Assembly (NCBI RefSeq): GCF_000223985.1
Contig: NZ_AFWV01000016.1
Span: 1-64,000, forward strand
Reading direction: 5' to 3'
Length of the DNA: 64,000 nucleotides
DNA from: Thiocapsa marina 5811
GTDB taxonomy: Bacteria; Pseudomonadota; Gammaproteobacteria; Chromatiales; Chromatiaceae
Under the pieces are notes generated by a model. That model did no database searches. It saw nothing but the letters and a program-made list of their open reading frames with translations, and had not been told where the DNA came from. Each line of letters starts with the position of its first letter. The first letter of the stretch is position 1. Positions 1-64,000 of this stretch are shown here, one piece after another. A program made the translations under genes and the position numbers.

Positions 1-4
1 GCTC

Positions 5-67
5 GTCCAACAAACGGTTCAGATCGTCGCTCGCTTCGCTCGGACGATCTAACCTTATTCGTTAGTC
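5..67 (+). other. attC-like integron recombination site (candidate)
   Basis: Reading the plus strand, GTCCAAC (5-11) fits the R'' box RYYYAAC and GTTAGTC (61-67) fits the R' box GTTRRRY except at one base. Between them lie an imperfect stem with arms GGTTCAGATCGTC and GACGATCTAACC. The left arm carries one extra C, which matches the extrahelical base in the L'' box that gives attC sites their polarity. The 3' end of the truncated hsdM runs into this element and takes its stop codon from it. The structure is seen directly; the integron interpretation is inference, since no integrase is in the window. Confidence 0.4.
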
Positions 68-834
68 GGCGACATCTCTTGGCCGTGAACGGTCACGAGC
101 CGCTCCACGCTGTCGCGTTGCTCCGGCGTGGCCGCTCGGTCGAGCAGATGCTCTTTAGCCACCGACAGCATGCCGCCGGTCCCGCAGGCCGGGTCGTAGA
201 TGGAGATATGCCGCTCGGGGACAGGGATATCCAGCAGCTCCACCATCAGCCGGATCACCTCGCGCGGGGTGAAGTGCTCTCCGGCCTCCTCGCCGCTTTG
301 CTCCGAGAAGCGCCGGAGCAGCTCCTCGTAGATGTAGCCCATCTCGAGCGGCGAGAGCTTGTCGGGGCCGAGCTCCAGCTCCTTGTACTGGTTCAGGATC
401 GGGGCGAGCCGGTTGTTCTTGACCATCTGCCCGATGGTGCCACGGTAGTTGAAGTGCTCGATGATGTCGTCGACGTTGGGCGAGAAGCCGTTGATGTAGT
501 CCCGAAAATTCTCTTCGAGGAGGGTGTGGTCTTCCTCGTAGACACTGCGCAGCGTCTTGTCGGTCCGGTTCCAAAACGGAGCGGTGCTGATCTCCAACCC
601 CTTCACCAGCTTGGCGAGCGCGCGCTCGGTCAAGGTGGGCCGGTTGGATAACACCTCGGCCGCCTTGTCGTCCCGCCACTTGATCAGAACGCACTCCAGG
701 CGACGGATGACGATGATCGGCAGAACAATGTTCTGGTACTCGTAAGCCTTGAACTTGCCGCGAAGGCGTTCGGCCGACTTCCAGATGTCGCCTGCGAGAT
801 TGTCGAGCTTGGGTTTGTTGAGGGACAGCGACAC
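55..834 (-). pseudogene. hsdM: HsdM, type I restriction-modification methyltransferase subunit, 3'-truncated
   Basis: The 259 residues match the N-terminal half of HsdM, the N6-adenine methylase of type I restriction systems. The N-terminal helical domain is followed by the SAM-binding motif DPACGTGGML near residue 216. The frame stops right after GQEMSPTNE, where family members (about 500 residues) continue to the catalytic NPPF motif, so catalysis is impossible as it stands. The stop lies inside an attC-like hairpin element. The GTG start at 834 has only a weak ribosome binding site, and no hsdS or hsdR is visible. It is read as a fragment cut by recombination; an assembly break is also possible. 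Confidence 0.7.
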
Positions 835-1100
835 CGAGATGACCTATGGGGTGGGTTTCGAACAATGGGGTAGAGAACGGGGTGCCGAGGTTCAGGCCCG
901 TCGATCCCAGAGTCCCTCAATTCTGCCAGGTTTCACCTTGCATCGGGGAACGCGATAAAGGACAGAGTGCGTGTCGTTCCTTGGGAGCATCCGGAAACGC
1001 GGTATTTCCTGACCAAAGGCACCGAAAGGAGAAATCGTTGAATCGATCCGATCGGACGGACCCGCCCTCGACGCCGGCGGACGGCGATTGCCGCGACGAC
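835..1100. other. intergenic, no gene seen
   Basis: This stretch separates the truncated hsdM from the hemP promoter. Open frames here lack ribosome binding sites and recognisable similarity. No hairpin terminator or repeat was recognised. Confidence 0.5.
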
Positions 1101-1149
1101 TTGACAGCGGATAAATCGCGCCATAACCTTAATAACAACGATTCGCATT
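1101..1149 (+). promoter_or_regulatory. hemP promoter with Fur-box-like site
   Basis: TTGACA (1101-1106) is followed after 17 bases by a weak -10 (TAACCT, 1124-1129). Immediately downstream, 1131-1149 reads AATAACAACGATTCGCATT. Its last 13 bases are identical to the nearly perfect palindrome at 4502-4520. Both resemble the 19-bp Fur box, so iron-dependent repression by Fur is inferred. Confidence 0.55.
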
Positions 1150-1178
1150 TGTAAACCGACTCACGCGGAGTGACGGCC

Positions 1179-1367
1179 ATGCCGAGAGAATCCCTGTCCG
1201 AGAGCCCGAGTCAACGCGCACAGTCCGCCGCCGCGATGCACGCGGACCTGCCGCGGATCGACAGCAACGCCCTGCTGCGCGGGAACAACCTGTTGTTGAT
1301 CGATCACGCAGGCGATCGTTACATCCTGAGGATGACGCGAAACAACAAACTGATCTTGACGAAATAG
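1179..1367 (+). CDS. hemP: hemin uptake protein HemP
   Basis: A protein of 62 residues with the HemP signature in its C-terminal half: RIDSNALLRG followed by a beta-rich stretch ending in YILRMTRNNKLILTK. HemP/HmuP proteins are small factors needed for heme uptake in proteobacteria, often as activators of heme receptor expression. The ATG at 1179 is preferred over the in-frame GTG at 1170 because GGAG lies 8 bases upstream of it. The upstream Fur-like site fits iron control. No TonB heme receptor follows; the next genes are convergent. Confidence 0.85.
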   Translation: MPRESLSESPSQRAQSAAAMHADLPRIDSNALLRGNNLLLIDHAGDRYILRMTRNNKLILTK

Positions 1368-1380
1368 GCGAGCGGGAGAG

Positions 1381-2064
1381 TCATGCCGAATTGGACCGAC
1401 GGCGACTCTTCCACCAGAGCGCCAATCCGGTGAGACCTATGATGTAGCCGATGCCGCCGAGGATGTCCTGGAGACGGACCCGATCCTGCGCGGCGACGAG
1501 CTGCTCGCGCAACGGGCGAATCTGGCGCGCAACGGCGCGCTCGATCGCCGACTCCAGAGCAGGATCAAGGTCCACAGCCGACCTTCTCGCAGCGGTAGAT
1601 GCGTCGGGGTCGGCGATGACGGACACGGGGATCTGATCGGGGTTTGCACCGTCGCCGACGACCGTTCCCTGCGAACCGAATCCCGCCGCCAGCTCGGCAG
1701 CCGAGACGCGCCACTCGGCTTGGTGGCCATCGCCCGTGATGGCTCGGATCAGATGATCGACGGGGGCCTGCGCGGAGTAAACGAACCTGCCCTCGCCGTC
1801 CGGCGCCAGCTCGGCCAGCTTGGCCCCGTCTGCGTCCAGGACCTCGATCCGCGCCCCCGAGGCGGCACCGCCGCCGGCGAAGTAGGCCGATCCACCGATG
1901 CGCGGGCCTTCGGCAAAGGCAAAGACCTGAAGCTTATGAGCCAGCGCAGGCGAACCCAGCATCGACAACGCGATGGTGGCGGCAAGGCGAAGGGTGCCGC
2001 GTCTCGATGGCATCGCGCTCCGTGCGGATTTCGCCGTCCCATTGCCCGGAACCGCAATCCTCAT
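1381..2064 (-). CDS. exported membrane-anchored protein, NikL-like (Ni/Co transport accessory)
   Basis: The 227-residue product has an N-terminal signal peptide ending near ALAHKLQ, a beta-rich Cna-B/carboxypeptidase-regulatory-like domain (GGAASGARIEVLDADG, PDGEGRFVY), an alpha-helical stretch, and one C-terminal membrane helix (GYIIGLTGLALWWKSRRR). This order matches NikL-type accessory subunits of ECF-type nickel/cobalt transporters. Its start codon overlaps the stop of the DUF4198 gene as ATGA, so the two are probably translationally coupled. The permease and ATPase subunits (NikM/Q/O) are not in the window, so the transported metal is unknown. Function is inferred from domain pattern and partner. 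Confidence 0.6.
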   Translation of the reverse strand: MRIAVPGNGTAKSARSAMPSRRGTLRLAATIALSMLGSPALAHKLQVFAFAEGPRIGGSAYFAGGGAASGARIEVLDADGAKLAELAPDGEGRFVYSAQAPVDHLIRAITGDGHQAEWRVSAAELAAGFGSQGTVVGDGANPDQIPVSVIADPDASTAARRSAVDLDPALESAIERAVARQIRPLREQLVAAQDRVRLQDILGGIGYIIGLTGLALWWKSRRRSNSA

Positions 2065-2849
2065 CAGCGCATCTCTCGCGTATAGATCCAGATCAACGCA
2101 CCCAGCTCGACCGGAACCTGTTCGCCGTCCGGATTCTTCATCGGCTCATCGCCCTCGAGCAGCGCGGCGAATCCCCACCAGCCGGCTCGGGGCATCGCAT
2201 AGCTGAAGACGCCGTTCGCATCGGCCTTGATGACCTGCGTGATGTAGGGATCCGCGGGCGGCGTGATCGAACCGTCGTTGCGCCACTCGACCTCGACCTC
2301 GGCAAAAGGGACCGGCTTGCCGTCTCGTTTGACGATCCCTTGAAAGAGATTCCCGGCCCAGAGTCCGTAGGGACGAACCAGCGGCTCGATCTCGACCGGC
2401 AGACCGACATCCGAGTCCCAACCCTCCTCCGCGCCGAAGGCATCGACGACGACCTTGGTGTAATGGACGATCATTGCCCTCTCGGCCTGCTCCCAGTAAG
2501 GCGCGGGCTCCAGATAGAAGACGTAGTCCCCCGGCTGCTTGATCCTGTAGTCGAGACGGTAGGTCCCCTTGCCGTCGATCACCTGCTCCCGGAGGCTCGA
2601 CTTGAGGTCTTCCCGCCCCCCCGGGCTCAGGACCCCGACCTGAACCGGCTCCCCCATCGCCATCAACGGACCCCCTTCCATGGGATGCGTGAAACGCATC
2701 TCCAGCGTCAGCGCGTTGCCGCTCGCGGCGTCGACGATATCCGTCGACGGGATGAGCTCTTGGAAGTGTGCATGTGCAACGGCCGCGCCCATGAGCGCGA
2801 TCGCGAGAGAGACCCGGATCGGGCGAGATTGGCTGGACAAAGGCGTCAT
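2064..2849 (-). CDS. DUF4198 periplasmic protein, NikK-like
   Basis: A 261-residue protein with a signal peptide ending in [11 protein letters not shown], typical of DUF4198 proteins, in which the mature N-terminus starts with a histidine. The C-terminal part has a beta-sandwich typical of this family ([30 protein letters not shown]). DUF4198 proteins are found with nickel/cobalt ECF transporters and are thought to act in periplasmic metal handling. The ATG at 2849 is chosen because CCGGAG sits 7 bases upstream; the longer frame would add an unsupported N-terminus. It heads a two-gene unit with the NikL-like gene (ATGA overlap). Confidence 0.65.
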
Positions 2850-2887
2850 GATGGACTCCGGCGATAGTTTGCGGATCAACGCTCGTC

Positions 2888-3075
2888 TAAACCGCGCCCC
2901 GCGAGATGCACACCCTGAGGTGCTTTCGGCCCCGCCGTCCAGCAACTGGCTGAGCGCGACGCGGTTCAGTAGATTGCTCTTGGACTCATGAAACCGCGTC
3001 GACTCCGGCGCTCGTTGATGTCCGCAAGGTGGAATAACCCGACAAGAGGACATGACGCCACCGGACGCTGTTTCA
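2888..3075 (-). repeat. decayed composite palindromic repeat (inverted copy)
   Basis: The stretch begins TAAACCGCGCCCCGCGAGATGC and later has GCGACGCGGTTCA, then TGAAACCGCGTC and, at its right edge, GGACGCTGTTTCA. Order and spacing match module B followed by module A of the repeat family described at 5999-6190, read in inverse orientation, but both modules are heavily mutated. It lies between the porin 3' end and the DUF4198 start. Confidence 0.45.
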
Positions 3076-3086
3076 TCACGGTTTCA

Positions 3087-4262
3087 TCAAAGCTCCGCCA
3101 CCAGACGCAGTCCGAAGATCCAGCCCTCGATGTCCTCGCCGCTGTCGTAGGCGTCGGCCATATACTGAACGTCGGCGGTGAGAGCGAGGAAGTCGTTGGC
3201 GGCGAAACGGTAGTAGATTTCGGCCACGTTGGTGTTGGCGATCCCGGTGTTGGCGCCGTCGAGGTAGCCGTAGGCGATGCCGACGTTGTCGGCTTCGCGG
3301 CCCCAGAGACCGCCGCCGATGTTCAGGCCGCCGGTGTAAAGCCCGCGGTAGTCGAGAATGTCCTCATGATCGGTCCAGCTCATGCGCAGGAAGGCACCGA
3401 GACGATCGCCGAGGGCCTGGTCGAAGGACAGCCCGTAGCCCATCAGATCGGTCTTCTCCGGGGTGTCCTCGGCGGCGAGCGGCGACCCGTCCTCGGTCCC
3501 TTCCGGCTCCTCGCCGAGGGGCGCGCCCGGCTTGAAGAAGGCCGAGGAGGTGCCGGTGATCACGGCGCGATAGTTGCCTTCGCCGAGTGCGGTATCGAGA
3601 CGATAGCCGAGCTGTGCGCCCCAGAAATTGTAGTTGTTGCCGTCGTCGTTCTCGCCGATGTTCAATGCCGCGGCGGTGATCTCCCAGTCCCCCAGTGCTA
3701 GCTCGAGCGCCGCGCCGGCGTCGTAGGAGGGCAGATTGAAGCCGCCGGAGTTCACGAACGCCTCGTTCATGAACTGGGTGAACTCGTCGTTGGCGTAGGC
3801 GTTCTCGTCGAGATAGCCGGTGGAGTCGATGATGCCGAAGGTGGCGCCGAGGGTGGCGTCCTCGCCCAGCGTGAAGGTGTGCTTGTACCAAGCCTGCAGC
3901 AGATAGTCGCGGCCGCGCCCGTTGATGTCCTGCAGATCGTCCTCGAGATCGACCGCCCAGGGCGCGAGCACGAAGGGCGAGACGGCGTTCAGGCCGTTGT
4001 CCACGGCGAAGCCGAGCAGGGCGTAGAGCTCGTCGCGCTCGCTCGGGCGAAAGCTCATCTCGAGCTGAAACGGCATGCCGCCGCGGCAGGTGTCTCCCTC
4101 CAGCGACTGCCCGGCCTCGTCGACCAATCCGCCGAGCCCCTCCTGGCACTGACCCGCCGCGCCCAACACCGCGCCGATCGAGAAGCTGTCGGTGACGTCG
4201 TAGGCATTCGCGGAAACGGCGAGAAAGGAGAGCGCAGCGGCGCCGACCAAGCGAATATCCAT
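3087..4262 (-). CDS. outer-membrane porin, OprB-like carbohydrate porin family
   Basis: The 391-residue product has a signal peptide (MDIRLVGAAALSFLAVSANA) and alternating amphipathic beta strands through to a C-terminal strand (GWIFGLRLVAEL), the usual outer-membrane barrel ending. Features such as the long acidic loops, YDAGAALELALGDWEITAAA and the repeated GGLNIGGGLWG/AEIYYRF pattern resemble carbohydrate-selective OprB-type porins. The ATG at 4262 is chosen because GAAGGA lies 10 bases upstream and it begins a good signal peptide. It is upstream of the NikK/NikL-like pair on the same strand, which may point to a role in uptake of metal complexes; this is only contextual. Confidence 0.65.
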   Translation of the reverse strand: MDIRLVGAAALSFLAVSANAYDVTDSFSIGAVLGAAGQCQEGLGGLVDEAGQSLEGDTCRGGMPFQLEMSFRPSERDELYALLGFAVDNGLNAVSPFVLAPWAVDLEDDLQDINGRGRDYLLQAWYKHTFTLGEDATLGATFGIIDSTGYLDENAYANDEFTQFMNEAFVNSGGFNLPSYDAGAALELALGDWEITAAALNIGENDDGNNYNFWGAQLGYRLDTALGEGNYRAVITGTSSAFFKPGAPLGEEPEGTEDGSPLAAEDTPEKTDLMGYGLSFDQALGDRLGAFLRMSWTDHEDILDYRGLYTGGLNIGGGLWGREADNVGIAYGYLDGANTGIANTNVAEIYYRFAANDFLALTADVQYMADAYDSGEDIEGWIFGLRLVAEL

Positions 4263-4471
4263 GCAATGGTTGTCCTTCAATTCAGGAATCCGGGGCTCGG
4301 GAGGTTTTGCGATTCGGGGGTCTTGGAACCTGAACCTGGCGGCCAAGGACGATGCCGCAGCCAGATCGTATGAAGGATTGTAAAAAGATATTACGGAGTG
4401 TTGTCAAGCATGGGGTTCGGCCCACCACGGAAGCGGCCAACCAGTCGAGGACGCGCGCCGCAGGTTTCCCG

Positions 4472-4520
4472 TTGACAAGGATCAACCTACCGATTATCTT
4501 TAATGCGAACGATTCGCATT
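4472..4520 (+). promoter_or_regulatory. strong promoter with near-perfect Fur box
   Basis: TTGACA (4472-4477) and TATCTT (4495-4500) are exactly 17 bases apart. Right after the -10, 4502-4520 reads AATGCGAACGATTCGCATT, with 8-bp arms AATGCGAA/TTCGCATT around CGA, a classic 19-bp Fur-type palindrome covering the expected transcription start. It would drive the small gene at 4698 and the HemS-like gene at 5024. The -35 also overlaps an FNR-like sequence, TTGACAAGGATCAA; whether that is meaningful is unknown. Confidence 0.7.
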
Positions 4521-4697
4521 AATAAACTATCAGAGAATCGGGTCGGGTATGGGGCTTGCCGAATCAAAAGCCGACCGCTCACGACATGTTCCACTCCGGT
4601 TCGATGCGGGACTCCCGTCAGCCAAATTCCGGACGCTTCGTCCGGATCGCCAGCGGGGCATTGTTCGACAACCGCTTGATGCCTCAGGAGACACACC

Positions 4698-4958
4698 ATG
4701 CCCGTCGACTCCCCCTTGGTTTCAAACTCCGATCTCTCCCGACTCAAACCGGAGGATCTGGAGCTGCATCTCGGAGAGCTGATTCGCCGTTACGTTCGGC
4801 ACCGGTCGGCCGATCTGGCCGAACGTGTCGTCGAATACATCGAGGCGCTCTACCTGCATCCGGATCTCGGGCCCGATGCCGAACGGTTTTGTGCCTATCG
4901 CCGCCTGGCGCGTCATTGGCGCTGGCTCGCGCAAGAGGCCGCCACCGTCGCGCATTGA
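4698..4958 (+). CDS. small conserved-looking protein in Fur-controlled operon, function unknown
   Basis: The 86-residue product is predicted helical, charged and without a signal peptide or membrane segment; its core contains ELIRRYVRHRSADLAERVVEY and HPDLGPDAERFCAYRRLARHW. The ATG has a good ribosome binding site (CAGGAGACACACC). It is the first gene behind the Fur-box promoter and lies 65 bases upstream of the HemS-like gene, so it is probably part of an iron/heme response. I do not recognise the family. Confidence 0.65.
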   Translation: MPVDSPLVSNSDLSRLKPEDLELHLGELIRRYVRHRSADLAERVVEYIEALYLHPDLGPDAERFCAYRRLARHWRWLAQEAATVAH

Positions 4959-5023
4959 GCAGACCTCGCGGGGCGAAACCGCCGACCTTCCCGAATCACT
5001 CGAATCACTCTAAGGAGCGCGCA

Positions 5024-6001
5024 ATGCCGCCCTACATCGAGCTTGAGAACATGCCGAGCGCTGCCGTCATACCGGCGCTCTCACCACGCCCTCAACTGGA
5101 ACAGGGACTCACCGCGCGCAACGTCCACTCCTGGACTGTGTTCCTCGGGGAGCTCGTCGCTGCCGGACGGATCCGGATCGGCACCAGCCTGCCTGCGGTC
5201 ACATTGGAGCACCACGGCAACTGGCCGGGCATACACATCGAAGACTCATTCGGGATCGCGTCCGGCTGCCGGTTCACGCTTCGAATGGCGCTTGATCGCT
5301 GGTCCGAGATCGATCGTTCGAAAATGGATGCCGTCGGCCGAGACCGCCATTCGGATGTCTCCATCCTGGGTCGGGACGGTGCCCCCGTGCTCGATCTCGG
5401 TTTCGGCGAGGACCATAACGGGATCGCCTCCGACGTCCCGGCTCGATACGCTGCCAGGTGCCGGACCCCTTCCTGGTCCGAGCCGGCACCGAAGCGCAAT
5501 GGCGACGCCGAGGCGCTCGATCACGATCCGGCTCGTGGATGGGCGGCGTCGCCGGGCAATGCGGCCGATGTCGTCGATCCCGACGAAGCGATGGGACAAC
5601 TCCTGCTCAGTCCCGAAAGGCTGCGTGAACGCGGGTGCTTCAGCACCGTGGACGCCGCCCTCGTCCCCTGTTTCCTCGAAGCGCTCGCGGAGCAGGCGCT
5701 GCCGATTCGTATCGATACCGGAACCGCGGGGGTCGCTCACAGCCTCGACTGCACATTCTTCTGTCATCGACGCGAGGGCGCATGGCAGACCCTGAAGAGC
5801 GACTCGGCCCGCTTTCGAATCGACACATCGAAGATCGACTCGGCTTGGGTGTTGACGGTCTCCCAAGCGGCTCGTGAGCACTCCTCGCTCCGTCTCTACG
5901 ATACGCGAGGACGATTGCTGGCGAAGATCGGGGCAGTACCCGGATTCGTCGCCATTGAGAATCCGATCTGGCGCACCCTCGTCAACGCGCTTCAAGACTA
6001 A
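5024..6001 (+). CDS. HemS-like heme-utilisation protein (divergent)
   Basis: A cytoplasmic protein of 325 residues. Its C-terminal third aligns by eye with the HemS/ChuS heme-degrading factor family: a helix (ALVPCFLEALAEQALPIRI), a strand-rich region (SARFRIDTSKIDSAWVL), then SSLRLYDTRGRLLAKI and a final WRTLVNAL helix. HemS proteins bind and break down or pass on heme. The middle (about 110-185) is poorly conserved and low-complexity. The ATG at 5024 has AAGGAG upstream; the longer frame to 4556 overlaps the 86-residue gene and is rejected. The Fur-box promoter supports a heme/iron role. Its stop codon TAA is the first three bases of a palindromic repeat. Confidence 0.55.
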   Translation: MPPYIELENMPSAAVIPALSPRPQLEQGLTARNVHSWTVFLGELVAAGRIRIGTSLPAVTLEHHGNWPGIHIEDSFGIASGCRFTLRMALDRWSEIDRSKMDAVGRDRHSDVSILGRDGAPVLDLGFGEDHNGIASDVPARYAARCRTPSWSEPAPKRNGDAEALDHDPARGWAASPGNAADVVDPDEAMGQLLLSPERLRERGCFSTVDAALVPCFLEALAEQALPIRIDTGTAGVAHSLDCTFFCHRREGAWQTLKSDSARFRIDTSKIDSAWVLTVSQAAREHSSLRLYDTRGRLLAKIGAVPGFVAIENPIWRTLVNALQD

Positions 6002-6190
6002 ACCGCGTCCAGAGCGAAATGCTGACTTTCGAGTCGATTCGACGTTTGGTGCATCCACAGCCCCTAGCGAGGACGCGGTTTAAAATAATATATTTTTTAA
6101 TATCTTAAATCGCCCCCACTCCAGCGGTCAGCAGGTCTGCAGGGGCCGATCCCATCCAAAAACATCGCATACCGCGCCGGGCGCGGTTTA
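5999..6190 (+). repeat. composite palindromic repeat, copy 1 (A-linker-B)
   Basis: Module A: 12-bp arms TAAACCGCGTCC (5999-6010) and GGACGCGGTTTA (6071-6082) around about 60 bases. It is followed by an AT-rich linker of about 22 bases. Module B runs from TTAAATCGCCCC near 6105 to GCGCGGTTTA (6181-6190) and contains ATCGCATACCGCGCCGGGCG. The same architecture recurs at 10987, 12976, 19271, 38876, 40362, 41206 and 47046. The left arm supplies the TAA stop of the HemS-like gene. Confidence 0.85.
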
Positions 6191-6203
6191 AGAGGGAGAC
6201 TCC

Positions 6204-7763
6204 ATGCAGCGGCTTATTTTAGAGGTCGCCGACCAGGCTTCACGACTCGCGATCTATGACTTCGAGAGCCAGGAGCTGCTCGCCGAGGTCGAAGGTGCTT
6301 CATGGCATCGCATGTTCGAGGAGCTGCGAATCGGCAACGGGCCGCCCAAACACCCCTGCTGCGCGCGACATTCCGAGGGTCCGACGGATGAAAACATCCA
6401 ACAGGCCCGACGCGCACAGAGCAAGATCGCGCAGGCCCTCTTCCCGGAAACGGATGGGCTCGCGTCGCCGCCGATCGCACGCTCGCGCTCACTGCGCCCA
6501 TTGATCTCGGCCACAGCTTCTGCGGCGACAGTGACTGTGCAGCCCGACCCGGCGAGCCGTTTGCCGACCCTGAAATCGACCGGGCGGCGCAAGCTCTGGG
6601 ATGTCCCGCACAAGTACCATTGCCCGATAATCGGAACCTGTCTCACGGTGGACGAGCTGCGGCGCATCGCCGACCGGACTGCCCAGCGGCCCGATACGCC
6701 CTTGTCGGAGTTCGATATCCACGTGAGCTTTGTCGCGGCGGCGGCCGAGAAGAATCCGTTGTCGCTGGCGACACACAAGACACTGGAGAAGAAATTCACC
6801 CCGAGCGTTCGGCGCTATGCCAAGGCGCGCGACGCCGACGCGCTCCTGACGCTCTGGCGAGAATCGCTCGACACCGGGGAGGTTCCCGGCGGACTCTGGG
6901 CACTCATGACACACCCGCGTGCCGACATCCGGGTCATGACACGGGCATACGAGGAGATCCACATGCTGTCGCATCAGATCGGCGCCGGGCAGCGTGCAGA
7001 TCTCAAGCGGCTCACCGAGACCCGCACCCAGCTCGAGCAGCTGCAACGCGATTTCGATCGCCTCTACACACGCACCCGTCAACAGGCGGACCTGCGCGAA
7101 GCGAGGATCCGCGCGCTCGAGACCGCTCTGGCGAGCCGCGAGAGCGACTATGCCGAGTCTCGTGCGCAGGAACAGGCTCTACGCGAAGAGCTCGACCTGT
7201 TGACGGGTCCGCGCCTGAAGGACAGGCTCAAGGCTCTTGCCGATCGCGTCGCAAACCTGGACGCGGAGCGCAAGCGGATCCGCGAGGAGAACAAGAGCCT
7301 TCGACACGCAGGCACAATCGCACGACAGGAAGCCGACGCGGCGGAGTGCGCCAGGAGTGCGGCCGAAGCTCAATGCCGGGCGACCGAGCGACTGCTCGAG
7401 CATCTTCTGTCGGATCGGTGCGACGGCTGTACGTCGGAGGCGTGCGTTCGGCCCAAGGATCTTGCGGGGCGACTGGTACTCTTTGTCGGCGGGCGCAAAC
7501 AGCTCGTCGAGCAGTACCGGGCCATGGTGGCGGGCTGCAACGGTCGCTTCGACCACCACGACGGCGGCATGGAGGACAGCCAGCACCGGCTCGAGGCGAT
7601 GCTGGCCTCGGCCGATATCGTCGTCTGCGCAACCGACTACGTGAGTCACGGCGCCTACTATCGAACCAAACGGTTCTGCAAACGCACCGAGAAGCCGCAT
7701 GCCCTGCTGGGCAACTCGGGGCTGTCCTCGTTCGCCTTGGCGATCGAGAACTTTGCGGCCTGA
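6204..7763 (+). CDS. DUF2325 domain protein with long coiled coil
   Basis: The 519-residue product has three parts. An N-terminal region of about 240 residues includes the motif HKYHCPIIGTCLTVDELRRI. A long coiled coil (about 255-405) is rich in Arg/Glu/Leu/Ala. The C-terminal DUF2325 domain (about 425-517) contains LVLFVGGRKQLVEQYRAMV, FDHHDGG and ADIVVCATDYVSHGAYY. A cysteine group (CDGCTSEAC) precedes that domain. DUF2325 proteins have no settled function. The start has AGAGGGAGACTCC upstream. It follows the HemS-like gene, with repeat copy 1 between them, so co-transcription is uncertain. Confidence 0.75.
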   Translation: MQRLILEVADQASRLAIYDFESQELLAEVEGASWHRMFEELRIGNGPPKHPCCARHSEGPTDENIQQARRAQSKIAQALFPETDGLASPPIARSRSLRPLISATASAATVTVQPDPASRLPTLKSTGRRKLWDVPHKYHCPIIGTCLTVDELRRIADRTAQRPDTPLSEFDIHVSFVAAAAEKNPLSLATHKTLEKKFTPSVRRYAKARDADALLTLWRESLDTGEVPGGLWALMTHPRADIRVMTRAYEEIHMLSHQIGAGQRADLKRLTETRTQLEQLQRDFDRLYTRTRQQADLREARIRALETALASRESDYAESRAQEQALREELDLLTGPRLKDRLKALADRVANLDAERKRIREENKSLRHAGTIARQEADAAECARSAAEAQCRATERLLEHLLSDRCDGCTSEACVRPKDLAGRLVLFVGGRKQLVEQYRAMVAGCNGRFDHHDGGMEDSQHRLEAMLASADIVVCATDYVSHGAYYRTKRFCKRTEKPHALLGNSGLSSFALAIENFAA

Positions 7764-7873
7764 AGCGATCGCCCGCCTCGGCGAGCGCCGAGCTGCTCCG
7801 GAGGGTTGCCGAATCGGGCGAGGCAGGACGCCTAGCCGCCCGGCGAGTGGTCTCGCGAGTCGAGGCAAGGGCC

Positions 7874-9304
7874 TCAGGGCATGTGGTCGAGTCCGATCTT
7901 CGAGCCGGCTCGGGTGTTGGCATCTCCCGGACGGAGTACCAGCGGGAGAATGACGACGAGCGTGCCGACGAGGAGCAGGATCTCAAGGGCATATACGACA
8001 TCGTAACCCAGCCCGGGCCACGCAAGGTCTGCTCCGAAATCGCCTCGGTTGGCCATGCCCATGACGACGTCACGCAAGATCCCGCCGGCGGCGAAGGCAA
8101 CACCCATCGCCGTCGCCTGGACGGCACCCCAGGCACCCAGCGCCAAACCGCTGAACCCGCCCTCGGCGAGCGCCATCGCAGCGGTCAAGGTTGCCACCAT
8201 GAAGAGGCCTCCACCGAACCCGATCAGCCCGGCACCGGTTCGATAAAGCCAAACCGCATCAAGCGGAGCGGAAAGAATGACCGCAGCAAAGGCGAGGATC
8301 CCGATCAGGGCACCGATCGCCGCAATGCGATAGGGCTCGCTACCACGCCCCATCAAGCGCGCGGCCAACACGAAGGCGAGCAATGAACCGGCCGCCCAGA
8401 TGGCGTTGAGAGCGGTCGTCTGGGAGACGCTGAGCCCGAGGATCTGGCCGCCGTAAGGCTCGAGCAGGATGTCCTGCATCGTGAAACCGAGCGTCCCGAG
8501 ACCCACGACGACGAGCAATCGGCTCGCTCGACCGCCACGGGTAAAATTCCGCCACGTCTCCATGAAAGGCGGGCGCGGAACCGGATGTGCCGCACGCTGC
8601 TGGTCGATCGCCTCCTGCTTCCAGAGGGCGACGACGTTCAGAATAATCGTCGCCAGGGCGACACCCTGAATGACCTGAATCAGCAGCTCGTTGCTGAAGT
8701 TGGTGAGCAGCTGCCCGAACAGGAGCGAGCTCCCCGCCCAAGCGGCCAAGAGGGTGACGTAGAGCAATGCCACGACGCGCGGACGCTTCTCCGGCGGCGA
8801 GAGATCGGTCGCAAGCGCCAGACCAGCCGTTTGAGTCGTATGGAGTCCGGCACCGACCAGAAGGAAGGCAAGCGCCGCACCCATCTGACCGAGAACATTG
8901 AATTGGTTATTGACATCCGCGAGCAGCAGCAGGGCAAACGGCATCATCGCGAATCCCCCGAACTGCATCATGCTTCCGAGCCAGATAAAGGGGATGCGGC
9001 GCAGACCAAAAGCGGAATGGTGGTAATCGGAACGATGGCCGATGAGTGCGCGCAGCGGCGCAAAGACAAGCGGCAGCGCAAGCATCAGCCCGACCAACGA
9101 AGCGGGAACGGCAAGCTCGACGACCATCACCCGATTCAGGGTTCCTTGCAGCAGCACCATCGCCATGCCGACCGAAACCTGAAACAGGGACAAGCGCAGG
9201 ATTCGGCGCAGCGGAAAATCGGCCGAAGACACATCGGAAAAAGGCAGTATCCGAGGCAGCAGCTCGCGCCAGGCTTGCGCCCAGGGATCGTCGTTACGAC
9301 TCAT
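7874..9304 (-). CDS. pucC: PucC/LhaA-type light-harvesting complex assembly factor (BCD family)
   Basis: This 476-residue major-facilitator-like membrane protein has about twelve hydrophobic segments. Typical family stretches are LSLFQVSVGMAMVLLQGTLNRV, the loop RALIGHRSDYHHSAFGLRRI and LQDILLEPYGGQILGLSV. PucC/LhaA/BchP-associated BCD proteins are needed for assembly of LH complexes in the photosynthetic membrane. It lies downstream of the LH2 alpha/beta genes on the same strand, the usual puc order, separated from them by 373 bases with two hairpins. PucC versus LhaA is chosen on this context. Confidence 0.85.
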   Translation of the reverse strand: MSRNDDPWAQAWRELLPRILPFSDVSSADFPLRRILRLSLFQVSVGMAMVLLQGTLNRVMVVELAVPASLVGLMLALPLVFAPLRALIGHRSDYHHSAFGLRRIPFIWLGSMMQFGGFAMMPFALLLLADVNNQFNVLGQMGAALAFLLVGAGLHTTQTAGLALATDLSPPEKRPRVVALLYVTLLAAWAGSSLLFGQLLTNFSNELLIQVIQGVALATIILNVVALWKQEAIDQQRAAHPVPRPPFMETWRNFTRGGRASRLLVVVGLGTLGFTMQDILLEPYGGQILGLSVSQTTALNAIWAAGSLLAFVLAARLMGRGSEPYRIAAIGALIGILAFAAVILSAPLDAVWLYRTGAGLIGFGGGLFMVATLTAAMALAEGGFSGLALGAWGAVQATAMGVAFAAGGILRDVVMGMANRGDFGADLAWPGLGYDVVYALEILLLVGTLVVILPLVLRPGDANTRAGSKIGLDHMP

Positions 9305-9604
9305 GCCGGGATCAGCTCCACAGGTGATTTAGGCTCGGAAGGAAGAGCGATGTCGTCAAGGCGGGGGATTATCGCACTCGGAGCGTCAATGATCCACCAT
9401 GCCCGGCAGGACCTCGAGGCGATATGCCCGAGCATGCCCCGTGCGGCTAACTGCAGGGCAAGGAGCTCCCGAAGATGGTGAAGGTGTTTCGACAGGGAAA
9501 TAGGTTCGGAAGGGGTAGCAATCTCGACCTCGGCCGAAGGTTCACCGAGTATCGCGCTTCCGAAGGACGGGGCTGCGAGGTAGTGACAGCCCGCCCTTCG
9601 GCCA

Positions 9605-9664
9605 CGATGGGCGCGCTTTGGAGCGCTGGCCCATCGTTACCGGGACTCATCGAAGAGAGTCCCG
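9605..9664 (-). terminator. tandem hairpins downstream of pucA2
   Basis: Two inverted repeats lie just after the pucA2 stop. One has 8-bp arms CGGGACTC/GAGTCCCG at 9641-9664 and the other 8-bp arms CGATGGGC/GCCCATCG at 9605-9636. There is no clear U-run. Their position between the abundant antenna mRNA and pucC suggests an mRNA stabiliser or partial terminator, as known for other puc and puf operons. This is inference. Confidence 0.5.
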
Positions 9665-9677
9665 CCATGCGCAGGTA

Positions 9678-9836
9678 TCAAGCCCAGCCGAATCCCATCT
9701 GGAACACGACGGCGTGCAGCACCAGCGCGATGATCAACAGCATGAAGAAGATCGGCATCAGCCAGGTTGCGGGGTTCAGAACCAGCCATACCTTCCAATC
9801 GTCTTCCGGGTTTTTCGGTTTTGCGATTTCGCTCAT
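9678..9836 (-). CDS. pucA: LH2 antenna alpha subunit, second copy
   Basis: A 52-residue protein beginning MSEIAKPKNPEDDWKVWLV. The pattern KVWLVLNPATWL precedes a single membrane helix that carries the bacteriochlorophyll-ligating histidine in ALVLHAVV. It is too short for the default track but has the complete LH alpha pattern. It follows pucB2 by about 28 bases, giving a beta-alpha pair. Its sequence clearly differs from the first alpha (64 residues, longer C-terminus), so the two pairs could form LH2 complexes with different absorption. Confidence 0.85.
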   Translation of the reverse strand: MSEIAKPKNPEDDWKVWLVLNPATWLMPIFFMLLIIALVLHAVVFQMGFGWA

Positions 9837-9864
9837 GATCTTGCTCTCGTCGAAGTCGGGTTAA

Positions 9865-10005
9865 TTAGAACCAAGGATTGGCGGCGATAATGAACAGATG
9901 CACCAGCGCGGCAAGGCCGACATACGCGGTGTAGGTGATCTTGAACTGCTCCTGGAATTCCTTCGCTTGTTGTTCGGTCAAACCCGACAAGGATTGCTCG
10001 GCCAT
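9865..10005 (-). CDS. pucB: LH2 antenna beta subunit, intact copy
   Basis: A 46-residue protein, MAEQSLSGLTEQQAKEF at the N-terminus and LVHLFIIAANPWF at the C-terminus. The histidine in LVHLF is the expected BChl ligand and AANPWF is the usual LH2 beta ending. The ribosome binding site (GGAGATACATCG) is good. It pairs with the alpha gene at 9678. Comparison with this copy reveals the one-base deletion in the other beta gene at 10277-10419. Confidence 0.9.
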   Translation of the reverse strand: MAEQSLSGLTEQQAKEFQEQFKITYTAYVGLAALVHLFIIAANPWF

Positions 10006-10069
10006 CGATGTATCTCCGATAGAGAGGTGTAATTAGGGCGCGGCCTCAAGAAGGCGGCAGCCAAGTGTC

Positions 10070-10264
10070 TTATTGCGCAGGCGCTTCGACAGCGACCGGA
10101 GCAGCCGGCGTCCAGGCATTGCCCGGCAGCGAGAAGGCATAGACGTGAACGGCAAGAGCGATAACCAGCAGCGCGGCGAACATCGGGATCAGCCAGGTTG
10201 CGGGGTTGAGCACCAGCCAGATGCGATAGTCCTGCTCAAGAGGTTTGTAGTCGAATACGTTCAT
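10070..10264 (-). CDS. pucA: LH2 antenna alpha subunit, first copy
   Basis: The 64-residue product MNVFDYKPLEQDYRIWLV... has the LH alpha motif RIWLVLNPATWL, one membrane helix with the ligand histidine in LAVHVYAF, and a Pro/Ala-rich C-terminal tail (AAPVAVEAPAQ). It lies directly downstream of the frameshifted beta gene, so its normal partner would be missing if that frameshift is real; the beta from the second pair could substitute. Confidence 0.9.
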   Translation of the reverse strand: MNVFDYKPLEQDYRIWLVLNPATWLIPMFAALLVIALAVHVYAFSLPGNAWTPAAPVAVEAPAQ

Positions 10265-10276
10265 GGGTCTCTCCTC

Positions 10277-10419
10277 TTAGAACCAGGGGTTGGCGGCAAT
10301 GATGAACAGATGCACCAGCGCGGCAAGGCCGACATACGCGGTGTAGGTGATCTTGAACTCTCGTGAAACTCTTTCGCCTGCTGCTCGGTTAAACCCGAAA
10401 GGCTTGCTTGCTCAGCCAT
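10277..10419 (-). pseudogene. pucB: LH2 antenna beta subunit with one-base frameshift
   Basis: From the ATG at 10419 the frame reads MAEQASLSGLTEQQAKEFHE and then goes out of frame. From the next codon the other frame continues exactly as in the intact copy (QFKITYTAYVGLAAL...LVHLFIIAANPWF, stop at 10277). The span is 143 bases against the expected 144. One G appears to be missing next to position 10359, in the codon for the glutamine before FKITYTAY. It may be a recent inactivation or a sequencing error. Confidence 0.75.
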
Positions 10420-10781
10420 GGTTTAAGCTCCGTCGTGAGAATGAGTAATTGCGCCGCCGATATCGATCGGGGTGCACATCGCGTGGCACCGACTACCTCC
10501 ACGAAACACGCTTGCGTTCCTTTGACCCGGAACGTTCGGACTGACTTGCTGCCCGCCCGCGGCTCGGCCTGTGCGAGCTGATATGGCGAGGTATTGGCGA
10601 TCTTGAAGAACTGGATCTCAGCGTCCTCGCCTTCCCGTTCAATCACGACCAACTCGGTTCCCAGCCCAAGCCCCTGATCGGCAGCGAACTCCAGAGCGAA
10701 TGCCTCGGGCGTTTCCGCCTCGCCCTTGGCCTCCCAAGATTTGGGCTTATCCGGCCAGGTTCTCTTTGCAGCATATTTCAC
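10389..10781 (-). CDS. conserved-looking hypothetical protein at head of puc cluster
   Basis: A soluble product of up to 130 residues starting VKYAAKRTWPDKPKSW at a GTG with GGGAGAAG upstream. Features include TPEAFALEFAADQGLGLGTE and DAEIQFFKIANTSPYQL. No signal peptide or membrane segment. The 3' end overlaps the start of the broken pucB by about 30 bases and reads like ordinary puc leader DNA, so the true stop may have been lost or a frameshift may extend the frame. Its place before the antenna genes suggests a link with LH2 expression; the function is unknown. Confidence 0.5.
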   Translation of the reverse strand: MKYAAKRTWPDKPKSWEAKGEAETPEAFALEFAADQGLGLGTELVVIEREGEDAEIQFFKIANTSPYQLAQAEPRAGSKSVRTFRVKGTQACFVEVVGATRCAPRSISAAQLLILTTELKPWLSKQAFRV

Positions 10782-10986
10782 AGATGTCTTCTCCCGACAG
10801 ACCGACGTTGAATCCGGAAGGCGCCGCGGATGGGCGTCTCCCCAAAGACTGCGGGGAATTGTATGGCTGGACCCCACGCTTGTCACCGACCCGCCGCGCG
10901 GATCGTCGCCGCCGATTTCGGGCGGGGATCCTCGCGCAGGGCCGAGAAGGCACGGAGGGCGCCACCGACGAGAGGGTGTCCGTTCC

Positions 10987-11178
10987 TAAACCGCGCCCGG
11001 CGCGGTATGCGATGTCTTTGGACGGGATCGGCCTCGGCAGACGTGACGACTCTTGGAGCCGGCGCGGTTTAAGGCATTAGAAAATGTTAAATGTTAAACC
11101 GCGTCTTACCGAGACCGAGGACGTCTCCAGAACCAAATGCAAAATGGAAACGGCGCATGTCGCTCCGGACGCGGTTTA
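10987..11178 (-). repeat. composite palindromic repeat, inverted copy 2 (B-linker-A)
   Basis: It starts TAAACCGCGCCCGGCGCGGTATGCGATG at 10987 (given here as its first 12 bases TAAACCGCGCCC plus the family sequence), closes module B with GGCGCGGTTTAA near 11070, has the AT-rich linker, then module A from TTAAACCGCGTC to GGACGCGGTTTA ending at 11178. It fills the gap between the puc head gene and the bacterioferritin 3' end. Confidence 0.8.
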
Positions 11179-11228
11179 GGCGCCCCGGAACACCCGCGAA
11201 GAATCCGGTTCCGCTTAGGCCGGACCGC

Positions 11229-11714
11229 TTAAGCCGGACCGACGTCGTGCATCTGAGATTGGAGGTAGTTCTCGAGCCCTACCCGCTCGATCAAGCCCAA
11301 TTGTTGCTCGAGCCAGTCGGCATGGTCCTCCTCGGTGTCTCTGAGAAGTTGGAGCAGAACGGTACGGGTTTGGAAATCCTTGTGCTGCTCGCAACAGGCG
11401 ATGGCCTCCTTCAACGCGGCTGCGACCTCGTACTCGACCTGGAGATCGTTGGCCAACATCTCCGGCACACTCGAGCCGACGTGCAGACCGTCGCGCTGGC
11501 TCAGATCGGGCGTCGCCTCCAAGAAGAGCATGCGCCGGATCAACAGCGAGGCGTGCTCCTTCTCTTCCGTCGCCTCGTGCTCGATACGCGCGAACAGCTT
11601 GGCGAAACCCCAATCCTCGTACATGAGCGAGTGGATGAAATACTGATCGATCGCAGCCAGCTCGTTGGAGAGCAGGCGCTGAAGATGGGCGATGACTTCA
11701 GGGTTACCTTTCAT
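11229..11714 (-). CDS. bfr: bacterioferritin, ferroxidase-type (beta) subunit
   Basis: A 161-residue bacterioferritin. The di-iron ferroxidase residues are present: Glu18, Glu51, His54, Glu94, Glu128 and His131. The heme-ligating Met52 is replaced by Lys52. This matches the beta-type subunits described for two-subunit bacterioferritins (Pseudomonas, Neisseria), which carry ferroxidase activity and depend on an alpha partner for heme. It lies 25 bases downstream of the alpha gene on the same strand. The start has CCGGAG upstream. Confidence 0.9.
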   Translation of the reverse strand: MKGNPEVIAHLQRLLSNELAAIDQYFIHSLMYEDWGFAKLFARIEHEATEEKEHASLLIRRMLFLEATPDLSQRDGLHVGSSVPEMLANDLQVEYEVAAALKEAIACCEQHKDFQTRTVLLQLLRDTEEDHADWLEQQLGLIERVGLENYLQSQMHDVGPA

Positions 11715-11739
11715 GTTTGGGTCTCCGGGGCTGCGGTGG

Positions 11740-12204
11740 TCAGATGGCCGACTCGAGATAGTTGGGCAGTCCGACGCTCTCGATCAGCGACAGTTGGGTT
11801 TCGATCCAGTCGATCCGCTCCTCGCTCGACTCCTGGATCTCTTCGAGATGGTGCCGGCTCACGAAATCGCCCTGCTGCTCGCAGTGGGCGATGGCGTCGG
11901 CAAGTGCTGCGCGGTAACGCAGCTCCATCGTAAGATTGCCGTGCAGGATCTCTGGAACATCCTCTCCGATCAGTAGCTTGCCGAGATCTTGGAGGTTCGG
12001 CAACCCTTCCAGGAAGAGGACGCGCTCGACGATCTTGTCGGCCTCTTTCATGGTCTCGATCGAGGCGTGATAAATCCGTTCCTCCAGCCTCTTGAAGCCC
12101 CAGTTGCCGAGCATCCGCGCGTGCAGGAAATACTGATTGATTGCGGTCAGCGCTTCCTTGAGCACCGCGTTGTGATGCTGATTGACGGAGGGTTGGGATT
12201 TCAT
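11740..12204 (-). CDS. bfr: bacterioferritin, heme-binding (alpha) subunit
   Basis: A 154-residue bacterioferritin starting MKSQPSVNQHHNAV. It keeps the heme ligand Met52 (YHASIETMKEAD) but has Ala at position 18, Thr at 51, Glu at 54 and Arg in place of the second-site His, so its ferroxidase centre is broken. It complements the neighbouring beta subunit, and the pair probably builds a mixed 24-mer that stores iron. The ATG at 12204 is chosen because homology begins there; the longer frame to 12258 adds nothing. It is divergent from bfd. Confidence 0.88.
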   Translation of the reverse strand: MKSQPSVNQHHNAVLKEALTAINQYFLHARMLGNWGFKRLEERIYHASIETMKEADKIVERVLFLEGLPNLQDLGKLLIGEDVPEILHGNLTMELRYRAALADAIAHCEQQGDFVSRHHLEEIQESSEERIDWIETQLSLIESVGLPNYLESAI

Positions 12205-12251
12205 CTGAGCTCGACCTTTAATCGATGAATGAAGAGGTGCCAAAAGACATC

Positions 12252-12280
12252 TTGACACAAATACGAATCATTCCTATCCT
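12252..12280 (+). promoter_or_regulatory. bfd promoter with Fur-box-like core
   Basis: TTGACA (12252-12257), a 17-base spacer and TATCCT (12275-12280). The spacer and -10 contain AATACGAATCATTCCTATC (12260-12278), whose GAATCATTC core is the centre of the Fur consensus. It would drive bfd under iron starvation, when stored iron must be released. Confidence 0.6.
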
Positions 12281-12312
12281 TTTTTTACCAACGAGAGTCA
12301 CGGGGAAGTCTC

Positions 12313-12516
12313 ATGTACGTGTGCGTTTGCCAAGCCGTAACCGAGCGCCAGATCATCGCGGCGGCGGAGCGAGGGACGGAACGACTCGCCGATCTGAGGA
12401 AAGAGTTAGGCGTACCGGGCGACTGCGGTCGCTGCGGGAGCTGCGCGAGAGCATTGTTGCGCAAGGTGATCGAGAGCCGCCGATCGGGATCCGGCACAGC
12501 CGCTGCTTTCTCGTGA
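12313..12516 (+). CDS. bfd: bacterioferritin-associated ferredoxin Bfd
   Basis: A 67-residue [2Fe-2S] protein with the Bfd cysteine pattern: Cys4 and Cys6 (MYVCVCQAVT) and CGRCGSC around residues 38-44. Bfd docks on bacterioferritin and passes electrons to the heme to reduce and release stored iron. It is divergent from the bfr pair and has a Fur-like promoter. The last 15 residues (SRRSGSGTAAAFS) are a low-complexity extension. Confidence 0.92.
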   Translation: MYVCVCQAVTERQIIAAAERGTERLADLRKELGVPGDCGRCGSCARALLRKVIESRRSGSGTAAAFS

Positions 12517-12560
12517 TCCCGACGACCGTCCAACCTTGCGCTTAGAGTGCTTCTCACCCC

Positions 12561-12728
12561 ATGCCAAACACCGACCCCTCGCACCCGCTTCAGACTCGAC
12601 CGCGTAGCGAACGCTTATGGGTCGCTCTGACGCGAATCGGCCGCGCTCTGCCGCCGAGTCGGAGACAGCAGCGATGGTTGCTGATGAAGCGGTTTGTTCA
12701 AAACGATCGCGAGCAGGAGCGCAATTAG
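12561..12728 (+). CDS. possible small basic protein, function unknown
   Basis: An open frame of 55 residues (MPNTDPSHPLQTRPRSERLW at the N-terminus, rich in Arg, with KRFVQNDREQERN at the end) lies between bfd and the next repeat. It has no convincing ribosome binding site. It may equally be non-coding. Confidence 0.2.
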   Translation: MPNTDPSHPLQTRPRSERLWVALTRIGRALPPSRRQQRWLLMKRFVQNDREQERN

Positions 12729-12975
12729 CCGCGCCAGGGAGGAGGTAACGTCGAATCGCCTCGCTTCAAGGGCTCGGCGCCGAAACCGAAGATCTCCGAC
12801 GCTGCGAGGGCCGCAAACGGCACGACGTCAGGGAAGTCTGCGATGCGTGGACAGACGCAGCTTCGCCGCGTTGACCGACGGGGAATACCGGCGCAGCGCG
12901 CGCCGCACCGGAATTGCCGTTTTATCCAGTGACGGCGACGCGATCGCGTCGCCGTTCGCCGACAACCTCGCCCCC

Positions 12976-13168
12976 GAAACCGGGTCCAGAGTGCAATGGG
13001 GCACTTTCATCTTGTGTCGGACTCGAGGATTTGTCCGATTTTCGTAGTGACGCGGTTTAGAATTCAACAATTTTCAATCTGTTAAACCGCGCCAGCTCCG
13101 ACACCTGTCGGAGCTGGCGCGGCCAAGCCGATCCAACAAACAACGCATACCGCGCCGGGCGCGGCTTA
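12976..13168 (+). repeat. composite palindromic repeat, copy 3
   Basis: Module A is degenerate at its left arm (AAACCGGGTCC near 12977) and ends GACGCGGTTTA. Module B (13083-13168) has an internal perfect 16-bp stem, CCGCGCCAGCTCCGAC with a 4-base loop, and a second palindrome CCGCGCCGGGCGCGG. Its right arm ends GCGGCTTA; read on the minus strand these bases are the TAA stop of the cytochrome c peroxidase gene. Frames in this gap (12730-13165) are otherwise unsupported. Confidence 0.8.
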
Positions 13169-14230
13169 GTTCGAAACGGGTAACGCCGAGAGATCGGGCC
13201 GCGGCGTCTCCGCCGTCTCTACAGGCAGGATCGGATATTCGATCGTCGGCTGCTCCCCGGTCAACGCGTGCAGGAAGGCGACGATCCGAGCCGCCTCTTC
13301 ATCCGAGATCTCGGTTCCGAGCTGCGCGGTTCCCATCAGCGCGACGGCCGCCCCCAGATCCCAAACCGCACCCGAATGGAAATACGGCGCCGTCAGAGCG
13401 ATGTTCCGAAGCGGTCCGGCACGAAAGACGTACTCGTCGGACACCGTATTGGTGACCTGGAAACGGCCCTTGTCGCCCGGCGGAAGGATATCGGCACCCG
13501 GCTTCGTGATAAGACCGAACGGGAAGTAGTCTTGCCCCCCGAAGTTGACGCCGGAGTGGCAGGCGCTGCAGCCCTTCTCGATGTAGAGATCGAGACCCTG
13601 CTTCTGCTCGTCCGTCATGGCCGCGTCGTTGCCCTCGATCCAATCATCGAAGGGCGATCCGGGCGTGACCAAGGTCACCTCGAACGCCTCGATCGCCTTG
13701 GCCATGTTGTCGAAGGTCACGGGGTCGGGCTCGTTCGGGAACGCCTTGGTAAAGCGCTCGACATATTCGGGGATGCTCTTGAGCGTCACGACGACGTTTT
13801 CCGGCTTGTTCGCCATCTCCACTCCGGCCTGAACCGGCCCCTTGGCCTGGGCCTTCAGGTCCTCGGCCCGACCGTCCCAGAACTGCGCCGCGTTGAACAC
13901 GGCATTCAGCACGGTCGGTGAATTCCTCGGGCCGGTTTGCCAGCCGTGACCGACCGACGTCGGGAGGTTGTCGTCGCCGCCCATGCCGAGGTTGTGACAG
14001 GTGTTGCAGCTGATGACCCCGCTTGCCGAAAGACGCGGATCCATGAACAACATACGTCCGAGATCGATCTTCTCCCGCGTCACGGGATTGCCGGCCACCT
14101 CGGGCACGCCTGCGGGGATCGGGAGAAGTCCCGCGGATTTCGCCTTCTCGCGCAGAGCCGAATCGTCCGCCGCAACCAGGGTCGCAACGAACCCCATCGA
14201 AACGGCCAAGGCGATCATTGTCTTCTTCAT
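13166..14230 (-). CDS. ccpA: diheme cytochrome c peroxidase (CcpA/MauG family)
   Basis: The 354-residue periplasmic protein has a signal peptide (MKKTMIALAVSMGFVATLVA) and two c-type heme motifs, CNTCH in the N-terminal domain and CSACH in the C-terminal domain, with family stretches LGRMLFMDPRLSASG, FWDGRAEDLKAQAKGP and RNIALTAPYFHSGAV. It reduces hydrogen peroxide using cytochrome c electrons. Length is normal for the family. The neighbouring bacterioferritin genes make a common oxidative/iron-stress role plausible. The stop codon lies in the arm of repeat copy 3. Confidence 0.92.
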   Translation of the reverse strand: MKKTMIALAVSMGFVATLVAADDSALREKAKSAGLLPIPAGVPEVAGNPVTREKIDLGRMLFMDPRLSASGVISCNTCHNLGMGGDDNLPTSVGHGWQTGPRNSPTVLNAVFNAAQFWDGRAEDLKAQAKGPVQAGVEMANKPENVVVTLKSIPEYVERFTKAFPNEPDPVTFDNMAKAIEAFEVTLVTPGSPFDDWIEGNDAAMTDEQKQGLDLYIEKGCSACHSGVNFGGQDYFPFGLITKPGADILPPGDKGRFQVTNTVSDEYVFRAGPLRNIALTAPYFHSGAVWDLGAAVALMGTAQLGTEISDEEAARIVAFLHALTGEQPTIEYPILPVETAETPRPDLSALPVSN

Positions 14231-14772
14231 CGTGAATGTCCTCTCCAGGGTTTAGAGTCGCCGGGGGGCGCGTCGCCATTGTGGATCTCGGGGCATTTGC
14301 CGCAATCGATCGCAACCAAGGGCGGACTGACCCGACTCGGCCGGCGTTCCGGCCGTTTGTCGCGGCAACGTCGACGATCGCCTCTCGGGGCTTGGAACGG
14401 CCCCGTCGGGGCTCGGCACCGAGACCGTGATCGCGCTCCGAACGCGGTACTCGGGGCCAACGTCGTCTTTTTCGCTCCGCGTCGCGGCGGAGTCTAACGC
14501 CATTGCGGTAGGCGACAAAGTCGGACGCCGGTCCGACGTCGGCCCGAACCATCTCATCACCCACAACCAAATCGCGTTATCATCCCGCCGCTGCACCCCG
14601 AGTCGAAGACACCTCGACTCTCGCTTGCGCACGATGTCCAGGCGCGGTCTCGATCTCGAATCGGTCGTCTTCGGGGGACCGGGTCGTACCGCCTCTTCAA
14701 TCATCAAATCCCGGCCGCATTCAAAGCCTCCTTCGGTGGCGGCCAACCCGGCCACGACGTCCGACGAGCCCC
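14231..14772. other. intergenic region, no gene recognised
   Basis: About 540 bases between the divergent peroxidase and glucan synthase genes. Frames in it have no ribosome binding sites and no recognisable similarity. It must hold both promoters, but no clear -35/-10 pair or operator was identified. Confidence 0.5.
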
Positions 14773-17415
14773 GTGAGACATTCGAGCAACATCCTCATCC
14801 CCGTGCTGATCGCCCTCTTGACGGTTGCGGCGTGGGCCCTGCTCAACCGGCCGGCGGAGGAGCCGCCTTGGCCCAATCGCATCCAAGGCTTCTCGTTCGC
14901 ACCCATGCGTGCGCACAACGATCCGGCGTTCAAGAACTTTCCGACCGTCGAGGAGATCGACGAAGACCTGGCCCTCCTGCAGGGTACCGTCCACGCCGTA
15001 CGCACCTACACCGTGGAAAGCACGCTCGCGGCAATCCCGCGCTTGGCCGCGGCGCGCGGCCTGAATGTGACGCTCGGCGCCTGGATCGGGTCGGACTCAG
15101 ACGCCAACGAGGTCGAGCTCGCCCGTTTGGGCGAGATACTGAGCAAGGGTTATCGGAATCTCGTTCGTGTGATGGTCGGCAACGAGGCGATCCTCCGTGA
15201 GGACGTCTCCGTCGCCGAGCTGACCGCCTACCTGGACCGTGTCCGCAAGATGACCTGGCTGCCGGTGAGCACGGCGGAGCCGTGGCATGTCTGGTTGAAA
15301 CATCCCGAGCTCGCGGAACACGTGGATTTCATCACCGTCCACTTGCTGCCCTACTGGGAAGGCGTCCCCGTCGACGACGCCGTAGACTATGCTGTCAGCC
15401 GCTTCAACGAAGTGAAAAAAGCCTTTCCGACCAAAGATGTCATCATCGGAGAGGTCGGCTGGCCGAGCAATGGTCGGCGCAATCGGGGTGCCGAGGCGTC
15501 GCTGACAAATCAAACGCGGTTTCTGCGCCGCTTCCTTGCGCATGCCGAGCAGGCAGGCTACGTCTACTACGTCATGGAGGCCTTCGACCAGACCTGGAAG
15601 GCCAGGATCGAAGGTGCGACAGGCGCCTACTGGGGTGTCTACAACACCGACCGAGAGCCCAAGTTCGTCTTCACTCAACCGGTGGTGCGCATCCCGCACT
15701 GGCAAGAGCTTGCCGGTCTCTCGGTCGTCATGGGCATCCTGCTCCTGGTCTTTCTTTATCGGGACAGCTCGAGCCTCTCAAGCAAAGGCAAGGGCTTTCT
15801 CGCGCTTGTGATGTACGGCATCTCGACCGCGGCGGTCTGGATCGTCTACGACTACACCCGGCTCTACATGACGCCGGCTACGGCCATCGTCGGCATCCTG
15901 CTGCTCGTCGGCGGGGTCGGCGTGATCGTCCTGATCATGGCCGAGACGCACGAATGGGCGGAGGCGTTGTGGCTGCGGCGGTGGCGGCGGCCGTTCCCCT
16001 TGCGCTCGGTACCGGACGAGGAGCTGCCGTTCGTCTCCATCCACGTGCCCGCCTACAACGAGCCGCCCGAGCTCCTGATCGAAACGTTGGACGCCTTGGC
16101 TGGGTTGGACTATCCCGGGTACGAGGTCTTGGTGATCGACAACAATACCAAGGATCCCGCCGTCTGGGAGCCGGTCGAGGCACATTGCCGGCATCTGAAT
16201 GAAACCGACGGCCAGCACTTCCGATTCTTCCATGTGGATCCGCTCGCGGGCTACAAGGCCGGCGCTCTGAACTATGCGCTGCGCGAGACCGACCCGCGTG
16301 CCGAGGTCATCGCCGTCATCGACGCGGACTATAGCGTGCAGCCGCTCTGGCTGAGGCACCTGGTGCCCGCCTTCCAAGACCGCGAGATCGCCATCGTGCA
16401 GGCCCCGCAGGACTATCGCGACGCCGATCAGAATGCCTTCAAAGCCATGTGCATGGCCGAATATCGGGGCTTCTTCCACATCGGCATGGTCACCCGCAAC
16501 GAGCGCAACGCCATCATCCAGCACGGCACCATGACCATGATCCGCCGCCCGACGCTCGATGCGGTCGGCGGCTGGGCCGAGTGGTGTATCACGGAAGACG
16601 CAGAGCTCGGGCTGCGACTCTTCGAGGCCGGCCACAAGGCGCTCTATATCCCCTGCACCTACGGGCGCGGCCTGATGCCCGATACCTTCGCCGACTTCAA
16701 GAAGCAGCGTTACCGCTGGGCCTACGGAGCGGTGCGCACCCTCAAGCACCACCGCCGCGAGCTTTTGGGGATCCGCAAGACCACCCTCTCGGCGGGCCAA
16801 CGCTATCACTTTGTCGCCGGCTGGCTGCCTTGGTTTGCGGACGGCTTCAACCTCCTGTTCAACTTTGCGGCACTGGCGTGGTCAGTCGCGATGGTTATGT
16901 TTCCTCTTCAGGTCACGCCCCCTTACCTGACGGTCGCCGTGGTGCCTTTGGTATTGTTCGGATTCAAGATGTCGAAGAGCTTCCTGCTCTATCGGCGCCG
17001 GGTCACCGCCACGCTTCGCCAGAGCTTCGCCGCCGGCTTGGCCGGACTCGCCCTTTCGCACACCATCGCCCGCGCCGTCTTCGGCGGTTTATCCTCGGGG
17101 GGACTCGGTTTCTTCAGAACCCCCAAGCTCGCGCAGGCCCCCGCCTTTATAAGAGCGCTGGCCGATGCGCGCGAAGAAGGTCTTTTTGTCATCGCCTTCT
17201 GGCTTGCGGCCGGCCTCGTCATGCTCCGAGACGACGCCTACATGCTGGACGTACGAGTCTGGGTCGCAGTCTTGATCGTCCAATCGATCCCTTATCTGGC
17301 GGCCGTCGTGGTGTCCTTGATCAGCGCGGCGACGACCTTGCCGGCAAGCCTGGTAGGGCCAATGCCGGCGATGACGGGCGCGGGATCGACCGCCAAGATC
17401 GAGACCGGACGATAG
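14773..17415 (+). CDS. GH17 domain fused to GT2 beta-glucan synthase (NdvB-like)
   Basis: An 880-residue membrane protein. After an N-terminal membrane anchor, residues about 35-300 form a glycoside hydrolase family 17-like domain (RVMVGNEAIL, VIIGEVGWPSNG, YYVMEAFDQTWK). Membrane helices follow, then a processive GT2 domain from about residue 415 (FVSIHVPAYNEPPE, VIDADYSV, TEDAELGLRL and QRYRW at 645-649), then further helices. This architecture matches the Pseudomonas NdvB-type beta-1,3-glucan synthase. The start is GTG. The product could be periplasmic cyclic glucan or an exopolysaccharide; the linkage cannot be read from sequence. Confidence 0.8.
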   Translation: MRHSSNILIPVLIALLTVAAWALLNRPAEEPPWPNRIQGFSFAPMRAHNDPAFKNFPTVEEIDEDLALLQGTVHAVRTYTVESTLAAIPRLAAARGLNVTLGAWIGSDSDANEVELARLGEILSKGYRNLVRVMVGNEAILREDVSVAELTAYLDRVRKMTWLPVSTAEPWHVWLKHPELAEHVDFITVHLLPYWEGVPVDDAVDYAVSRFNEVKKAFPTKDVIIGEVGWPSNGRRNRGAEASLTNQTRFLRRFLAHAEQAGYVYYVMEAFDQTWKARIEGATGAYWGVYNTDREPKFVFTQPVVRIPHWQELAGLSVVMGILLLVFLYRDSSSLSSKGKGFLALVMYGISTAAVWIVYDYTRLYMTPATAIVGILLLVGGVGVIVLIMAETHEWAEALWLRRWRRPFPLRSVPDEELPFVSIHVPAYNEPPELLIETLDALAGLDYPGYEVLVIDNNTKDPAVWEPVEAHCRHLNETDGQHFRFFHVDPLAGYKAGALNYALRETDPRAEVIAVIDADYSVQPLWLRHLVPAFQDREIAIVQAPQDYRDADQNAFKAMCMAEYRGFFHIGMVTRNERNAIIQHGTMTMIRRPTLDAVGGWAEWCITEDAELGLRLFEAGHKALYIPCTYGRGLMPDTFADFKKQRYRWAYGAVRTLKHHRRELLGIRKTTLSAGQRYHFVAGWLPWFADGFNLLFNFAALAWSVAMVMFPLQVTPPYLTVAVVPLVLFGFKMSKSFLLYRRRVTATLRQSFAAGLAGLALSHTIARAVFGGLSSGGLGFFRTPKLAQAPAFIRALADAREEGLFVIAFWLAAGLVMLRDDAYMLDVRVWVAVLIVQSIPYLAAVVVSLISAATTLPASLVGPMPAMTGAGSTAKIETGR

Positions 17416-17559
17416 AGCAGGCGTTCGACCAACGGCGGGGTGAGCTTTCGGGCTTCTCCGTCGCTGGCCGCCTGCCTTCACCCTTCACCCTTCAGCGGTT
17501 CGATCTGTTGGCAATGTGCGCGTTCCACCTCCACCTGCCTGAGCGCAAACGTCCGTTCC

Positions 17560-17596
17560 CATCCGAAAACATCGCATATCGCGCCGGGCGCCGTTA
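17560..17596 (+). repeat. remnant of composite repeat (module B right end)
   Basis: ATCCGAAAACATCGCATATC followed by GCGCCGGGCGCCGTTA matches the right half of module B of the repeat family with a few changes. No module A is left. Confidence 0.6.
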
Positions 17597-17680
17597 GCCG
17601 ACTCCGCTTCCGCCCTCCACTTATCCGAGCAACAGCAGACCGGGATCGAAGAGCGACTCGGGTTTTCCCTAACATTAGGG

Positions 17681-17709
17681 TTTACCCTATAGGTGATTTC
17701 CCCTATACT
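17681..17709 (+). promoter_or_regulatory. sigma70-type promoter for rlpA
   Basis: TTTACC (17681-17686) and TATACT (17704-17709) are spaced by 17 bases, about 80 bases upstream of the rlpA start. The region also repeats CCCTATA. Confidence 0.55.
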
Positions 17710-17787
17710 CGCGGCCAGGTTATCAACTGACCGGCATCCGATGCGGCCACAGCTGCATGAGCCGGCCGATTCAAACTGGTTTGCCTT

Positions 17788-18183
17788 ATGAATAAAACGC
17801 TGATCTTCGCCTCTCTCGGGGTGTTTCTTCTTGTCTCCGGTCCCGATGCCGAGGCTCGCGTGAAGCCCGGATTCGAGCAAAAGGGCATCGCGTCGTACTA
17901 CCACGACAGCCTGCATGGCCGGAAGACCGCGAGCGGTGCGATCTACAACAAGAACATCCCCAGCGCAGCACACAAGACCCTACCCCTCGGCAGCAAGGTC
18001 CGCGTGACCGACACCAAGACCGGCAAGAGCATCGTCGTGAAGGTCAACGACCGCGGTCCCTTCGTGAAAGGCCGCATCATCGATCTCTCCCGCAGCGCCG
18101 CACGCGAGCTGGGGATGATCAAGAAAGGGCTGGCGAAGGTCGAGGTCGAGGTCCTGAGCGTACCCAAGCCAAGCGGCTCCTGA
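17788..18183 (+). CDS. rlpA: RlpA-like double-psi beta-barrel protein
   Basis: A 131-residue exported protein with a signal peptide and a single RlpA domain (GIASYYHDSLHGRKTASGAIYN, then KTLPLGSKVRVTD and VKVNDRGPF). The conserved aspartate and histidine of the domain (HGRKTASG, NDRGPF) are present. RlpA proteins are septal ring lytic transglycosylases that act on denuded peptidoglycan. There is no lipobox and no SPOR domain, so it is the short form. It is monocistronic with its own promoter. Confidence 0.85.
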   Translation: MNKTLIFASLGVFLLVSGPDAEARVKPGFEQKGIASYYHDSLHGRKTASGAIYNKNIPSAAHKTLPLGSKVRVTDTKTGKSIVVKVNDRGPFVKGRIIDLSRSAARELGMIKKGLAKVEVEVLSVPKPSGS

Positions 18184-18202
18184 TCCAATCGCGTCCGCCG
18201 CG

Positions 18203-19255
18203 TCACTCCCAACGAAACAACCAGGCCGCCAAGGTCAGGAAGAGGAGCGCGAGACCGGCCAGTAAGCCGATTTGGGGAAGCACCTGCAAGACGCCGGCGC
18301 CGTCGATCATGACCGCCCTCGCAGCGTCCACGACATGGGTCAGCGGCAGGAAACCGGACAGGATTTGGGCCGCGCCGCTGGCCCCCTCCATCGAGAACCA
18401 CACGCCCGACAGCAGCAGCATCGGCCAGGAAATGAGGTTGAGCAGACCGTCTGCGACCTCCTCCGTGCGCAGGCGTGACGAGACGATCAGCCCGAGGCTG
18501 ATCAGACAGAGCGCGCCGGCTACATAGACCAGCAGCAGCGCAAGGTAGGAGCCGCGCATCGGGAAGTCCAGCAGAAGACTGGCCCCGATATAGACCACGA
18601 GGCTCGCACCCAGAACCACCAGCAGGCGCGAGAACACCTGCGCGGTCAGAAACTCCCAAGGACTCAGCGGCGTTGCCTTCAAGCGACGCAGCACGCCGTT
18701 CTTACGGTAGCGAACGATCACCCAACCGACGCCCCAAAGACTGGAGAACATGATGTTCATCGCCAGCACACCGGGCAGCACCCAGTCGACATAACGCAAG
18801 GCGGCACCGCTCACGGCCATTCGCTGCGGGGTCGCCCCCGCGGATGCGCCCTGATCGCCGTCCGATCGAATACCGAGACCTTGCGCGCCGAGCAAGAGAC
18901 GCTCGACGAGGTAGCCGTTGGCCGAATCCGAATTCACCCAATAGCGCGGTGACTCGTTCGGATCCACCAGAAGATCCAGCTGATGGCGCTCCACCTTCCC
19001 GATCGCCGCAGCCGGATCCGTCACCGGGATAAACTGGATGTGGCGGGTCTCCAGGAAGGGGAAGGCCGCGGCCGCCAGCTCGGCGCCGTCCGAGATCACG
19101 CCGACCTTGAAGACATCTCGCGAGGTGTCGGTGAAGATGAAGGCAAAGGCCAGCACCATCATGATCGGCATCAGGATATTCCACGACAGCCCGGCCCGAT
19201 CGCGATAAAACTCGCGGTTACGCGCGATAAGGATGGTCAGGATACGGCGCCACAT
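18203..19255 (-). CDS. ABC-2 type transporter permease
   Basis: The 350-residue membrane protein has an N-terminal helix (NILMPIMMVLAFAFIF), a large extracytoplasmic domain (about 50-165) and five or six C-terminal helices (LPGVLAMNIMFSSLWGVGWV, ISWPMLLLSGVWFSME). This is the usual plan of ABC-2 permeases of drug or natural-product exporters. It is downstream of the ATPase gene; a 194-base palindromic repeat lies between the two. The substrate is unknown. The ribosome binding site is weak. Confidence 0.85.
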   Translation of the reverse strand: MWRRILTILIARNREFYRDRAGLSWNILMPIMMVLAFAFIFTDTSRDVFKVGVISDGAELAAAAFPFLETRHIQFIPVTDPAAAIGKVERHQLDLLVDPNESPRYWVNSDSANGYLVERLLLGAQGLGIRSDGDQGASAGATPQRMAVSGAALRYVDWVLPGVLAMNIMFSSLWGVGWVIVRYRKNGVLRRLKATPLSPWEFLTAQVFSRLLVVLGASLVVYIGASLLLDFPMRGSYLALLLVYVAGALCLISLGLIVSSRLRTEEVADGLLNLISWPMLLLSGVWFSMEGASGAAQILSGFLPLTHVVDAARAVMIDGAGVLQVLPQIGLLAGLALLFLTLAAWLFRWE

Positions 19256-19270
19256 GAGATGTTCCGGGTG

Positions 19271-19464
19271 TTTAAACCGCGTCCAGAGCGAGACGCTGAC
19301 TTTCGAGTGAGCTCGACGTTTAACGCATCCACGGCCATTCGTGGGGACGCGGTTTAAAATGATATCTTTTTAATGCCTTAAACCGCGCCGTCTGCTGCGG
19401 TCGTCGAGTCTGACCGAGCCAATCCCATTGAAAAATATCGCGTACCGTGCCGAGCGCGGTTTAA
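19271..19464 (+). repeat. composite palindromic repeat, copy 4, inside an ABC exporter gene pair
   Basis: Module A runs from TTTAAACCGCGTCC (19271) to GGGGACGCGGTTTA, then an AT-rich linker, then module B from TTAAACCGCGCC to GCGCGGTTTAA (19464). Read on the minus strand, its end supplies the TAA stop of the ATPase gene (19461-19463). It separates the ATPase from its permease. Confidence 0.85.
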
Positions 19465-20342
19465 GAGCGCAGATCATGTCCGGTCAGTTTCAGAAAGAGA
19501 TCCTCCAGATTCGGCGTCGCCACCCGCAGATCCGTTAGATCGGCGCCGATGCGTTCGATCTCGGCCAACATCGGCGGGACCTCTTCGGCAAAGATCTCGA
19601 TCCGACCGTCGCGCCGATCCGCACCCGCCGGCAGTGCGACACCGCTCGGCCATGCCGTCTCGGGCAGGCGGATGACGGTGGCCGGGAAATGATCCCGCAC
19701 CAAACGTGCGGGCTGACCCTCGGCGATGATGCGTCCGTGGTCGACGATCGCGATCCGATCGCAGAGCCGCTCGGCCTCTTCCATATAATGCGTGGTCAGA
19801 ACGATGGTCTTGCCGCGCCGGCGCACGGTCTCGATCAGGCCCCAAAAGTTGCGTCTCGACTGCGGATCCAGACCGGTTGTCGGCTCGTCGAGAAACACCA
19901 GATCCGGGTCGTTGACCAAGGCGATGGCCAGCAGCAGGCGCTGGCGTTGGCCGCCCGAGAGCTTACGCGTATCCCGATCCAGGATCTCCGCGAGATTGCA
20001 GAGCCGGATGAGCTCCTCGCGGTCCGCGGTGCGTCGATAGAGGGTCGCGAACATCGCGAGCGACTCGCGAACCGTCTGAAAGTCCTGCAGCGCGGTCGCC
20101 TGAAACTGGATGCCCACCGATTCGCGATAGGCGCGATCCAGCGGCCGACCACGATAAAGTACAGTGCCCGAGGTCGGAGTCTGGATCCCCTCGAGCATCT
20201 CCAAGGTCGTCGTCTTTCCGGCCCCGTTCGGACCCAAGAGGCCGAAACACTGACCGGCTTCGACACGAAAACCGATACCGTCCACGGCGCGCACGCCAGG
20301 ATAGACCCGGACCAAATCATGGGCTTCGAGCAGGCTGTTCAC
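19461..20342 (-). CDS. ABC transporter ATP-binding protein
   Basis: The ATPase has Walker A GPNGAGKTT, the signature LSGGQRQR, Walker B LVFLDEPTTGLD and the H-loop TTHYMEE, followed by a C-terminal extension common in ABC-2 exporter ATPases (DrrA/CcmA type). The proposed GTG at 20342 starts NSLLEAHDL, where the family similarity begins; an ATG at 20420 in the same frame is possible but would overlap the promoter region of the divergent lipoprotein gene. About 293 residues. It energises the permease encoded downstream. Confidence 0.88.
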   Translation of the reverse strand: MNSLLEAHDLVRVYPGVRAVDGIGFRVEAGQCFGLLGPNGAGKTTTLEMLEGIQTPTSGTVLYRGRPLDRAYRESVGIQFQATALQDFQTVRESLAMFATLYRRTADREELIRLCNLAEILDRDTRKLSGGQRQRLLLAIALVNDPDLVFLDEPTTGLDPQSRRNFWGLIETVRRRGKTIVLTTHYMEEAERLCDRIAIVDHGRIIAEGQPARLVRDHFPATVIRLPETAWPSGVALPAGADRRDGRIEIFAEEVPPMLAEIERIGADLTDLRVATPNLEDLFLKLTGHDLRS

Positions 20343-20480
20343 AGGCGCAGAGTATACGCCGTTCGTCCCGGACACGGCGGGAAGAGAGCGGACCCCGTCG
20401 GACGCCACCTCCGAGCGCATGTCTCCGGCCGAACCAGCGTCGCATCGACCTGGAGCAAGGCGCTCGCCGCCCTCATCGTC

Positions 20481-21497
20481 ATGCTCATGCCCGTGCTCAT
20501 GCCCGTGCTCATGCCCGTGCTCATGCTTAGTGCCTGCGCCTCGCCCGACATCATCGAATCAAACCGCCCGAGCCAGCGCTCGCCCGAGCTCGGCTCCGAC
20601 CATGCGTGGATGGACGACGGCTATCGTCTGCCCTTGCGTGTCTGGACCGGCGCCGAGCCGCCGCAAACGATCGTGCTCGGACTGCATGGCTTCAACGACT
20701 ACGCGAACGCCTTCGCGCCCTTGGGTCGGGCCCTTGCCGCCGCGGGGATCACAACCTACGCGGTCGACCAGCGGGGCTTCGGTGCCGCCGCCTTGCCCGG
20801 TCGTTGGCACGGCAGCGAGCGTCTCGCCGCGGATTTGCGCAACCTCGTCGGTCTGCTGCGTGCGCGCCACCCCGGTGCCCGTCTCTATGTCGCGGGCGAG
20901 AGCATGGGCGGTGCGGTCATCCTGACGGCAACGGCACAGGGGCCGCTGGCGGTCGACGGTGTCATCCTGATCGCTCCCGCCGTCTGGTCGCGCGACACCA
21001 TGCCCTGGTATCAACGCCTCGCCCTGGACGGTGCCGTACACACGCTGCCTTGGCTGAAGCTGACCGGCGAAGGTATCCGTCTGCGCCCGTCCGACCACAT
21101 CGAGATGTTGCAGGCTATGGGCGCAGACCCGTTCGTCATCAAGGCGACCCGGGTCGATGCACTCTGGGGGATCACCGACCTGATGGATCGGGCGCAAGCC
21201 GCAGCTGGCCGGCTGCAGACCCCTGCACTGCTTTTATACGGCGAGCATGACGAGATCATCCCCAAACATGCCTTTTGCCGATTTCTGGCGAAACTACCCG
21301 AGACGGATCCGGGTCTGACCTTCGTTCTGTACGAGCACGGCTGGCACATGCTCCCGCGCGACCGCCAAGGTACTCGCGTACGCGCAGACATCGCCGCCTG
21401 GCTCGAGGATCCGACGATCCCTCTGCCGTCGGGCGAAGCGACAAGCCTGCGCGGCCCTCGGGCGAGCGCATTTTGCGGCGACTCCGGGCTGCGCTGA
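20481..21497 (+). CDS. alpha/beta hydrolase lipoprotein (lysophospholipase/monoacylglycerol lipase-like)
   Basis: The product has a very hydrophobic N-terminus of MPVL repeats ending in a lipobox (LSAC), so it is probably a lipoprotein. The serine hydrolase fold follows: oxyanion-hole LGLHGFNDY, nucleophile GESMGG, Asp in LLLYGEHDEI and His in YEHGWHML. Substrates are likely lipid esters. The start is uncertain: the first ATG of the repeat block gives a signal peptide without an N-terminal positive charge, and no good ribosome binding site is visible. The frame is open far upstream but overlaps the ABC ATPase on the other strand. Confidence 0.75.
   Translation: MLMPVLMPVLMPVLMLSACASPDIIESNRPSQRSPELGSDHAWMDDGYRLPLRVWTGAEPPQTIVLGLHGFNDYANAFAPLGRALAAAGITTYAVDQRGFGAAALPGRWHGSERLAADLRNLVGLLRARHPGARLYVAGESMGGAVILTATAQGPLAVDGVILIAPAVWSRDTMPWYQRLALDGAVHTLPWLKLTGEGIRLRPSDHIEMLQAMGADPFVIKATRVDALWGITDLMDRAQAAAGRLQTPALLLYGEHDEIIPKHAFCRFLAKLPETDPGLTFVLYEHGWHMLPRDRQGTRVRADIAAWLEDPTIPLPSGEATSLRGPRASAFCGDSGLR
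20484..20519 (+). repeat. 12-bp tandem repeat in signal-peptide region
   Basis: Three perfect copies of CTCATGCCCGTG, flanked by partial copies, encode Leu-Met-Pro-Val repeats in the hydrophobic core of the lipoprotein signal peptide. Copy-number change would keep the frame but change the signal length. Confidence 0.9.
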
Positions 21498-21716
21498 CGC
21501 TCGTGCAGGCACGGCCCGCGACAGGGAGGTGACCGCGACCCGAAGCTCAACATCCGGTTCGGCGGCGAAAAGTTGCGCCTCGCACGGCTCGGCACAACCT
21601 ACGACTGAACCGAGAGTCGTTACTGACACGAGCCGCGCCGGGGACATATCATCACCGGCGAAACAGACCGATAAGAAACCAATCACCACCTCGATTATTC
21701 CGAGCGGAGATCCACT

Positions 21717-22373
21717 ATGGCCTTCACACGTCGTCGCTTTACCCAAACCATGATCGGCGCACTCGGCGTCGCAATGCTGCCGCTGCGCCCCGCCGCCGCC
21801 AACCTGGTCGAGGGTCGCGACTGGCGCGCCGTCTCGCCGCCGCAGCCCGGCGCGGCTCCCGACAAGATCGAGGTCCTGGAGTTCTTCTCCTACGGGTGCC
21901 CGCACTGCATGGACCTGAACCCGGTCATCAAGCCTTGGGCCGCCAAGCTGCCGGAGGACGTGACCTTCCGCCGCATCCCGGTGACCTTCGGCCGGGCCGC
22001 GTGGTCCAATCTCGCCCGACTCTTCTATGCGCTGGAATACAGCGGCGACCTGGATCGACTCGACCAATCGATCTTCGAGGCGCTGCATCACGACCGGACC
22101 AAGCTCTTCACGGAGAAGGATGTCCTCGCATGGGTCGCGAGCAAGGGCATCGACGTCGCAACCTTCGAGCCCCTGTTTAACTCCTTCGCGGTCGAGGCTC
22201 AGATCAAACGCGGCGACACCCTGGTCGAGCGTTATCGCGTCGATGCGGTGCCCATGATCACCGTCGGCGGTCGCTATGTGGTGGTGGGCCAGCAGGCCAA
22301 GGGCTTCCCCGACATGCTCGCGATCGCCGATGATCTGATCCTGATGGCACGCGAGCAGACCGCGCAGAGTTGA
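21717..22373 (+). CDS. dsbA: thiol:disulfide interchange protein DsbA
   Basis: A 218-residue thioredoxin-fold oxidoreductase with active site CPHC (61-64) in LEFFSYGCPHC, and the cis-proline in DAVPMITV. It introduces disulfides into periplasmic proteins. The N-terminus (MAFTRRRFTQTMIGALG) has a twin-arginine-like motif, unlike the usual Sec/SRP signals of DsbA. The ribosome binding site is GAGCGGAG. The gene downstream (67 bases away) is unrelated in function. Confidence 0.88.
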   Translation: MAFTRRRFTQTMIGALGVAMLPLRPAAANLVEGRDWRAVSPPQPGAAPDKIEVLEFFSYGCPHCMDLNPVIKPWAAKLPEDVTFRRIPVTFGRAAWSNLARLFYALEYSGDLDRLDQSIFEALHHDRTKLFTEKDVLAWVASKGIDVATFEPLFNSFAVEAQIKRGDTLVERYRVDAVPMITVGGRYVVVGQQAKGFPDMLAIADDLILMAREQTAQS

Positions 22374-22439
22374 CCGAAACGCCGCACCTGATCGTTCTGC
22401 CTGGCGCCGAACAAACGGGGATCTCCTCGAGGTGACGCC

Positions 22440-25121
22440 GTGACCGACGCCCCGGAGCCCTCTCGATCGGGGCACAAATTCAAGGGGGAGGAATCTGCCT
22501 TGACGGTTGCCGAGACGGCTCGGCCGAACACCGAGCGCGTCTCGACCGGACTAGCCGGTTTGGACTGCGTCCTCGATGGTCTGCGTACCGGCGACAACGT
22601 CGTCTGGCGAGTCGACGACATCGAGGACTACCGCGGCTTCGTCGAACCCTTCGCAATCCGGGCGGTCGCGGGCGGGCGCGCCGTCGTCTATCTGCGCTTC
22701 GGCCGCCATCCACCCCTGGTCGCCCCGGGACCCGGCATCACGATCGTCTCGATCGACGCCCTGCGCGGCTTCGAGGCCTTTACCCGCCGTGTCTATCAGT
22801 TGATCACCGACTATGGCCGCGGCGCCTTCTACGTCTTCGACTGCCTTTCCGACCTGCTCTGCGCCTGGGCCACCGACCTGATGGTCGGCAACCTCTTCCA
22901 GGTCATCTGTCCCTATCTCTATCGGCTCGATACCGTCGCCTATTTCGGGCTCCTCTCGCGGGATCACTGTCATGCGACGATCGCGCGCATCCGCGAGACC
23001 ACGCGCGTCATGATCGACGTCCGACGCGCGGACAACGCCTGCTACGTGCAGCCCGTGAAGGTGTGCGAGCGCCAATCGCCGACCATGTTCCTGCCGCACG
23101 CACACGAGGGCGAGACCTTCCGCCCGGTGATCGACAGCAGCGCGGCGACCCGCCTCTATGCCGATCTCGCGCGCCGTCACAGCCGGACCGCACACCGGCA
23201 GCTCGATTATTGGGACCATCTTTTTCTGGATGCCGCACAAGCCATGAACGGGACCGACGACGCCGAGCGCCGCCGCGAGGTGCTCGAGCGGCTCTATCCG
23301 GTCCTGATCAGCCGCGACGCGCGCATCATCGCACTCGCCCGCCGCTATCTCGATCTGCCGGACCTGATCGAGATCCGTGCGCGGATGATCGGCAGCGGCT
23401 ATATCGGCGGCAAGGCGGTCGGGATGCTGCTTGCCCGGCGGATCCTGCTCGAGAACGACCCCGAGCGCTGGGGCCGACATCTCGAGCCGCACGACTCCTT
23501 CTTCGTCGGCGCGGACGTCTACTACTCCTACCTGGTGCACAACGGCTGGTGGCCCAGGATCATGCGCCAGCGCACCGTGGCCGGCTATTTCAGCGAGGCC
23601 CGGTCACTCCACGAGGAGATGCGCGGCGGCCAACTCCCCGAGGAGGTCCGCGCACAGTTGGAGCGCATGCTCGACGACTTCGGCCAGTATCCGATCCTGG
23701 TCCGCTCGAGCAGCCTGCTCGAGGACGGCTTCGGCAACGCCTTTGCCGGCAAATACGAGAGCCTCTTCCTGGTCAATCAAGGTTCGCCCGAACAACGCCT
23801 CGAGCAACTGGAGTCCGCAATCTGCCGCGTCTTCGCGAGCACCATGAGCGAGGACGCACTGACCTATCGGCACCAACGCGGGCTGGCCGACCTCGAGGAG
23901 CCGATGGCCCTATTGTTGCAGCGCGTCTGCGGGCGCTATCACGGGCGCTGGTATTTCCCGGATGCCGCCGGCGTGGGCGTCTCGCGCAACACCTTCGTCT
24001 GGGACGAATCCATGGACCCGAGCGCCGGCATGGTCCGTCTGGTGATGGGGCTCGGCACGCGTGCGGTCGACCGCATCGAGGGTGATCACGCCTGCGTGGT
24101 GGCGCTGGACCAGCCCCACAAACGCCCCTTCCGAGATCGCGAGGACGCCGCACGCTTCTCGCAACACGATGTCGACGTGCTCGATATCTGCGACAACCGC
24201 CCGCGCACGCTCGCCCTGCGTCATCTGACCGAAGCGGCGCAACTGCCGCTGCGCTGGTGCGGCGAGATCGACCGCGAGGCCACGCAACGCGCGCGCGAGC
24301 TCACCGGTGCCCCGCCGGTCTGGCGACTGACCTTCACGCCACTGCTGCGAGAGACCGCCTTCGTCCCCCTGATGCAGCAGCTGCTCAGGACGCTCGAAAC
24401 CGCCTACGCCTATCCTGTCGACGTCGAATTCACCGTGCATCTCGCCGCCGACGGAACGCCCTCCTTCAGCTTGGTCCAGTGCCGCCCGCTGCAAACGCTC
24501 GGCCTGAGCCCGCGCGTCGAGCTGCCGCGCAAGGTGCCGAGTCGGCGACTCTTCTTCGCCACCGACGGACACTTCATGGGCGGGAACATCGACCAACCCG
24601 TCGCCCGCGTCATTCAGGTCGAGGGTGCGCGTTACAGCGCCCTGACGCGCGTTCGGAAGTTCGCCGTCGCCCGGCTGGTCGGACAGCTCAACCGTCGGAT
24701 CAGCGATCGCGATGCCTGCCCCACGCTGCTGATCGGACCCGGCCGCTGGGGCACCAGCACACCCGAGCTGGGCGTACCGATCCGCTTCGCCGACATCAGC
24801 CGCGTCGCCGTCATCGTCGAGGTTGCCGACCTCGGCGACGGCATGGAGCCGGATCTCTCCTTCGGATCGCACTTCTTCCAGGACCTCGTCGAGTCGCGGA
24901 TCGCCTATGTCGCGCTCTTTCCGACCCGCAACAAGGCGCGCTACAACCCCGGCTGGCTCAGCGCCCTGCCGGCGTCGGCGCGCCTCCCCCTCGACCTCGA
25001 AGACCCGCCGGACGAGGCCGTCGCACAGGCACTCACGGTCTACGACGTGCGCGAGACCGGCCTGCGCGTCGTCGCGGATGTCTTGCGCCAGCGGTTGTTC
25101 TGTTATCAGGCGCGGGAGTGA
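22440..25121 (+). CDS. PEP/pyruvate-binding (PPDK N-terminal) domain protein with KaiC-like N-terminus
   Basis: An 893-residue cytoplasmic protein. Residues about 35-230 resemble a KaiC/RecA-like domain, but the Walker A loop is absent (GLRTGDNVVWRVDD at its place). Residues about 310-560 carry the nucleotide-binding domain of PEP synthase/PPDK (GSGYIGGKAVGML, PILVRSSSLLEDGFGNAFAGKYES, LADLEEPMALLLQRVCG). The phosphohistidine swivel domain and PEP/pyruvate barrel are missing. A distinct C-terminal region contains LLIGPGRWGTSTPELG. It might phosphorylate another partner or act as a regulator. The start is GTG. Function unknown. Confidence 0.65.
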   Translation: MTDAPEPSRSGHKFKGEESALTVAETARPNTERVSTGLAGLDCVLDGLRTGDNVVWRVDDIEDYRGFVEPFAIRAVAGGRAVVYLRFGRHPPLVAPGPGITIVSIDALRGFEAFTRRVYQLITDYGRGAFYVFDCLSDLLCAWATDLMVGNLFQVICPYLYRLDTVAYFGLLSRDHCHATIARIRETTRVMIDVRRADNACYVQPVKVCERQSPTMFLPHAHEGETFRPVIDSSAATRLYADLARRHSRTAHRQLDYWDHLFLDAAQAMNGTDDAERRREVLERLYPVLISRDARIIALARRYLDLPDLIEIRARMIGSGYIGGKAVGMLLARRILLENDPERWGRHLEPHDSFFVGADVYYSYLVHNGWWPRIMRQRTVAGYFSEARSLHEEMRGGQLPEEVRAQLERMLDDFGQYPILVRSSSLLEDGFGNAFAGKYESLFLVNQGSPEQRLEQLESAICRVFASTMSEDALTYRHQRGLADLEEPMALLLQRVCGRYHGRWYFPDAAGVGVSRNTFVWDESMDPSAGMVRLVMGLGTRAVDRIEGDHACVVALDQPHKRPFRDREDAARFSQHDVDVLDICDNRPRTLALRHLTEAAQLPLRWCGEIDREATQRARELTGAPPVWRLTFTPLLRETAFVPLMQQLLRTLETAYAYPVDVEFTVHLAADGTPSFSLVQCRPLQTLGLSPRVELPRKVPSRRLFFATDGHFMGGNIDQPVARVIQVEGARYSALTRVRKFAVARLVGQLNRRISDRDACPTLLIGPGRWGTSTPELGVPIRFADISRVAVIVEVADLGDGMEPDLSFGSHFFQDLVESRIAYVALFPTRNKARYNPGWLSALPASARLPLDLEDPPDEAVAQALTVYDVRETGLRVVADVLRQRLFCYQARE

Positions 25122-25302
25122 GCGTCTCTGTCGTCGGCGCGGCCTTGGGCCTTGTGCGGCGACGCCGACTCGAGTCGGCTCTTCGCTGGACCGGTCATCG
25201 GTGCCGGAAACACCTCGCGGTTGGAGTGTGGGCGGACATCGTTTCTAATCAGGCCTCCACATGATGACCTTCAGGCTCCGACCATGCGAACCATTTAATA
25301 CA

Positions 25303-25386
25303 TTAAACTGTTCCAGCTCAGACAGTTATCGGACGTGACGCAGCCGAGCGAAGCCAACAAACGACGCATACCGCACCGTGCGCAGT

Positions 25387-25389
<3 letters not shown>
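25303..25389 (+). repeat. decayed composite repeat (module B only)
   Basis: TTAAACTGTTCCAGCTC at the left, AACAAACGACGCATACCGC inside and GTGCGCAGTTTA at the right correspond to module B with many substitutions. The right arm supplies the TAA stop (25387-25389, minus strand) of gdhA. The rest of the 25122-25386 gap holds nothing recognisable. Confidence 0.6.
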
Positions 25390-26790
<1,401 letters not shown>

Positions 26791-26908
26791 TCAGGTGATG
26801 CGCGATAGGACCGCGTTGTGTCAGGCGCCAACATAATGCGTCGGCGATCGGTCCGCAATGTCCAGTCGGCGCGCTCTCGCGCGAATGCGGCGCCAATCCT
26901 CTTTGCGC

Positions 26909-27085
26909 GCGGCGCGGAGCGCCAGGTGAGGTGCAACACCGCGGAGCGGTGTCACAAGAACAGGTAGGCGATATCGCGGAGCAGTTCTCGAGCCCGCAGC
27001 CGTCAGCCGTCAGACCAACACCGGTTCCGCGTAGCTCGTGACACCCGCTCAGCGGTGTCACGCATCCCCTGGCGCTCTGCGCCAC
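26909..27085. repeat. REP elements upstream of the transposase
   Basis: Two palindromic pairs, GGCGCGGAGCGCCA with CACCGCGGAGCGGTGTCAC at 26909-26955 and GTGACACCCGCTCAGCGGTGTCAC with GGCGCTCTGCGCCA at 27038-27085, lie in opposite orientation. The same two palindromes occur downstream of the transposase and at 28135 and 29804. This is the usual arrangement of REP sequences around their transposase. Confidence 0.75.
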
Positions 27086-27160
27086 GTCCGCCGCGATTCA
27101 GCTCATCACGGGACGAACGATCGGCTAACATACACGAAATGATATACTCATGGAGCACCC

Positions 27161-27694
27161 ATGGCCCGGACACGCTATCGGTTCGCCTCGCCTGATCAAC
27201 CCCATTTCATGACCAGCACCGTCGTCGAATGGCTGCCGATCTTCACTCGCCCCGAAACCGCGCAACTGGTATTCGACTCCTGGGCATATCTGCAGGCGCA
27301 TGAAGGGCTGCGTATCTACGGCTTCGTTGTGCTGGAAAACCACCTGCATATCGTGGCTCAGGCGCCGAACCTACCGGATGTCTGGCGGCGCTTCAAATCG
27401 TACTCGGCCCGCACGCTCATTGATCTGCTTGAGGAGCAGGGCGCAAGACGGCTCTTGGATCGCATGGGGTTCACGTTCAAAGCGCGGCGCGGCGATCGCG
27501 CGTATCAACTCTGGCAGGAGGGGTCACATCCACAATGCATCGAGGGTGAAACCATGTTGCGACAGAAGCTGGAATACATCCACAACAATCCGGTCAAGCG
27601 AGGGTTTGTGGATGATCCCGAGCATTGGTGTTGGTCAAGCGCTCGTTCTTATGCGGGACGCGCAGGGGTGGTGGACGTGTACCGGGATTGGTGA
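27161..27694 (+). CDS. REP-associated tyrosine transposase (RAYT, Y1 family)
   Basis: A 177-residue single-stranded-DNA transposase related to IS200/IS605 TnpA. It has the HUH motif in VLENHLHIVAQ and the family-diagnostic EYIHNNPVKRGFV near the C-terminus, then HWCWSSARSY. RAYTs are single-copy domesticated transposases thought to mobilise REP sequences. REP palindromes flank the gene on both sides. Its last 18 codons are repeated twice more downstream. Confidence 0.9.
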   Translation: MARTRYRFASPDQPHFMTSTVVEWLPIFTRPETAQLVFDSWAYLQAHEGLRIYGFVVLENHLHIVAQAPNLPDVWRRFKSYSARTLIDLLEEQGARRLLDRMGFTFKARRGDRAYQLWQEGSHPQCIEGETMLRQKLEYIHNNPVKRGFVDDPEHWCWSSARSYAGRAGVVDVYRDW

Positions 27695-27997
27695 GCTGGT
27701 CTCGGGGCGCGGAGCGCCAGGGGATGCGTGACACCGCTGAGCGGTGTCACGAGCTAAGCGCTCGTTGTTACGCGGGACGCGCAGGGGTGGTGGACGTGTA
27801 CCGGGATTGGTGAGCTGGCCTCGGGGCGCGGAGCGCCAGGAGATGCGTGACACCGCTGAGCGGTGTCACGAGCTAAGCGCTCGTTGTTACGCGGGACGCG
27901 CAGGGGTGGTGGACGTGTACCGGGATTGGTGAGCTGGCCTCGCGCCGCTGAGCGCCAGGGGATGCGTGACACCGCTGAGCGGTGTCACGAGTTACGG
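27641..27997 (+). repeat. three tandem 119-bp units (RAYT 3' end plus REP)
   Basis: Units start at 27641, 27760 and 27879. Each holds the last 18 or so codons of the transposase (ending AGVVDVYRDW and TGA), then GGCGCGGAGCGCCAG, then GTGACACCGCTGAGCGGTGTCAC. Differences are few (for example GTTCTTATG versus GTTGTTACG), so the duplication is recent. Confidence 0.9.
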
Positions 27998-27998
27998 G

Positions 27999-28104
27999 CT
28001 GGTGGCTGGGTGGCTGGGTGGCTGGGTGAGTGGCTGGGTGGCTGGGTGAGTGGCTGGGTGGCTGGGTGGCTGGGTGGCTGGTGGCTGGTGGCTGGTGGCT
28101 GGTG
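27999..28104 (+). repeat. G/T-rich minisatellite
   Basis: About a dozen units of GGCTGGGT or GGCTGGGTGAGT, then four units of GGCTGGT. No coding potential; it is inserted between REP elements. Confidence 0.9.
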
Positions 28105-28134
28105 GGATATCGCGTAACCCACATCCCCATTCTT

Positions 28135-28181
28135 GTGACACCGCTCCGCGGTGTCGCACCTCTACTGGCGCTCCGCGCCAC
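28135..28181. repeat. REP pair
   Basis: GTGACACCGCTCCGCGGTGTCGCA followed by TGGCGCTCCGCGCCA, the inverse orientation of the pair after the transposase. Confidence 0.75.
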
Positions 28182-28229
28182 GTGCCTAAAATCAGGAGTG
28201 TCTCAAGCAAGTCTCGCGGAGTGTCGGCG

Positions 28230-29213
28230 TCATCCCACCGGCATACGCGGCGGCGCGGTGCGCCGGATCAGGTCGATGTCGTCCTCGCTCAGGCGGTAGG
28301 CCTGACTCACCAGACCGGAGAGACGGCGTTCGAGAGCGCGGATCTCGGCGGCGCGCTGTTGCATGGGACCGGCGTAGCAGGCGTGGGTGTCGGTCAGCTC
28401 GCCGATGCTGGCGGAAGTCAGCCTGGGCGCACCCTTGGGTCGACGCTTGCGGACCTCGGCGACAAAGGCTTCGCCGCTCAGGTTGGCGAACCCTTCGAGC
28501 TGTTGGCCCGGTTTCTCGACAGCGAATTCGTAGCGCAGCCAGTTGAGCAGCTCGCAGGTTTGGGTGCGGGACTCGGTGGCGCGGGCGAACAGCGTGGCGA
28601 CCTTGTCCTCGGTCTCGGCGCGGAGCTCCGGTGTGGGCTCGGCGATGGGGAGTGATGCCATGAAGGTTCCGAACAGACGCAGCGCCTCGTCCTTGCCGTG
28701 CCGCGCAGCCGTCCCATCAGCGCCTCGACCTCGGGCGATTCCAGGCTCCAGGGGCCGGCGTCGTATCGGCTCCAGGGCACCGGATAGGTGTGCTCGTGGA
28801 CATAGTGCTCCAGCGACAGCTCGGTGGAGCGGTCGCGCGGAACCGGGCAGACGCTCACCATGGGCGGCTCGGCCGGAACGGCCGCGGTCCGCGGCCCCGC
28901 GCCCGAACCGCCGCCGTCGTCCGCCCCGTTCTCCGATGGCGCGGATCTCGGCCGGGCGACGATGATGCAGGGGAAGGTGTCCGCATCCTCGAAGATGGGC
29001 GCATGGCCGAAATCGAGGATCTCCTCCAGGACGGCGCGCTCGCTGAAGAGACGTCGCAGCGGCTCGCCGTAACCGGCGCGCAGCCACTTGTTGGTCACGA
29101 TGTAGCTGAGCGCGCCGCGCGGTCTTGAGCCAGAGACTCAGCTTGGTGATCTCGACGGATTCCGGGTTGAGGTCGACCCCGAAGACCTTCCAGCCTGCTT
29201 CGACATTGCATCA
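28230..29213 (-). pseudogene. decayed type IIG restriction-modification (Eco57I-like N6-methylase) gene
   Basis: Pieces of one protein are spread over two or three minus-strand frames. First comes [20 protein letters not shown] near 29210-29130. Next is TNKWLRAGYGEPLRRLFSE with ILDFGHAPIFEDADTFPC from about 29098. Last is a C-terminal helical part with CELLNWLRYEFAVEKPGQQ and LSEDDIDLIRRTAPPRMPVG ending at 28230. These are landmarks of Eco57I/PglX-like methylases. At least two frameshifts and a deletion between the first two blocks (including the catalytic NPPY) mean it is inactive. Confidence 0.7.
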
Positions 29214-29227
29214 CATGGCCCCTGATC

Positions 29228-29244
29228 GTACAGTTACCTGTACA
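29228..29244 (+). promoter_or_regulatory. YefM-YoeB operator palindrome
   Basis: GTACAG-TTAC-CTGTAC is a perfect inverted repeat 20 bases upstream of the antitoxin start and includes TGTACA (29239-29244). TGTACA-core palindromes are the known binding sites of YefM in E. coli, so autorepression by the toxin-antitoxin complex is inferred. Confidence 0.6.
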
Positions 29245-29263
29245 GTAGCGAGAGGCAATCCGC

Positions 29264-29515
29264 ATGAATACGATGACCTATACCGAGATCCGACGCAGGC
29301 TGGCCGAGACGATGGAACGGGTCTGCGACGACCATGCCCCGATCATCGTCACCCGGAAGAACTCTCGTTCGGTGGTCGTGATGTCGTTGGAAGACTTCGA
29401 GGCCCTCGAGGAAACGGCTTACCTCTTGCGCAGCCCGACCAATGCACGCCGCCTCCTGGAGTCGATCGCGGAGCTCGAAGCCGGCGGCGGAACCGAGCGA
29501 GCGCTCGCGGAATGA
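29264..29515 (+). CDS. yefM: antitoxin YefM (Phd/YefM family)
   Basis: An 83-residue protein with the Phd/YefM DNA-binding N-terminus ([16 protein letters not shown]), the strand [23 protein letters not shown] and a flexible C-terminus that would wrap the toxin ([15 protein letters not shown]). It binds the palindrome upstream and neutralises YoeB. Stop and toxin start overlap as ATGA. Confidence 0.92.
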
Positions 29516-29766
29516 GGCTCGTCTTCTCCGAGCGCGCATGGGAAGATTATCTCTATTGGCAGGGCGCCGATCGCAAGATCCTCCTTCGGATCAACAGACT
29601 CATCGGCGACATCCAGCGAGCGCCCTTCGCTGGCTTGGGCAAACCCGAGCCGCTCAAGCACGGTTTGGCAGGCTATTGGTCACGACGTATCAACGACGAG
29701 CACCGTCTCGTCTACAAGGTCGAGGAACACACCCTGCTACTGGCACAGTTGCGTTACCACTACTGA
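29512..29766 (+). CDS. yoeB: toxin YoeB (RelE superfamily mRNA interferase)
   Basis: An 84-residue ribosome-dependent endoribonuclease. The catalytic residues fall at the E. coli positions: Glu46, Arg65, His83 and Tyr84 (C-terminus RYHY). [12 protein letters not shown] and [15 protein letters not shown] are family landmarks. It appears intact. The pair sits in the accessory island between a dead restriction gene and REP arrays. Confidence 0.94.
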
Positions 29767-29803
29767 CTCTTGCCTGGCGAGCATGGTCGATCGACGGAAC
29801 GCG

Positions 29804-29992
29804 TGGCGCGGAGCGCCAGGGGATGCGTGACACCGCAGAGCGGTGTCACGAGCTATATATCCACTTTCGCGAGCTATATATCCACTTTCGCGAGCTATAT
29901 ATCCACTTTCGCGAGCTATATATCCACTTTCGCGAGCTATATATCCACTTTCACGCGCCATATCCCCACTTGCGACACCGCGGAGCGGTGTC
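29804..29992. repeat. REP pair interrupted by five 21-bp tandem repeats
   Basis: Left REP: GGCGCGGAGCGCCAG and GTGACACCGCAGAGCGGTGTCAC. Then five identical 21-bp copies starting at 29850, 29871, 29892, 29913 and 29934 (unit GAGCTATATATCCACTTTCG plus C), a degenerate sixth, and a right half-REP GACACCGCGGAGCGGTGTC. The unit contains the self-complementary TATATA. No gene is here. Confidence 0.9.
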
Positions 29993-30048
29993 GGTAGTCA
30001 AAGGCATTGACGCTCCGCAAAGGGTTGCGGGCATCGGGTGTCGCCATC

Positions 30049-31368
30049 TCACAGTGTCAAATCGATCCCCGACACCAGAAGACCGGGCAGCAGCGCGCTG
30101 TCGGTCGAGCGTCCGTCGTAGGTCTCGGCGGAGAGCAGCAGCTCGCGCTCCCGGGTCAGGTCTTCCAGGCGATCGCCGAGCAGGTGATAGAGGCTGTCGT
30201 CGAAGCGCATGACCTTCACCGGGGCAACGATCTCGCCGGCTTCGACCCAGTAGGTACCGAAGCGGGTCATGCCGGTGACGCGGCAGTCGTTGGGGTCCGA
30301 CCAGTTGCAGTACCAGAGGTTGCCGATCCACAACCCAGTCTCGAGGTGACCCGGGACATCGGCCGTATCGAGCGTCCCTGCATCCAGGCCGAGCGAGCCG
30401 GGCGCATCGCTCGCGGCGTTGACCGTCTCGCCGTATTCCTTGCCGGAGCGGGCATCAACCAGGCATTCGGCGAAGCGACCGCCTTCGACCAGAGCAACCC
30501 GCGGGGGCGTGGGAAAGCCCTCGGAGGTAAAGCGGGGTGCGAGGCCGCGATCGTGTTCCTCATGAATCCCGATGCGCGGGTCGAAGCTGCGCTCGCCGCG
30601 TGCCATCTTGAGCAACGGTGTTTGATGCGTGCGATGGCTCTTGAGGTCGAACCCGCCCCAACAGAGCATACCCATCAGCTCGGCGACGGCGCTCGGCGCC
30701 AGATAGGCCCGGTAGCGCCCCGGCTCCAGGATGCGTGCCGGACGAGACATGACGTGCAACCCCTCGCGCATTGCCGCGAGCTTGGCGCGCAGTGTCGCGG
30801 GATCCCAATCGAACCCGCTATAGGCGGATTTGACCGCCTTGTCCGCCTCCAGGTAACAGCTCCAATCCAGGTTGAAGCTGGCGCTTGCGTGCCAGTGGCG
30901 ATGCCCGATCGAGCTTGCGAGCCCCTCGGCGAGGTCACCGCTGGCCCAGATTCCGACAAGGTCCATCCCGTCGGCGGCCGCGACGAGCTCGCCGATGGAC
31001 TCGGCGGCGGGCGGAAACCGGGCGTCGCCGCGACGGTCGCTTTCGGACCGCTCCGAGGAATAGCTCAGATAAGGATCGTCCGGGACATGGCCCAAACGCT
31101 CGCGCAGCCGCATGAGCAACCGCCGCGCGCGGACCTGATCTTCGGTCGGATCGCCGCTTAAGTCGCAGCCGCCCTCGACCTGCCGGGAACCCTCGATCAG
31201 GGTCAAGTCCAAGGCCGTCGAGCGCACATGACCGGCCTGACGGACGCGGTTGCGGTTGAGTCGCACGAAGTCCGACGACTCGTTTGCGAGGTTGGAAAAG
31301 AGGATCTCGGCACCGTGCAGCTCGGCGTTCAGATGGTCGGCCAAGGCGAAAAAGGCATCGGCGTTCAT
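30049..31368 (-). CDS. PmbA/TldE-like peptidase-associated subunit
   Basis: A 439-residue protein related to TldE/PmbA, the non-catalytic partner of the TldD metalloprotease. It has the N-terminal ferredoxin-like part (NRVRQAGHVRSTALDLTLI) and the C-terminal beta-sheet domain (GLWIGNLWYCNWSDPNDC, RFGTYWVEAGEIVAPVKVMRFDDSL). No HExxxH is present. Its ATG overlaps the stop of the TldD-like gene as ATGA. Such pairs process peptides, including microcins and other modified peptides; the local substrate is unknown. Confidence 0.8.
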   Translation of the reverse strand: MNADAFFALADHLNAELHGAEILFSNLANESSDFVRLNRNRVRQAGHVRSTALDLTLIEGSRQVEGGCDLSGDPTEDQVRARRLLMRLRERLGHVPDDPYLSYSSERSESDRRGDARFPPAAESIGELVAAADGMDLVGIWASGDLAEGLASSIGHRHWHASASFNLDWSCYLEADKAVKSAYSGFDWDPATLRAKLAAMREGLHVMSRPARILEPGRYRAYLAPSAVAELMGMLCWGGFDLKSHRTHQTPLLKMARGERSFDPRIGIHEEHDRGLAPRFTSEGFPTPPRVALVEGGRFAECLVDARSGKEYGETVNAASDAPGSLGLDAGTLDTADVPGHLETGLWIGNLWYCNWSDPNDCRVTGMTRFGTYWVEAGEIVAPVKVMRFDDSLYHLLGDRLEDLTRERELLLSAETYDGRSTDSALLPGLLVSGIDLTL

Positions 31369-32807
31369 TCGCCACCTCCGAAGACCGCGACGTCACGAAA
31401 CAGACAGGGCGGCGCCGCATGGCCCACGTAGACGGATTGATTCGGCTCGCCCTTACCACAGTTGCACACCCCGCGGATCTCCAGGCTCTCCGGCCCGCCC
31501 ACACCGTCGAGGCTGCGCCAGAAGCTCGCCGAGATGCCGCGATAGCCGGGGTTGCGGACCAGCCCCTTGAGCTCGCCGTCCTCGATCAGCCGACCCAGCT
31601 CGCAGCCGAACTGGAACTTGTTGCGGCTGTCGTCGATCGACCAGGAGCGGTTGGTGTCCATCAGTATGCCTCGCTCCACTTGTGCGATCAGATCGGCGAG
31701 ACTGCCCTCCCCCGGCTCGAGGTTGATGTTGCCCATGCGATCGATCGGCGGGCGATCCCACCCGCTGGCACGCGTGTTGGACGTACCCGGCAGACCGGCG
31801 CGCGCCTGGGACAAGGCTCCGCCGAGCGGACGCTCCAGGATGCCGCGTCGGATCAGATACTCGCGTGTGGCGGGCGCGCCCTCGTCGTCGGCGACACCCG
31901 AGACGAGCTCCATCGGCACGGTCGGATCGAAGGTGACATTCAGCAGCTCCGAGCCGTAGCGATAACGTCCGAACATACCCGGCGTGACGAAGCTGGTGCC
32001 GGCATAGTTGCGCTCGTCGCCGAGGATGCGATCGAGCTCCAACGGATGGCCGATGCTCTCGTGGATCTGCAGCACCATCTGACTCGGCAGCAGCACAAGA
32101 TCTCGTGTGTCCTGCGGACACTCCGGGGCATCCAGGAGGGCGAGCGCCTCCTCGGCCACACGCGGGGCGTCCTCGAGCAGACGCACGGCGACAATCCGCT
32201 CCAGCCCACCCTGCTGCGAGCCATCCGAGCCGCCGCCATGCCTGCGCTGAGTCTGGCTCCCTTCATTGGCGACCGCGACCAACCCCGGATGCACATAGTC
32301 CAGGACCTGGGAGACACGCCCCCCGTCGCTCGTAATCAGAAGCTGCGACACCCGGCGGCGCGCCAACCAGGCCGACCAGTCGACAATGCGATCGTCGATC
32401 GGCAGCGCAGCGTTGGCCGCCTGCAGGATGTCGAGTTTCTCGCCGATCGGAAGCGTCGACCAGGGTTCCTCGATCGGCGTGCGATAGTCTGCACGGGTGC
32501 TGCTGCGCGGATACAGGCCGGCCTCGAAGAGCCCGAGCCGGGCATGCACGCGAGCCCAACCGCCAGCCCGCTCGGCGGCGGCACGCAACCCGGCGGCGCT
32601 CAGATCGCTGCTCGCGCCGTAGCCGATGCCGCCGTCCTTGACGAGGGTCACCATGGCGCCCGAGCTGTAGGTCAGCCGACTCGGCTCTACCACGCCCTGA
32701 CGAACCTCGAGATGATCCTGCTCTTCCTCGACCAACCGCAACGTCCAGTAATCACAAGCCGGCGCCCTGCTCGAGAAGAGATCGGCGATGTCGAAAAGGT
32801 GCTGCAT
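31365..32807 (-). CDS. TldD-like metallopeptidase
   Basis: A 480-residue protein with the TldD zinc motif HESIGH (His249, Glu250, His254) in VLQIHESIGHPLELDRILGD and the downstream conserved region (PMELVSGVADDEGAPATREYLI). The ATG at 32807 begins MQHLFDIADLFSS and has CAGGAT upstream; the longer frame to 33098 overlaps the divergent kinase promoter. This pair is more divergent than housekeeping TldD/TldE (the usual NxR-rich N-terminus is altered), so it may be a second, specialised set. Confidence 0.82.
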   Translation of the reverse strand: MQHLFDIADLFSSRAPACDYWTLRLVEEEQDHLEVRQGVVEPSRLTYSSGAMVTLVKDGGIGYGASSDLSAAGLRAAAERAGGWARVHARLGLFEAGLYPRSSTRADYRTPIEEPWSTLPIGEKLDILQAANAALPIDDRIVDWSAWLARRRVSQLLITSDGGRVSQVLDYVHPGLVAVANEGSQTQRRHGGGSDGSQQGGLERIVAVRLLEDAPRVAEEALALLDAPECPQDTRDLVLLPSQMVLQIHESIGHPLELDRILGDERNYAGTSFVTPGMFGRYRYGSELLNVTFDPTVPMELVSGVADDEGAPATREYLIRRGILERPLGGALSQARAGLPGTSNTRASGWDRPPIDRMGNINLEPGEGSLADLIAQVERGILMDTNRSWSIDDSRNKFQFGCELGRLIEDGELKGLVRNPGYRGISASFWRSLDGVGGPESLEIRGVCNCGKGEPNQSVYVGHAAPPCLFRDVAVFGGGE

Positions 32808-33145
32808 ACTGAGATCCTGCCGTTTCAGAATCGAATGACGGCACTCTGGTCGAGCGGCGCTCCCGCTGTCAACCGTGCGACGAGCGCTCCCCGGCCTGTC
32901 ACCGTCCCGATCTGCGGCCGCAAGGCCGCTCGGGTTCGACAGCGCTGCGATGCGCCTCGATCCGATGGTGATAACATCCGCACGGCAGCATGAGGAGACG
33001 CCTGGATGCGACAACAGGATCGGGGGCTTCCGCCGGCCAAGACGTGCAGGGAATAGCCTTTCGGACGGAGCCCGATACCTCGGACGTCTGTCCCGCACCG
33101 GCCGGACACGCCCGCCGGTTTACCACGTCAACTGCCCAGTCGAGG
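32808..33145. other. divergent intergenic region
   Basis: About 340 bases between the TldD-like gene and the hybrid kinase. Promoters for both must lie here, but no clear motif was recognised. Open frames running through it are extensions of the neighbours. Confidence 0.45.
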
Positions 33146-35488
33146 ATGATGACTCAATTCAATCGTCGGCGATCCGATCAAGGCTCCACCGATCCGAAAC
33201 AAGATCAGCGCACGCGTCTCGGTGCCCGGGGACTCGCCCTGATCGGCGGCGCGACGCTGACAGGCGTCGGCATCCTCTTGTGGGACCTGAACGCGCAGGT
33301 ACGAGCGCTCGGGTCGAATCCGGAGCTCTGGTCCAACTTCGTTCGAACGGGCCTACCGACGCAGACCGCTCTGCTGCTCGGCACGGTCGTCGTCTCCACG
33401 GCGGCGTCGATCCTCTGGTGGATCCTGAGAAGTCGCGAAACGGGGCGCGAGATCGCTTTTCTGAGCGAAAGCCGCGCGCGGAATCGGGCGATCGTCGACA
33501 ACATGGCCGACGGTGCCGTTCATATCGACGGGGCCGGCCGACTCGTCGCCATGAACCGCGTCGCCAAACGCATGTTCGGATACGACACCGCCGAGATCCG
33601 CGGCAAACCCATGTCGGTGATCTTCGCCGAGCCCTATCGCCGAGAGTACGACGAGCGGATGCGCGAGGCGCGCACGCTCGGCGACGCGCACGCCCTGACC
33701 GAGATCCGCGAGATCGAGGGACAGCGCAAGGACGCAACGGTCTTCCCGCTCTACCTGGCAATGAGCCGGGTCGATATCGGCACCAGCCGCGTCTTTACAG
33801 CCGTCGTGCGCGACCTCACCGAGACCCGCCGGCAAATGGACGCGCTGGCCCGCGCGCGCGACGAGGCGCTGTCCGCGGACCGGGCCAAGAGCGAGTTCCT
33901 GGCGATGATGAGCCACGAGATCCGCACCCCGATGAACGGCGTCCTGGGCATGCTCGAGCTCCTGCGCGACAGCCAGCTCAGTCACCAACAGCAGGACTTC
34001 ATCGCCACCGCCGAAAAATCGGGCGGTCTGCTGCTCACGGTCATCAACGACATCCTGGATTTCTCCAAGATCGAAGCCGGCAAGCTCGATCTGCAGGAGA
34101 TCGAGCTGGATCTGCGCAACACCGTGGAGGAGATCACCGGATTGGTTGCCTCGGGCGTGCGTGCGCGACCGATCGAGGTCGCGAGCTTCGTTCACTCGGA
34201 CGTGCCGCGACTGCTGGTGGGCGACCCCTATCGCATCCGACAGATCCTCATGAACCTGATGGGGAATGCCGTGAAGTTCACCGACTGCGGCGAGGTGGTG
34301 GTGCGCGTCGGTTTGGATCGACAGACCGCGGAGGGTTGGGTGGTTCGATTCGAGGTCTCCGACACCGGAATCGGGATCGATCCGCAGACCGTCGCAACCC
34401 TGTTTCGTCCCTTTACCCAAGCGGACGCCTCCACGACACGCCGATTCGGCGGCACCGGATTGGGTCTGGTCATCTCCAAACGCCTTGCCATGCTGATGGG
34501 TGGCGACATCGGCGTGGAGAGCACGCCGGGCGTCGGGTCGCGCTTCTGGTTCACGCTGAGCTTGAAGAGCGCGGAATCGGCACCCGTGTACGAGGAAACC
34601 GACCTCAACGGCATCCGCACCCTGATCGTCGACGACAACGCCACCAACCGTCTGATCCTGGAAAACCATCTTGCGCGCTGGGGCGCGCGAACCGAATGCG
34701 CGGAAGACGGACCGCAGGCCTTGGAGGCACTTCAGCGCGGCCTCGAGCAGGATCGGCCGTTCGATCTGGCGATATTGGATATGCAGATGCCGGGTATGGA
34801 CGGGATCGAGCTGGCGCATCGGATCAAGGGCGACGATGCATTCGGCGCGACCCGGCTGATCATGCTCAGCTCGCTCGGCTATCCGGGGCCCGAGGCGCGT
34901 CGAGTCGGGATCGAGGTGACCCTCCTCAAACCGGTCCGCGAGATCCTGCTGCACGATGCAGCCGCCAAGGTCTTGGGAATGTCCCGTCCGGATGCCGGCA
35001 TCCTACCCGTCACCGCGAAGCGCCCGACTCGGCGGTTCGATGCGCGCGTCCTGGTTGCGGAGGACAATGCCGTCAATCAGAAGGTCGTAACCATGATGCT
35101 GCGCCGCTTCGGCATCGAGCCCGGAATCGCACCCGACGGTCAGGCGGCCATCGAGGCCGCCGCGCAAGTGCGGTTCGACCTCATCCTCATGGACATCCAG
35201 ATGCCGAAGCTCAGCGGCCACGAGGCGACGCGCCATATCCGCGCAACGGAGCGGGACCGCGGCGACGGCGAGCATATCCCCATCGTCGCCATGACCGCCG
35301 GCGTCTCCGAGCGCGATCGCGAAGACTGTTCCGCCGCGGGAATGGACGACTTCATCTCCAAGCCCGCACAGATCGCCGAGCTCGAGGCCGTCCTGCTGCG
35401 CTGGTTACCGGGCCACATCGTCGGACCGATCAGTCATCTCCCCGCTGCAGACAGTGCATCCCGACGGATTGATCCGCGTCATCGTTGA
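33146..35488 (+). CDS. hybrid sensor histidine kinase with two receiver domains
   Basis: About 780 residues: two membrane helices (about 28-46 and 75-95), a PAS domain (about 110-230, FGYDTAEIRGKPMSVIF), a HisKA domain with His257 (MMSHEIRTPMNG), HATPase_c (NAVKFTDCGEV, DTGIGID, GTGLGLVISKRL), receiver 1 with Asp545 (LAILDMQMPGMDG) and receiver 2 with Asp683 (LILMDIQMPKLSG). No Hpt domain, so an external Hpt or a stand-alone regulator is expected downstream in the relay. Signal unknown. The start is uncertain: two adjacent ATGs at 33146/33149, or an upstream ATG at 32990. Confidence 0.88.
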   Translation: MMTQFNRRRSDQGSTDPKQDQRTRLGARGLALIGGATLTGVGILLWDLNAQVRALGSNPELWSNFVRTGLPTQTALLLGTVVVSTAASILWWILRSRETGREIAFLSESRARNRAIVDNMADGAVHIDGAGRLVAMNRVAKRMFGYDTAEIRGKPMSVIFAEPYRREYDERMREARTLGDAHALTEIREIEGQRKDATVFPLYLAMSRVDIGTSRVFTAVVRDLTETRRQMDALARARDEALSADRAKSEFLAMMSHEIRTPMNGVLGMLELLRDSQLSHQQQDFIATAEKSGGLLLTVINDILDFSKIEAGKLDLQEIELDLRNTVEEITGLVASGVRARPIEVASFVHSDVPRLLVGDPYRIRQILMNLMGNAVKFTDCGEVVVRVGLDRQTAEGWVVRFEVSDTGIGIDPQTVATLFRPFTQADASTTRRFGGTGLGLVISKRLAMLMGGDIGVESTPGVGSRFWFTLSLKSAESAPVYEETDLNGIRTLIVDDNATNRLILENHLARWGARTECAEDGPQALEALQRGLEQDRPFDLAILDMQMPGMDGIELAHRIKGDDAFGATRLIMLSSLGYPGPEARRVGIEVTLLKPVREILLHDAAAKVLGMSRPDAGILPVTAKRPTRRFDARVLVAEDNAVNQKVVTMMLRRFGIEPGIAPDGQAAIEAAAQVRFDLILMDIQMPKLSGHEATRHIRATERDRGDGEHIPIVAMTAGVSERDREDCSAAGMDDFISKPAQIAELEAVLLRWLPGHIVGPISHLPAADSASRRIDPRHR

Positions 35489-35599
35489 GATCACGCGTCC
35501 CGCCCGACGCGAGCTGCATGTGACAATCAGGCGCGGAGTCCGGCCGGGATGTCGATACCCTTGCCGAACCCAAGCGACTCACCCCGAGACGCCGAGCAC

Positions 35600-36061
35600 T
35601 CAATGCTGCGGATGCGGCTCGCCCGGTGCGGGATCGGTCCGGGCGGTCGCCCTGTCGATGTAGGCCAGCAGCGGCTCCGCCTCCTTGCGCTTGTCCGGAT
35701 CGATTCGGATCGCTTCGTCCAGAGCAGCGCGGGCGAGGTCGTAACGCGCGCTGTGCAGATAGGCCACGGACATCCCGACGAAGGCGTTCGCGCTGTTGGG
35801 ATCCAGTCTGACGGTCTCGCGAAACTGCTCGATGGCGCCGGAATAGTCCTGCTTCATCAGGAGCGCCCCGCCGAGACGCAGCCGCGCCAAGGCGGAGCCC
35901 TGATCGGTCGCGACGGCCTCGCGCAGGACGACGACGGCGGCATCGAGCTCGCCGGCCTGAATCTTCGCCTCGCCGTCTCGGATCAAGGCCTCGGCATCGG
36001 CGGCAAGTGTCGCCGACGAGGCCAACAGCACTGCAAGAAAGACGATCGGAATCGCACGCAT
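35600..36061 (-). CDS. exported TPR-repeat protein
   Basis: The 153-residue product has a signal peptide (MRAIPIVFLAVLLASSATLA) and about three tetratricopeptide repeats (residues 23-125; LARLRLGGALLMKQDYSGAI, NAFVGMSVAYLHSARYDLA). It is probably periplasmic and a protein-interaction partner. It lies downstream of the octaheme cytochrome gene on the same strand, separated by about 150 bases with a palindrome, so a role in maturation or complex formation of that cytochrome is possible but unproven. Confidence 0.75.
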   Translation of the reverse strand: MRAIPIVFLAVLLASSATLAADAEALIRDGEAKIQAGELDAAVVVLREAVATDQGSALARLRLGGALLMKQDYSGAIEQFRETVRLDPNSANAFVGMSVAYLHSARYDLARAALDEAIRIDPDKRKEAEPLLAYIDRATARTDPAPGEPHPQH

Positions 36062-36168
36062 GGGTCACTCTCGGATGTTGGGCGCTCCCGGACTGGGGAG
36101 CGGAGGGTTGGGACCGGAAGGGGATTCGGATGATCGGCGAGCGGGGGTGGGCACGGCGTTGCCTGCTC

Positions 36169-36198
36169 CTGTAGGGGCGAATTCATTCGCCCCTACAG
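36169..36198. repeat. 30-bp perfect palindrome
   Basis: 14-bp arms CTGTAGGGGCGAAT/ATTCGCCCCTACAG around TC lie between the octaheme and TPR genes. The same kind of palindrome is common in many bacterial genomes as an intergenic repeat. It could also act as a terminator for the cytochrome mRNA. Confidence 0.75.
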
Positions 36199-36213
36199 CC
36201 GAGCGTCGGCGTC

Positions 36214-37734
36214 TTACTTCAAAGACCCCTCGCCGTAGCGCGCCTCGAAGCCCTTGCGCACCACCTCTAGCTGCTCCTTGCTCATGCCGTTGAAGTACCA
36301 GTCATGCCCGTCGATGGGCTGGAAGTATTCCTCCAGCAGGGCGACCGCAAACGCGTCGTTGCCGTCCTTCTTGACCACCACCTCCTTCAGCTCAGGGATC
36401 CACTTGAAGTAGGTGTGCTGGGCGACCTCGTACATGCCGTGCCACCAGGTGTAATCCGGTCCGCTCATGGACGCACCGTGACGCGCGCGACGACCCTCGT
36501 GATGCCAGATCTCCCACCAGGTCCACTCGATCTTCTCGTCGAAGGGCGCACCCGTGATGTAGCCGCCGTCCTTGAGTCGAACCATCATGGCCGCAATGGG
36601 AATGGCGAACTTATCGTTGTAGAGGTCGACCACGTCGTCGAACTGTTTGTAGTGACCCGTGATCACGCTCTCGGCATGACAGCCGAAGCAGACCTTTTCC
36701 ATCTTGGCGCGGCGGTCCTTCCAGGTCAGTACCTCGACCACGGTCGATCCTTTGGCCTCGTCTCCGACCGCGGGGATCTCTTGACCCTCGGGCACATCGA
36801 ACTCCTGCCCGTTCTCGAGCTTGACCAGATTGATCTTGGTCGAGATCGGCGGACGCAGCGTCCAGGAGATGCGCTCGCCCACGTTGTGGGTCGACCCGAT
36901 CCCCGGTCCGGCGCTCATGTGGCAGGTCGCACAGGTTGGCGCTGCCGAGTAATCGACACCCGCGACCCACTTGCGTGAATCCAGGTTCATCTCGTCGACC
37001 TTGGCGCGGTAGATGATGCCGTGCTTGGACTCGTTGTAGACCTCGATCTGCGGATGATCCGGTCCGACATGGCACTTGCCGCAGGTATCGGGCGTGCGGG
37101 CTTGCGCACGCGAGAAACGATGCCGACCGTGACAGGCCGTGCAGGAGCCGAGGCTGCCGTCCGGGTTGATCCGGCCGATACCCGTGTTGGGCCAGGTGCC
37201 GGGCGTCGGTCGGCCCTTGTTCTTGCCTTCGGTGTAGAACTCCAGCTCGCCGCCGTGACATTGTTTGCAGCCGGCGTTGACCGCGGCAGGACCGCCGATG
37301 ACCTCGCCGAGCAGGTTGTCCAGGGACCCGAGGATCTGACCGGCCTTCGCGTGATGGGAGCCATCCATCTCTTCGAACTCGGTCTGGTGACAGGTCGAGC
37401 AGTTCTTGGGCGTCACCACGATGGAGATGAACTCCCCCTCGTGCTTGAAGGCATCGATCGCACCCTCTTCACGCTGATGGCAATCCAGACAGTTCACGCC
37501 GGCCTGACCGTGCGCGCTGTGGTTCCACTCCCAGTAGAGGCCGGGGTTCTCGGTCATATGACAATCCACGCACTCCTCACCGCGTGGATCGCCCCAGTCG
37601 ACCCCTGCCTCTCCGCTTGGACGTGCGGCATCGACGGTCGTTGCCAAGGCAAGAAGCCCGATGGCGAGACCGAATCGGGTGAGATCGACCCGACCCGGAC
37701 CCGCGGGACTCGGTCCGCGAGGATGTTGCTTCAT
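36214..37734 (-). CDS. octaheme cytochrome c, hydroxylamine oxidoreductase family
   Basis: A 506-residue periplasmic protein with a signal peptide and exactly eight CxxCH motifs (CVDCH, CLDCH, CSTCH, CKQCH, CTACH, CGKCH, CATCH, CFGCH). The stretch GERISWTLRPPISTKI and the C-terminal helical part with SGPDYTWWHGMYEV are typical of HAO-like octaheme proteins. These either oxidise hydroxylamine or, in non-nitrifiers, reduce nitrite/hydroxylamine. The start has CGGAG upstream. FNR-like sites upstream favour an anaerobic reductive role. Whether the heme-crosslinking tyrosine of HAO is present needs an alignment. Confidence 0.82.
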   Translation of the reverse strand: MKQHPRGPSPAGPGRVDLTRFGLAIGLLALATTVDAARPSGEAGVDWGDPRGEECVDCHMTENPGLYWEWNHSAHGQAGVNCLDCHQREEGAIDAFKHEGEFISIVVTPKNCSTCHQTEFEEMDGSHHAKAGQILGSLDNLLGEVIGGPAAVNAGCKQCHGGELEFYTEGKNKGRPTPGTWPNTGIGRINPDGSLGSCTACHGRHRFSRAQARTPDTCGKCHVGPDHPQIEVYNESKHGIIYRAKVDEMNLDSRKWVAGVDYSAAPTCATCHMSAGPGIGSTHNVGERISWTLRPPISTKINLVKLENGQEFDVPEGQEIPAVGDEAKGSTVVEVLTWKDRRAKMEKVCFGCHAESVITGHYKQFDDVVDLYNDKFAIPIAAMMVRLKDGGYITGAPFDEKIEWTWWEIWHHEGRRARHGASMSGPDYTWWHGMYEVAQHTYFKWIPELKEVVVKKDGNDAFAVALLEEYFQPIDGHDWYFNGMSKEQLEVVRKGFEARYGEGSLK

Positions 37735-37903
37735 AGTGCACTCCGGATTCTTTGTTATGGATCCCGTCCCGGGGACAGTCGCGAGGTCGCACGTTGACGA
37801 CACTCGCCCGATCGACCGACACGCCGAAACACCACGGACGCGCATCGGCCTTGGCGATCATCCCTATCGACCCGGACGATGCCGAGGGGATCTCCGGGCG
37901 GCC

Positions 37904-37955
37904 TTGATGCAGGTCAAATTTCGCCGGCGGTTGATGGATGATTGATCTTTATCAA
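37904..37955. promoter_or_regulatory. two FNR-type sites upstream of the octaheme gene
   Basis: TTGATGCAGGTCAA (37904-37917) matches the FNR consensus TTGAT-N4-ATCAA in 9 of 10 positions. TTGATCTTTATCAA (37942-37955) matches in all 10. They lie 170-221 bases upstream of the octaheme start and 333 or more upstream of fccA. Members of the FNR/Anr/Dnr family are the likely binders. Confidence 0.6.
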
Positions 37956-38160
37956 TGCCCCTGCCCTTGATCGGACTTTCGTCGGGGAGACCATCGCTGC
38001 GGCGCGACAGACGTGTCGAGACCGTTCGTTGTCGTAATCGACCATCGATCTACAACGACAACGACAACGACAACGAAAATAAACTCGGGCGATCTCGGAA
38101 TCTCTTTACTGCACCAGGGCTGCGTGGCGGATGCCGGGCGGCCGAACCGACCGATCCGCC

Positions 38161-38174
38161 TTGACTTGAATCAA
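38161..38174 (+). promoter_or_regulatory. FNR-type site upstream of fccA
   Basis: TTGACTTGAATCAA fits the FNR consensus in 9 of 10 positions, 114 bases upstream of the fccA ATG. Together with the pair at 37904-37955 it suggests oxygen or nitrogen-oxide control of the divergent region. A short ACAACG microsatellite lies at about 38052-38078. Confidence 0.45.
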
Positions 38175-38287
38175 GGCCGAGCCCTCGGGAGTCGTTCAAG
38201 GTGCCGCGAAAACAACAATGATCCTCCGGTCGCAACCCTCCACACGGTCGCAACCCGGAGGCCTGTCGACCCAAAGGAGAGAGTGCC

Positions 38288-38878
38288 ATGCCAGTATCCA
38301 CTTGGAGCCGCGCCCTATGCGTCTGTCTCCTGATCGGGATGTTCCCGAGCCTGCCGCTCCATGCCGAAGAGGTCCGCTCCGAGAGCATGCTCGCCAACAC
38401 CTGCGCCGGCTGTCACGGCACGCTCGGCGCCAGCGCCGGCGAGGTCATGCCGACCATCGGCGGGATGGACAAGGGCTACCTCGTCGAGGTGCTCACCGAC
38501 TACAAGACCGGTCGGCGACCCTCGACCATCATGGGTCGCATCATGCAGGGCTACGGCGACCGGGAGATCAGCGCGATCGCGAGCTTCTACGCCGCGCAGC
38601 CGTGGGTCTCCACCGACCGTGTGGCCGTCGCGGATCAGCTCGCCGAGGCGCCGGCCTTGCATGAGCGCTACTGCGAGAGCTGTCATCAGGACGGCGGGCG
38701 CTCGCAGGATGCCGAATCGCCTCGCATGGCCGGGCAGTGGGCGGGCTATCTGCAGTACGCCATGCAGGCCTGTCGCGACGGCGAGCGCTGCCACCCGCGC
38801 AAGATGAGAAACCGCGTCGCGGAGCTCTCGGATGCGCAGATCGCGGCCCTCGCCCATTTCTACGAGAGTCAGAAGTAA
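38288..38878 (+). CDS. fccA: flavocytochrome c sulfide dehydrogenase, diheme cytochrome subunit
   Basis: A 196-residue periplasmic cytochrome with a signal peptide ending LPLHAEE and two CxxCH motifs: CAGCH in the first domain and CESCH in the second. It accepts electrons from the FAD subunit during sulfide oxidation and passes them to soluble cytochrome c. It precedes fccB as in other Chromatiaceae. Its stop codon TAA is the first three bases of palindromic repeat copy 5, which lies between the two subunit genes. Confidence 0.88.
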   Translation: MPVSTWSRALCVCLLIGMFPSLPLHAEEVRSESMLANTCAGCHGTLGASAGEVMPTIGGMDKGYLVEVLTDYKTGRRPSTIMGRIMQGYGDREISAIASFYAAQPWVSTDRVAVADQLAEAPALHERYCESCHQDGGRSQDAESPRMAGQWAGYLQYAMQACRDGERCHPRKMRNRVAELSDAQIAALAHFYESQK

Positions 38879-39065
38879 ACCGCGTCCAGAGCGAGAGGCT
38901 CATTTTCGAGTGGGTTCGACCTTTGGTGCAGCCACAGCTCTTAGCGGGGACGCGGTTTAGAATTATATATTTTTCATTAACTTAAACCGCGCCGACTCTA
39001 GCGGTCCTCAAGTCTGCCGGGGCCGATCCCATCCAAAAAATCGCATACCGCGCCGGGCGCGGTTT
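38876..39065 (+). repeat. composite palindromic repeat, copy 5, between fccA and fccB
   Basis: Module A: TAAACCGCGTCC (38876-38887) to GGGGACGCGGTTTA. Then an AT-rich linker (TTATATATTTTTC) and module B from TTAAACCGCGCC to GCGCGGTTTC (39065). It supplies the fccA stop codon and ends 15 bases before the fccB ATG, so the fccB ribosome binding site (AGAGGATCGACAGG) follows it directly. Confidence 0.88.
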
Positions 39066-39080
39066 CAGAGGATCGACAGG

Positions 39081-40364
39081 ATGAAAACACTGACCCGTAG
39101 AACCTTCCTTCACGCCTCCGCGCTGTCCACGGCCGCCGTGCTCGGCGGCCCATCGCTCGCCGTCCATGCCGCAACCCCGCCGAAGGCGCGCGTGGTCGTG
39201 GTCGGCGGCGGTTACGGCGGCGCCATCGCGGCCAAATATCTTCGGATGTCGGACCCGGACATCCGCGTCACCTTGATCGAAAAAGACTCGGCCTACGTCT
39301 CCTGCCCGCTCAGCAACGAGGTGCTCGGCGGCGAGCGCGATCTGGCCAGCCTCACCTTCGATTACCGCGGCCTGACCCGGCGCGGGATCGCCGTGATGCA
39401 GGACACCGTCATCGAGATCGACCCGGCACAACATGTCGTCAAAGGTGCCGGCGGCAACCGGTACAACTACGACAAGTTGATCGTCTCGCCCGGGGTGGAT
39501 TACGACTGGGCGGCAATCGAAGGCATGTCCGAGGCGGTGGCCGAACGCATCCCGCATGCCTGGAAGGCCGGCAAGCAGACCCAAATCCTGCGCAGACAGT
39601 TGGAGGCGATGGAGGACGGCGGCGTCTTCTACATCGTCGCACCGCCGAATCCGTTCCGCTGTCCGCCGGGCCCCTACGAGCGCGCGGCGCAGGTCGCGCA
39701 CTATTTCTCGACCCACAAGTCCAAATCCAAGATCGTGATCCTCGACGCCAAGGACGCCTTCTCCAAACAGGGCCTCTTCCAGGCCGGTTGGCAGGAGCAC
39801 TACGGGGACATGATCGAATGGGTCTCGGGGGCGCAGGGCGGGATCATCGAGGCGATCGATCCCGAGACGCGGACCTTGATGGGGTCGTTCGAGGAATTTC
39901 GGGGCGACGTGATCAACCTGATCCCGCATCAGAAGGCCGGCGCACTCGCGCAAACCGCCGGACTTGCGAATGAATCGGGCTGGTGTCCGGTCGATCAGCG
40001 AACCTTCGAGTCGTCGATCCACAAGGACATCCATGTGATCGGCGATGCCTGCATCGCCGGGGCCATGCCGAAATCGGGCTACTCGGCCAACTCGCAGGGC
40101 AAGGTCTGTGCTGCTGCCGTCGTCGCCGCGATCAACGGCGACGCGCCACCTGCGCCGTCATACGTCAACACCTGCTACAGCATCATCGCACCCGAGCACG
40201 GCATCTCGGTCGCGGGTGTCTATCGGCTCGACGACGGGCGCATCGTGGACATCCCCGGTGCGGGCGGGGTCTCGCCGGCCGACGCGGACGCCCGCACGCG
40301 CGCGCTCGAGCAGCAGTTCGCGCTGGACTGGTTCCGTAACATCACCTCGGATATGTTCACCTAA
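39081..40364 (+). CDS. fccB: flavocytochrome c sulfide dehydrogenase, FAD subunit
   Basis: A 427-residue flavoprotein of the sulfide:quinone reductase/FCSD family. It has a twin-arginine signal (RRTFLHASALSTAA), the FAD-binding VVVVGGGYGGAIAAKYL, the cysteine expected to bind FAD covalently (AYVSCPLSNEVLGG) and two cysteines that form the redox disulfide (NPFRCPPGPYERA and YVNTCYSII). It oxidises sulfide to sulfur in the periplasm together with FccA. The stop codon is taken from repeat copy 6. Confidence 0.93.
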   Translation: MKTLTRRTFLHASALSTAAVLGGPSLAVHAATPPKARVVVVGGGYGGAIAAKYLRMSDPDIRVTLIEKDSAYVSCPLSNEVLGGERDLASLTFDYRGLTRRGIAVMQDTVIEIDPAQHVVKGAGGNRYNYDKLIVSPGVDYDWAAIEGMSEAVAERIPHAWKAGKQTQILRRQLEAMEDGGVFYIVAPPNPFRCPPGPYERAAQVAHYFSTHKSKSKIVILDAKDAFSKQGLFQAGWQEHYGDMIEWVSGAQGGIIEAIDPETRTLMGSFEEFRGDVINLIPHQKAGALAQTAGLANESGWCPVDQRTFESSIHKDIHVIGDACIAGAMPKSGYSANSQGKVCAAAVVAAINGDAPPAPSYVNTCYSIIAPEHGISVAGVYRLDDGRIVDIPGAGGVSPADADARTRALEQQFALDWFRNITSDMFT

Positions 40365-40554
40365 ACCGCGTCCGGAGCGACACGCGTCGTTTTGATTGTG
40401 CGTTTGCCTTCGGAGTGATTCTCGATCCCGGTGAGACGCGGTTTGGAATTTAAGATTTATTAATACCTTAAACCGCGCCAGCTCCGACGGTTGTCGGAGA
40501 TGGCGCGGCCAAACCACTCCAAGAAACGACGCATTCCGCACCGGGCGCGGTTTA
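40362..40554 (+). repeat. composite palindromic repeat, copy 6
   Basis: TAAACCGCGTCC starts at 40362 and gives fccB its TAA stop. Module A ends GAGACGCGGTTT, then the linker, and module B runs from TTAAACCGCGCCAGC, with GCTCCGAC/GTCGGAGA as inner stem, to GGGCGCGGTTTA (40554). Confidence 0.87.
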
Positions 40555-40583
40555 CGTGTGATGCGACAGCACGGGGGAACATC

Positions 40584-41165
40584 ATGACTCCAGCACACCC
40601 GAGCCCGGCGACGCTCCACCTTGCACTGCTCGGCCTGATCGGACTTGCACTGCTCGGGCCGTCGACGGCAGTGAACGCGCAGCCGGAGGTTGACCCGGCG
40701 AGCGCACCGCAAGTCGACGCGTCGCGTCTTCAAGCGCTGGAGCAGCGTGTCGCGGACCTGGTGCGACGTGTCGAACGCCTGGAATCCGCGCCGAGCGCGG
40801 GGGCCTCGACGCCGTCGACATCCAAGGCCGGCGAGATCCACTGGACCTTCGATGCCGCACTGAGCCGGAGTCCGTTCAACGTGACGCACCAGAGCTTCGA
40901 TCGAGGATCCGGACGCTTCGACATCTTGCTCAAGGTCGTGGAGCCGCTTGCGGATCCACTCCCTTGGCAAGTGGCGACCGGCGCAGAGGTACCCGTCGTC
41001 GCCCGAATCGGACTTGCGGACGGCACCGCAAGCGAGGGCCTCGTCTTTCGCCTGGCCCGCGGGCCGCGGCTCGAGCCGGGCGCCATCCTCCACCTCGAGG
41101 CCTACGTCCCGATCGAGCAGGCCGGGGCGATCAGCGGCCTGTCGGTCGGCATGCGTCGGGAGTGA
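40584..41165 (+). CDS. exported hypothetical protein with coiled coil
   Basis: A 193-residue product with a signal peptide (LALLGLIGLALLGPSTAVNA), a short coiled coil (LQALEQRVADLVRRVERLE) and a beta-rich C-terminal domain (GRFDILLKVVEPL, ASEGLVFRLARGP). GGGGGA precedes the ATG. It follows fccB after repeat copy 6 and could be part of the sulfide oxidation locus. I do not recognise the family. Confidence 0.7.
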   Translation: MTPAHPSPATLHLALLGLIGLALLGPSTAVNAQPEVDPASAPQVDASRLQALEQRVADLVRRVERLESAPSAGASTPSTSKAGEIHWTFDAALSRSPFNVTHQSFDRGSGRFDILLKVVEPLADPLPWQVATGAEVPVVARIGLADGTASEGLVFRLARGPRLEPGAILHLEAYVPIEQAGAISGLSVGMRRE

Positions 41166-41205
41166 GCAGGCTCGGGATCCGGACGACGCCTCGCGGCAAC
41201 CGGCC

Positions 41206-41398
41206 TAAACCGCGCCCGGTGCGATATGCGTCGTTTGTTGGATTGGCTTGGCCGCGCCAGCTCCTACAGCCGCCGGAGCTGGCGCGGTTTAGGGGATTAA
41301 AAAATATAAACTTTTTGAACCGCGTCTCCACAAAGATCGGAACACCCTTAGGCCCGACACAAAATGAAAACGACACATGTCGCTCTGGACGCGGTTCA
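41206..41398 (-). repeat. composite palindromic repeat, inverted copy 7
   Basis: Module B first (TAAACCGCGCCCGGTGCG at 41206 to GCTGGCGCGGTTTA), AT-rich linker, then module A (TGAACCGCGTC to GGACGCGGTTCA at 41398). The C-for-T change in the last arm makes it a TGA stop codon instead of TAA for the minus-strand gene that ends here. Confidence 0.85.
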
Positions 41399-41731
41399 AT
41401 GCGTGCCGAGCCGACGCGTTTTCACGAGATCGCCGCGATAGTCGACGAAGTCCATCATGTGCGCCCCGAGACGCGCGGCATAGTCCTGCGGTGACGGCGT
41501 ATCGTGGGGGTCGATGCTGCGGTCGTGGGCCAGATCCGGCTCGACCATCTCCACGGTGACATAGGCAAGCAGCCCCTCGGCGATCAGATTGGCGGCCTCG
41601 CATTGCCACTGAGGGCGCTCTCGATCCAAGAGCGCCTGTTGGTCCTCGCCGAGGGTGCCGGCGCGCAACGCCGTCCAGCTATCGATCAAGAGCCTGATCA
41701 GCTCGTCTTCGTTTGATTCAAAGTCGTTCAT
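41396..41731 (-). CDS. small acidic cytoplasmic protein, unknown function
   Basis: The 111-residue product MNDFESNEDELIRLLIDSW... is helical and acidic with no signal peptide, and contains DRERPQWQCEAANLIAEGLL and YAARLGAHMMDFVDY. The C-terminus (GDLVKTRRLGTH) ends in the arm of repeat copy 7. The much longer frame to 43048 is an artefact. I do not recognise the family. Confidence 0.6.
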   Translation of the reverse strand: MNDFESNEDELIRLLIDSWTALRAGTLGEDQQALLDRERPQWQCEAANLIAEGLLAYVTVEMVEPDLAHDRSIDPHDTPSPQDYAARLGAHMMDFVDYRGDLVKTRRLGTH

Positions 41732-41859
41732 CGTGCTCCGAGGTATGAGCTGTTCGGGGCTGCCCCCTCGTGCCCGGATCCGCAAAGCCGCCGGAGCCGG
41801 CCGCATCGGTATCGAGCGTCTTTCGCGGACAGCTGTTTTAAGACGACCTTCAGGGCCCG

Positions 41860-42336
41860 TCAGACCCCCGCACCCACCAAGGCCGGTCCCGCGGCGGCGA
41901 TGACGACCGTCGCCAAACCCAGGCCCAGATTCACGGCCATCAAGCCGCGGATCCACCCGAAGGCCGACGCGGCCTTCGGCCATTCGTCCGCGGCGACGCT
42001 GCGTTGCATCCGGCGAAACGGGATGAAATAGATTGCGGCAAAGATCAGCGTCATGATCAGGGCGATCCCCATCATGGCGTGGACGTAGAGCCCGGCCTTG
42101 GCGCCCATGACCCCGAGAAACACCCAGAGCCCGGTCAACCACAGGACCGCGATCGAACCCCAGACCCAGGGGAAGAAGCGCTGAAAGACGCCAAGTGCGA
42201 CGCGTAGGCGGGGCTGAGGATCCAGCGCCTCCTTGAGCGTGGGACGCAGGGCGAAGTGGGCAAAAAACATCCCGCCCACCCAGACGAGGCCGGCAGCCTG
42301 ATGCAGCGCGATCGGGATTGCGATTTGGAGATTCAT
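41860..42336 (-). CDS. CopD-family membrane protein
   Basis: The 158-residue integral membrane protein has four helices (ALHQAAGLVWVGGMFFAHF, WGSIAVLWLTGLWVFLG, HAMMGIALIMTLIFAAIYF, LMAVNLGLGLATVVI). The histidines in the first and third helices fit the CopD fold, where they can bind copper or heme. Copper uptake or resistance is the known role of CopD, but short stand-alone members are often uncharacterised. Confidence 0.75.
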   Translation of the reverse strand: MNLQIAIPIALHQAAGLVWVGGMFFAHFALRPTLKEALDPQPRLRVALGVFQRFFPWVWGSIAVLWLTGLWVFLGVMGAKAGLYVHAMMGIALIMTLIFAAIYFIPFRRMQRSVAADEWPKAASAFGWIRGLMAVNLGLGLATVVIAAAGPALVGAGV

Positions 42337-42480
42337 GGTCGGTATCCTGGTGGTCAGTCAATCGGTCCGGTCGTTGGATCGAGTACGAGACAAGGGCGTC
42401 ACCGCGCCGCTGCGGCGCAGGGCAATCAATTTGAACCGCGCGGCGTTGGACTGGGGAGGAGAAAGGCTCCACCCAAAGGC

Positions 42481-43167
<687 letters not shown>

Positions 43168-43239
43168 GGCACTTTGCACGCTCGGACCAGTAAACTGACG
43201 GCGTTTCCTCACCTGACCGATACCGCCCGTCACAACCTT

Positions 43240-44199
43240 ATGAAGATCCTCTTGATCGACGACTCCAGAGTCACGCGATACGCCTTGCGCATCGAACTGA
43301 AGAATCGCGGTATCGATGTCGACACCGCCGACTCCGCCGAGGCCGCCTTGGAGAGCCTCAAGAGCCGCGTTCCGGACGCGATCCTCATGGATCATATCAT
43401 GCCGGGTTTGAACGGCTTGGAAGCCGTGGAGATCATCCGTGCAGACCCGCACACGGCTCATGTACCGATCGTGCTCTGCACCTCGCAGGAGGACAGCGAC
43501 TTCGCCGAGGCAGCTCGGAAGAAGGGCGTCCTCACCGTCCTGCCCAAATCGCTCGCGGCCGAGCGGCTCCCCGATGTCATCGAATGCGTGCGCGCGGCGA
43601 TCGAAAGCGGCGCGACGACCCCGCGCGCTCGCCCACCACAGGCCGTCGAATCCGTCACCCCGGCACCGCCCCCGCCCGAACCCTCGAGCGACGCTGCGCT
43701 GATCGCCTTGATCGACGAGCGTCTGGAGGCCGGCTTCAACAGACGGTTGACGATGCTCGTGGAATCGCTGCGACGCGACCTCACCGAGATCCTGATTGCC
43801 GAGACACGCCACCTCGTCGAGGAACGTCTCGACGAGGAGCGTGCCGCAAGCGCCGCCGCACCGTCCTCGGCAAGCCGGCAGGATCTTCGCGATCTCGAAG
43901 CACGCCTGATCCGCGAGATCCTCCCGGACCTGATCGGAGATCACATCGCCGCATCCCTCGCACGCCAGCGCCCCGAGATCGTGGAGGAGCTGCGGCAATC
44001 GCTCCCCGCCGCGATGCAACAGCAGAGCGGCACAAGCGACGGGGCCGGCAGCGGCGAGCCTGGCCCTTCGCGGCCGCAAGCCGGGTCGCGCCGCGGCGCC
44101 TCCGACATGGAGCTCGCGGAGGCGGCAAACCGTCTGCGCGACATGGCCACGACAGCGCTGCAATCGCTGCGCTCGGCGATCAAGCGTCACGACCGCTGA
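43240..44199 (+). CDS. response regulator with long C-terminal coiled-coil region
   Basis: The 319-residue product has an N-terminal receiver (about 1-120; phosphoacceptor Asp51 in AILMDHIMPGLNG; acidic DD at 7-8; Lys in VLPKSLAAE), a Pro-rich linker (about 130-150), then about 170 residues of mostly helical, amphipathic sequence (LEAGFNRRLTMLVESLRRDL, ARLIREILPDLIGDH). No DNA-binding or enzymatic domain is recognised. Such proteins may work in polar localisation or motility. Function unknown. Confidence 0.7.
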   Translation: MKILLIDDSRVTRYALRIELKNRGIDVDTADSAEAALESLKSRVPDAILMDHIMPGLNGLEAVEIIRADPHTAHVPIVLCTSQEDSDFAEAARKKGVLTVLPKSLAAERLPDVIECVRAAIESGATTPRARPPQAVESVTPAPPPPEPSSDAALIALIDERLEAGFNRRLTMLVESLRRDLTEILIAETRHLVEERLDEERAASAAAPSSASRQDLRDLEARLIREILPDLIGDHIAASLARQRPEIVEELRQSLPAAMQQQSGTSDGAGSGEPGPSRPQAGSRRGASDMELAEAANRLRDMATTALQSLRSAIKRHDR

Positions 44200-44326
44200 G
44201 TCCGCCCCCCTCGATACAAGCCGCCGCCGACCGATGGATCCCGGATCCAGCGGTTGGCCGCGTCGCGCCGCGGGCGAGGCTTTCGCGCCGTCGAGGATCT
44301 TGCTCAGCCGACGGATCCGGGGTCGA

Positions 44327-44488
44327 TCAGGCGTGCGGCTCCTCGTCGTCGCGTTTGACCTCGCGAGAAGGGTCATCGTCCGGGCGATGCCGATCGCGTC
44401 GCGAGGCGATGAACTGGGAGTAGATCAACCAGGCGGCGAGCGCCATGAATCCGTAAAATTCAATTGCCTTTAACCCATTACCGTCCAT
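44327..44488 (-). CDS. small single-pass membrane protein
   Basis: A 53-residue product starting MDGNGLKAIEFYGFMALAAW with one membrane helix, then an Arg-rich and acidic tail (FIASRRDRHRPDDDPSREV). GGGGA lies 8 bases upstream. It resembles small assembly or accessory subunits such as CcoQ in layout, but nothing specific supports that. Too short for ordinary gene tracks. Confidence 0.5.
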   Translation of the reverse strand: MDGNGLKAIEFYGFMALAAWLIYSQFIASRRDRHRPDDDPSREVKRDDEEPHA

Positions 44489-44651
44489 TCTGTGTTCCCC
44501 GATCAAGGTGGCGCGGGTTCGTTGAAGCGACCCGCGACAAGCCCGTTGTCCAGCGTCGCATCTGCGCGCCCGTCATCGCCCCCGTCACCTCGCGTTCATC
44601 CGAGTCTTTTACTATGCTGGCACGACCGACGACGGACACACGGAGAACCCG

Positions 44652-47048
44652 ATGACGACAAGCACCCTCTCCACGACCGAGATCGCCGCCAATCCCCTGT
44701 CCTCCGAGCTCCTGACCAGGATCGATGCCTACTGGCGCGCCTGCAACTACCTCGCCGCCGGCATGATCTATCTGCAGGACAACCCGCTGCTGCGCGAGCC
44801 GCTCGCCGAGGGCCATCTGAAGAAACGACTGCTCGGTCATTGGGGTGCAAGCCCCGGCCTGTCCTTCATGTATGTCCACCTCAACCGCATCATCCGCGAG
44901 CAGGCGCAGGAGGCGATCTTTCTCGCCGGTCCGGGCCACGGCGCGCCGGGCGTGCTTGCCCCGGTTTATCTGGAGGGCACCTATTCCGAGATCTACCCCA
45001 ACAAGAGCGAGGATGAAGAAGGCATGCGCGCCTTCTTCAAGCAGTTCTCCTTCCCGGGCGGCATCGGCTCGCACTGCACGCCCGAGACACCGGGCTCCAT
45101 CCACGAGGGCGGCGAGCTGGGTTACTCGATCTCGCATGCCTTCGGCGCCGCCTTCGACAATCCGGACCTTCTGGTCGCCGTGGCGGTCGGCGACGGCGAG
45201 GCCGAGACGGGCCCGCTCGCAACCTCCTGGCATTCCAGCAAGTTCCTCAATCCCATCCGCGACGGCGCGGTGCTGCCGATCCTCCATCTGAACGGCTACA
45301 AGATCAACAACCCGACCCTGCTCGCACGCATCCCGCGCGAGGAGCTTGCCGAGCTGATGCGCGGCTACGGCTGGACGCCCTACTTCGTCGAGGGCGACGA
45401 CCCGATGCTGCTGCACCAGACGATGGCGGCAACGCTTGACGCATGCCTTTCGCGAATCCGCGGCCTCCAGCAGGAGGCACGCACGAGCGGCGAAGCGACG
45501 CGCTGCCGTTGGCCCATGATCGTGCTTCGCACGCCCAAGGGCTGGACCGGCCCCGCGGAGGTCGACGGCAAGAAGGTCGAGGGCTTCTGGCGTGCGCATC
45601 AAGTGCCTCTGTCGGGCATGCACAACAACCCGGCGCATCTCGAGCAGCTCGAAGGCTGGATGCGCAGCTACAAACCGGAGGAGTTGTTCGACAGCACCGG
45701 CAAACTGATCCCGGAGCTGCGCGCGCTTGCGCCCGAGGGGACGCTGCGCATGAGCGCCAACCCGCACGCGAACGGCGGTTTGCTGCGCAGGGCACTACGA
45801 ATGCCCGACTTCCGCGAGTACGCCCTGGATGTCGCCGAGCCGGGGAAGATCCGCGCGATGAATACCAAGCCGACGGGCGCCCTGCTGCGCGACGTGATGG
45901 CGAAGAACATGGACAACTTCCGGGTGTTCGGTCCGGACGAGAACACCTCGAACAAGCTCGATGCCGTCTACGAGGTCTCCAAAAAGCTCTGGCTCTGCGA
46001 CTACAAGCCGGAGGATGCCGACGGCGGCGAGCTCTCGCCGGACGGGCGCGTGCTCGAGATGCTCTCCGAGCACACCTTGGAGGGCTGGTACGAAGGCTAT
46101 GTCCTGACCGGTCGACATGGTTTCTTCGCGACCTACGAGGCCTTCGTCCATGTCATCGACAGCATGTACAACCAGCACGCCAAGTGGCTGGCGATCTGCG
46201 AGGAGATCCCCTGGCGGGCACGCATCTCCTCGCTGAACCTCTTGATCACCTCCACCGTCTGGCGCCAGGACCACAACGGCTTCACCCATCAGGATCCGGG
46301 GTTTCTGGATGTCGTGGTCAACAAGAATCCGCAGGTGACCCGCATCTATCTGCCCCCGGACGTCAACACACTGCTCTCCACGGTCGACCACTGCCTGCAG
46401 AGCCGCGACGACATCAACGTGATCGTGGCCGATAAACAGAACCATCTCCAATACCTGGACATGGATGCCGCCATCAAGCACTGCACCAAGGGCATCGGGA
46501 TCTGGGATTGGGCGAGCAACGATCAGGGTGTCGAGCCCGACGCCGTCATGGTCGGCTGCGGCGACATCCCCACCAAGGAGGCACTGGCCGCAACCGCGCT
46601 GCTGCGCGAGCACTTCGCCGACATCCGACTGCGCTTCATCAATGTCGTGGACCTCTTCCGCATGCAACCCGCGGGGGAGCATCCGCACGGGCTCAGCGAT
46701 CACGACTTCGACAGCCTCTTCACCAAGGATCGGCCGGTGATCTTCAACTTCCACGGCTATCCCTGGCTGATCCATCGCCTCGCCTACCGCCGCACCAACC
46801 ACAAGAACCTGCACGTGCGCGGCTACAAGGAAAAGGGCAATATCAACACGCCGCTGGAGCTGGCCATCGAGAACGAGATCGACCGCTTCAGCCTCGCGAT
46901 CGACGTCATCAACCGGGTCCCGCGCCTGCAGGTCGCGGGTGCACATGTGAAGGAGAAGCTGCGCGACATGCAGATCGACTGCAGAAACTACGCACACGAG
47001 CACGGCATCGACAAGCCCGATGTCGATGACTGGATTTGGCCCTTCTAA
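44652..47048 (+). CDS. xfp: phosphoketolase (Xfp/Xpk)
   Basis: A 798-residue thiamine diphosphate enzyme that cleaves xylulose-5-phosphate and/or fructose-6-phosphate to acetyl phosphate. Landmarks are [15 protein letters not shown], the ThDP/Mg region [20 protein letters not shown] and the phosphoketolase-specific [10 protein letters not shown]. Length is normal. GGAGAACCCG precedes the start. The TAA stop is the first codon of repeat copy 8. With glgP downstream it suggests a route from stored glycogen to acetyl-P. No acetate kinase is nearby. Confidence 0.95.
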
Positions 47049-47238
47049 ACCGCGTCCGAAGCGACATGCTCATTTTCGAGTGAGCTCGACGGTTGATGCA
47101 TCCACGGCCCTTAGCGGGGACGCGGTTTAGAATACTATATTGTTTAATCGCTTAAACCGCGCCAGCTCCGACAGTCGTCGGAGCTGGCGCGGCCAAGCCA
47201 TTCCAACAAACGACGCATACAGCGCCGGGCCCGGTTTA
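47046..47238 (+). repeat. composite palindromic repeat, copy 8, between xfp and glgP
   Basis: TAAACCGCGTCC (47046) gives the phosphoketolase its stop codon. Module A ends GGGGACGCGGTTTA, the linker is AT-rich, and module B contains a near-perfect CCGCGCCAGCTCCGAC stem and ends CCCGGTTTA at 47238. Confidence 0.87.
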
Positions 47239-47273
47239 ACGCCCCATCGCTGCCCTGCCGACGAGACGCCGCC

Positions 47274-49790
47274 ATGAACACCGCAGTCGCCCCCGAAACC
47301 GAGGCCCCGACCGAGGTCCCGGCCGCAACCCCCGAGCACACCCGCACGGGCATGTCGAAGGCGTCCCTGAAGCAGGCGTACATCGATAATCTCTTCTATA
47401 TCCAAGGGCGTTTCCGCGAAGTCGCTACGCCGCACGACCTCTACATGGCCGCCGCCTTTACGGTGCGCGATCGCATGCTGGACCGTTGGGTGAAATCCGC
47501 CCAGGTCTACAAGACATCCCATGCGCGCACGGTCTGTTATCTCTCGGCGGAGTACTTGCTCGGGCCGCATCTGGCCAACAATCTGGTGAATCTCGGGATT
47601 TCGGAGGTCGCCCGGCGCGCGGGCGAGGAGTTGGACCTCGATTTCGAGGCCATCCTCGAGGAGGAGGAGGAGCCGGGCCTGGGCAACGGAGGGCTTGGTC
47701 GGTTGGCCGCCTGTTATATGGATTCGCTTGCCACCGTCCAGATCCCGGCGATCGGCTACGGGATTCGCTACGAGTTCGGCATCTTCGACCAGGACATCCA
47801 AAACGGTTGGCAGGTCGAGCGCAGCGACACCTGGCTGCGCAACGGCAACCCTTGGGAGATCCCGCGGCCCAAAATCAGCTTCCCGGTCAGGTACGGTGGA
47901 CACACCGAGCATTCTCGCGATCAGGCGGGACGTTCCCGGGTGCGCTGGGTCGCGGACATGGTCGTGAGCGGCGTTGCCTTCGACACCCCGGTCCTGGGTT
48001 ACGGCGTCGGCAACGTCAATCTGCTGCGGCTCTGGAAGGCGGAGGCACCCGAGTCGTTCGACTTCCAGGTCTTCAATGTCGGGGACTATTACGGCGCGGT
48101 CCACGCCAAGATCGAGGCCGAGACCATCTCGAAGGTGCTCTATCCGAACGACGAGCCCGAGGCCGGCAAGGAGCTGCGTCTGAAGCAGCAGTATTTCTTC
48201 GTGTCCTGCTCGATTCAGGACATGATCCGGCTGCATCTGAACACGGTCGGCCCCCTCGAGACCTTCCACGAGAAATTCGTTGCCCAGCTCAACGACACCC
48301 ATCCGGCAATCGCCGTCGCCGAGCTGATGCGCCTGCTCATGGACGATCACGCGATGCCCTGGGATGCCGCCTGGGACATCACCCGCAACACCTTCTGCTA
48401 CACCAATCATACCCTGCTGCCCGAAGCGCTGGAGACCTGGTCCGTCGCCCTCTTCGAGCGGCTTCTGCCCCGCCATTTGGAGATCATCTACGAGATCAAC
48501 CGGCGCTTTCTCGACACGGTGCGCGTGCGTTATCTCGGCGACGAGGCACGGGTGGCACGCATGTCGCTGATCGACGAGACGGGCGGACGGCGGATCCGGA
48601 TGGCGCATCTGGCCGTGGTCGGCAGTCGCGCGGTCAACGGGGTGGCCGCGCTGCATTCGGAGCTCATCAAGACGACCATCCTCAAGGACTTCTACGAGAT
48701 GTCCCCGGAGCGCTTCCACAACGTGACCAACGGCGTGACGCCGCGTCGCTTCATCGTGGTCAGCAACCCGCGCCTGGCGGAGCTGATCACCGAGTTCTGC
48801 GGACATGATCGCTGGATCCGGGATCTCGACTGTCTACGCGACCTGGAGGAGCACGCCGAAGACCCCGCACTCCAGGCGCGTTGGCGCGAGGTCAAGACCG
48901 CCGCCAAGCAGGATCTAGCGCTTTGGCTGAGCCAGCACGGCGGCGTGGTCCTCGACCCGCAGACCATGATGTTCGACATCCAGGCCAAGCGCATGCACGA
49001 GTACAAGCGTCAGCACCTGAATGTCCTGCACATCATCCGCGTCTATCAGCGCCTGAAGCAGAACCCGAATCTCGGTATGGTACCGCGTGCCTTCATCTTC
49101 GGCGGCAAGGCAGCCCCCGGCTACTACATGGCGAAGTTGATGATCAAGCTCATCAACTCGGTCGCCGAGGTCATCAACAACGACCCGCAGGTCAACGGGT
49201 TTATTCGCGTGGCATTCATGGCGGACTTCAACGTCAAGAACGGGCAGCGGCTCTACCCGGCCGCGGATCTCTCCGAGCAGATCTCGCTGGCCGGCAAGGA
49301 AGCATCCGGCACCGGCAACATGAAGTTCTCGATGAACGGTGCGCTCACGGTCGGTACGCTCGACGGTGCCAATATCGAGATCCGCGATGAGGTGGGCGCC
49401 GAGAACTTCTTCTTGTTCGGCATGACCGCCGAGGAGGTTCGCCGCAAGCAGGCCGAGGGCTACCGGCCTTGGGACTACTATCACGGCGACGACGAGCTCA
49501 GATCGGACATCGACCTCGTCACCTCGGGACTCTTCTCGCACGGCGACACCAACCTCTTCCGCCCGTTGGCCGATCACCTGATCAACCAGGATCCATTCAT
49601 GGTCTTGGCCGACTATCGGGCCTATCTGAACTGCCAGGACAGGATCAGCGAGGTCTACGACCGGCCCGCCGAGTGGGATCGCATGTCGATCCTCAACGTC
49701 GCACGGATGGGAAAATTCTCCTCGGATCGCTCGATTCGAGATTACGCGGAGCGGATCTGGGGGATCGAGCCGAAGCCGATCGGTATCTGA
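47274..49790 (+). CDS. glgP: glycogen/alpha-glucan phosphorylase
   Basis: An 838-residue GT35 phosphorylase. The pyridoxal-phosphate lysine is Lys684 in SGTGNMKFSMNGALTVGTLD. Family regions LGNGGLGRLAACYMDSLAT and QLNDTHPAIAVAELMRLL are intact. It releases glucose-1-phosphate from glycogen. About 30 extra N-terminal residues rich in Ala/Pro/Thr precede the conserved start. It may be expressed with xfp, though repeat copy 8 lies between. Confidence 0.95.
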   Translation: MNTAVAPETEAPTEVPAATPEHTRTGMSKASLKQAYIDNLFYIQGRFREVATPHDLYMAAAFTVRDRMLDRWVKSAQVYKTSHARTVCYLSAEYLLGPHLANNLVNLGISEVARRAGEELDLDFEAILEEEEEPGLGNGGLGRLAACYMDSLATVQIPAIGYGIRYEFGIFDQDIQNGWQVERSDTWLRNGNPWEIPRPKISFPVRYGGHTEHSRDQAGRSRVRWVADMVVSGVAFDTPVLGYGVGNVNLLRLWKAEAPESFDFQVFNVGDYYGAVHAKIEAETISKVLYPNDEPEAGKELRLKQQYFFVSCSIQDMIRLHLNTVGPLETFHEKFVAQLNDTHPAIAVAELMRLLMDDHAMPWDAAWDITRNTFCYTNHTLLPEALETWSVALFERLLPRHLEIIYEINRRFLDTVRVRYLGDEARVARMSLIDETGGRRIRMAHLAVVGSRAVNGVAALHSELIKTTILKDFYEMSPERFHNVTNGVTPRRFIVVSNPRLAELITEFCGHDRWIRDLDCLRDLEEHAEDPALQARWREVKTAAKQDLALWLSQHGGVVLDPQTMMFDIQAKRMHEYKRQHLNVLHIIRVYQRLKQNPNLGMVPRAFIFGGKAAPGYYMAKLMIKLINSVAEVINNDPQVNGFIRVAFMADFNVKNGQRLYPAADLSEQISLAGKEASGTGNMKFSMNGALTVGTLDGANIEIRDEVGAENFFLFGMTAEEVRRKQAEGYRPWDYYHGDDELRSDIDLVTSGLFSHGDTNLFRPLADHLINQDPFMVLADYRAYLNCQDRISEVYDRPAEWDRMSILNVARMGKFSSDRSIRDYAERIWGIEPKPIGI

Positions 49791-50482
49791 TCCTCATCGT
49801 TCGGACCGTCGGGCGTGATTCCCGAGCAGAGGGCCTCGGCGACGCACCATGCGAGCGAGCCGCAAAACACTTTTGATCTCATTGTGTTCGGAATAAGGCA
49901 GCGAGGCGTCGAGGGATCTGCGCTGTTCCCTCATTGATCTAGGACAAAAAAAACAGGAACAGACGAATTCGCCGATAGTAATGATTCGGACACCTGCGCA
50001 TACTGCCGCGAACACGCGAAGCCCAGATGAAGACGACGAGCAAGGATCATGGAGATGCTCAGGAAGGTCGCCGACGTGCCGTATGGATTGCATTGCTGCA
50101 CGATAGACCGCTCGCCACGCCCTAGCCGGTCATCGCGTTCGGCACCCTCGTTCCGGGTGGCGTCTTGCGCGGATCGAGCTTGTGTGCACGGGACGGTCGC
50201 GGAGATTCCGGATCGGCGCAGATCGCTCGATACCCGACTGCCGAGCGGCGCAGCCGACGCCGCCCGAAGGCACGACCGTCATCACCCCCGCTCCATCTCG
50301 ACTCGCAACCAGCTCCGAGCAAACCCCGGCAGAACCGATTCCCGAGACGGCGGCGCCTCGCCGACATCGCAGCGGCTGCGCCGGCTGTGGCCGCGCGACA
50401 AACAATCTCGCACGGCGCCCTTCAGGGCACACGATTCGCACACCCAAGGATTCAAACCACCAACAAAGCAAGGAGCAAGGCG
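49791..50482. other. intergenic region, no gene recognised
   Basis: About 690 bases downstream of glgP. Several frames are open but none has a ribosome binding site or recognisable protein. There is a short A-run (GGACAAAAAAAACAGG near 49942). No repeat of the families above was seen. Confidence 0.45.
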
Positions 50483-50914
50483 ATGAACGCAACACCCAAG
50501 ACACTCGTCGACATCACGGTCTTGATGGACGCACTCGACAATGAGCAGGAAACGGACAACGCATCGAACCTCATCCTCTCGCTCGCCGCCAAGAACCATA
50601 TTCAAGGCTTTGTTTGCGCCGCGGCCATCGACCCGCTCCACACCGAGCTTGCGCGCAGCCGAGGCGCGGCCTACGCACGATCGGCGCTCCAGCGCATCTG
50701 CTCGATCCTGACGATCGCTCCGGTCGATGCCGCGGTCATCGACGGCGCAATGGGGCTCGGCTGGCGGTACCTCGATGATGCCCTCACCTTCGAGAGTGCA
50801 CGCCGGATCGGACTCGACAACCTCGTCACTCTCAACGGCCCCGATTTCGACCATCCGTCGGTCCACGTTCAGGCGCCCGAGGAGTTTGTGCAATCCATCC
50901 AATGCAAACCTTGA
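50483..50914 (+). CDS. PIN-domain protein
   Basis: A 143-residue protein with PIN features: DITVLMDALDNEQET at the N-terminus (first acidic residues) and LDDALTFESARRIGLDNLVTLNGPDFDH at the C-terminus, where PIN nucleases have their second acidic pair and substrate strand. AAGGAG precedes the ATG. PIN proteins are often VapC-type toxins, but no antitoxin gene is adjacent, so it may be a solitary or orphan nuclease. Confidence 0.7.
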   Translation: MNATPKTLVDITVLMDALDNEQETDNASNLILSLAAKNHIQGFVCAAAIDPLHTELARSRGAAYARSALQRICSILTIAPVDAAVIDGAMGLGWRYLDDALTFESARRIGLDNLVTLNGPDFDHPSVHVQAPEEFVQSIQCKP

Positions 50915-50987
50915 GGTTCAAAAGGGCTGGCGCACCGTAACTGCACGACCTGATCCGGATCCACGAAGCCGAGGGGCCCGAGCCCCC

Positions 50988-51776
50988 TCACTCCGAGCAA
51001 TCGCTGACCGCCAGCTCGCAGTCCGCGGAGCCGGTCTCGCAGAAGTCCAAGCAGGTGAACAACCGTCCTTCAAAGGCGGCATCGACCGCGACATGCCCGG
51101 ATTCGGCACGCACGTCGAATCCGGGCTGCGTGGGTGGTTGGTGTTGCACGAGCGCAAGACGATCGGCCGGATAAGACACATCCAACACGACCTGCATGGG
51201 GTAGTAGCCGTCGAGAAAGCGGCGCATATAGGGCCCGTTGCGCAGCCGGTAGCGCCCGTCGCCGAGCGCGAACAGGGCTCGGCTTTCGGCGCGGATGCAG
51301 AGCGTCGCCTCGGGCCCGATATCCGTGAGCTGGACCGAATGACCCTCCACCCAAGCACGCCCGATCCCCTGCGCGCTGACCACCTCCAGAGCGCGGATCC
51401 GCTCGGCGCTGAAGAGGATCTGTGCCGCGCGGACCGCGTCGAGGTTCTCGTGGCATTGGCTCAGCTCGATCCAACCCTCGCGCAGACTCTCTGCTCCGAT
51501 GCGGATGTGATTGACGTGCCGATGGGTCTCGGCGGCACGCTCGTGACCGACGAACCGAAGCTCGCCGTCACTGACCGCCGCGATACGGGCCTCGAGGTCC
51601 ATCTCCGGCCATTCCGCTTCATCCGGGAATGCGGCCTCGTCGAACGCATCTTCGGCACACGAGGGTCCGGGCGCCGCTCCCCACGAGACGATTGCGGCGA
51701 AGCAACTCAGCGGCGCGAACGAACGAGCGCGCGCGCGGATCCGTGATTCGGTGGTCGGGTTCATGCGTCGCAACAT
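50988..51776 (-). CDS. exported hypothetical protein
   Basis: A 262-residue product with a signal peptide (LSCFAAIVSWGAAPGPSCAE), then a beta-rich domain of unknown type with DGELRFVGHE, HVNHIRIGAESLREGWI, GIGRAWVEGHSVQLTDIGP and YPMQVVLDVSYPADR, and cysteine pairs near the C-terminus (TCLDFCETGSADCELAVSDC). It is probably periplasmic or secreted. I do not recognise the family. Confidence 0.65.
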   Translation of the reverse strand: MLRRMNPTTESRIRARARSFAPLSCFAAIVSWGAAPGPSCAEDAFDEAAFPDEAEWPEMDLEARIAAVSDGELRFVGHERAAETHRHVNHIRIGAESLREGWIELSQCHENLDAVRAAQILFSAERIRALEVVSAQGIGRAWVEGHSVQLTDIGPEATLCIRAESRALFALGDGRYRLRNGPYMRRFLDGYYPMQVVLDVSYPADRLALVQHQPPTQPGFDVRAESGHVAVDAAFEGRLFTCLDFCETGSADCELAVSDCSE

Positions 51777-51785
51777 GCTCGCTCC

Positions 51786-52140
51786 TCATCGCACGGGGAT
51801 GTCGAAATAGGTGTCGGGATAGGGCTCGTCGACCAACGTGTAATGCCACCATTCCTCGGCAAGGTTGCGGAAGCCCTCCTCGCTCATGGAGGATTTCAGC
51901 AACAGGCGATTCGCCATCGCCTCACCCGTGATGGTCGGATTCAGTGTATGTGAGAGCGGACTGAAGCAATCGAAACCCGTAGCGGATATCGAGCACGACA
52001 TCCGGAATGACATCGCGGATGTCGACCAAGTCGGGCTCGACGATTACGGATGACTCGGCAAATACCGCGATCGAGACCGACGTCAAGACCGATGTCGTCA
52101 GCAAACCACTGGCCAACCTCGGAAAAAGAGCCTTTCGCAT
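51786..52140 (-). pseudogene. D-Ala-D-Ala dipeptidase (DdpX/VanX) with internal deletion
   Basis: The start (MRKALFPRLASGLLTTSV at 52140) leads into PDLVDIRDVIPDVVLDIRYG. Then the frame changes and the C-terminal part ATGFDCFSPLSHTLNP ... GFRNLAEEWWHYTL ... PDTYFDIPVR follows to 51786. Both ends are clear VanX/DdpX, but about 110 residues between them are missing, including the zinc-binding region. The join lies at a short shared CTACGGG. It is dead by deletion. Confidence 0.75.
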
Positions 52141-52329
52141 TCCCTCACCCTCAACCACTCTGTAAGATTCGCCGGCATGCCGGGCGGCCAAGCCCCATCG
52201 CGATGCCCGCGCGTCCGCGTTGCCCCTCATCCGGCCCCTCTCGGCTTGACCTATCCAGTCCGGCCGGACGATCGGGGATTCGATCACTATACTGCTCAAG
52301 CATGCGCGACCGACATTCGGCGAGAGACG

Positions 52330-52530
52330 ATGCACCGTACGACATTACTGCGGCAACGCCTGCTTCTCCTCTTTCTAGCCGGCATGCTGTTCCTGTTCTC
52401 GCCGCTCGTGCTGCAGTTCGAAACACTCGGGCGCTGGCTCGGGATCCCCGCCCTCTTCGTCTATCTCTTCCTGACTTGGGCGGCCTTGATCGGCGCCGCG
52501 GCCTGGATCGTCTCGCGGACACGCGATTGA
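52330..52530 (+). CDS. small two-helix membrane protein
   Basis: The 66-residue product MHRTTLLRQRLLLLFLAGML... has two membrane helices joined by a short loop. It ends 19 bases before the SSS-type sensor kinase start, like small proteins that accompany sodium/solute symporters (for example YjcH or YhdT types). Its role is probably as partner or folding aid of the kinase. Confidence 0.65.
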   Translation: MHRTTLLRQRLLLLFLAGMLFLFSPLVLQFETLGRWLGIPALFVYLFLTWAALIGAAAWIVSRTRD

Positions 52531-52549
52531 GCCGCGCGGCAACCGACCC

Positions 52550-55297
52550 ATGATCAACGGCCCCCTGATCATCGGCATCTCCTTCGCGTACCTGGGTTTG
52601 CTCTTCGCGGTCGCCTATTGGGCCGACCGGCGCGCCGAGCAGGGCCGATCCGTCATTGCCCATCCGACAGTCTATGCCCTCTCGCTCGCCGTCTATTGCA
52701 CCGCTTGGACCTTTTACGGCAGCGTCGGGCGCGCCACCCAGAACGGCTTGGGTTTTCTCCCGATTTATCTCGGACCGACCCTGATCGCGCTGCTTTGGGG
52801 TTCACTCCTGCTCAAGATGGTGCGGGTCAGCAAGGCCGAGCGCATCACCTCCATCGCCGACTTCATCGCCTCGCGTTACGGCAAGAGTCAACTCCTCGGC
52901 GGACTCGTGACCATCATCGCCGTGATCGGCGTCGTGCCCTACATCGCGTTGCAGCTCAAGGCGATCGCCTGGAGCTTCACCATCCTGTCGCATTATCCGG
53001 AGGTCCGAATGCCGGTGCACGGCGATGGACCCTTTTGGGGCGACACCGCCTTCGTCGTGGCCCTGCTGCTGGCCGCATTCACCATCCTGTTCGGCACCCG
53101 TCATCTGGATGCGAGCGAGCGCCACGAAGGACTCGTCGCGGCGATCGCCTTCGAGTCCATCGTGAAGCTCGTCGCCTTTCTCGCGGTGGGCCTCTTCATC
53201 ACCTTCGGCCTGCTGGGACTCGGCGGGCCGGTCCTTCCGCCGCTCGAGGACAGCGCTGAGCTGAAACCCTTGCTCGAGCCGAGCGTTGCGCCCTTCGCAG
53301 ACTGGTTCGCGATCTCCGTGCTGGCCGGTCTGGCGGTCGTGCTCCTGCCGCGCCAGTTCCAGGTCGCGGTCGTGGAGAACAGCGACGAGCGCCATCTGCG
53401 CCGCGCGATCTGGCTCTTCCCGCTCTACCTCCTGCTCATCAACCTCTTCGTGGTCCCGATCGCGATCGCGGGTCTCCTGACCTTCCCGGACGGCTCGGTG
53501 AACGCCGATACCTTCATGCTGACCCTGCCGATCGCCTTCGAGCAGCCCTGGCTCGCGCTCTTGGTCTACATCGGCGGTCTCTCGGCAGCGACGGGCATGG
53601 TGATCGTGGAGACCATCGCACTCTCGACCATGGTCAGCAACGACCTGGTCCTGCCCTCACTCCTGCAACGCTGGCGCCGCCGTCCGCCGGCCGCGGACCT
53701 CGGGCGTCTGCTGCTGACCATCCGCCGCGGCGCCATCGTCGTGATCCTGCTGCTCGGCTTCCTCTACTACTGGCTGGCCGGCGAGGCCTATGCCTTGGTC
53801 GGCATCGGATTGATCAGCTTCGTCGCCGTCGCTCAGTTCGCACCCGCGGTGATCGGTGGTCTCTATTGGCGGGGCGGAACGCGCGAGGGCGCACTCGCGG
53901 GCTTGTCGGCGGGTTTTTTGGTCTGGATCTACACCCTGCTCCTGCCCTCCTTCGTGAAGTCCGGTTGGCTCCCGCCGGCATTCATGGAATCGGGTCTCGG
54001 CGGGGTCGACCTCCTGGCCCCGACGGCGCTGTTCGGACTCACCGGCTTGAACGAGATCACCCACGGTCTTTTCTGGAGCTTGACCGCGAACACCGGCGCC
54101 TTTCTCTTCGTCTCCTCGCTGCGCGCACCCAATGCCGCCGAGGCATCGCAGGCCGGGATCTTCGTCGATGCCTCGCGGCGCACCGCGCTCGCAAGCGCAC
54201 CCCTGTGGCGCGGGAGCGCGGAGATTACGGAGTTGATGACACTGGCCGAGCGCTTCCTCGGATCGGCGCGCACCCGCGCGGCCTTCACCCAATACGCACA
54301 CTTGCGCGGACTGGACTCGCCCGACGCGCTCCCGGCCGATGCGGAGACCGTCTATTTCGCCGAAACGCTCCTCTCCGGGGCGATCGGCGGCGCCTCTGCG
54401 CGCGTGATGGTCGCCTCCGTGACCGACGAGGAACCGCTCGGCCTCGACGAGGTCCTGAACATCCTCGACGAGGCATCCCAAATTCGCGCCTACAGCCGCC
54501 AGCTCGAGCAAAAGTCGCATGCCTTGGAAGCCGCGACCGAGGAGTTGCGCGCGGCGAACATCCGGCTTCAGGATCTGGACCGCATGAAGGACGATTTCAT
54601 CTCTTCGGTCACCCATGAGCTACGCACGCCGCTCTCCTCGATTCGCGCCTTCTCCGAGATCCTCTTCGACGATCCCGACATCGATCTCGAGCAACGCCGA
54701 CGCTTCCTCGGCATCCTGGTCAGCGAGACCGAGCGGCTCTCGCGCCTGGTCAACCAGGTGCTTGACCTCGCCAAGATCGAATCCGGCCATGCCGATTGGC
54801 GCTCGGAGGTGGTGGAGCTTCAGACGGTCATTCACCAAGCCGTGTCGGCCACCGAGCAGTATGTCGAGGAGCGCGGATGCAGCATCCGTCTCGAGCTACC
54901 CGGCGAGTCGGCCCTGGTCTGGGGCGACCGCGACCGCATCGTGCAGGTGCTGGTGAACCTCTTGTCCAACGCCGCCAAGTTCGCCCCGACTGGATCCGGC
55001 GAGGTCTGGATCCGTCTCGCGTCCGAGGGCACCGACTGGCGGGTCTGTGTCGAGGACAACGGCGACGGCATCCCCGAGAGCGACCTGGAGCTGATCTTCG
55101 AGAAGTTCCATCAGACCGCACGCGGCGGAGCCAAGCCCGGCGGGACCGGACTGGGTTTGCCCATCAGCCGTCGAATCATCGACAATCTAGGCGGCCGCAT
55201 TTGGGCGGAAAGCACGCCCGGAAAAGGTGCTACCCTCTGTTTCGACCTGCCTGCCCATCCGGGGAATCCAACGGACCGAAGACCTGACCATGAATAA
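52550..55297 (+). CDS. sensor histidine kinase with N-terminal sodium:solute symporter domain (CbrA-like)
   Basis: A 915-residue protein. Residues about 1-500 are a sodium:solute symporter domain with about 13 helices (YALSLAVYCTAWTFYGSVG, ITSIADFIASRYGKSQLLGG). A linker and coiled coil (about 635-680) follow, then a HisKA domain with His689 (SSVTHELRTPLSSIRAF) and a HATPase_c domain (NLLSNAAKFAPTGSG, GTGLGLPISRRI). Related kinases (CbrA, CrbS, MxtR) sense or transport histidine, acetate or similar carbon sources. It overlaps the response regulator gene by 8 bases, so the two are co-translated. Confidence 0.9.
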   Translation: MINGPLIIGISFAYLGLLFAVAYWADRRAEQGRSVIAHPTVYALSLAVYCTAWTFYGSVGRATQNGLGFLPIYLGPTLIALLWGSLLLKMVRVSKAERITSIADFIASRYGKSQLLGGLVTIIAVIGVVPYIALQLKAIAWSFTILSHYPEVRMPVHGDGPFWGDTAFVVALLLAAFTILFGTRHLDASERHEGLVAAIAFESIVKLVAFLAVGLFITFGLLGLGGPVLPPLEDSAELKPLLEPSVAPFADWFAISVLAGLAVVLLPRQFQVAVVENSDERHLRRAIWLFPLYLLLINLFVVPIAIAGLLTFPDGSVNADTFMLTLPIAFEQPWLALLVYIGGLSAATGMVIVETIALSTMVSNDLVLPSLLQRWRRRPPAADLGRLLLTIRRGAIVVILLLGFLYYWLAGEAYALVGIGLISFVAVAQFAPAVIGGLYWRGGTREGALAGLSAGFLVWIYTLLLPSFVKSGWLPPAFMESGLGGVDLLAPTALFGLTGLNEITHGLFWSLTANTGAFLFVSSLRAPNAAEASQAGIFVDASRRTALASAPLWRGSAEITELMTLAERFLGSARTRAAFTQYAHLRGLDSPDALPADAETVYFAETLLSGAIGGASARVMVASVTDEEPLGLDEVLNILDEASQIRAYSRQLEQKSHALEAATEELRAANIRLQDLDRMKDDFISSVTHELRTPLSSIRAFSEILFDDPDIDLEQRRRFLGILVSETERLSRLVNQVLDLAKIESGHADWRSEVVELQTVIHQAVSATEQYVEERGCSIRLELPGESALVWGDRDRIVQVLVNLLSNAAKFAPTGSGEVWIRLASEGTDWRVCVEDNGDGIPESDLELIFEKFHQTARGGAKPGGTGLGLPISRRIIDNLGGRIWAESTPGKGATLCFDLPAHPGNPTDRRPDHE

Positions 55298-55661
55298 GCG
55301 GATCCTGATCGTCGATGACGAGCCCAACATCGTCATTTCGCTCGAATTTCTGATGATGCGCGAGGGACATGAGGTCCGCGTGGCGCGCGACGGCGAGGCC
55401 GGCTTGGCCGCGGTGCGGACCCATCGCCCGGACCTCGTCGTGCTCGATGTCATGATGCCCAAACTGGACGGTTTCGCCGTGCTCGAGGCGGTGCGCTCGG
55501 ATCCCGATTTGGCCGGAACCAGGATCCTGATGCTCACCGCGAAGGGACGCGAGGCGGAGCAGAACAAGGGGCTCGCCCTCGGTGCAGACGCCTACATGTC
55601 TAAACCCTTCTCGACCCGAGACCTGGTCGACAAGGTCAAGGAACTGCTCGATCGTACCTAA
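55290..55661 (+). CDS. single-domain response regulator
   Basis: A 123-residue CheY-like receiver with Asp53 (LVVLDVMMPKLDG), DD at 8-9, Thr/Ser switch (MLTAKG) and Lys in YMSKPFS. No output domain. It overlaps the kinase stop (ATGAATAA) and probably passes the signal by protein contact. The likely partner is the CBS/DUF294 protein encoded 18 bases downstream. Confidence 0.9.
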   Translation: MNKRILIVDDEPNIVISLEFLMMREGHEVRVARDGEAGLAAVRTHRPDLVVLDVMMPKLDGFAVLEAVRSDPDLAGTRILMLTAKGREAEQNKGLALGADAYMSKPFSTRDLVDKVKELLDRT

Positions 55662-55679
55662 CGAGGACGGAGCAACAGC

Positions 55680-57152
55680 ATGCCCGAGACCGATCACCCT
55701 GCGAGCGAACTTTCGGATCTCCTGGCCGCGGGGGGAACCGACCAGGGGCTTCTGCGCAGCCTGGCGCGGCGAGAGCCGCTGATCGTCGGCCCCGGAACCA
55801 GCCTGCGCGAGACCCTCTATCACTTCAGTCAGGATCATCTGGACGCCGCGGTCGTCTGCGATCCCGTCAGCGGCCTTCCACTGGGCCTGATCCGGCTGCG
55901 CGATATGCTGCATGTCATCGGATTCGAGGGCGGCGGGCTCGACGACCCTGTCGCCGTCCACATGATCGGCGCACCCCTCACGCTCACCGCGGATGCACCC
56001 GCGCATCGCGCACGGGTCATGATGGCCAAGCGCGGTGTGGAGCACCTGCTCCTGACCGAGCACGACGGGCGCCTCTTCGGTCTGGTCAGTCAAGCCGACC
56101 TGCTGGGGCTACGCGCCGGCGGTGCGGACACGCTGATCGCGGGGATCAAGGCCGCTCGCGACGTCGAGGCGATGGCGCTTGCCGCGGATCGGGTGCGGCG
56201 GCGCGGCGCGGAGCTCTTCCACTCCGGCATGGGCGTCGAGACGCTCTGCTACTGGATGTCCGGTCTCAACGACCTGATCGCGATGCGGGTCATCGAGCTG
56301 ATCGAAGACGAGTTCGACCTCCCCGCCGTGCCCTGGTGCTGGATGGCATTCGGCTCGGAGGGTCGCCTGGAGCAGACCTTCTCGACCGATCAGGACAACG
56401 GCCTGCTCTTCGTGCCGCCGGACCCGGAGAGCACCGAGTCGGTCCGTCGAGCCTTCCTGCCGTTCGCTCAAGCGGTCAACCAGGCGCTGCATTTCTGCGG
56501 CTTCGAGCGCTGCCGGGGCAACATCATGGCCGGCAACCCCGACTGGTGCCTGAGTGCGGACGAGTGGCGCAAGCACTTCCGGACCTGGCTGCGCGAGCCC
56601 GAGCCCGAGGCCCTGCTCAACGCCGTCATCTTCTTCGATTTCCGCCCGCTTTACGGCAACGACGAACCGGTCGACCGTCTGCGCGATTGGCTGAGCCGCA
56701 CCGCGCCCGAGCAGACGCGCTTCTTCCACTGTCTCGCCGAGCAGGCTCTCGGGGTTGCCCCGCCGATCGGCTGGGCCGGGCAATTCGCGTTCGATCACAA
56801 TCGCGATTTCCCGCACACCATCGATCTGAAGACCCAGGGCGCGCGCTTCTTCATGGACGCCGGCCGGCTCTGGGCGCTTAAGCACGGCATCTGGGCAACC
56901 AGCACGGCGGAGCGTTTGCGTCTGGCCGGTGCCGCAAAACGACGCGACCCCGAAGAGATCGCCGCCGAGATCGAGTCCTTCCACTTGATCCAGCGGTTCC
57001 GCATCCACCAACAGCTCACGACCAAGGATCCTGACGCCGTCAACCGGGTCGACCCCGACGACCTCAACGAGCTGCACCGCTTGATGCTCAAAGAAGCGTT
57101 CAAGCAGGCCAAAAAGATCCAGACGCGCATCAAACAGGAGCTCGCCCCGTAG
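55680..57152 (+). CDS. CBS-pair and DUF294 nucleotidyltransferase-like signalling protein
   Basis: A 490-residue cytoplasmic protein. Two CBS motifs (about 25-150; GLPLGLIRLRDMLHVIGF and GRLFGLVSQADLLGL) are followed by a DUF294 nucleotidyltransferase-like domain (about 200-490) with the GS...DxD pattern in AFGSEGRLEQTFSTDQDNG, and a C-terminal DUF294_C helical part. DUF294/CBS proteins are frequently encoded next to SSS-type kinases or acetate/solute uptake genes. It is the third gene of this operon. Likely binds adenosine nucleotides; enzymatic activity is unknown. Confidence 0.85.
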   Translation: MPETDHPASELSDLLAAGGTDQGLLRSLARREPLIVGPGTSLRETLYHFSQDHLDAAVVCDPVSGLPLGLIRLRDMLHVIGFEGGGLDDPVAVHMIGAPLTLTADAPAHRARVMMAKRGVEHLLLTEHDGRLFGLVSQADLLGLRAGGADTLIAGIKAARDVEAMALAADRVRRRGAELFHSGMGVETLCYWMSGLNDLIAMRVIELIEDEFDLPAVPWCWMAFGSEGRLEQTFSTDQDNGLLFVPPDPESTESVRRAFLPFAQAVNQALHFCGFERCRGNIMAGNPDWCLSADEWRKHFRTWLREPEPEALLNAVIFFDFRPLYGNDEPVDRLRDWLSRTAPEQTRFFHCLAEQALGVAPPIGWAGQFAFDHNRDFPHTIDLKTQGARFFMDAGRLWALKHGIWATSTAERLRLAGAAKRRDPEEIAAEIESFHLIQRFRIHQQLTTKDPDAVNRVDPDDLNELHRLMLKEAFKQAKKIQTRIKQELAP

Positions 57153-57167
57153 GTTGCGCGGAAACGA

Positions 57168-57935
57168 CTACGGGGTAAGGACTGCTGCGAGGATCACAAC
57201 GGCGAGCAGGAGCGCCGTCTCGGTGATCTCGACGAGCGCACCGGCGGTATCTCCGGTAAACCCGGCGATCCGGCTCATCATGGTTCGGCGGGATAGACCG
57301 AAGACCAGAAGCGTCATGAGGCAAAGCGCGAACCCGATCCAGCCGGCGATCCAGACGCTGACGATCCCCGCAATCAGGGTGACCGCCCAAGCTGCGCGAC
57401 GCGGCAGTTGCGCCACCTGCTCGGACGCCATCCCATGGGCCCTGGCATAGGGTGTGGTCAGCATCAGGAGCGGCAACTGCGCACGCGCCAACAGCGGAAT
57501 CAGGATCAGAAGCCAAGCCGAACCGCCGGCCATCAGGGCCTGAAGCGCGGCCCATTTCGCAATCAGGACGAGCCCGATCGCGGTCACCGCGGCCGGTCCG
57601 CTGCGCGGGTCTTTCATGATCTCCAGGGTCCGCTCGCGGCTCGCGATCCCGCCGACCCAAGCGTCCGCGCTGTCGGCCAGACCATCCAGGTGCAGCGCCC
57701 CGGTGGACCAGACCCAGAGGATCAGGACCAAGGCCGCCGCGACGCCCGGATCCACGGGCACGAGCGCACCCCCGCCAAGCGCCAGCAAACAGCCCAGCAA
57801 CGCTCCGATGAGCGGATACCAAGGCACCGACAGACCCGCAAGCAGACCCGCAAGTCCGGGCTCGATCTCACGGGGCTCGGGAAACGGCAGACGCGTGAGC
57901 AGACGTCCGGCAAGCCAAAGCGGACGCAGGTCCAC
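57168..57935 (-). CDS. cobS: adenosylcobinamide-GDP ribazoletransferase (cobalamin synthase)
   Basis: A 255-residue membrane protein with the CobS acidic motif GALHLDGLADSADAWVGG and RSGPAAVTAIGLVLIAKW. It joins alpha-ribazole to adenosylcobinamide-GDP, the last assembly step of the nucleotide loop. The GTG start abuts the cobC stop directly (TGAGTG). It is the last gene of the btuM-cob operon. Confidence 0.93.
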   Translation of the reverse strand: MDLRPLWLAGRLLTRLPFPEPREIEPGLAGLLAGLSVPWYPLIGALLGCLLALGGGALVPVDPGVAAALVLILWVWSTGALHLDGLADSADAWVGGIASRERTLEIMKDPRSGPAAVTAIGLVLIAKWAALQALMAGGSAWLLILIPLLARAQLPLLMLTTPYARAHGMASEQVAQLPRRAAWAVTLIAGIVSVWIAGWIGFALCLMTLLVFGLSRRTMMSRIAGFTGDTAGALVEITETALLLAVVILAAVLTP

Positions 57936-58517
57936 TCAGGGAGGCCCGTGGCGCATGAGACTGGGTCGCCCGGGTGACTCAGGTATGCGCAGGCGCGTCA
58001 AACAGGCCGGTGGAACCTCGATCAAGAGCGACGCCTCGGGCGGCATCCTCAGCATCTCGGCGAGGACGACCCGGATCACGCCGCCGTGGGTCACGGCCAG
58101 GGTGAAGGGCTCGTCCTCGGCGCACACCTGATCCCACGCGGCCAGAACCCGCTCGCGAAAGCGCTCGAACGGCTCGCCGTCGGGCGGCGTGTAACCGACC
58201 GGATCATCCCAAAACCGGGTCAGCTCCTCGGCCGGGATCTGATGCGCGGCCAGCCCCTCCCAGGCGCCGAAGCCGCGCTCGCGCAGCCCGGGCAGGATCG
58301 ATACCGACAGGTTGCGGCTCTCGGCGAGGCGGTGCGCGAATGCGCTGCATCGCTGCGATGGCGAGCAGACGACCCGCGTCCAATCCGGATCGACGGCGGT
58401 CGCACGGGCCATCTGATTCCAGCCTTCCTCGCTCAGGGGGTCGTCATGCCCGCCCCGAAAACGCGCACCGCCCTGCGCCTCGCCGTGGCGCAGCAGATCC
58501 ACGAACCGATCAGGCAT
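57936..58517 (-). CDS. cobC: alpha-ribazole phosphatase (histidine phosphatase family)
   Basis: A 193-residue phosphoglycerate-mutase-like phosphatase with the catalytic motif RHGEA (Arg10-His11-Gly12) and the second histidine in VTHGGVIRVV. It removes the phosphate of alpha-ribazole-phosphate or adenosylcobalamin-phosphate. The ATG at 58517 overlaps the cobT stop (TGATG). Context supports CobC over general phosphatases. Confidence 0.85.
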   Translation of the reverse strand: MPDRFVDLLRHGEAQGGARFRGGHDDPLSEEGWNQMARATAVDPDWTRVVCSPSQRCSAFAHRLAESRNLSVSILPGLRERGFGAWEGLAAHQIPAEELTRFWDDPVGYTPPDGEPFERFRERVLAAWDQVCAEDEPFTLAVTHGGVIRVVLAEMLRMPPEASLLIEVPPACLTRLRIPESPGRPSLMRHGPP

Positions 58518-59572
58518 CAGACCTCGCTCACCCCGGCCTCGCCGAAGGTCGCCATCTGCTGATGGAGTGCGCACGCCAGCCGCAACAGGGGCACGGCGAC
58601 GGCGGCGCCGCTGGCTTCACCGAGTCGCAGCCCCAGATCGAGCAGCGGGTCGGCATCCAGCGCGGCCATGATGCGACGATGTCCGGGTTCCGCCGAGCCG
58701 TGCGAGAACAAGAGCCAATCACGCACCTCGGGCTGCATGCGCACGGCGGCGAGCGCCGATGCGCTCACGATGAAGCCGTCGACCAAGACCGGGAGTCCAC
58801 GCTGCGCGGCCGTGATAAAGGCACCGACCATCGCCGCAAGCTCGAAACCGGAGAGTCGAGCCAGCAGATCCAACGGGGTGCGATCGGAGCTGCCGTGAAT
58901 CGCGAGCGCCTTGGTGATGACCTCCGCCTTGCGCACGACCCCGGGCTCATCCAGCCCGGTGCCGGGACCGACCAGCGCAGCGGCGGGCAGATCGAGCAGC
59001 GCACAGGCCAAGGCCGTCGCTGCGGTCGTGTTGGCGATCCCCATCTCGCCGCAGATCAACAAACGCGCCCCGCTGTCCACCGCACGCTCGGTCGCGGCGC
59101 GACCGGCATTCATGGCTGCGGCGAGTTGCTCGTCGGTCATCGCCGGCTCGCGCGCGATGTTTCCGGTGCCCGCGCCGATGCGCTCGGAGCGCACGTTCGG
59201 GATCGGTCCCGGGTCCTCGACCGTCCCGAGATCCGTGATCTCCATGCGCGCATCCAATGCACGGGCGAGCACCGAGATCGCTGCACCGCCGCCGGCGATG
59301 TTTCGCACCATCTGGTTGGTAACGGTCTGGGGGAAGGCCGACACACCCTCGGCCGCAACACCGTGATCGGCGGCGAACAGCAAGATCTGCACCGGATCAG
59401 GCGACGGTGTGGGGGTACCCTGCAATCCGGCAAGCCGAATCGCGATCTCTTCGAGTCGGCCCAGCGAGCCGCGCGGTTTGGTGAGCTGATCCTGCCGCCG
59501 CCGCGCCGCATCGGCGGCCATGGCATCGATCGGCAGACACGGTTGGCTGATCCAGCGCAGACCTTCGATCAT
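58517..59572 (-). CDS. cobT: nicotinate-nucleotide--dimethylbenzimidazole phosphoribosyltransferase
   Basis: A 351-residue enzyme with the CobT features [50 protein letters not shown] and the catalytic glutamate near [13 protein letters not shown]. It activates dimethylbenzimidazole as alpha-ribazole-phosphate. It overlaps cobU by ATGA and cobC by TGATG. Confidence 0.95.
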
Positions 59573-60126
59573 GTCGATTCTCCTTTGAGCATGAGCGGCA
59601 AGCCGGCGACGGTCAGCACGACCCGGTCACAGCGCGCGGCCAAATCCTGGTGCAGCACGCCGGCGAGGTCACAAAACCGCCGCGAGAGTGCTCCGAGCGG
59701 GACCACGCCCATGCTTGTCTCGTTGCCGACCATGATCAGGCGTCCGGGCGCCCGTGAAACGACATCGAGCAGGGCCCGGGTCTGATCGTGCAGACCCGAT
59801 TCATCGGTTTTCATAAGCCAATTCGTCAACCAAAGTGTAAGACAGTCGACCAGGATGCAGCGATCGGGCGCACATTCGCGCGCCAGCACCTCGGCCAAGA
59901 GGAGCGGTTCTTCAACGAGACCCCAGTCGGGCGGGCGACGTTCGCGATGCCCGGCAATCCGCCGTGTCATCTCGGCGTCCCCCGCGCGGGCGGTCGCGAC
60001 ATAGACGACCGGAAGTGCGCTTTCGATGGCCAGACGCTCGGCCAGGCGGCTCTTGCCCGAGCGCACCCCGCCGAGGATCAGGCAGCGTCCGCCCCCGTCG
60101 GAGCGGGGGCGGGACGGATGATCCAT
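59569..60126 (-). CDS. cobU: adenosylcobinamide kinase / guanylyltransferase
   Basis: A 185-residue protein with the P-loop [29 protein letters not shown] and [13 protein letters not shown]. It phosphorylates and guanylylates adenosylcobinamide. The ATG at 60126 is chosen because the P-loop lies at the normal distance; the longer frame runs into cobO. Two bases separate it from the cobO stop. Confidence 0.93.
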
Positions 60127-60128
60127 AC

Positions 60129-60734
60129 TCAGAGCTCGACCCCTTTCTGCGCCATGATGCCTGCATCGAAGGCATGCTTGAGCGGGCGCATCTCGGTGAC
60201 CGTGTCGGCGATCTCGATCAACTCCGCAGGCGCCGCACGGCCGGTGACGACCGCATGCTGATGGATGGGACGGTTCTGCAGTGCATCGAGAACCACATCG
60301 AGCGGCACCAGGCGAAGCTTGAGCGCAATGTTGAGCTCGTCCATCACCACCATGCCGAACGCCGGATCGGCGAGGAAGGCCGCGGCCTTCTCCCAGGCCG
60401 CCATCGCCGCGCGTCGATCCGCCTCGGCGTCCTGCGTCTCCCAGGTGAAACCCTCGCCCATCACATGGTATTCGAGCTCGGGAAACCGCCGGAAGAAGGC
60501 CTCTTCCCCCGTCGCGAAGCTCCCCTTGATGAACTGGACCACGGCGACCTTCATGCCGTGACCCATCGCGCGGGCGACCATCCCGAAGGCCGAGGAGCTC
60601 TTGCCCTTGCCGTTGCCGGTGTTGACGATCAGGACACCGCAGTCCTGATCGGCCCGCGCAATCCGTGCATCGACGAGCTCCTTTTGGCGCTGCATGCGCC
60701 GGCGATGGCGCTCCTGCGCGCTCTCGTCGGTCAT
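60129..60734 (-). CDS. cobO: cob(I)alamin adenosyltransferase (corrinoid adenosyltransferase)
   Basis: A 201-residue CobA/CobO/BtuR protein with the P-loop NTGNGKGKSSSAFGM, the FIKG strand (VVQFIKGSFATGEE) and MDELNIALKLRLV. It transfers the adenosyl group to corrinoids. It overlaps btuM by 4 bases. Confidence 0.95.
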   Translation of the reverse strand: MTDESAQERHRRRMQRQKELVDARIARADQDCGVLIVNTGNGKGKSSSAFGMVARAMGHGMKVAVVQFIKGSFATGEEAFFRRFPELEYHVMGEGFTWETQDAEADRRAAMAAWEKAAAFLADPAFGMVVMDELNIALKLRLVPLDVVLDALQNRPIHQHAVVTGRAAPAELIEIADTVTEMRPLKHAFDAGIMAQKGVEL

Positions 60735-61318
60735 TGCGGACGGGCACGCTCGGAACGCGCACCCGGCAGGGCGCGCGTCAAGGTCAGATGAACCACCGCA
60801 GCCAGGCCCACGTAGACCATCAGGTGCAGCAGGGTCGCCGGCATGTAGGTTGCGAAGCGCCCGAGCAGCTCGACCGCGCTCAGGTCGGCAAAGCGACCGG
60901 AGAAGAGATAGAAGCCGCCACTGGCGAAGACCTCCGACAGGACACCGCCGGCAAGCAGGACGCCGAAGAGCAGAGGCAGGCTATCCTTGGTCATTTCGAG
61001 ACGACCGGCCGACCAGCGACCCATCCCCCAGACCACACCGTAGGCCGGAATCAACATCCAATAGGCCGCGGTCATGCAATAGCCGCTCACGCCGCCCCAA
61101 CCGATCGCGGTCAGATCGATGACGGTCGCCAGACCGAACAGGGCCGGGAAGCCCCAGATCGAGCGCAGGTACAGACCGGCCAGGAAGAAGACGGCCAGAG
61201 AGGCATCCGGAAGATGATGAGCCAGCGGTGCAAACTGCTGGCCGCGGGTCGCAGCCATGAGCGCGGCCAAGCCAAGGCCGATCAGGATACGGCTGCGAGA
61301 GTCTGTGATGGGGGTCAT
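60731..61318 (-). CDS. btuM: BtuM-like vitamin B12 transporter (solitary ECF S-component)
   Basis: A 195-residue membrane protein with about six helices. ATRGQQFAPLAHHLPDASLA, FFLAGLYLRSIWGFPAL and GGVSGYC (Cys81) correspond to the conserved parts of BtuM of Thiobacillus denitrificans, where this cysteine coordinates the cobalamin cobalt. BtuM imports cobalamin without a dedicated ECF module. Here it heads the cob salvage operon, and btuB lies next in the same orientation, giving outer- and inner-membrane B12 uptake together. Confidence 0.78.
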   Translation of the reverse strand: MTPITDSRSRILIGLGLAALMAATRGQQFAPLAHHLPDASLAVFFLAGLYLRSIWGFPALFGLATVIDLTAIGWGGVSGYCMTAAYWMLIPAYGVVWGMGRWSAGRLEMTKDSLPLLFGVLLAGGVLSEVFASGGFYLFSGRFADLSAVELLGRFATYMPATLLHLMVYVGLAAVVHLTLTRALPGARSERARPQ

Positions 61319-61440
61319 GTGGTCGGATCTCCTGGTCGTGTCGCCGGGGCGACAATGTGGTGTTGCTCAAGTCTCGTACGGCCATTGTAGGTGGTCGCAC
61401 GGGGTGTCGAAAGCGGAACGAGGTCGGGTGGACAAGCTAT

Positions 61441-61519
61441 GTAGGGTGGACAAGCGTAGCGCAGTCCACCAGCGCCGGCACAGGGCTCGGTGGACTTCGC
61501 TCTCGCTCGTCCACCCTAC
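61441..61519. repeat. palindromic GGTGGAC repeat
   Basis: GTAGGGTGGAC at 61441 pairs with GTCCACCCTAC at 61509-61519; inner CAGTCCACC and GGTGGACTTC repeat the same theme. This type of palindrome is a common intergenic repeat in proteobacteria. It lies between btuM and btuB and may attenuate transcription there. Confidence 0.7.
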
Positions 61520-61525
61520 GGGTTT

Positions 61526-63376
61526 CTACGGCTCGTATCGCAAGGTCAGGTAAAACGCCCTCCCCGGCTGGTTGAACAGATACGCGGTCTGGTAGTCCTC
61601 GTCGAGTGCGTTCTCCAGTCGCCCCTGAATGCGTACCGCAGGGGTGAAGGCGTACTCGGCGCGCAGACCCAAGAGGGTATAACCGTCCAGCCGCTCGCTG
61701 TTGGCCAGGTCGTCGAATGTTCGCCCGGCGACATAGAGGCTTAGCCCCGCAGACCAGCGCTCGAACCGACGGTCCAGATCGAGCTGGACCATTTGCTCGG
61801 GGCGTCGCGGCAACAGATTACCCTGATTCGGGCCGTTCGAGCGGTTTTCCGGATCCAGCAGGGTGAGACTGGCGCCGAAATCCCACTCACGGATGCTCAG
61901 CAATCCGGACGCCTCGAAGCCGCGGATGCGGGCCGAGGCGATATTGGCCGGCGCGTAGGTGACCGAGTCGAAGGCGATCAGGTCGTCGATGTCGGTCTCG
62001 TAGAGACTCAGCTCCCAGCGGCCCAGCGGCAAGGCGCCGGTCAGACCCAGCTCCAGGCTGGCGGATTCCTCCGGGGACAGATCGGGATTACCGAAGCCGG
62101 GGTAGTAGAGGTCGTTGAAGGTCGGCGCCTTGAAGGCGGTGCCGTAGGACAGAGAGACGCGAATCCCTTGATCGAACAGATAACCCCAAGCGACATTGCC
62201 GGTCGTCTGTCCGCCGAACTGCTGGTAGTCGTCGTATCTGAGGCTGGCGGCAAGCTCGTTCGCCCCGATGGAGCCGAGATATTGTCCGTAGACACCCGTG
62301 TTGCTGCGCGAGTCGTCCGTGTAGTCCACGGTGCCCGAGATTCGGTCGACCTGGTAGTCCAGTCCCAAGGTAAAGAGCTGCTCGGGGATCAAGGCGAGAT
62401 CGTTCTGGATGCCGAAGCTGTCGCGCTCGGTCTCGAAGCTGTCGACGAAACGCTCGGGCACAAAGGCGTCGGAATAAAACGCCCGATACGTGTCCTGACT
62501 CCGACCGGCCGAGAGGGTCAGGGTCCAGGGATCGAGCGGACGCAAGGTGCCTTCCACGCCGAACACCTGTTGCTCTGAGCGCGAGAGGTTGCCCGCGAAG
62601 ATGGACCCGTCGAAATCGGTCCGGTTATCGGAGGTGAGGAGACTGAAATCGACCTTGGCCCTGTCGCTGAATTCGTAGCCGGCGCGTGCACTCACGCCGA
62701 GGTTGCGGTAGCCGTCGCGATCCGGCTGGTCGACGCCGCAGCCGGCGAAGGGGAAGGCGCGGCCGTCGCAGGCATTGATCCCGTCGGTCTGCTCCATGTT
62801 GGCGCCGACGTCGAACCAGCCCCGCTCCCCGCCGCCCGAGATGCCGCCCGCAACACTCGCCGTATCGAAGCTCCCCGCGCCGACGCTGAACCGCGGTCGT
62901 AAGGCACCGCCGCCGCGGCGGGTGAAGATCTGGATCACGCCGCCGATCGCCTCCGATCCGTAGAGGCTCGAGCGTGGACCGCGCACGACCTCGATACGCT
63001 CGATCTGGGCGATCGGCAGATCCTGCAACGGCGCCGTGCCGAGGGTCGCCGAACCGACCTTCACGCCGTCGATCAGGACCAGCACATGGCCCGCATTGGT
63101 CCCGCGCAGAAAGAGCGACGCCGGCTGACCGGCCCCGCCGCTGCCCGAGATCGTGACGCCCGGCAGGCCCCGCAGGGCATCCGGGACCGAGCGAAACTGA
63201 CGGCGCTCGATCTCCTCGCGATCGATCACGCTGACCGACGCCAGGGTGCGATCTTCGGGCTCCGGCGTACGGGTTGCGGTCACCACGAGGGGATCAAGGA
63301 TCACAGTCTGCGTGTCCGCATGCAGCGGCAGACCGAACGACAGCGACAAGGCCGCCGCCACAAGAGGGATTCTCAT
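61526..63376 (-). CDS. btuB: TonB-dependent cobalamin receptor BtuB
   Basis: A 616-residue outer-membrane receptor with a signal peptide (MRIPLVAAALSLSFGLPLHA), a TonB box-like LDPLVVTATRT, a plug domain (LRGLPGVTISGSGG, VLVLIDGVKVGSATLG, IEVVRGPRSSLYGSEAIGG) and a beta barrel ending FYLTLRYEP. Barrel and plug details fit BtuB. The ATG at 63376 has GGAG upstream. A cobalamin riboswitch lies in the leader, which strongly supports B12 as the substrate. Confidence 0.92.
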   Translation of the reverse strand: MRIPLVAAALSLSFGLPLHADTQTVILDPLVVTATRTPEPEDRTLASVSVIDREEIERRQFRSVPDALRGLPGVTISGSGGAGQPASLFLRGTNAGHVLVLIDGVKVGSATLGTAPLQDLPIAQIERIEVVRGPRSSLYGSEAIGGVIQIFTRRGGGALRPRFSVGAGSFDTASVAGGISGGGERGWFDVGANMEQTDGINACDGRAFPFAGCGVDQPDRDGYRNLGVSARAGYEFSDRAKVDFSLLTSDNRTDFDGSIFAGNLSRSEQQVFGVEGTLRPLDPWTLTLSAGRSQDTYRAFYSDAFVPERFVDSFETERDSFGIQNDLALIPEQLFTLGLDYQVDRISGTVDYTDDSRSNTGVYGQYLGSIGANELAASLRYDDYQQFGGQTTGNVAWGYLFDQGIRVSLSYGTAFKAPTFNDLYYPGFGNPDLSPEESASLELGLTGALPLGRWELSLYETDIDDLIAFDSVTYAPANIASARIRGFEASGLLSIREWDFGASLTLLDPENRSNGPNQGNLLPRRPEQMVQLDLDRRFERWSAGLSLYVAGRTFDDLANSERLDGYTLLGLRAEYAFTPAVRIQGRLENALDEDYQTAYLFNQPGRAFYLTLRYEP

Positions 63377-63602
63377 CGACAAACTCCGACACAGGCCCGA
63401 GCGCACCCGCATGGGCCAACAGAAAGAAGGGGTCGAGAGAACGACGTCGGGCGAGAGCGGAGCCGTGACGATACGACGGGGCCGGCATCCCGGCCGGCCG
63501 CCCCGCGCGACCCCGGTTCGAGGCTCCTCCCGAGTGTCTCGAAGACGCGAAAGGCCGACGGCTGGTCGGCCCTTGCACGCATGTAAGACGCACGAAACGG
63601 TC

Positions 63603-63802
63603 CCCGATCATCCGGCCGGTCTCCGGGCTCACGAGCGGGGTCGAACCCCGGACGCGGCGCCTTCCCGTGATGACTCACAGTGGCATCTCGCCGCGTCTTG
63701 ACTCGTCTACCGTTGCGGGGGCAGCGTCGGATTTGCGGGTCCCGAGGGCACCGCGCACCGACTTCCCGTTTAACCCGGAAGGCGAAGGCCTTCGAGGCAC
63801 CG
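63603..63802 (-). promoter_or_regulatory. cobalamin riboswitch
   Basis: Reading the minus strand, the conserved blocks occur in order: GGTGCC, TTAAACGGGAAGTCGGTGCG, GACGCTGCCCCCGCAACGGT, the B12-box core GCCACTGTG, CGGGAAGGCGCCGC, and GAGCCCGGAGACCGGCCGG. These are the landmarks of the AdoCbl riboswitch. It controls btuB, which starts about 225 bases downstream. Binding of cobalamin would lower expression. Confidence 0.93.
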
Positions 63803-63929
63803 GACAATCAACGCGGCACTGTAGGGTTTTGGCGATCGTCGCGTCAATCCGCACGGCGCCTGTCCGAGGCCGAGCGCTGACCTGGATCAATAGATGCCGT
63901 CAAACTCGGGCGAGCGCAGATCGCGCCGC

Positions 63930-64000
63930 TCAGAAGATGGTGCTGATCAGATAGGACGTATAGGCGACGAAACAGCCGAGGAGGAGCAACCCCTCGAGTC
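63930..64000 (-). CDS. C-terminal end of a probable calcium/sodium antiporter (partial)
   Basis: The last 22 codons of a gene that enters from the right edge: LEGLLLLGCFVAYTSYLIST and the final IF, then TGA. A single hydrophobic helix with EGLLLL...YTSYL closes YrbG/CaxA-type Na/Ca exchangers. Too short for certainty. Confidence 0.4.
   Translation of the reverse strand, partial: LEGLLLLGCFVAYTSYLISTIF

Follow-up and report, generated by a model that had tools for sequence, protein, structure and literature searches.

Twin-hairpin repeats of Thiocapsa marina 5811: stop-codon docking and arm pairing within separate modules

The 64,000-nucleotide stretch of the Thiocapsa marina 5811 genome analyzed here (the window) raises the question of what a palindromic repeat recurring between its genes is and why it has been kept. 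An earlier note had described eight main copies with an A-linker-B order, lying in both orientations and only between genes. All eight were found in their places and aligned end to end in this order over 196 columns with a mean column identity of 79%, six on the + strand and two (10987 and 41206) on the − strand. In 1.70 Mb of this genome, with genes called by a simple codon-usage script, none of 140 sites lies within a called gene and one overlaps one. That the repeat belongs to no named REP, ERIC or MITE family also agreed with our searches, as Rfam 15 gave no repeat match in the window at gathering score (and just weak matches, all under gathering scores, across 38800-41500) and no description of it was found in the open-access literature searched. 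At gathering score, Rfam 15 matched the window once, to a cobalamin riboswitch (− strand, 63597-63819, 104.5 bits). What the earlier note missed is the docking of the repeat on stop codons, its freely diverging interior and the pairing of its arms within modules.

Design and distribution of the repeat

The unit of the repeat is a module of 84-86 bp, in which inverted arms of 11-12 bp (TAAACCGCG...CGCGGTTTA) enclose about 60 bp of variable sequence, and the 193-bp composite consists of two such modules joined by a 23-bp AT-rich linker. Exact cores AACCGCG/CGCGGTT lay at a spacing of 80-82 bp in 132 cases across 1.664 Mb of the genome, and core distances of 186-190 bp, which stem from composites, occurred 41 times, the linker appearing as one sharp peak. 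Of 109 composites, 57 have a linker of 23 nt, and the linkers are 79% A+T. Allowing one mismatch gave 188 modules in the same 1.664 Mb, 53 of them outside the main interior cluster (36 with exact cores). With about 0.1 exact pairs and 1.9 one-mismatch pairs expected by chance per distance, the one-mismatch modules among these may be largely due to chance. Modules with TG/CA ends lie mostly outside that cluster (23 of 27), and we infer that they form an older set. Across 39 oriented composites, A and B agree at about 25 positions of their outer ends, TAAACCGCG(T/C)CC.G.GCG..ATGCG, while the inner ends have the arm alone in common. The composite design described earlier is thus real, yet lone modules are common, because 80 of the 140 sites hold one module, 57 hold two and 3 hold more; likewise, the perfect inner stem CCGCGCCAGCTCCGAC holds for one B subtype and not as a feature of all copies.

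About 430 modules are carried by the genome as a whole: AACCGCG and CGCGGTT are paired at module spacing 430 times (1 in the control), and the exact end TAAACCGCGYCC has 454 matches against 2 for its reversed control. Within the window, TAAACCGCGTCC with up to two mismatches has 41 matches, compared with a mean of 5.0 and a maximum of 10 in 100 shuffles. Among 116 genomes of the family, paired cores number 318, 196 and 374 in three congeners and 284 and 106 in two other genera, with 0 to 5 in the remaining 110 (controls 0 to 7). A scan of named genomes placed module matches in Thiocapsa, Thiobaca, Thiocystis, Lamprocystis and other Chromatiaceae among the 80 of 105 stretches listed. The search of other Chromatiaceae proposed in the earlier note therefore recovered the same design, the A-linker-B layout being seen also in records of Thiobaca, Thiocystis, Lamprocystis and other members of the family. 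A match in the cyanobacterium Laspinema among the listed stretches was dismissed as chance; it sits within a 471-aa ORF, presumably ClpX-like.

Placement at stop codons and empty sites in relatives

Six of the eight main copies in the window are docked, that is, an end of the element is the exact stop codon of a neighbouring gene. In the composite at 5999..6191 (+; first module 5999-6082, the second with a degenerate 5' arm), the upstream + gene, with its ORF ending at 6001, has its stop in the element's TAA at 5999-6001. The composite at 12976..13168 (+; A 12976-13059, B 13083-13168) supplies with its right end the stop for the − gene 13166-14230, and the empty site in the relatives G023 and G102 reads TAG. 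At 38876..39068 (+; A 38876-38959, B 38983-39066) a + gene takes its stop codon from the left end, and the copy is also present in G102 and G071; at 40362..40554 (+; A 40362-40445, B 40469-40554) the left end stops gene 39081-40364 in a copy also present in G102, the site being empty (TGA) in G071. The composite at 41206..41398 (−; B 41206-41291, A 41316-41398) terminates a − gene with its right end, at a place where G023 has a single module. Finally, the left end of the composite at 47046..47238 (+; A 47046-47129, B 47153-47238) stops gene 44652-47048; this locus is empty (TGA) in G102 and G071 and in G023 (C1 near 1539300) carries one lone B module belonging to a different subtype, suggesting that the site was used repeatedly or that replacement took place. 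The composite at 10987..11178 (−; B 10987-11071, A 11095-11178) is docked on no called gene. Docking is doubtful for the composite at 19273..19463 (+; A 19273-19356, B 19379-19463), since the ORF that terminates at its right end was passed over in gene calling; in relatives, 46-75 nt of unrelated sequence occupy this locus, which was placed in no class.

Three further places had been described as remnants. Two are derived from B, namely a 3'-end fragment at 17553..17595 (+, 91% to 6146-6188) and a degenerate module at 25303..25389 (+, from repeat comparison and alignment), but alignment identified the third, at 2888..3074, as an old copy with both modules (2888-2968 and 2990-3074). The window also holds a second, unrelated repeat cluster at 26905-29992, with palindromes containing GACACCGC.GAGCGGTGTC and GGCGCGGAGCGCC; a 119-bp tandem repeat lies at 27637-28003, a GGCTGGGT-type repeat at 27988-28091 and a 21-bp tandem repeat with AGCTATATATCCACTT at 29825-29992. 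Two adjacent near-identical stretches at 9713-10359 (95% over 83 bp) are, we take it, probably duplicated light-harvesting genes.

By position, the 140 sites divide into 81 between tandem genes, 46 between convergent genes, 12 between divergent genes and 1 gene overlap. The expectation by free bases was 77.9 tandem, 25.3 convergent and 35.8 divergent, and that by number of regions was 98.0, 20.6 and 20.4, so divergent regions hold fewer sites than expected on either count. An element end coincides with the exact stop codon of the neighbouring gene at 74 of 139 sites, compared with 18.6 expected from intergenic YTAR sites, and tetranucleotide-matched docking gave 66 against 17.7, or about four times the rate expected from the available sites. 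The flanks are YTAR-like at 123 of the 139 sites. Since any TAR read in frame already encodes a stop, an element docked at YTAR implies that the stop codon existed before it arrived. Presuming a TA duplication, the 75 docked ends would revert to TAG in 44 cases, TAA in 28 and TAC in 3, and the genes at these last three may have been shortened. The element shows no preferred orientation toward the gene on which it docks (A end 10, B end 10). Docking was also observed in relatives (G102, 17 of 29; G023, 14 of 25; G071, 3 of 5) and in other genera (Thiobaca, 7 of 16; Thiocystis, 4 of 5; further Chromatiaceae, 4 of 6), with none in the small samples of G033 (0 of 3) and Lamprocystis (0 of 2).

Relatives provide precise empty sites at loci filled elsewhere. 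Nine such sites, a tally that leaves out two empty-like matches at 95613, read TA in three cases (C62:399889, 12976 and a G023 composite with a TG/CA end), TG in five (47046, 94475, G102:200511, and 40362 and 10987, these two read by eye from looser projections) and CA in one (C61:18422). The last six thus read TG or CA where the filled copies carry TA at each end. As a source of the TG, normal replacement of one stop codon by another seems too infrequent, as TAA or TAG stops of other genes are TGA in 5 of 65 orthologs. A tentative possibility, on which we would put only limited weight, is an element that targets stop codons, splits or replaces the host stop, supplies its own at both ends, and later persists under selection as a double hairpin at the end of the message. 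TGA at the docked empty sites 47046, 94475 and 40362 would then mean that the stop codon, rather than the TA dinucleotide, is the target.

Terminal inverted repeats are present at the ends of the mobile unit, as in an IS630/mariner-type MITE. Among the six DDE_3 loci of the genome, none has these ends within about 1.5 kb, and none of eight Y1_Tnp loci is flanked by these arms, one of them having a TG/CA module about 1.3 kb away. A search for a partner transposase through ends 250-3500 bp apart returned five pairs, which looked chance-like by eye. Modules can be lost or replaced, as seen at 41206 and 47046 in relatives, perhaps through the short direct repeats made by the arms.

The TIR-like outer ends of about 25 bp, the YTAR preference, the empty sites in relatives and the many similar copies would all be expected of an ordinary MITE with no function, which survives outside genes, meets stop codons as harmless targets and owes its arms to a recently active transposase; docking at about four times the expectation from available sites speaks against this reading, which we regard as unlikely. 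If the repeat instead worked as DNA, its arms bound by protein or forming an extruded cruciform that helps to organise the chromosome or adjust supercoiling locally, and gene ends were simply where it is tolerated, then its neutral orientation, its free interior and the fixed spacing of 84-86 bp, about eight helical turns, would fit, whereas docking precisely on stop codons and the low number of sites between divergent genes would be left unexplained by such a role alone.

Pairing and conservation of the arms

Complementarity between the arms stays at 0.90-0.98 between the terminal T and the tenth base, values that the module search influenced at the core and left free at other positions, and falls to 0.82 at the eleventh base, 0.70 at the flanking base and approximately background beyond. 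Where each arm stands one mismatch from the core, the change is identical in 35 of 123 pairs, compared with 8 of 87 and 7 of 93 at control spacings. We ran the test for compensatory stem changes that the earlier note had proposed on 185 distinct composites from this genome, sister strains and other records, shared copies being counted repeatedly and left and right following the orientation of the record as distinct from A and B. Paired core changes numbered 13 in the left module, 17 in the right, 0 between the two outer arms and 3 between the two inner arms, with shuffle means of 0.9 to 1.8, indicating that changes are compensated within modules. The 70 composites of this genome alone gave 6 left, 6 right, 0 outer-outer and 0 inner-inner. 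The modules, with nine core types, vary independently: TA/TA left with TG/CA right occurs 9 times, the reverse 3 times and TG/CA in both 10 times. At the second base, with TG in both modules, outer-outer and inner-inner counts were 10 and 12 (shuffled 3.1 and 3.3) and counts within modules were 21 and 29.

Replication template switching, which corrects imperfect inverted repeats by changing both arms, could produce compensation free of selection, and the few half-changed states of the second module base (TG/CA 27, TG/TA 1, TA/CA 2) are what it would leave. However, the inner arms, about 23 bp apart, should then be corrected best, and only 3 of 114 deviant cells are paired there (shuffled mean 1.5); nor does this mechanism produce slow arm evolution. 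We therefore consider it highly improbable, and compensation within modules argues instead for two separate hairpins. The compensated arms are spread over many types, including 7 singletons in this genome, which also weighs against the functionless MITE.

In predicted folds of single modules, the closing stem forms in 338 of 402. By contrast, predicted folds of whole composites have outer-outer plus inner-inner pairing in 83 of 109 and within-module pairing in 12 of 109. Outer-outer pairing, favoured by RNA folding, was rejected as the working fold with its 0 compensated core changes, and we assume folding during transcription to square within-module pairing with the whole-composite folds. An ordinary intrinsic terminator was likewise rejected, because the outer stems lack a T-run and docking is orientation-neutral: runs of at least five T within 18 nt were found after outward-facing stem ends at a frequency of 0.00 and after linker-facing ends at 0.29. 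Among core mismatches on the sense strand, G-U outnumbers A-C by 21 to 7 (two-sided binomial about 0.013, calculated by hand for a comparison chosen after the fact), which disfavours a DNA-level role, and the G-U excess over all positions, 81 to 67, is not significant. In composites, none of the compensated changes falls in the GCG part of the core, as would be expected of base-specific binding. On balance, we judge action as DNA to be rather unlikely, even a little more so than survival as a functionless MITE.

At ten loci shared between strains, taken as one pair per locus, the terminal nine arm bases changed at 9 of 342 positions (2.6%) and the interior at 159 of 1157 (13.7%; Fisher 2e-10), so that arms at fixed shared loci evolve about five times more slowly than interiors. 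Arm positions 10-12 changed at 12 of 114, the linker at 26 of 211 and the 22-nt flanks at 44 of 440. Since the copy used to find a locus was in effect chosen for good arms, changes were also counted only in the strain not used for finding it, giving 7 against 23.5 expected (P 4e-5). Nine of the ten loci are docked, and conserved coding flanks ease their finding, so this proportion is no measure of retention. Inner arms (5 of 162 changed) do not differ from outer arms (3 of 162). Given that a transposase should need no inner arms, their being kept as well as the outer ones points to retention as separate hairpins and runs counter to the expectation for a MITE without function. Read from the sequences, these rates suggest that selection has kept the hairpin stems intact, and the slower change of arms than of interiors also counts against the functionless MITE.

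Known elements and a proposed role at message ends

The repeat resembles CIR in its two-arm design, BIME in its placement and RUP/Correia in its ends, with a full match to none. REP/BIME are dispersed paired palindromes at gene ends, rare between divergent genes and thought to affect mRNA 3' ends. The Thiocapsa repeat shares the paired palindromes at gene ends and the scarcity between divergent genes, but has another sequence, larger modules, 60-nt loops, clean insertion sites and TA-like ends, and its arms flank no RAYT (Y1) transposase at the eight loci. Integron attC sites have conserved inverted ends and a variable middle close behind a stop codon, all of which recur here, whereas the Thiocapsa repeat is dispersed over the genome, outside cassette arrays. 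According to the available part of PMC2229807, the CIR of Caulobacter and Brucella are intergenic elements of about 110 bp with two inverted-repeat arms, a linker, terminal TA and GANTC sites in the loop; as far as this part goes, two paired arms with a linker are common to both, and the Thiocapsa repeat differs in its 193 bp, 60-nt variable loops, many lone modules and stop-codon docking. RUP, Correia/NEMIS and ERIC, in the portions of PMC2229807 and PMC10969869 at hand, are short bacterial elements with inverted ends and terminal TA, and the transcripts of NEMIS and ERIC are substrates for processing by RNase III or RNase E. Set against these accounts, the Thiocapsa repeat has two independently paired modules in place of an end-to-end stem and no partner like IS630-Spn1 among its six DDE_3 loci; the same portions make no mention of exact stop-codon docking for RUP, Correia/NEMIS or ERIC. 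Exact docking on stop codons together with selection on separate modules is unusual among small dispersed palindromic elements.

We lean, with modest confidence, toward a MITE-like element that is kept as separate hairpins at message ends, where it acts as an mRNA 3'-end structure. This reading builds directly on the observed design, intergenic placement, docking, slow evolution of inner and outer arms and compensation within modules; that RNA and not DNA is the acting form, that mRNA ends are affected and that an ancestral transposase existed would follow from it. A transposon-derived element would have spread across several Chromatiaceae genera, mostly to intergenic YTAR sites, and would have been retained above all where it docked on a stop codon, its terminal TAA or TGA ending the upstream gene. 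Each module of 84-86 bp would be maintained as its own hairpin, with a closing stem of 11-12 bp around about 60 nt of free sequence, and the mRNA 3' end would thus carry one hairpin, or two separated by an AU-rich linker, straight after the stop codon. Such hairpins may protect the end of the upstream message, or mark it for processing or termination. Protection or processing of the 3' end is favoured by the docking, the few divergent sites, the separate stems and the AU-rich linker. Such effects are reported for the RNAs of ERIC and NEMIS (PMC2229807, PMC10969869). BIMEs offer a further parallel.

Small palindromic repeats are often regarded as transposon debris with occasional effects. With hundreds of copies, copies shared by sister strains and a decay series in one genome set, selection on this repeat can be read from sequence alone. 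The repeats may thus offer, in culturable purple bacteria, a testable case of repeats becoming general parts of mRNA 3' ends, and of a mobile element that would target stop codons.
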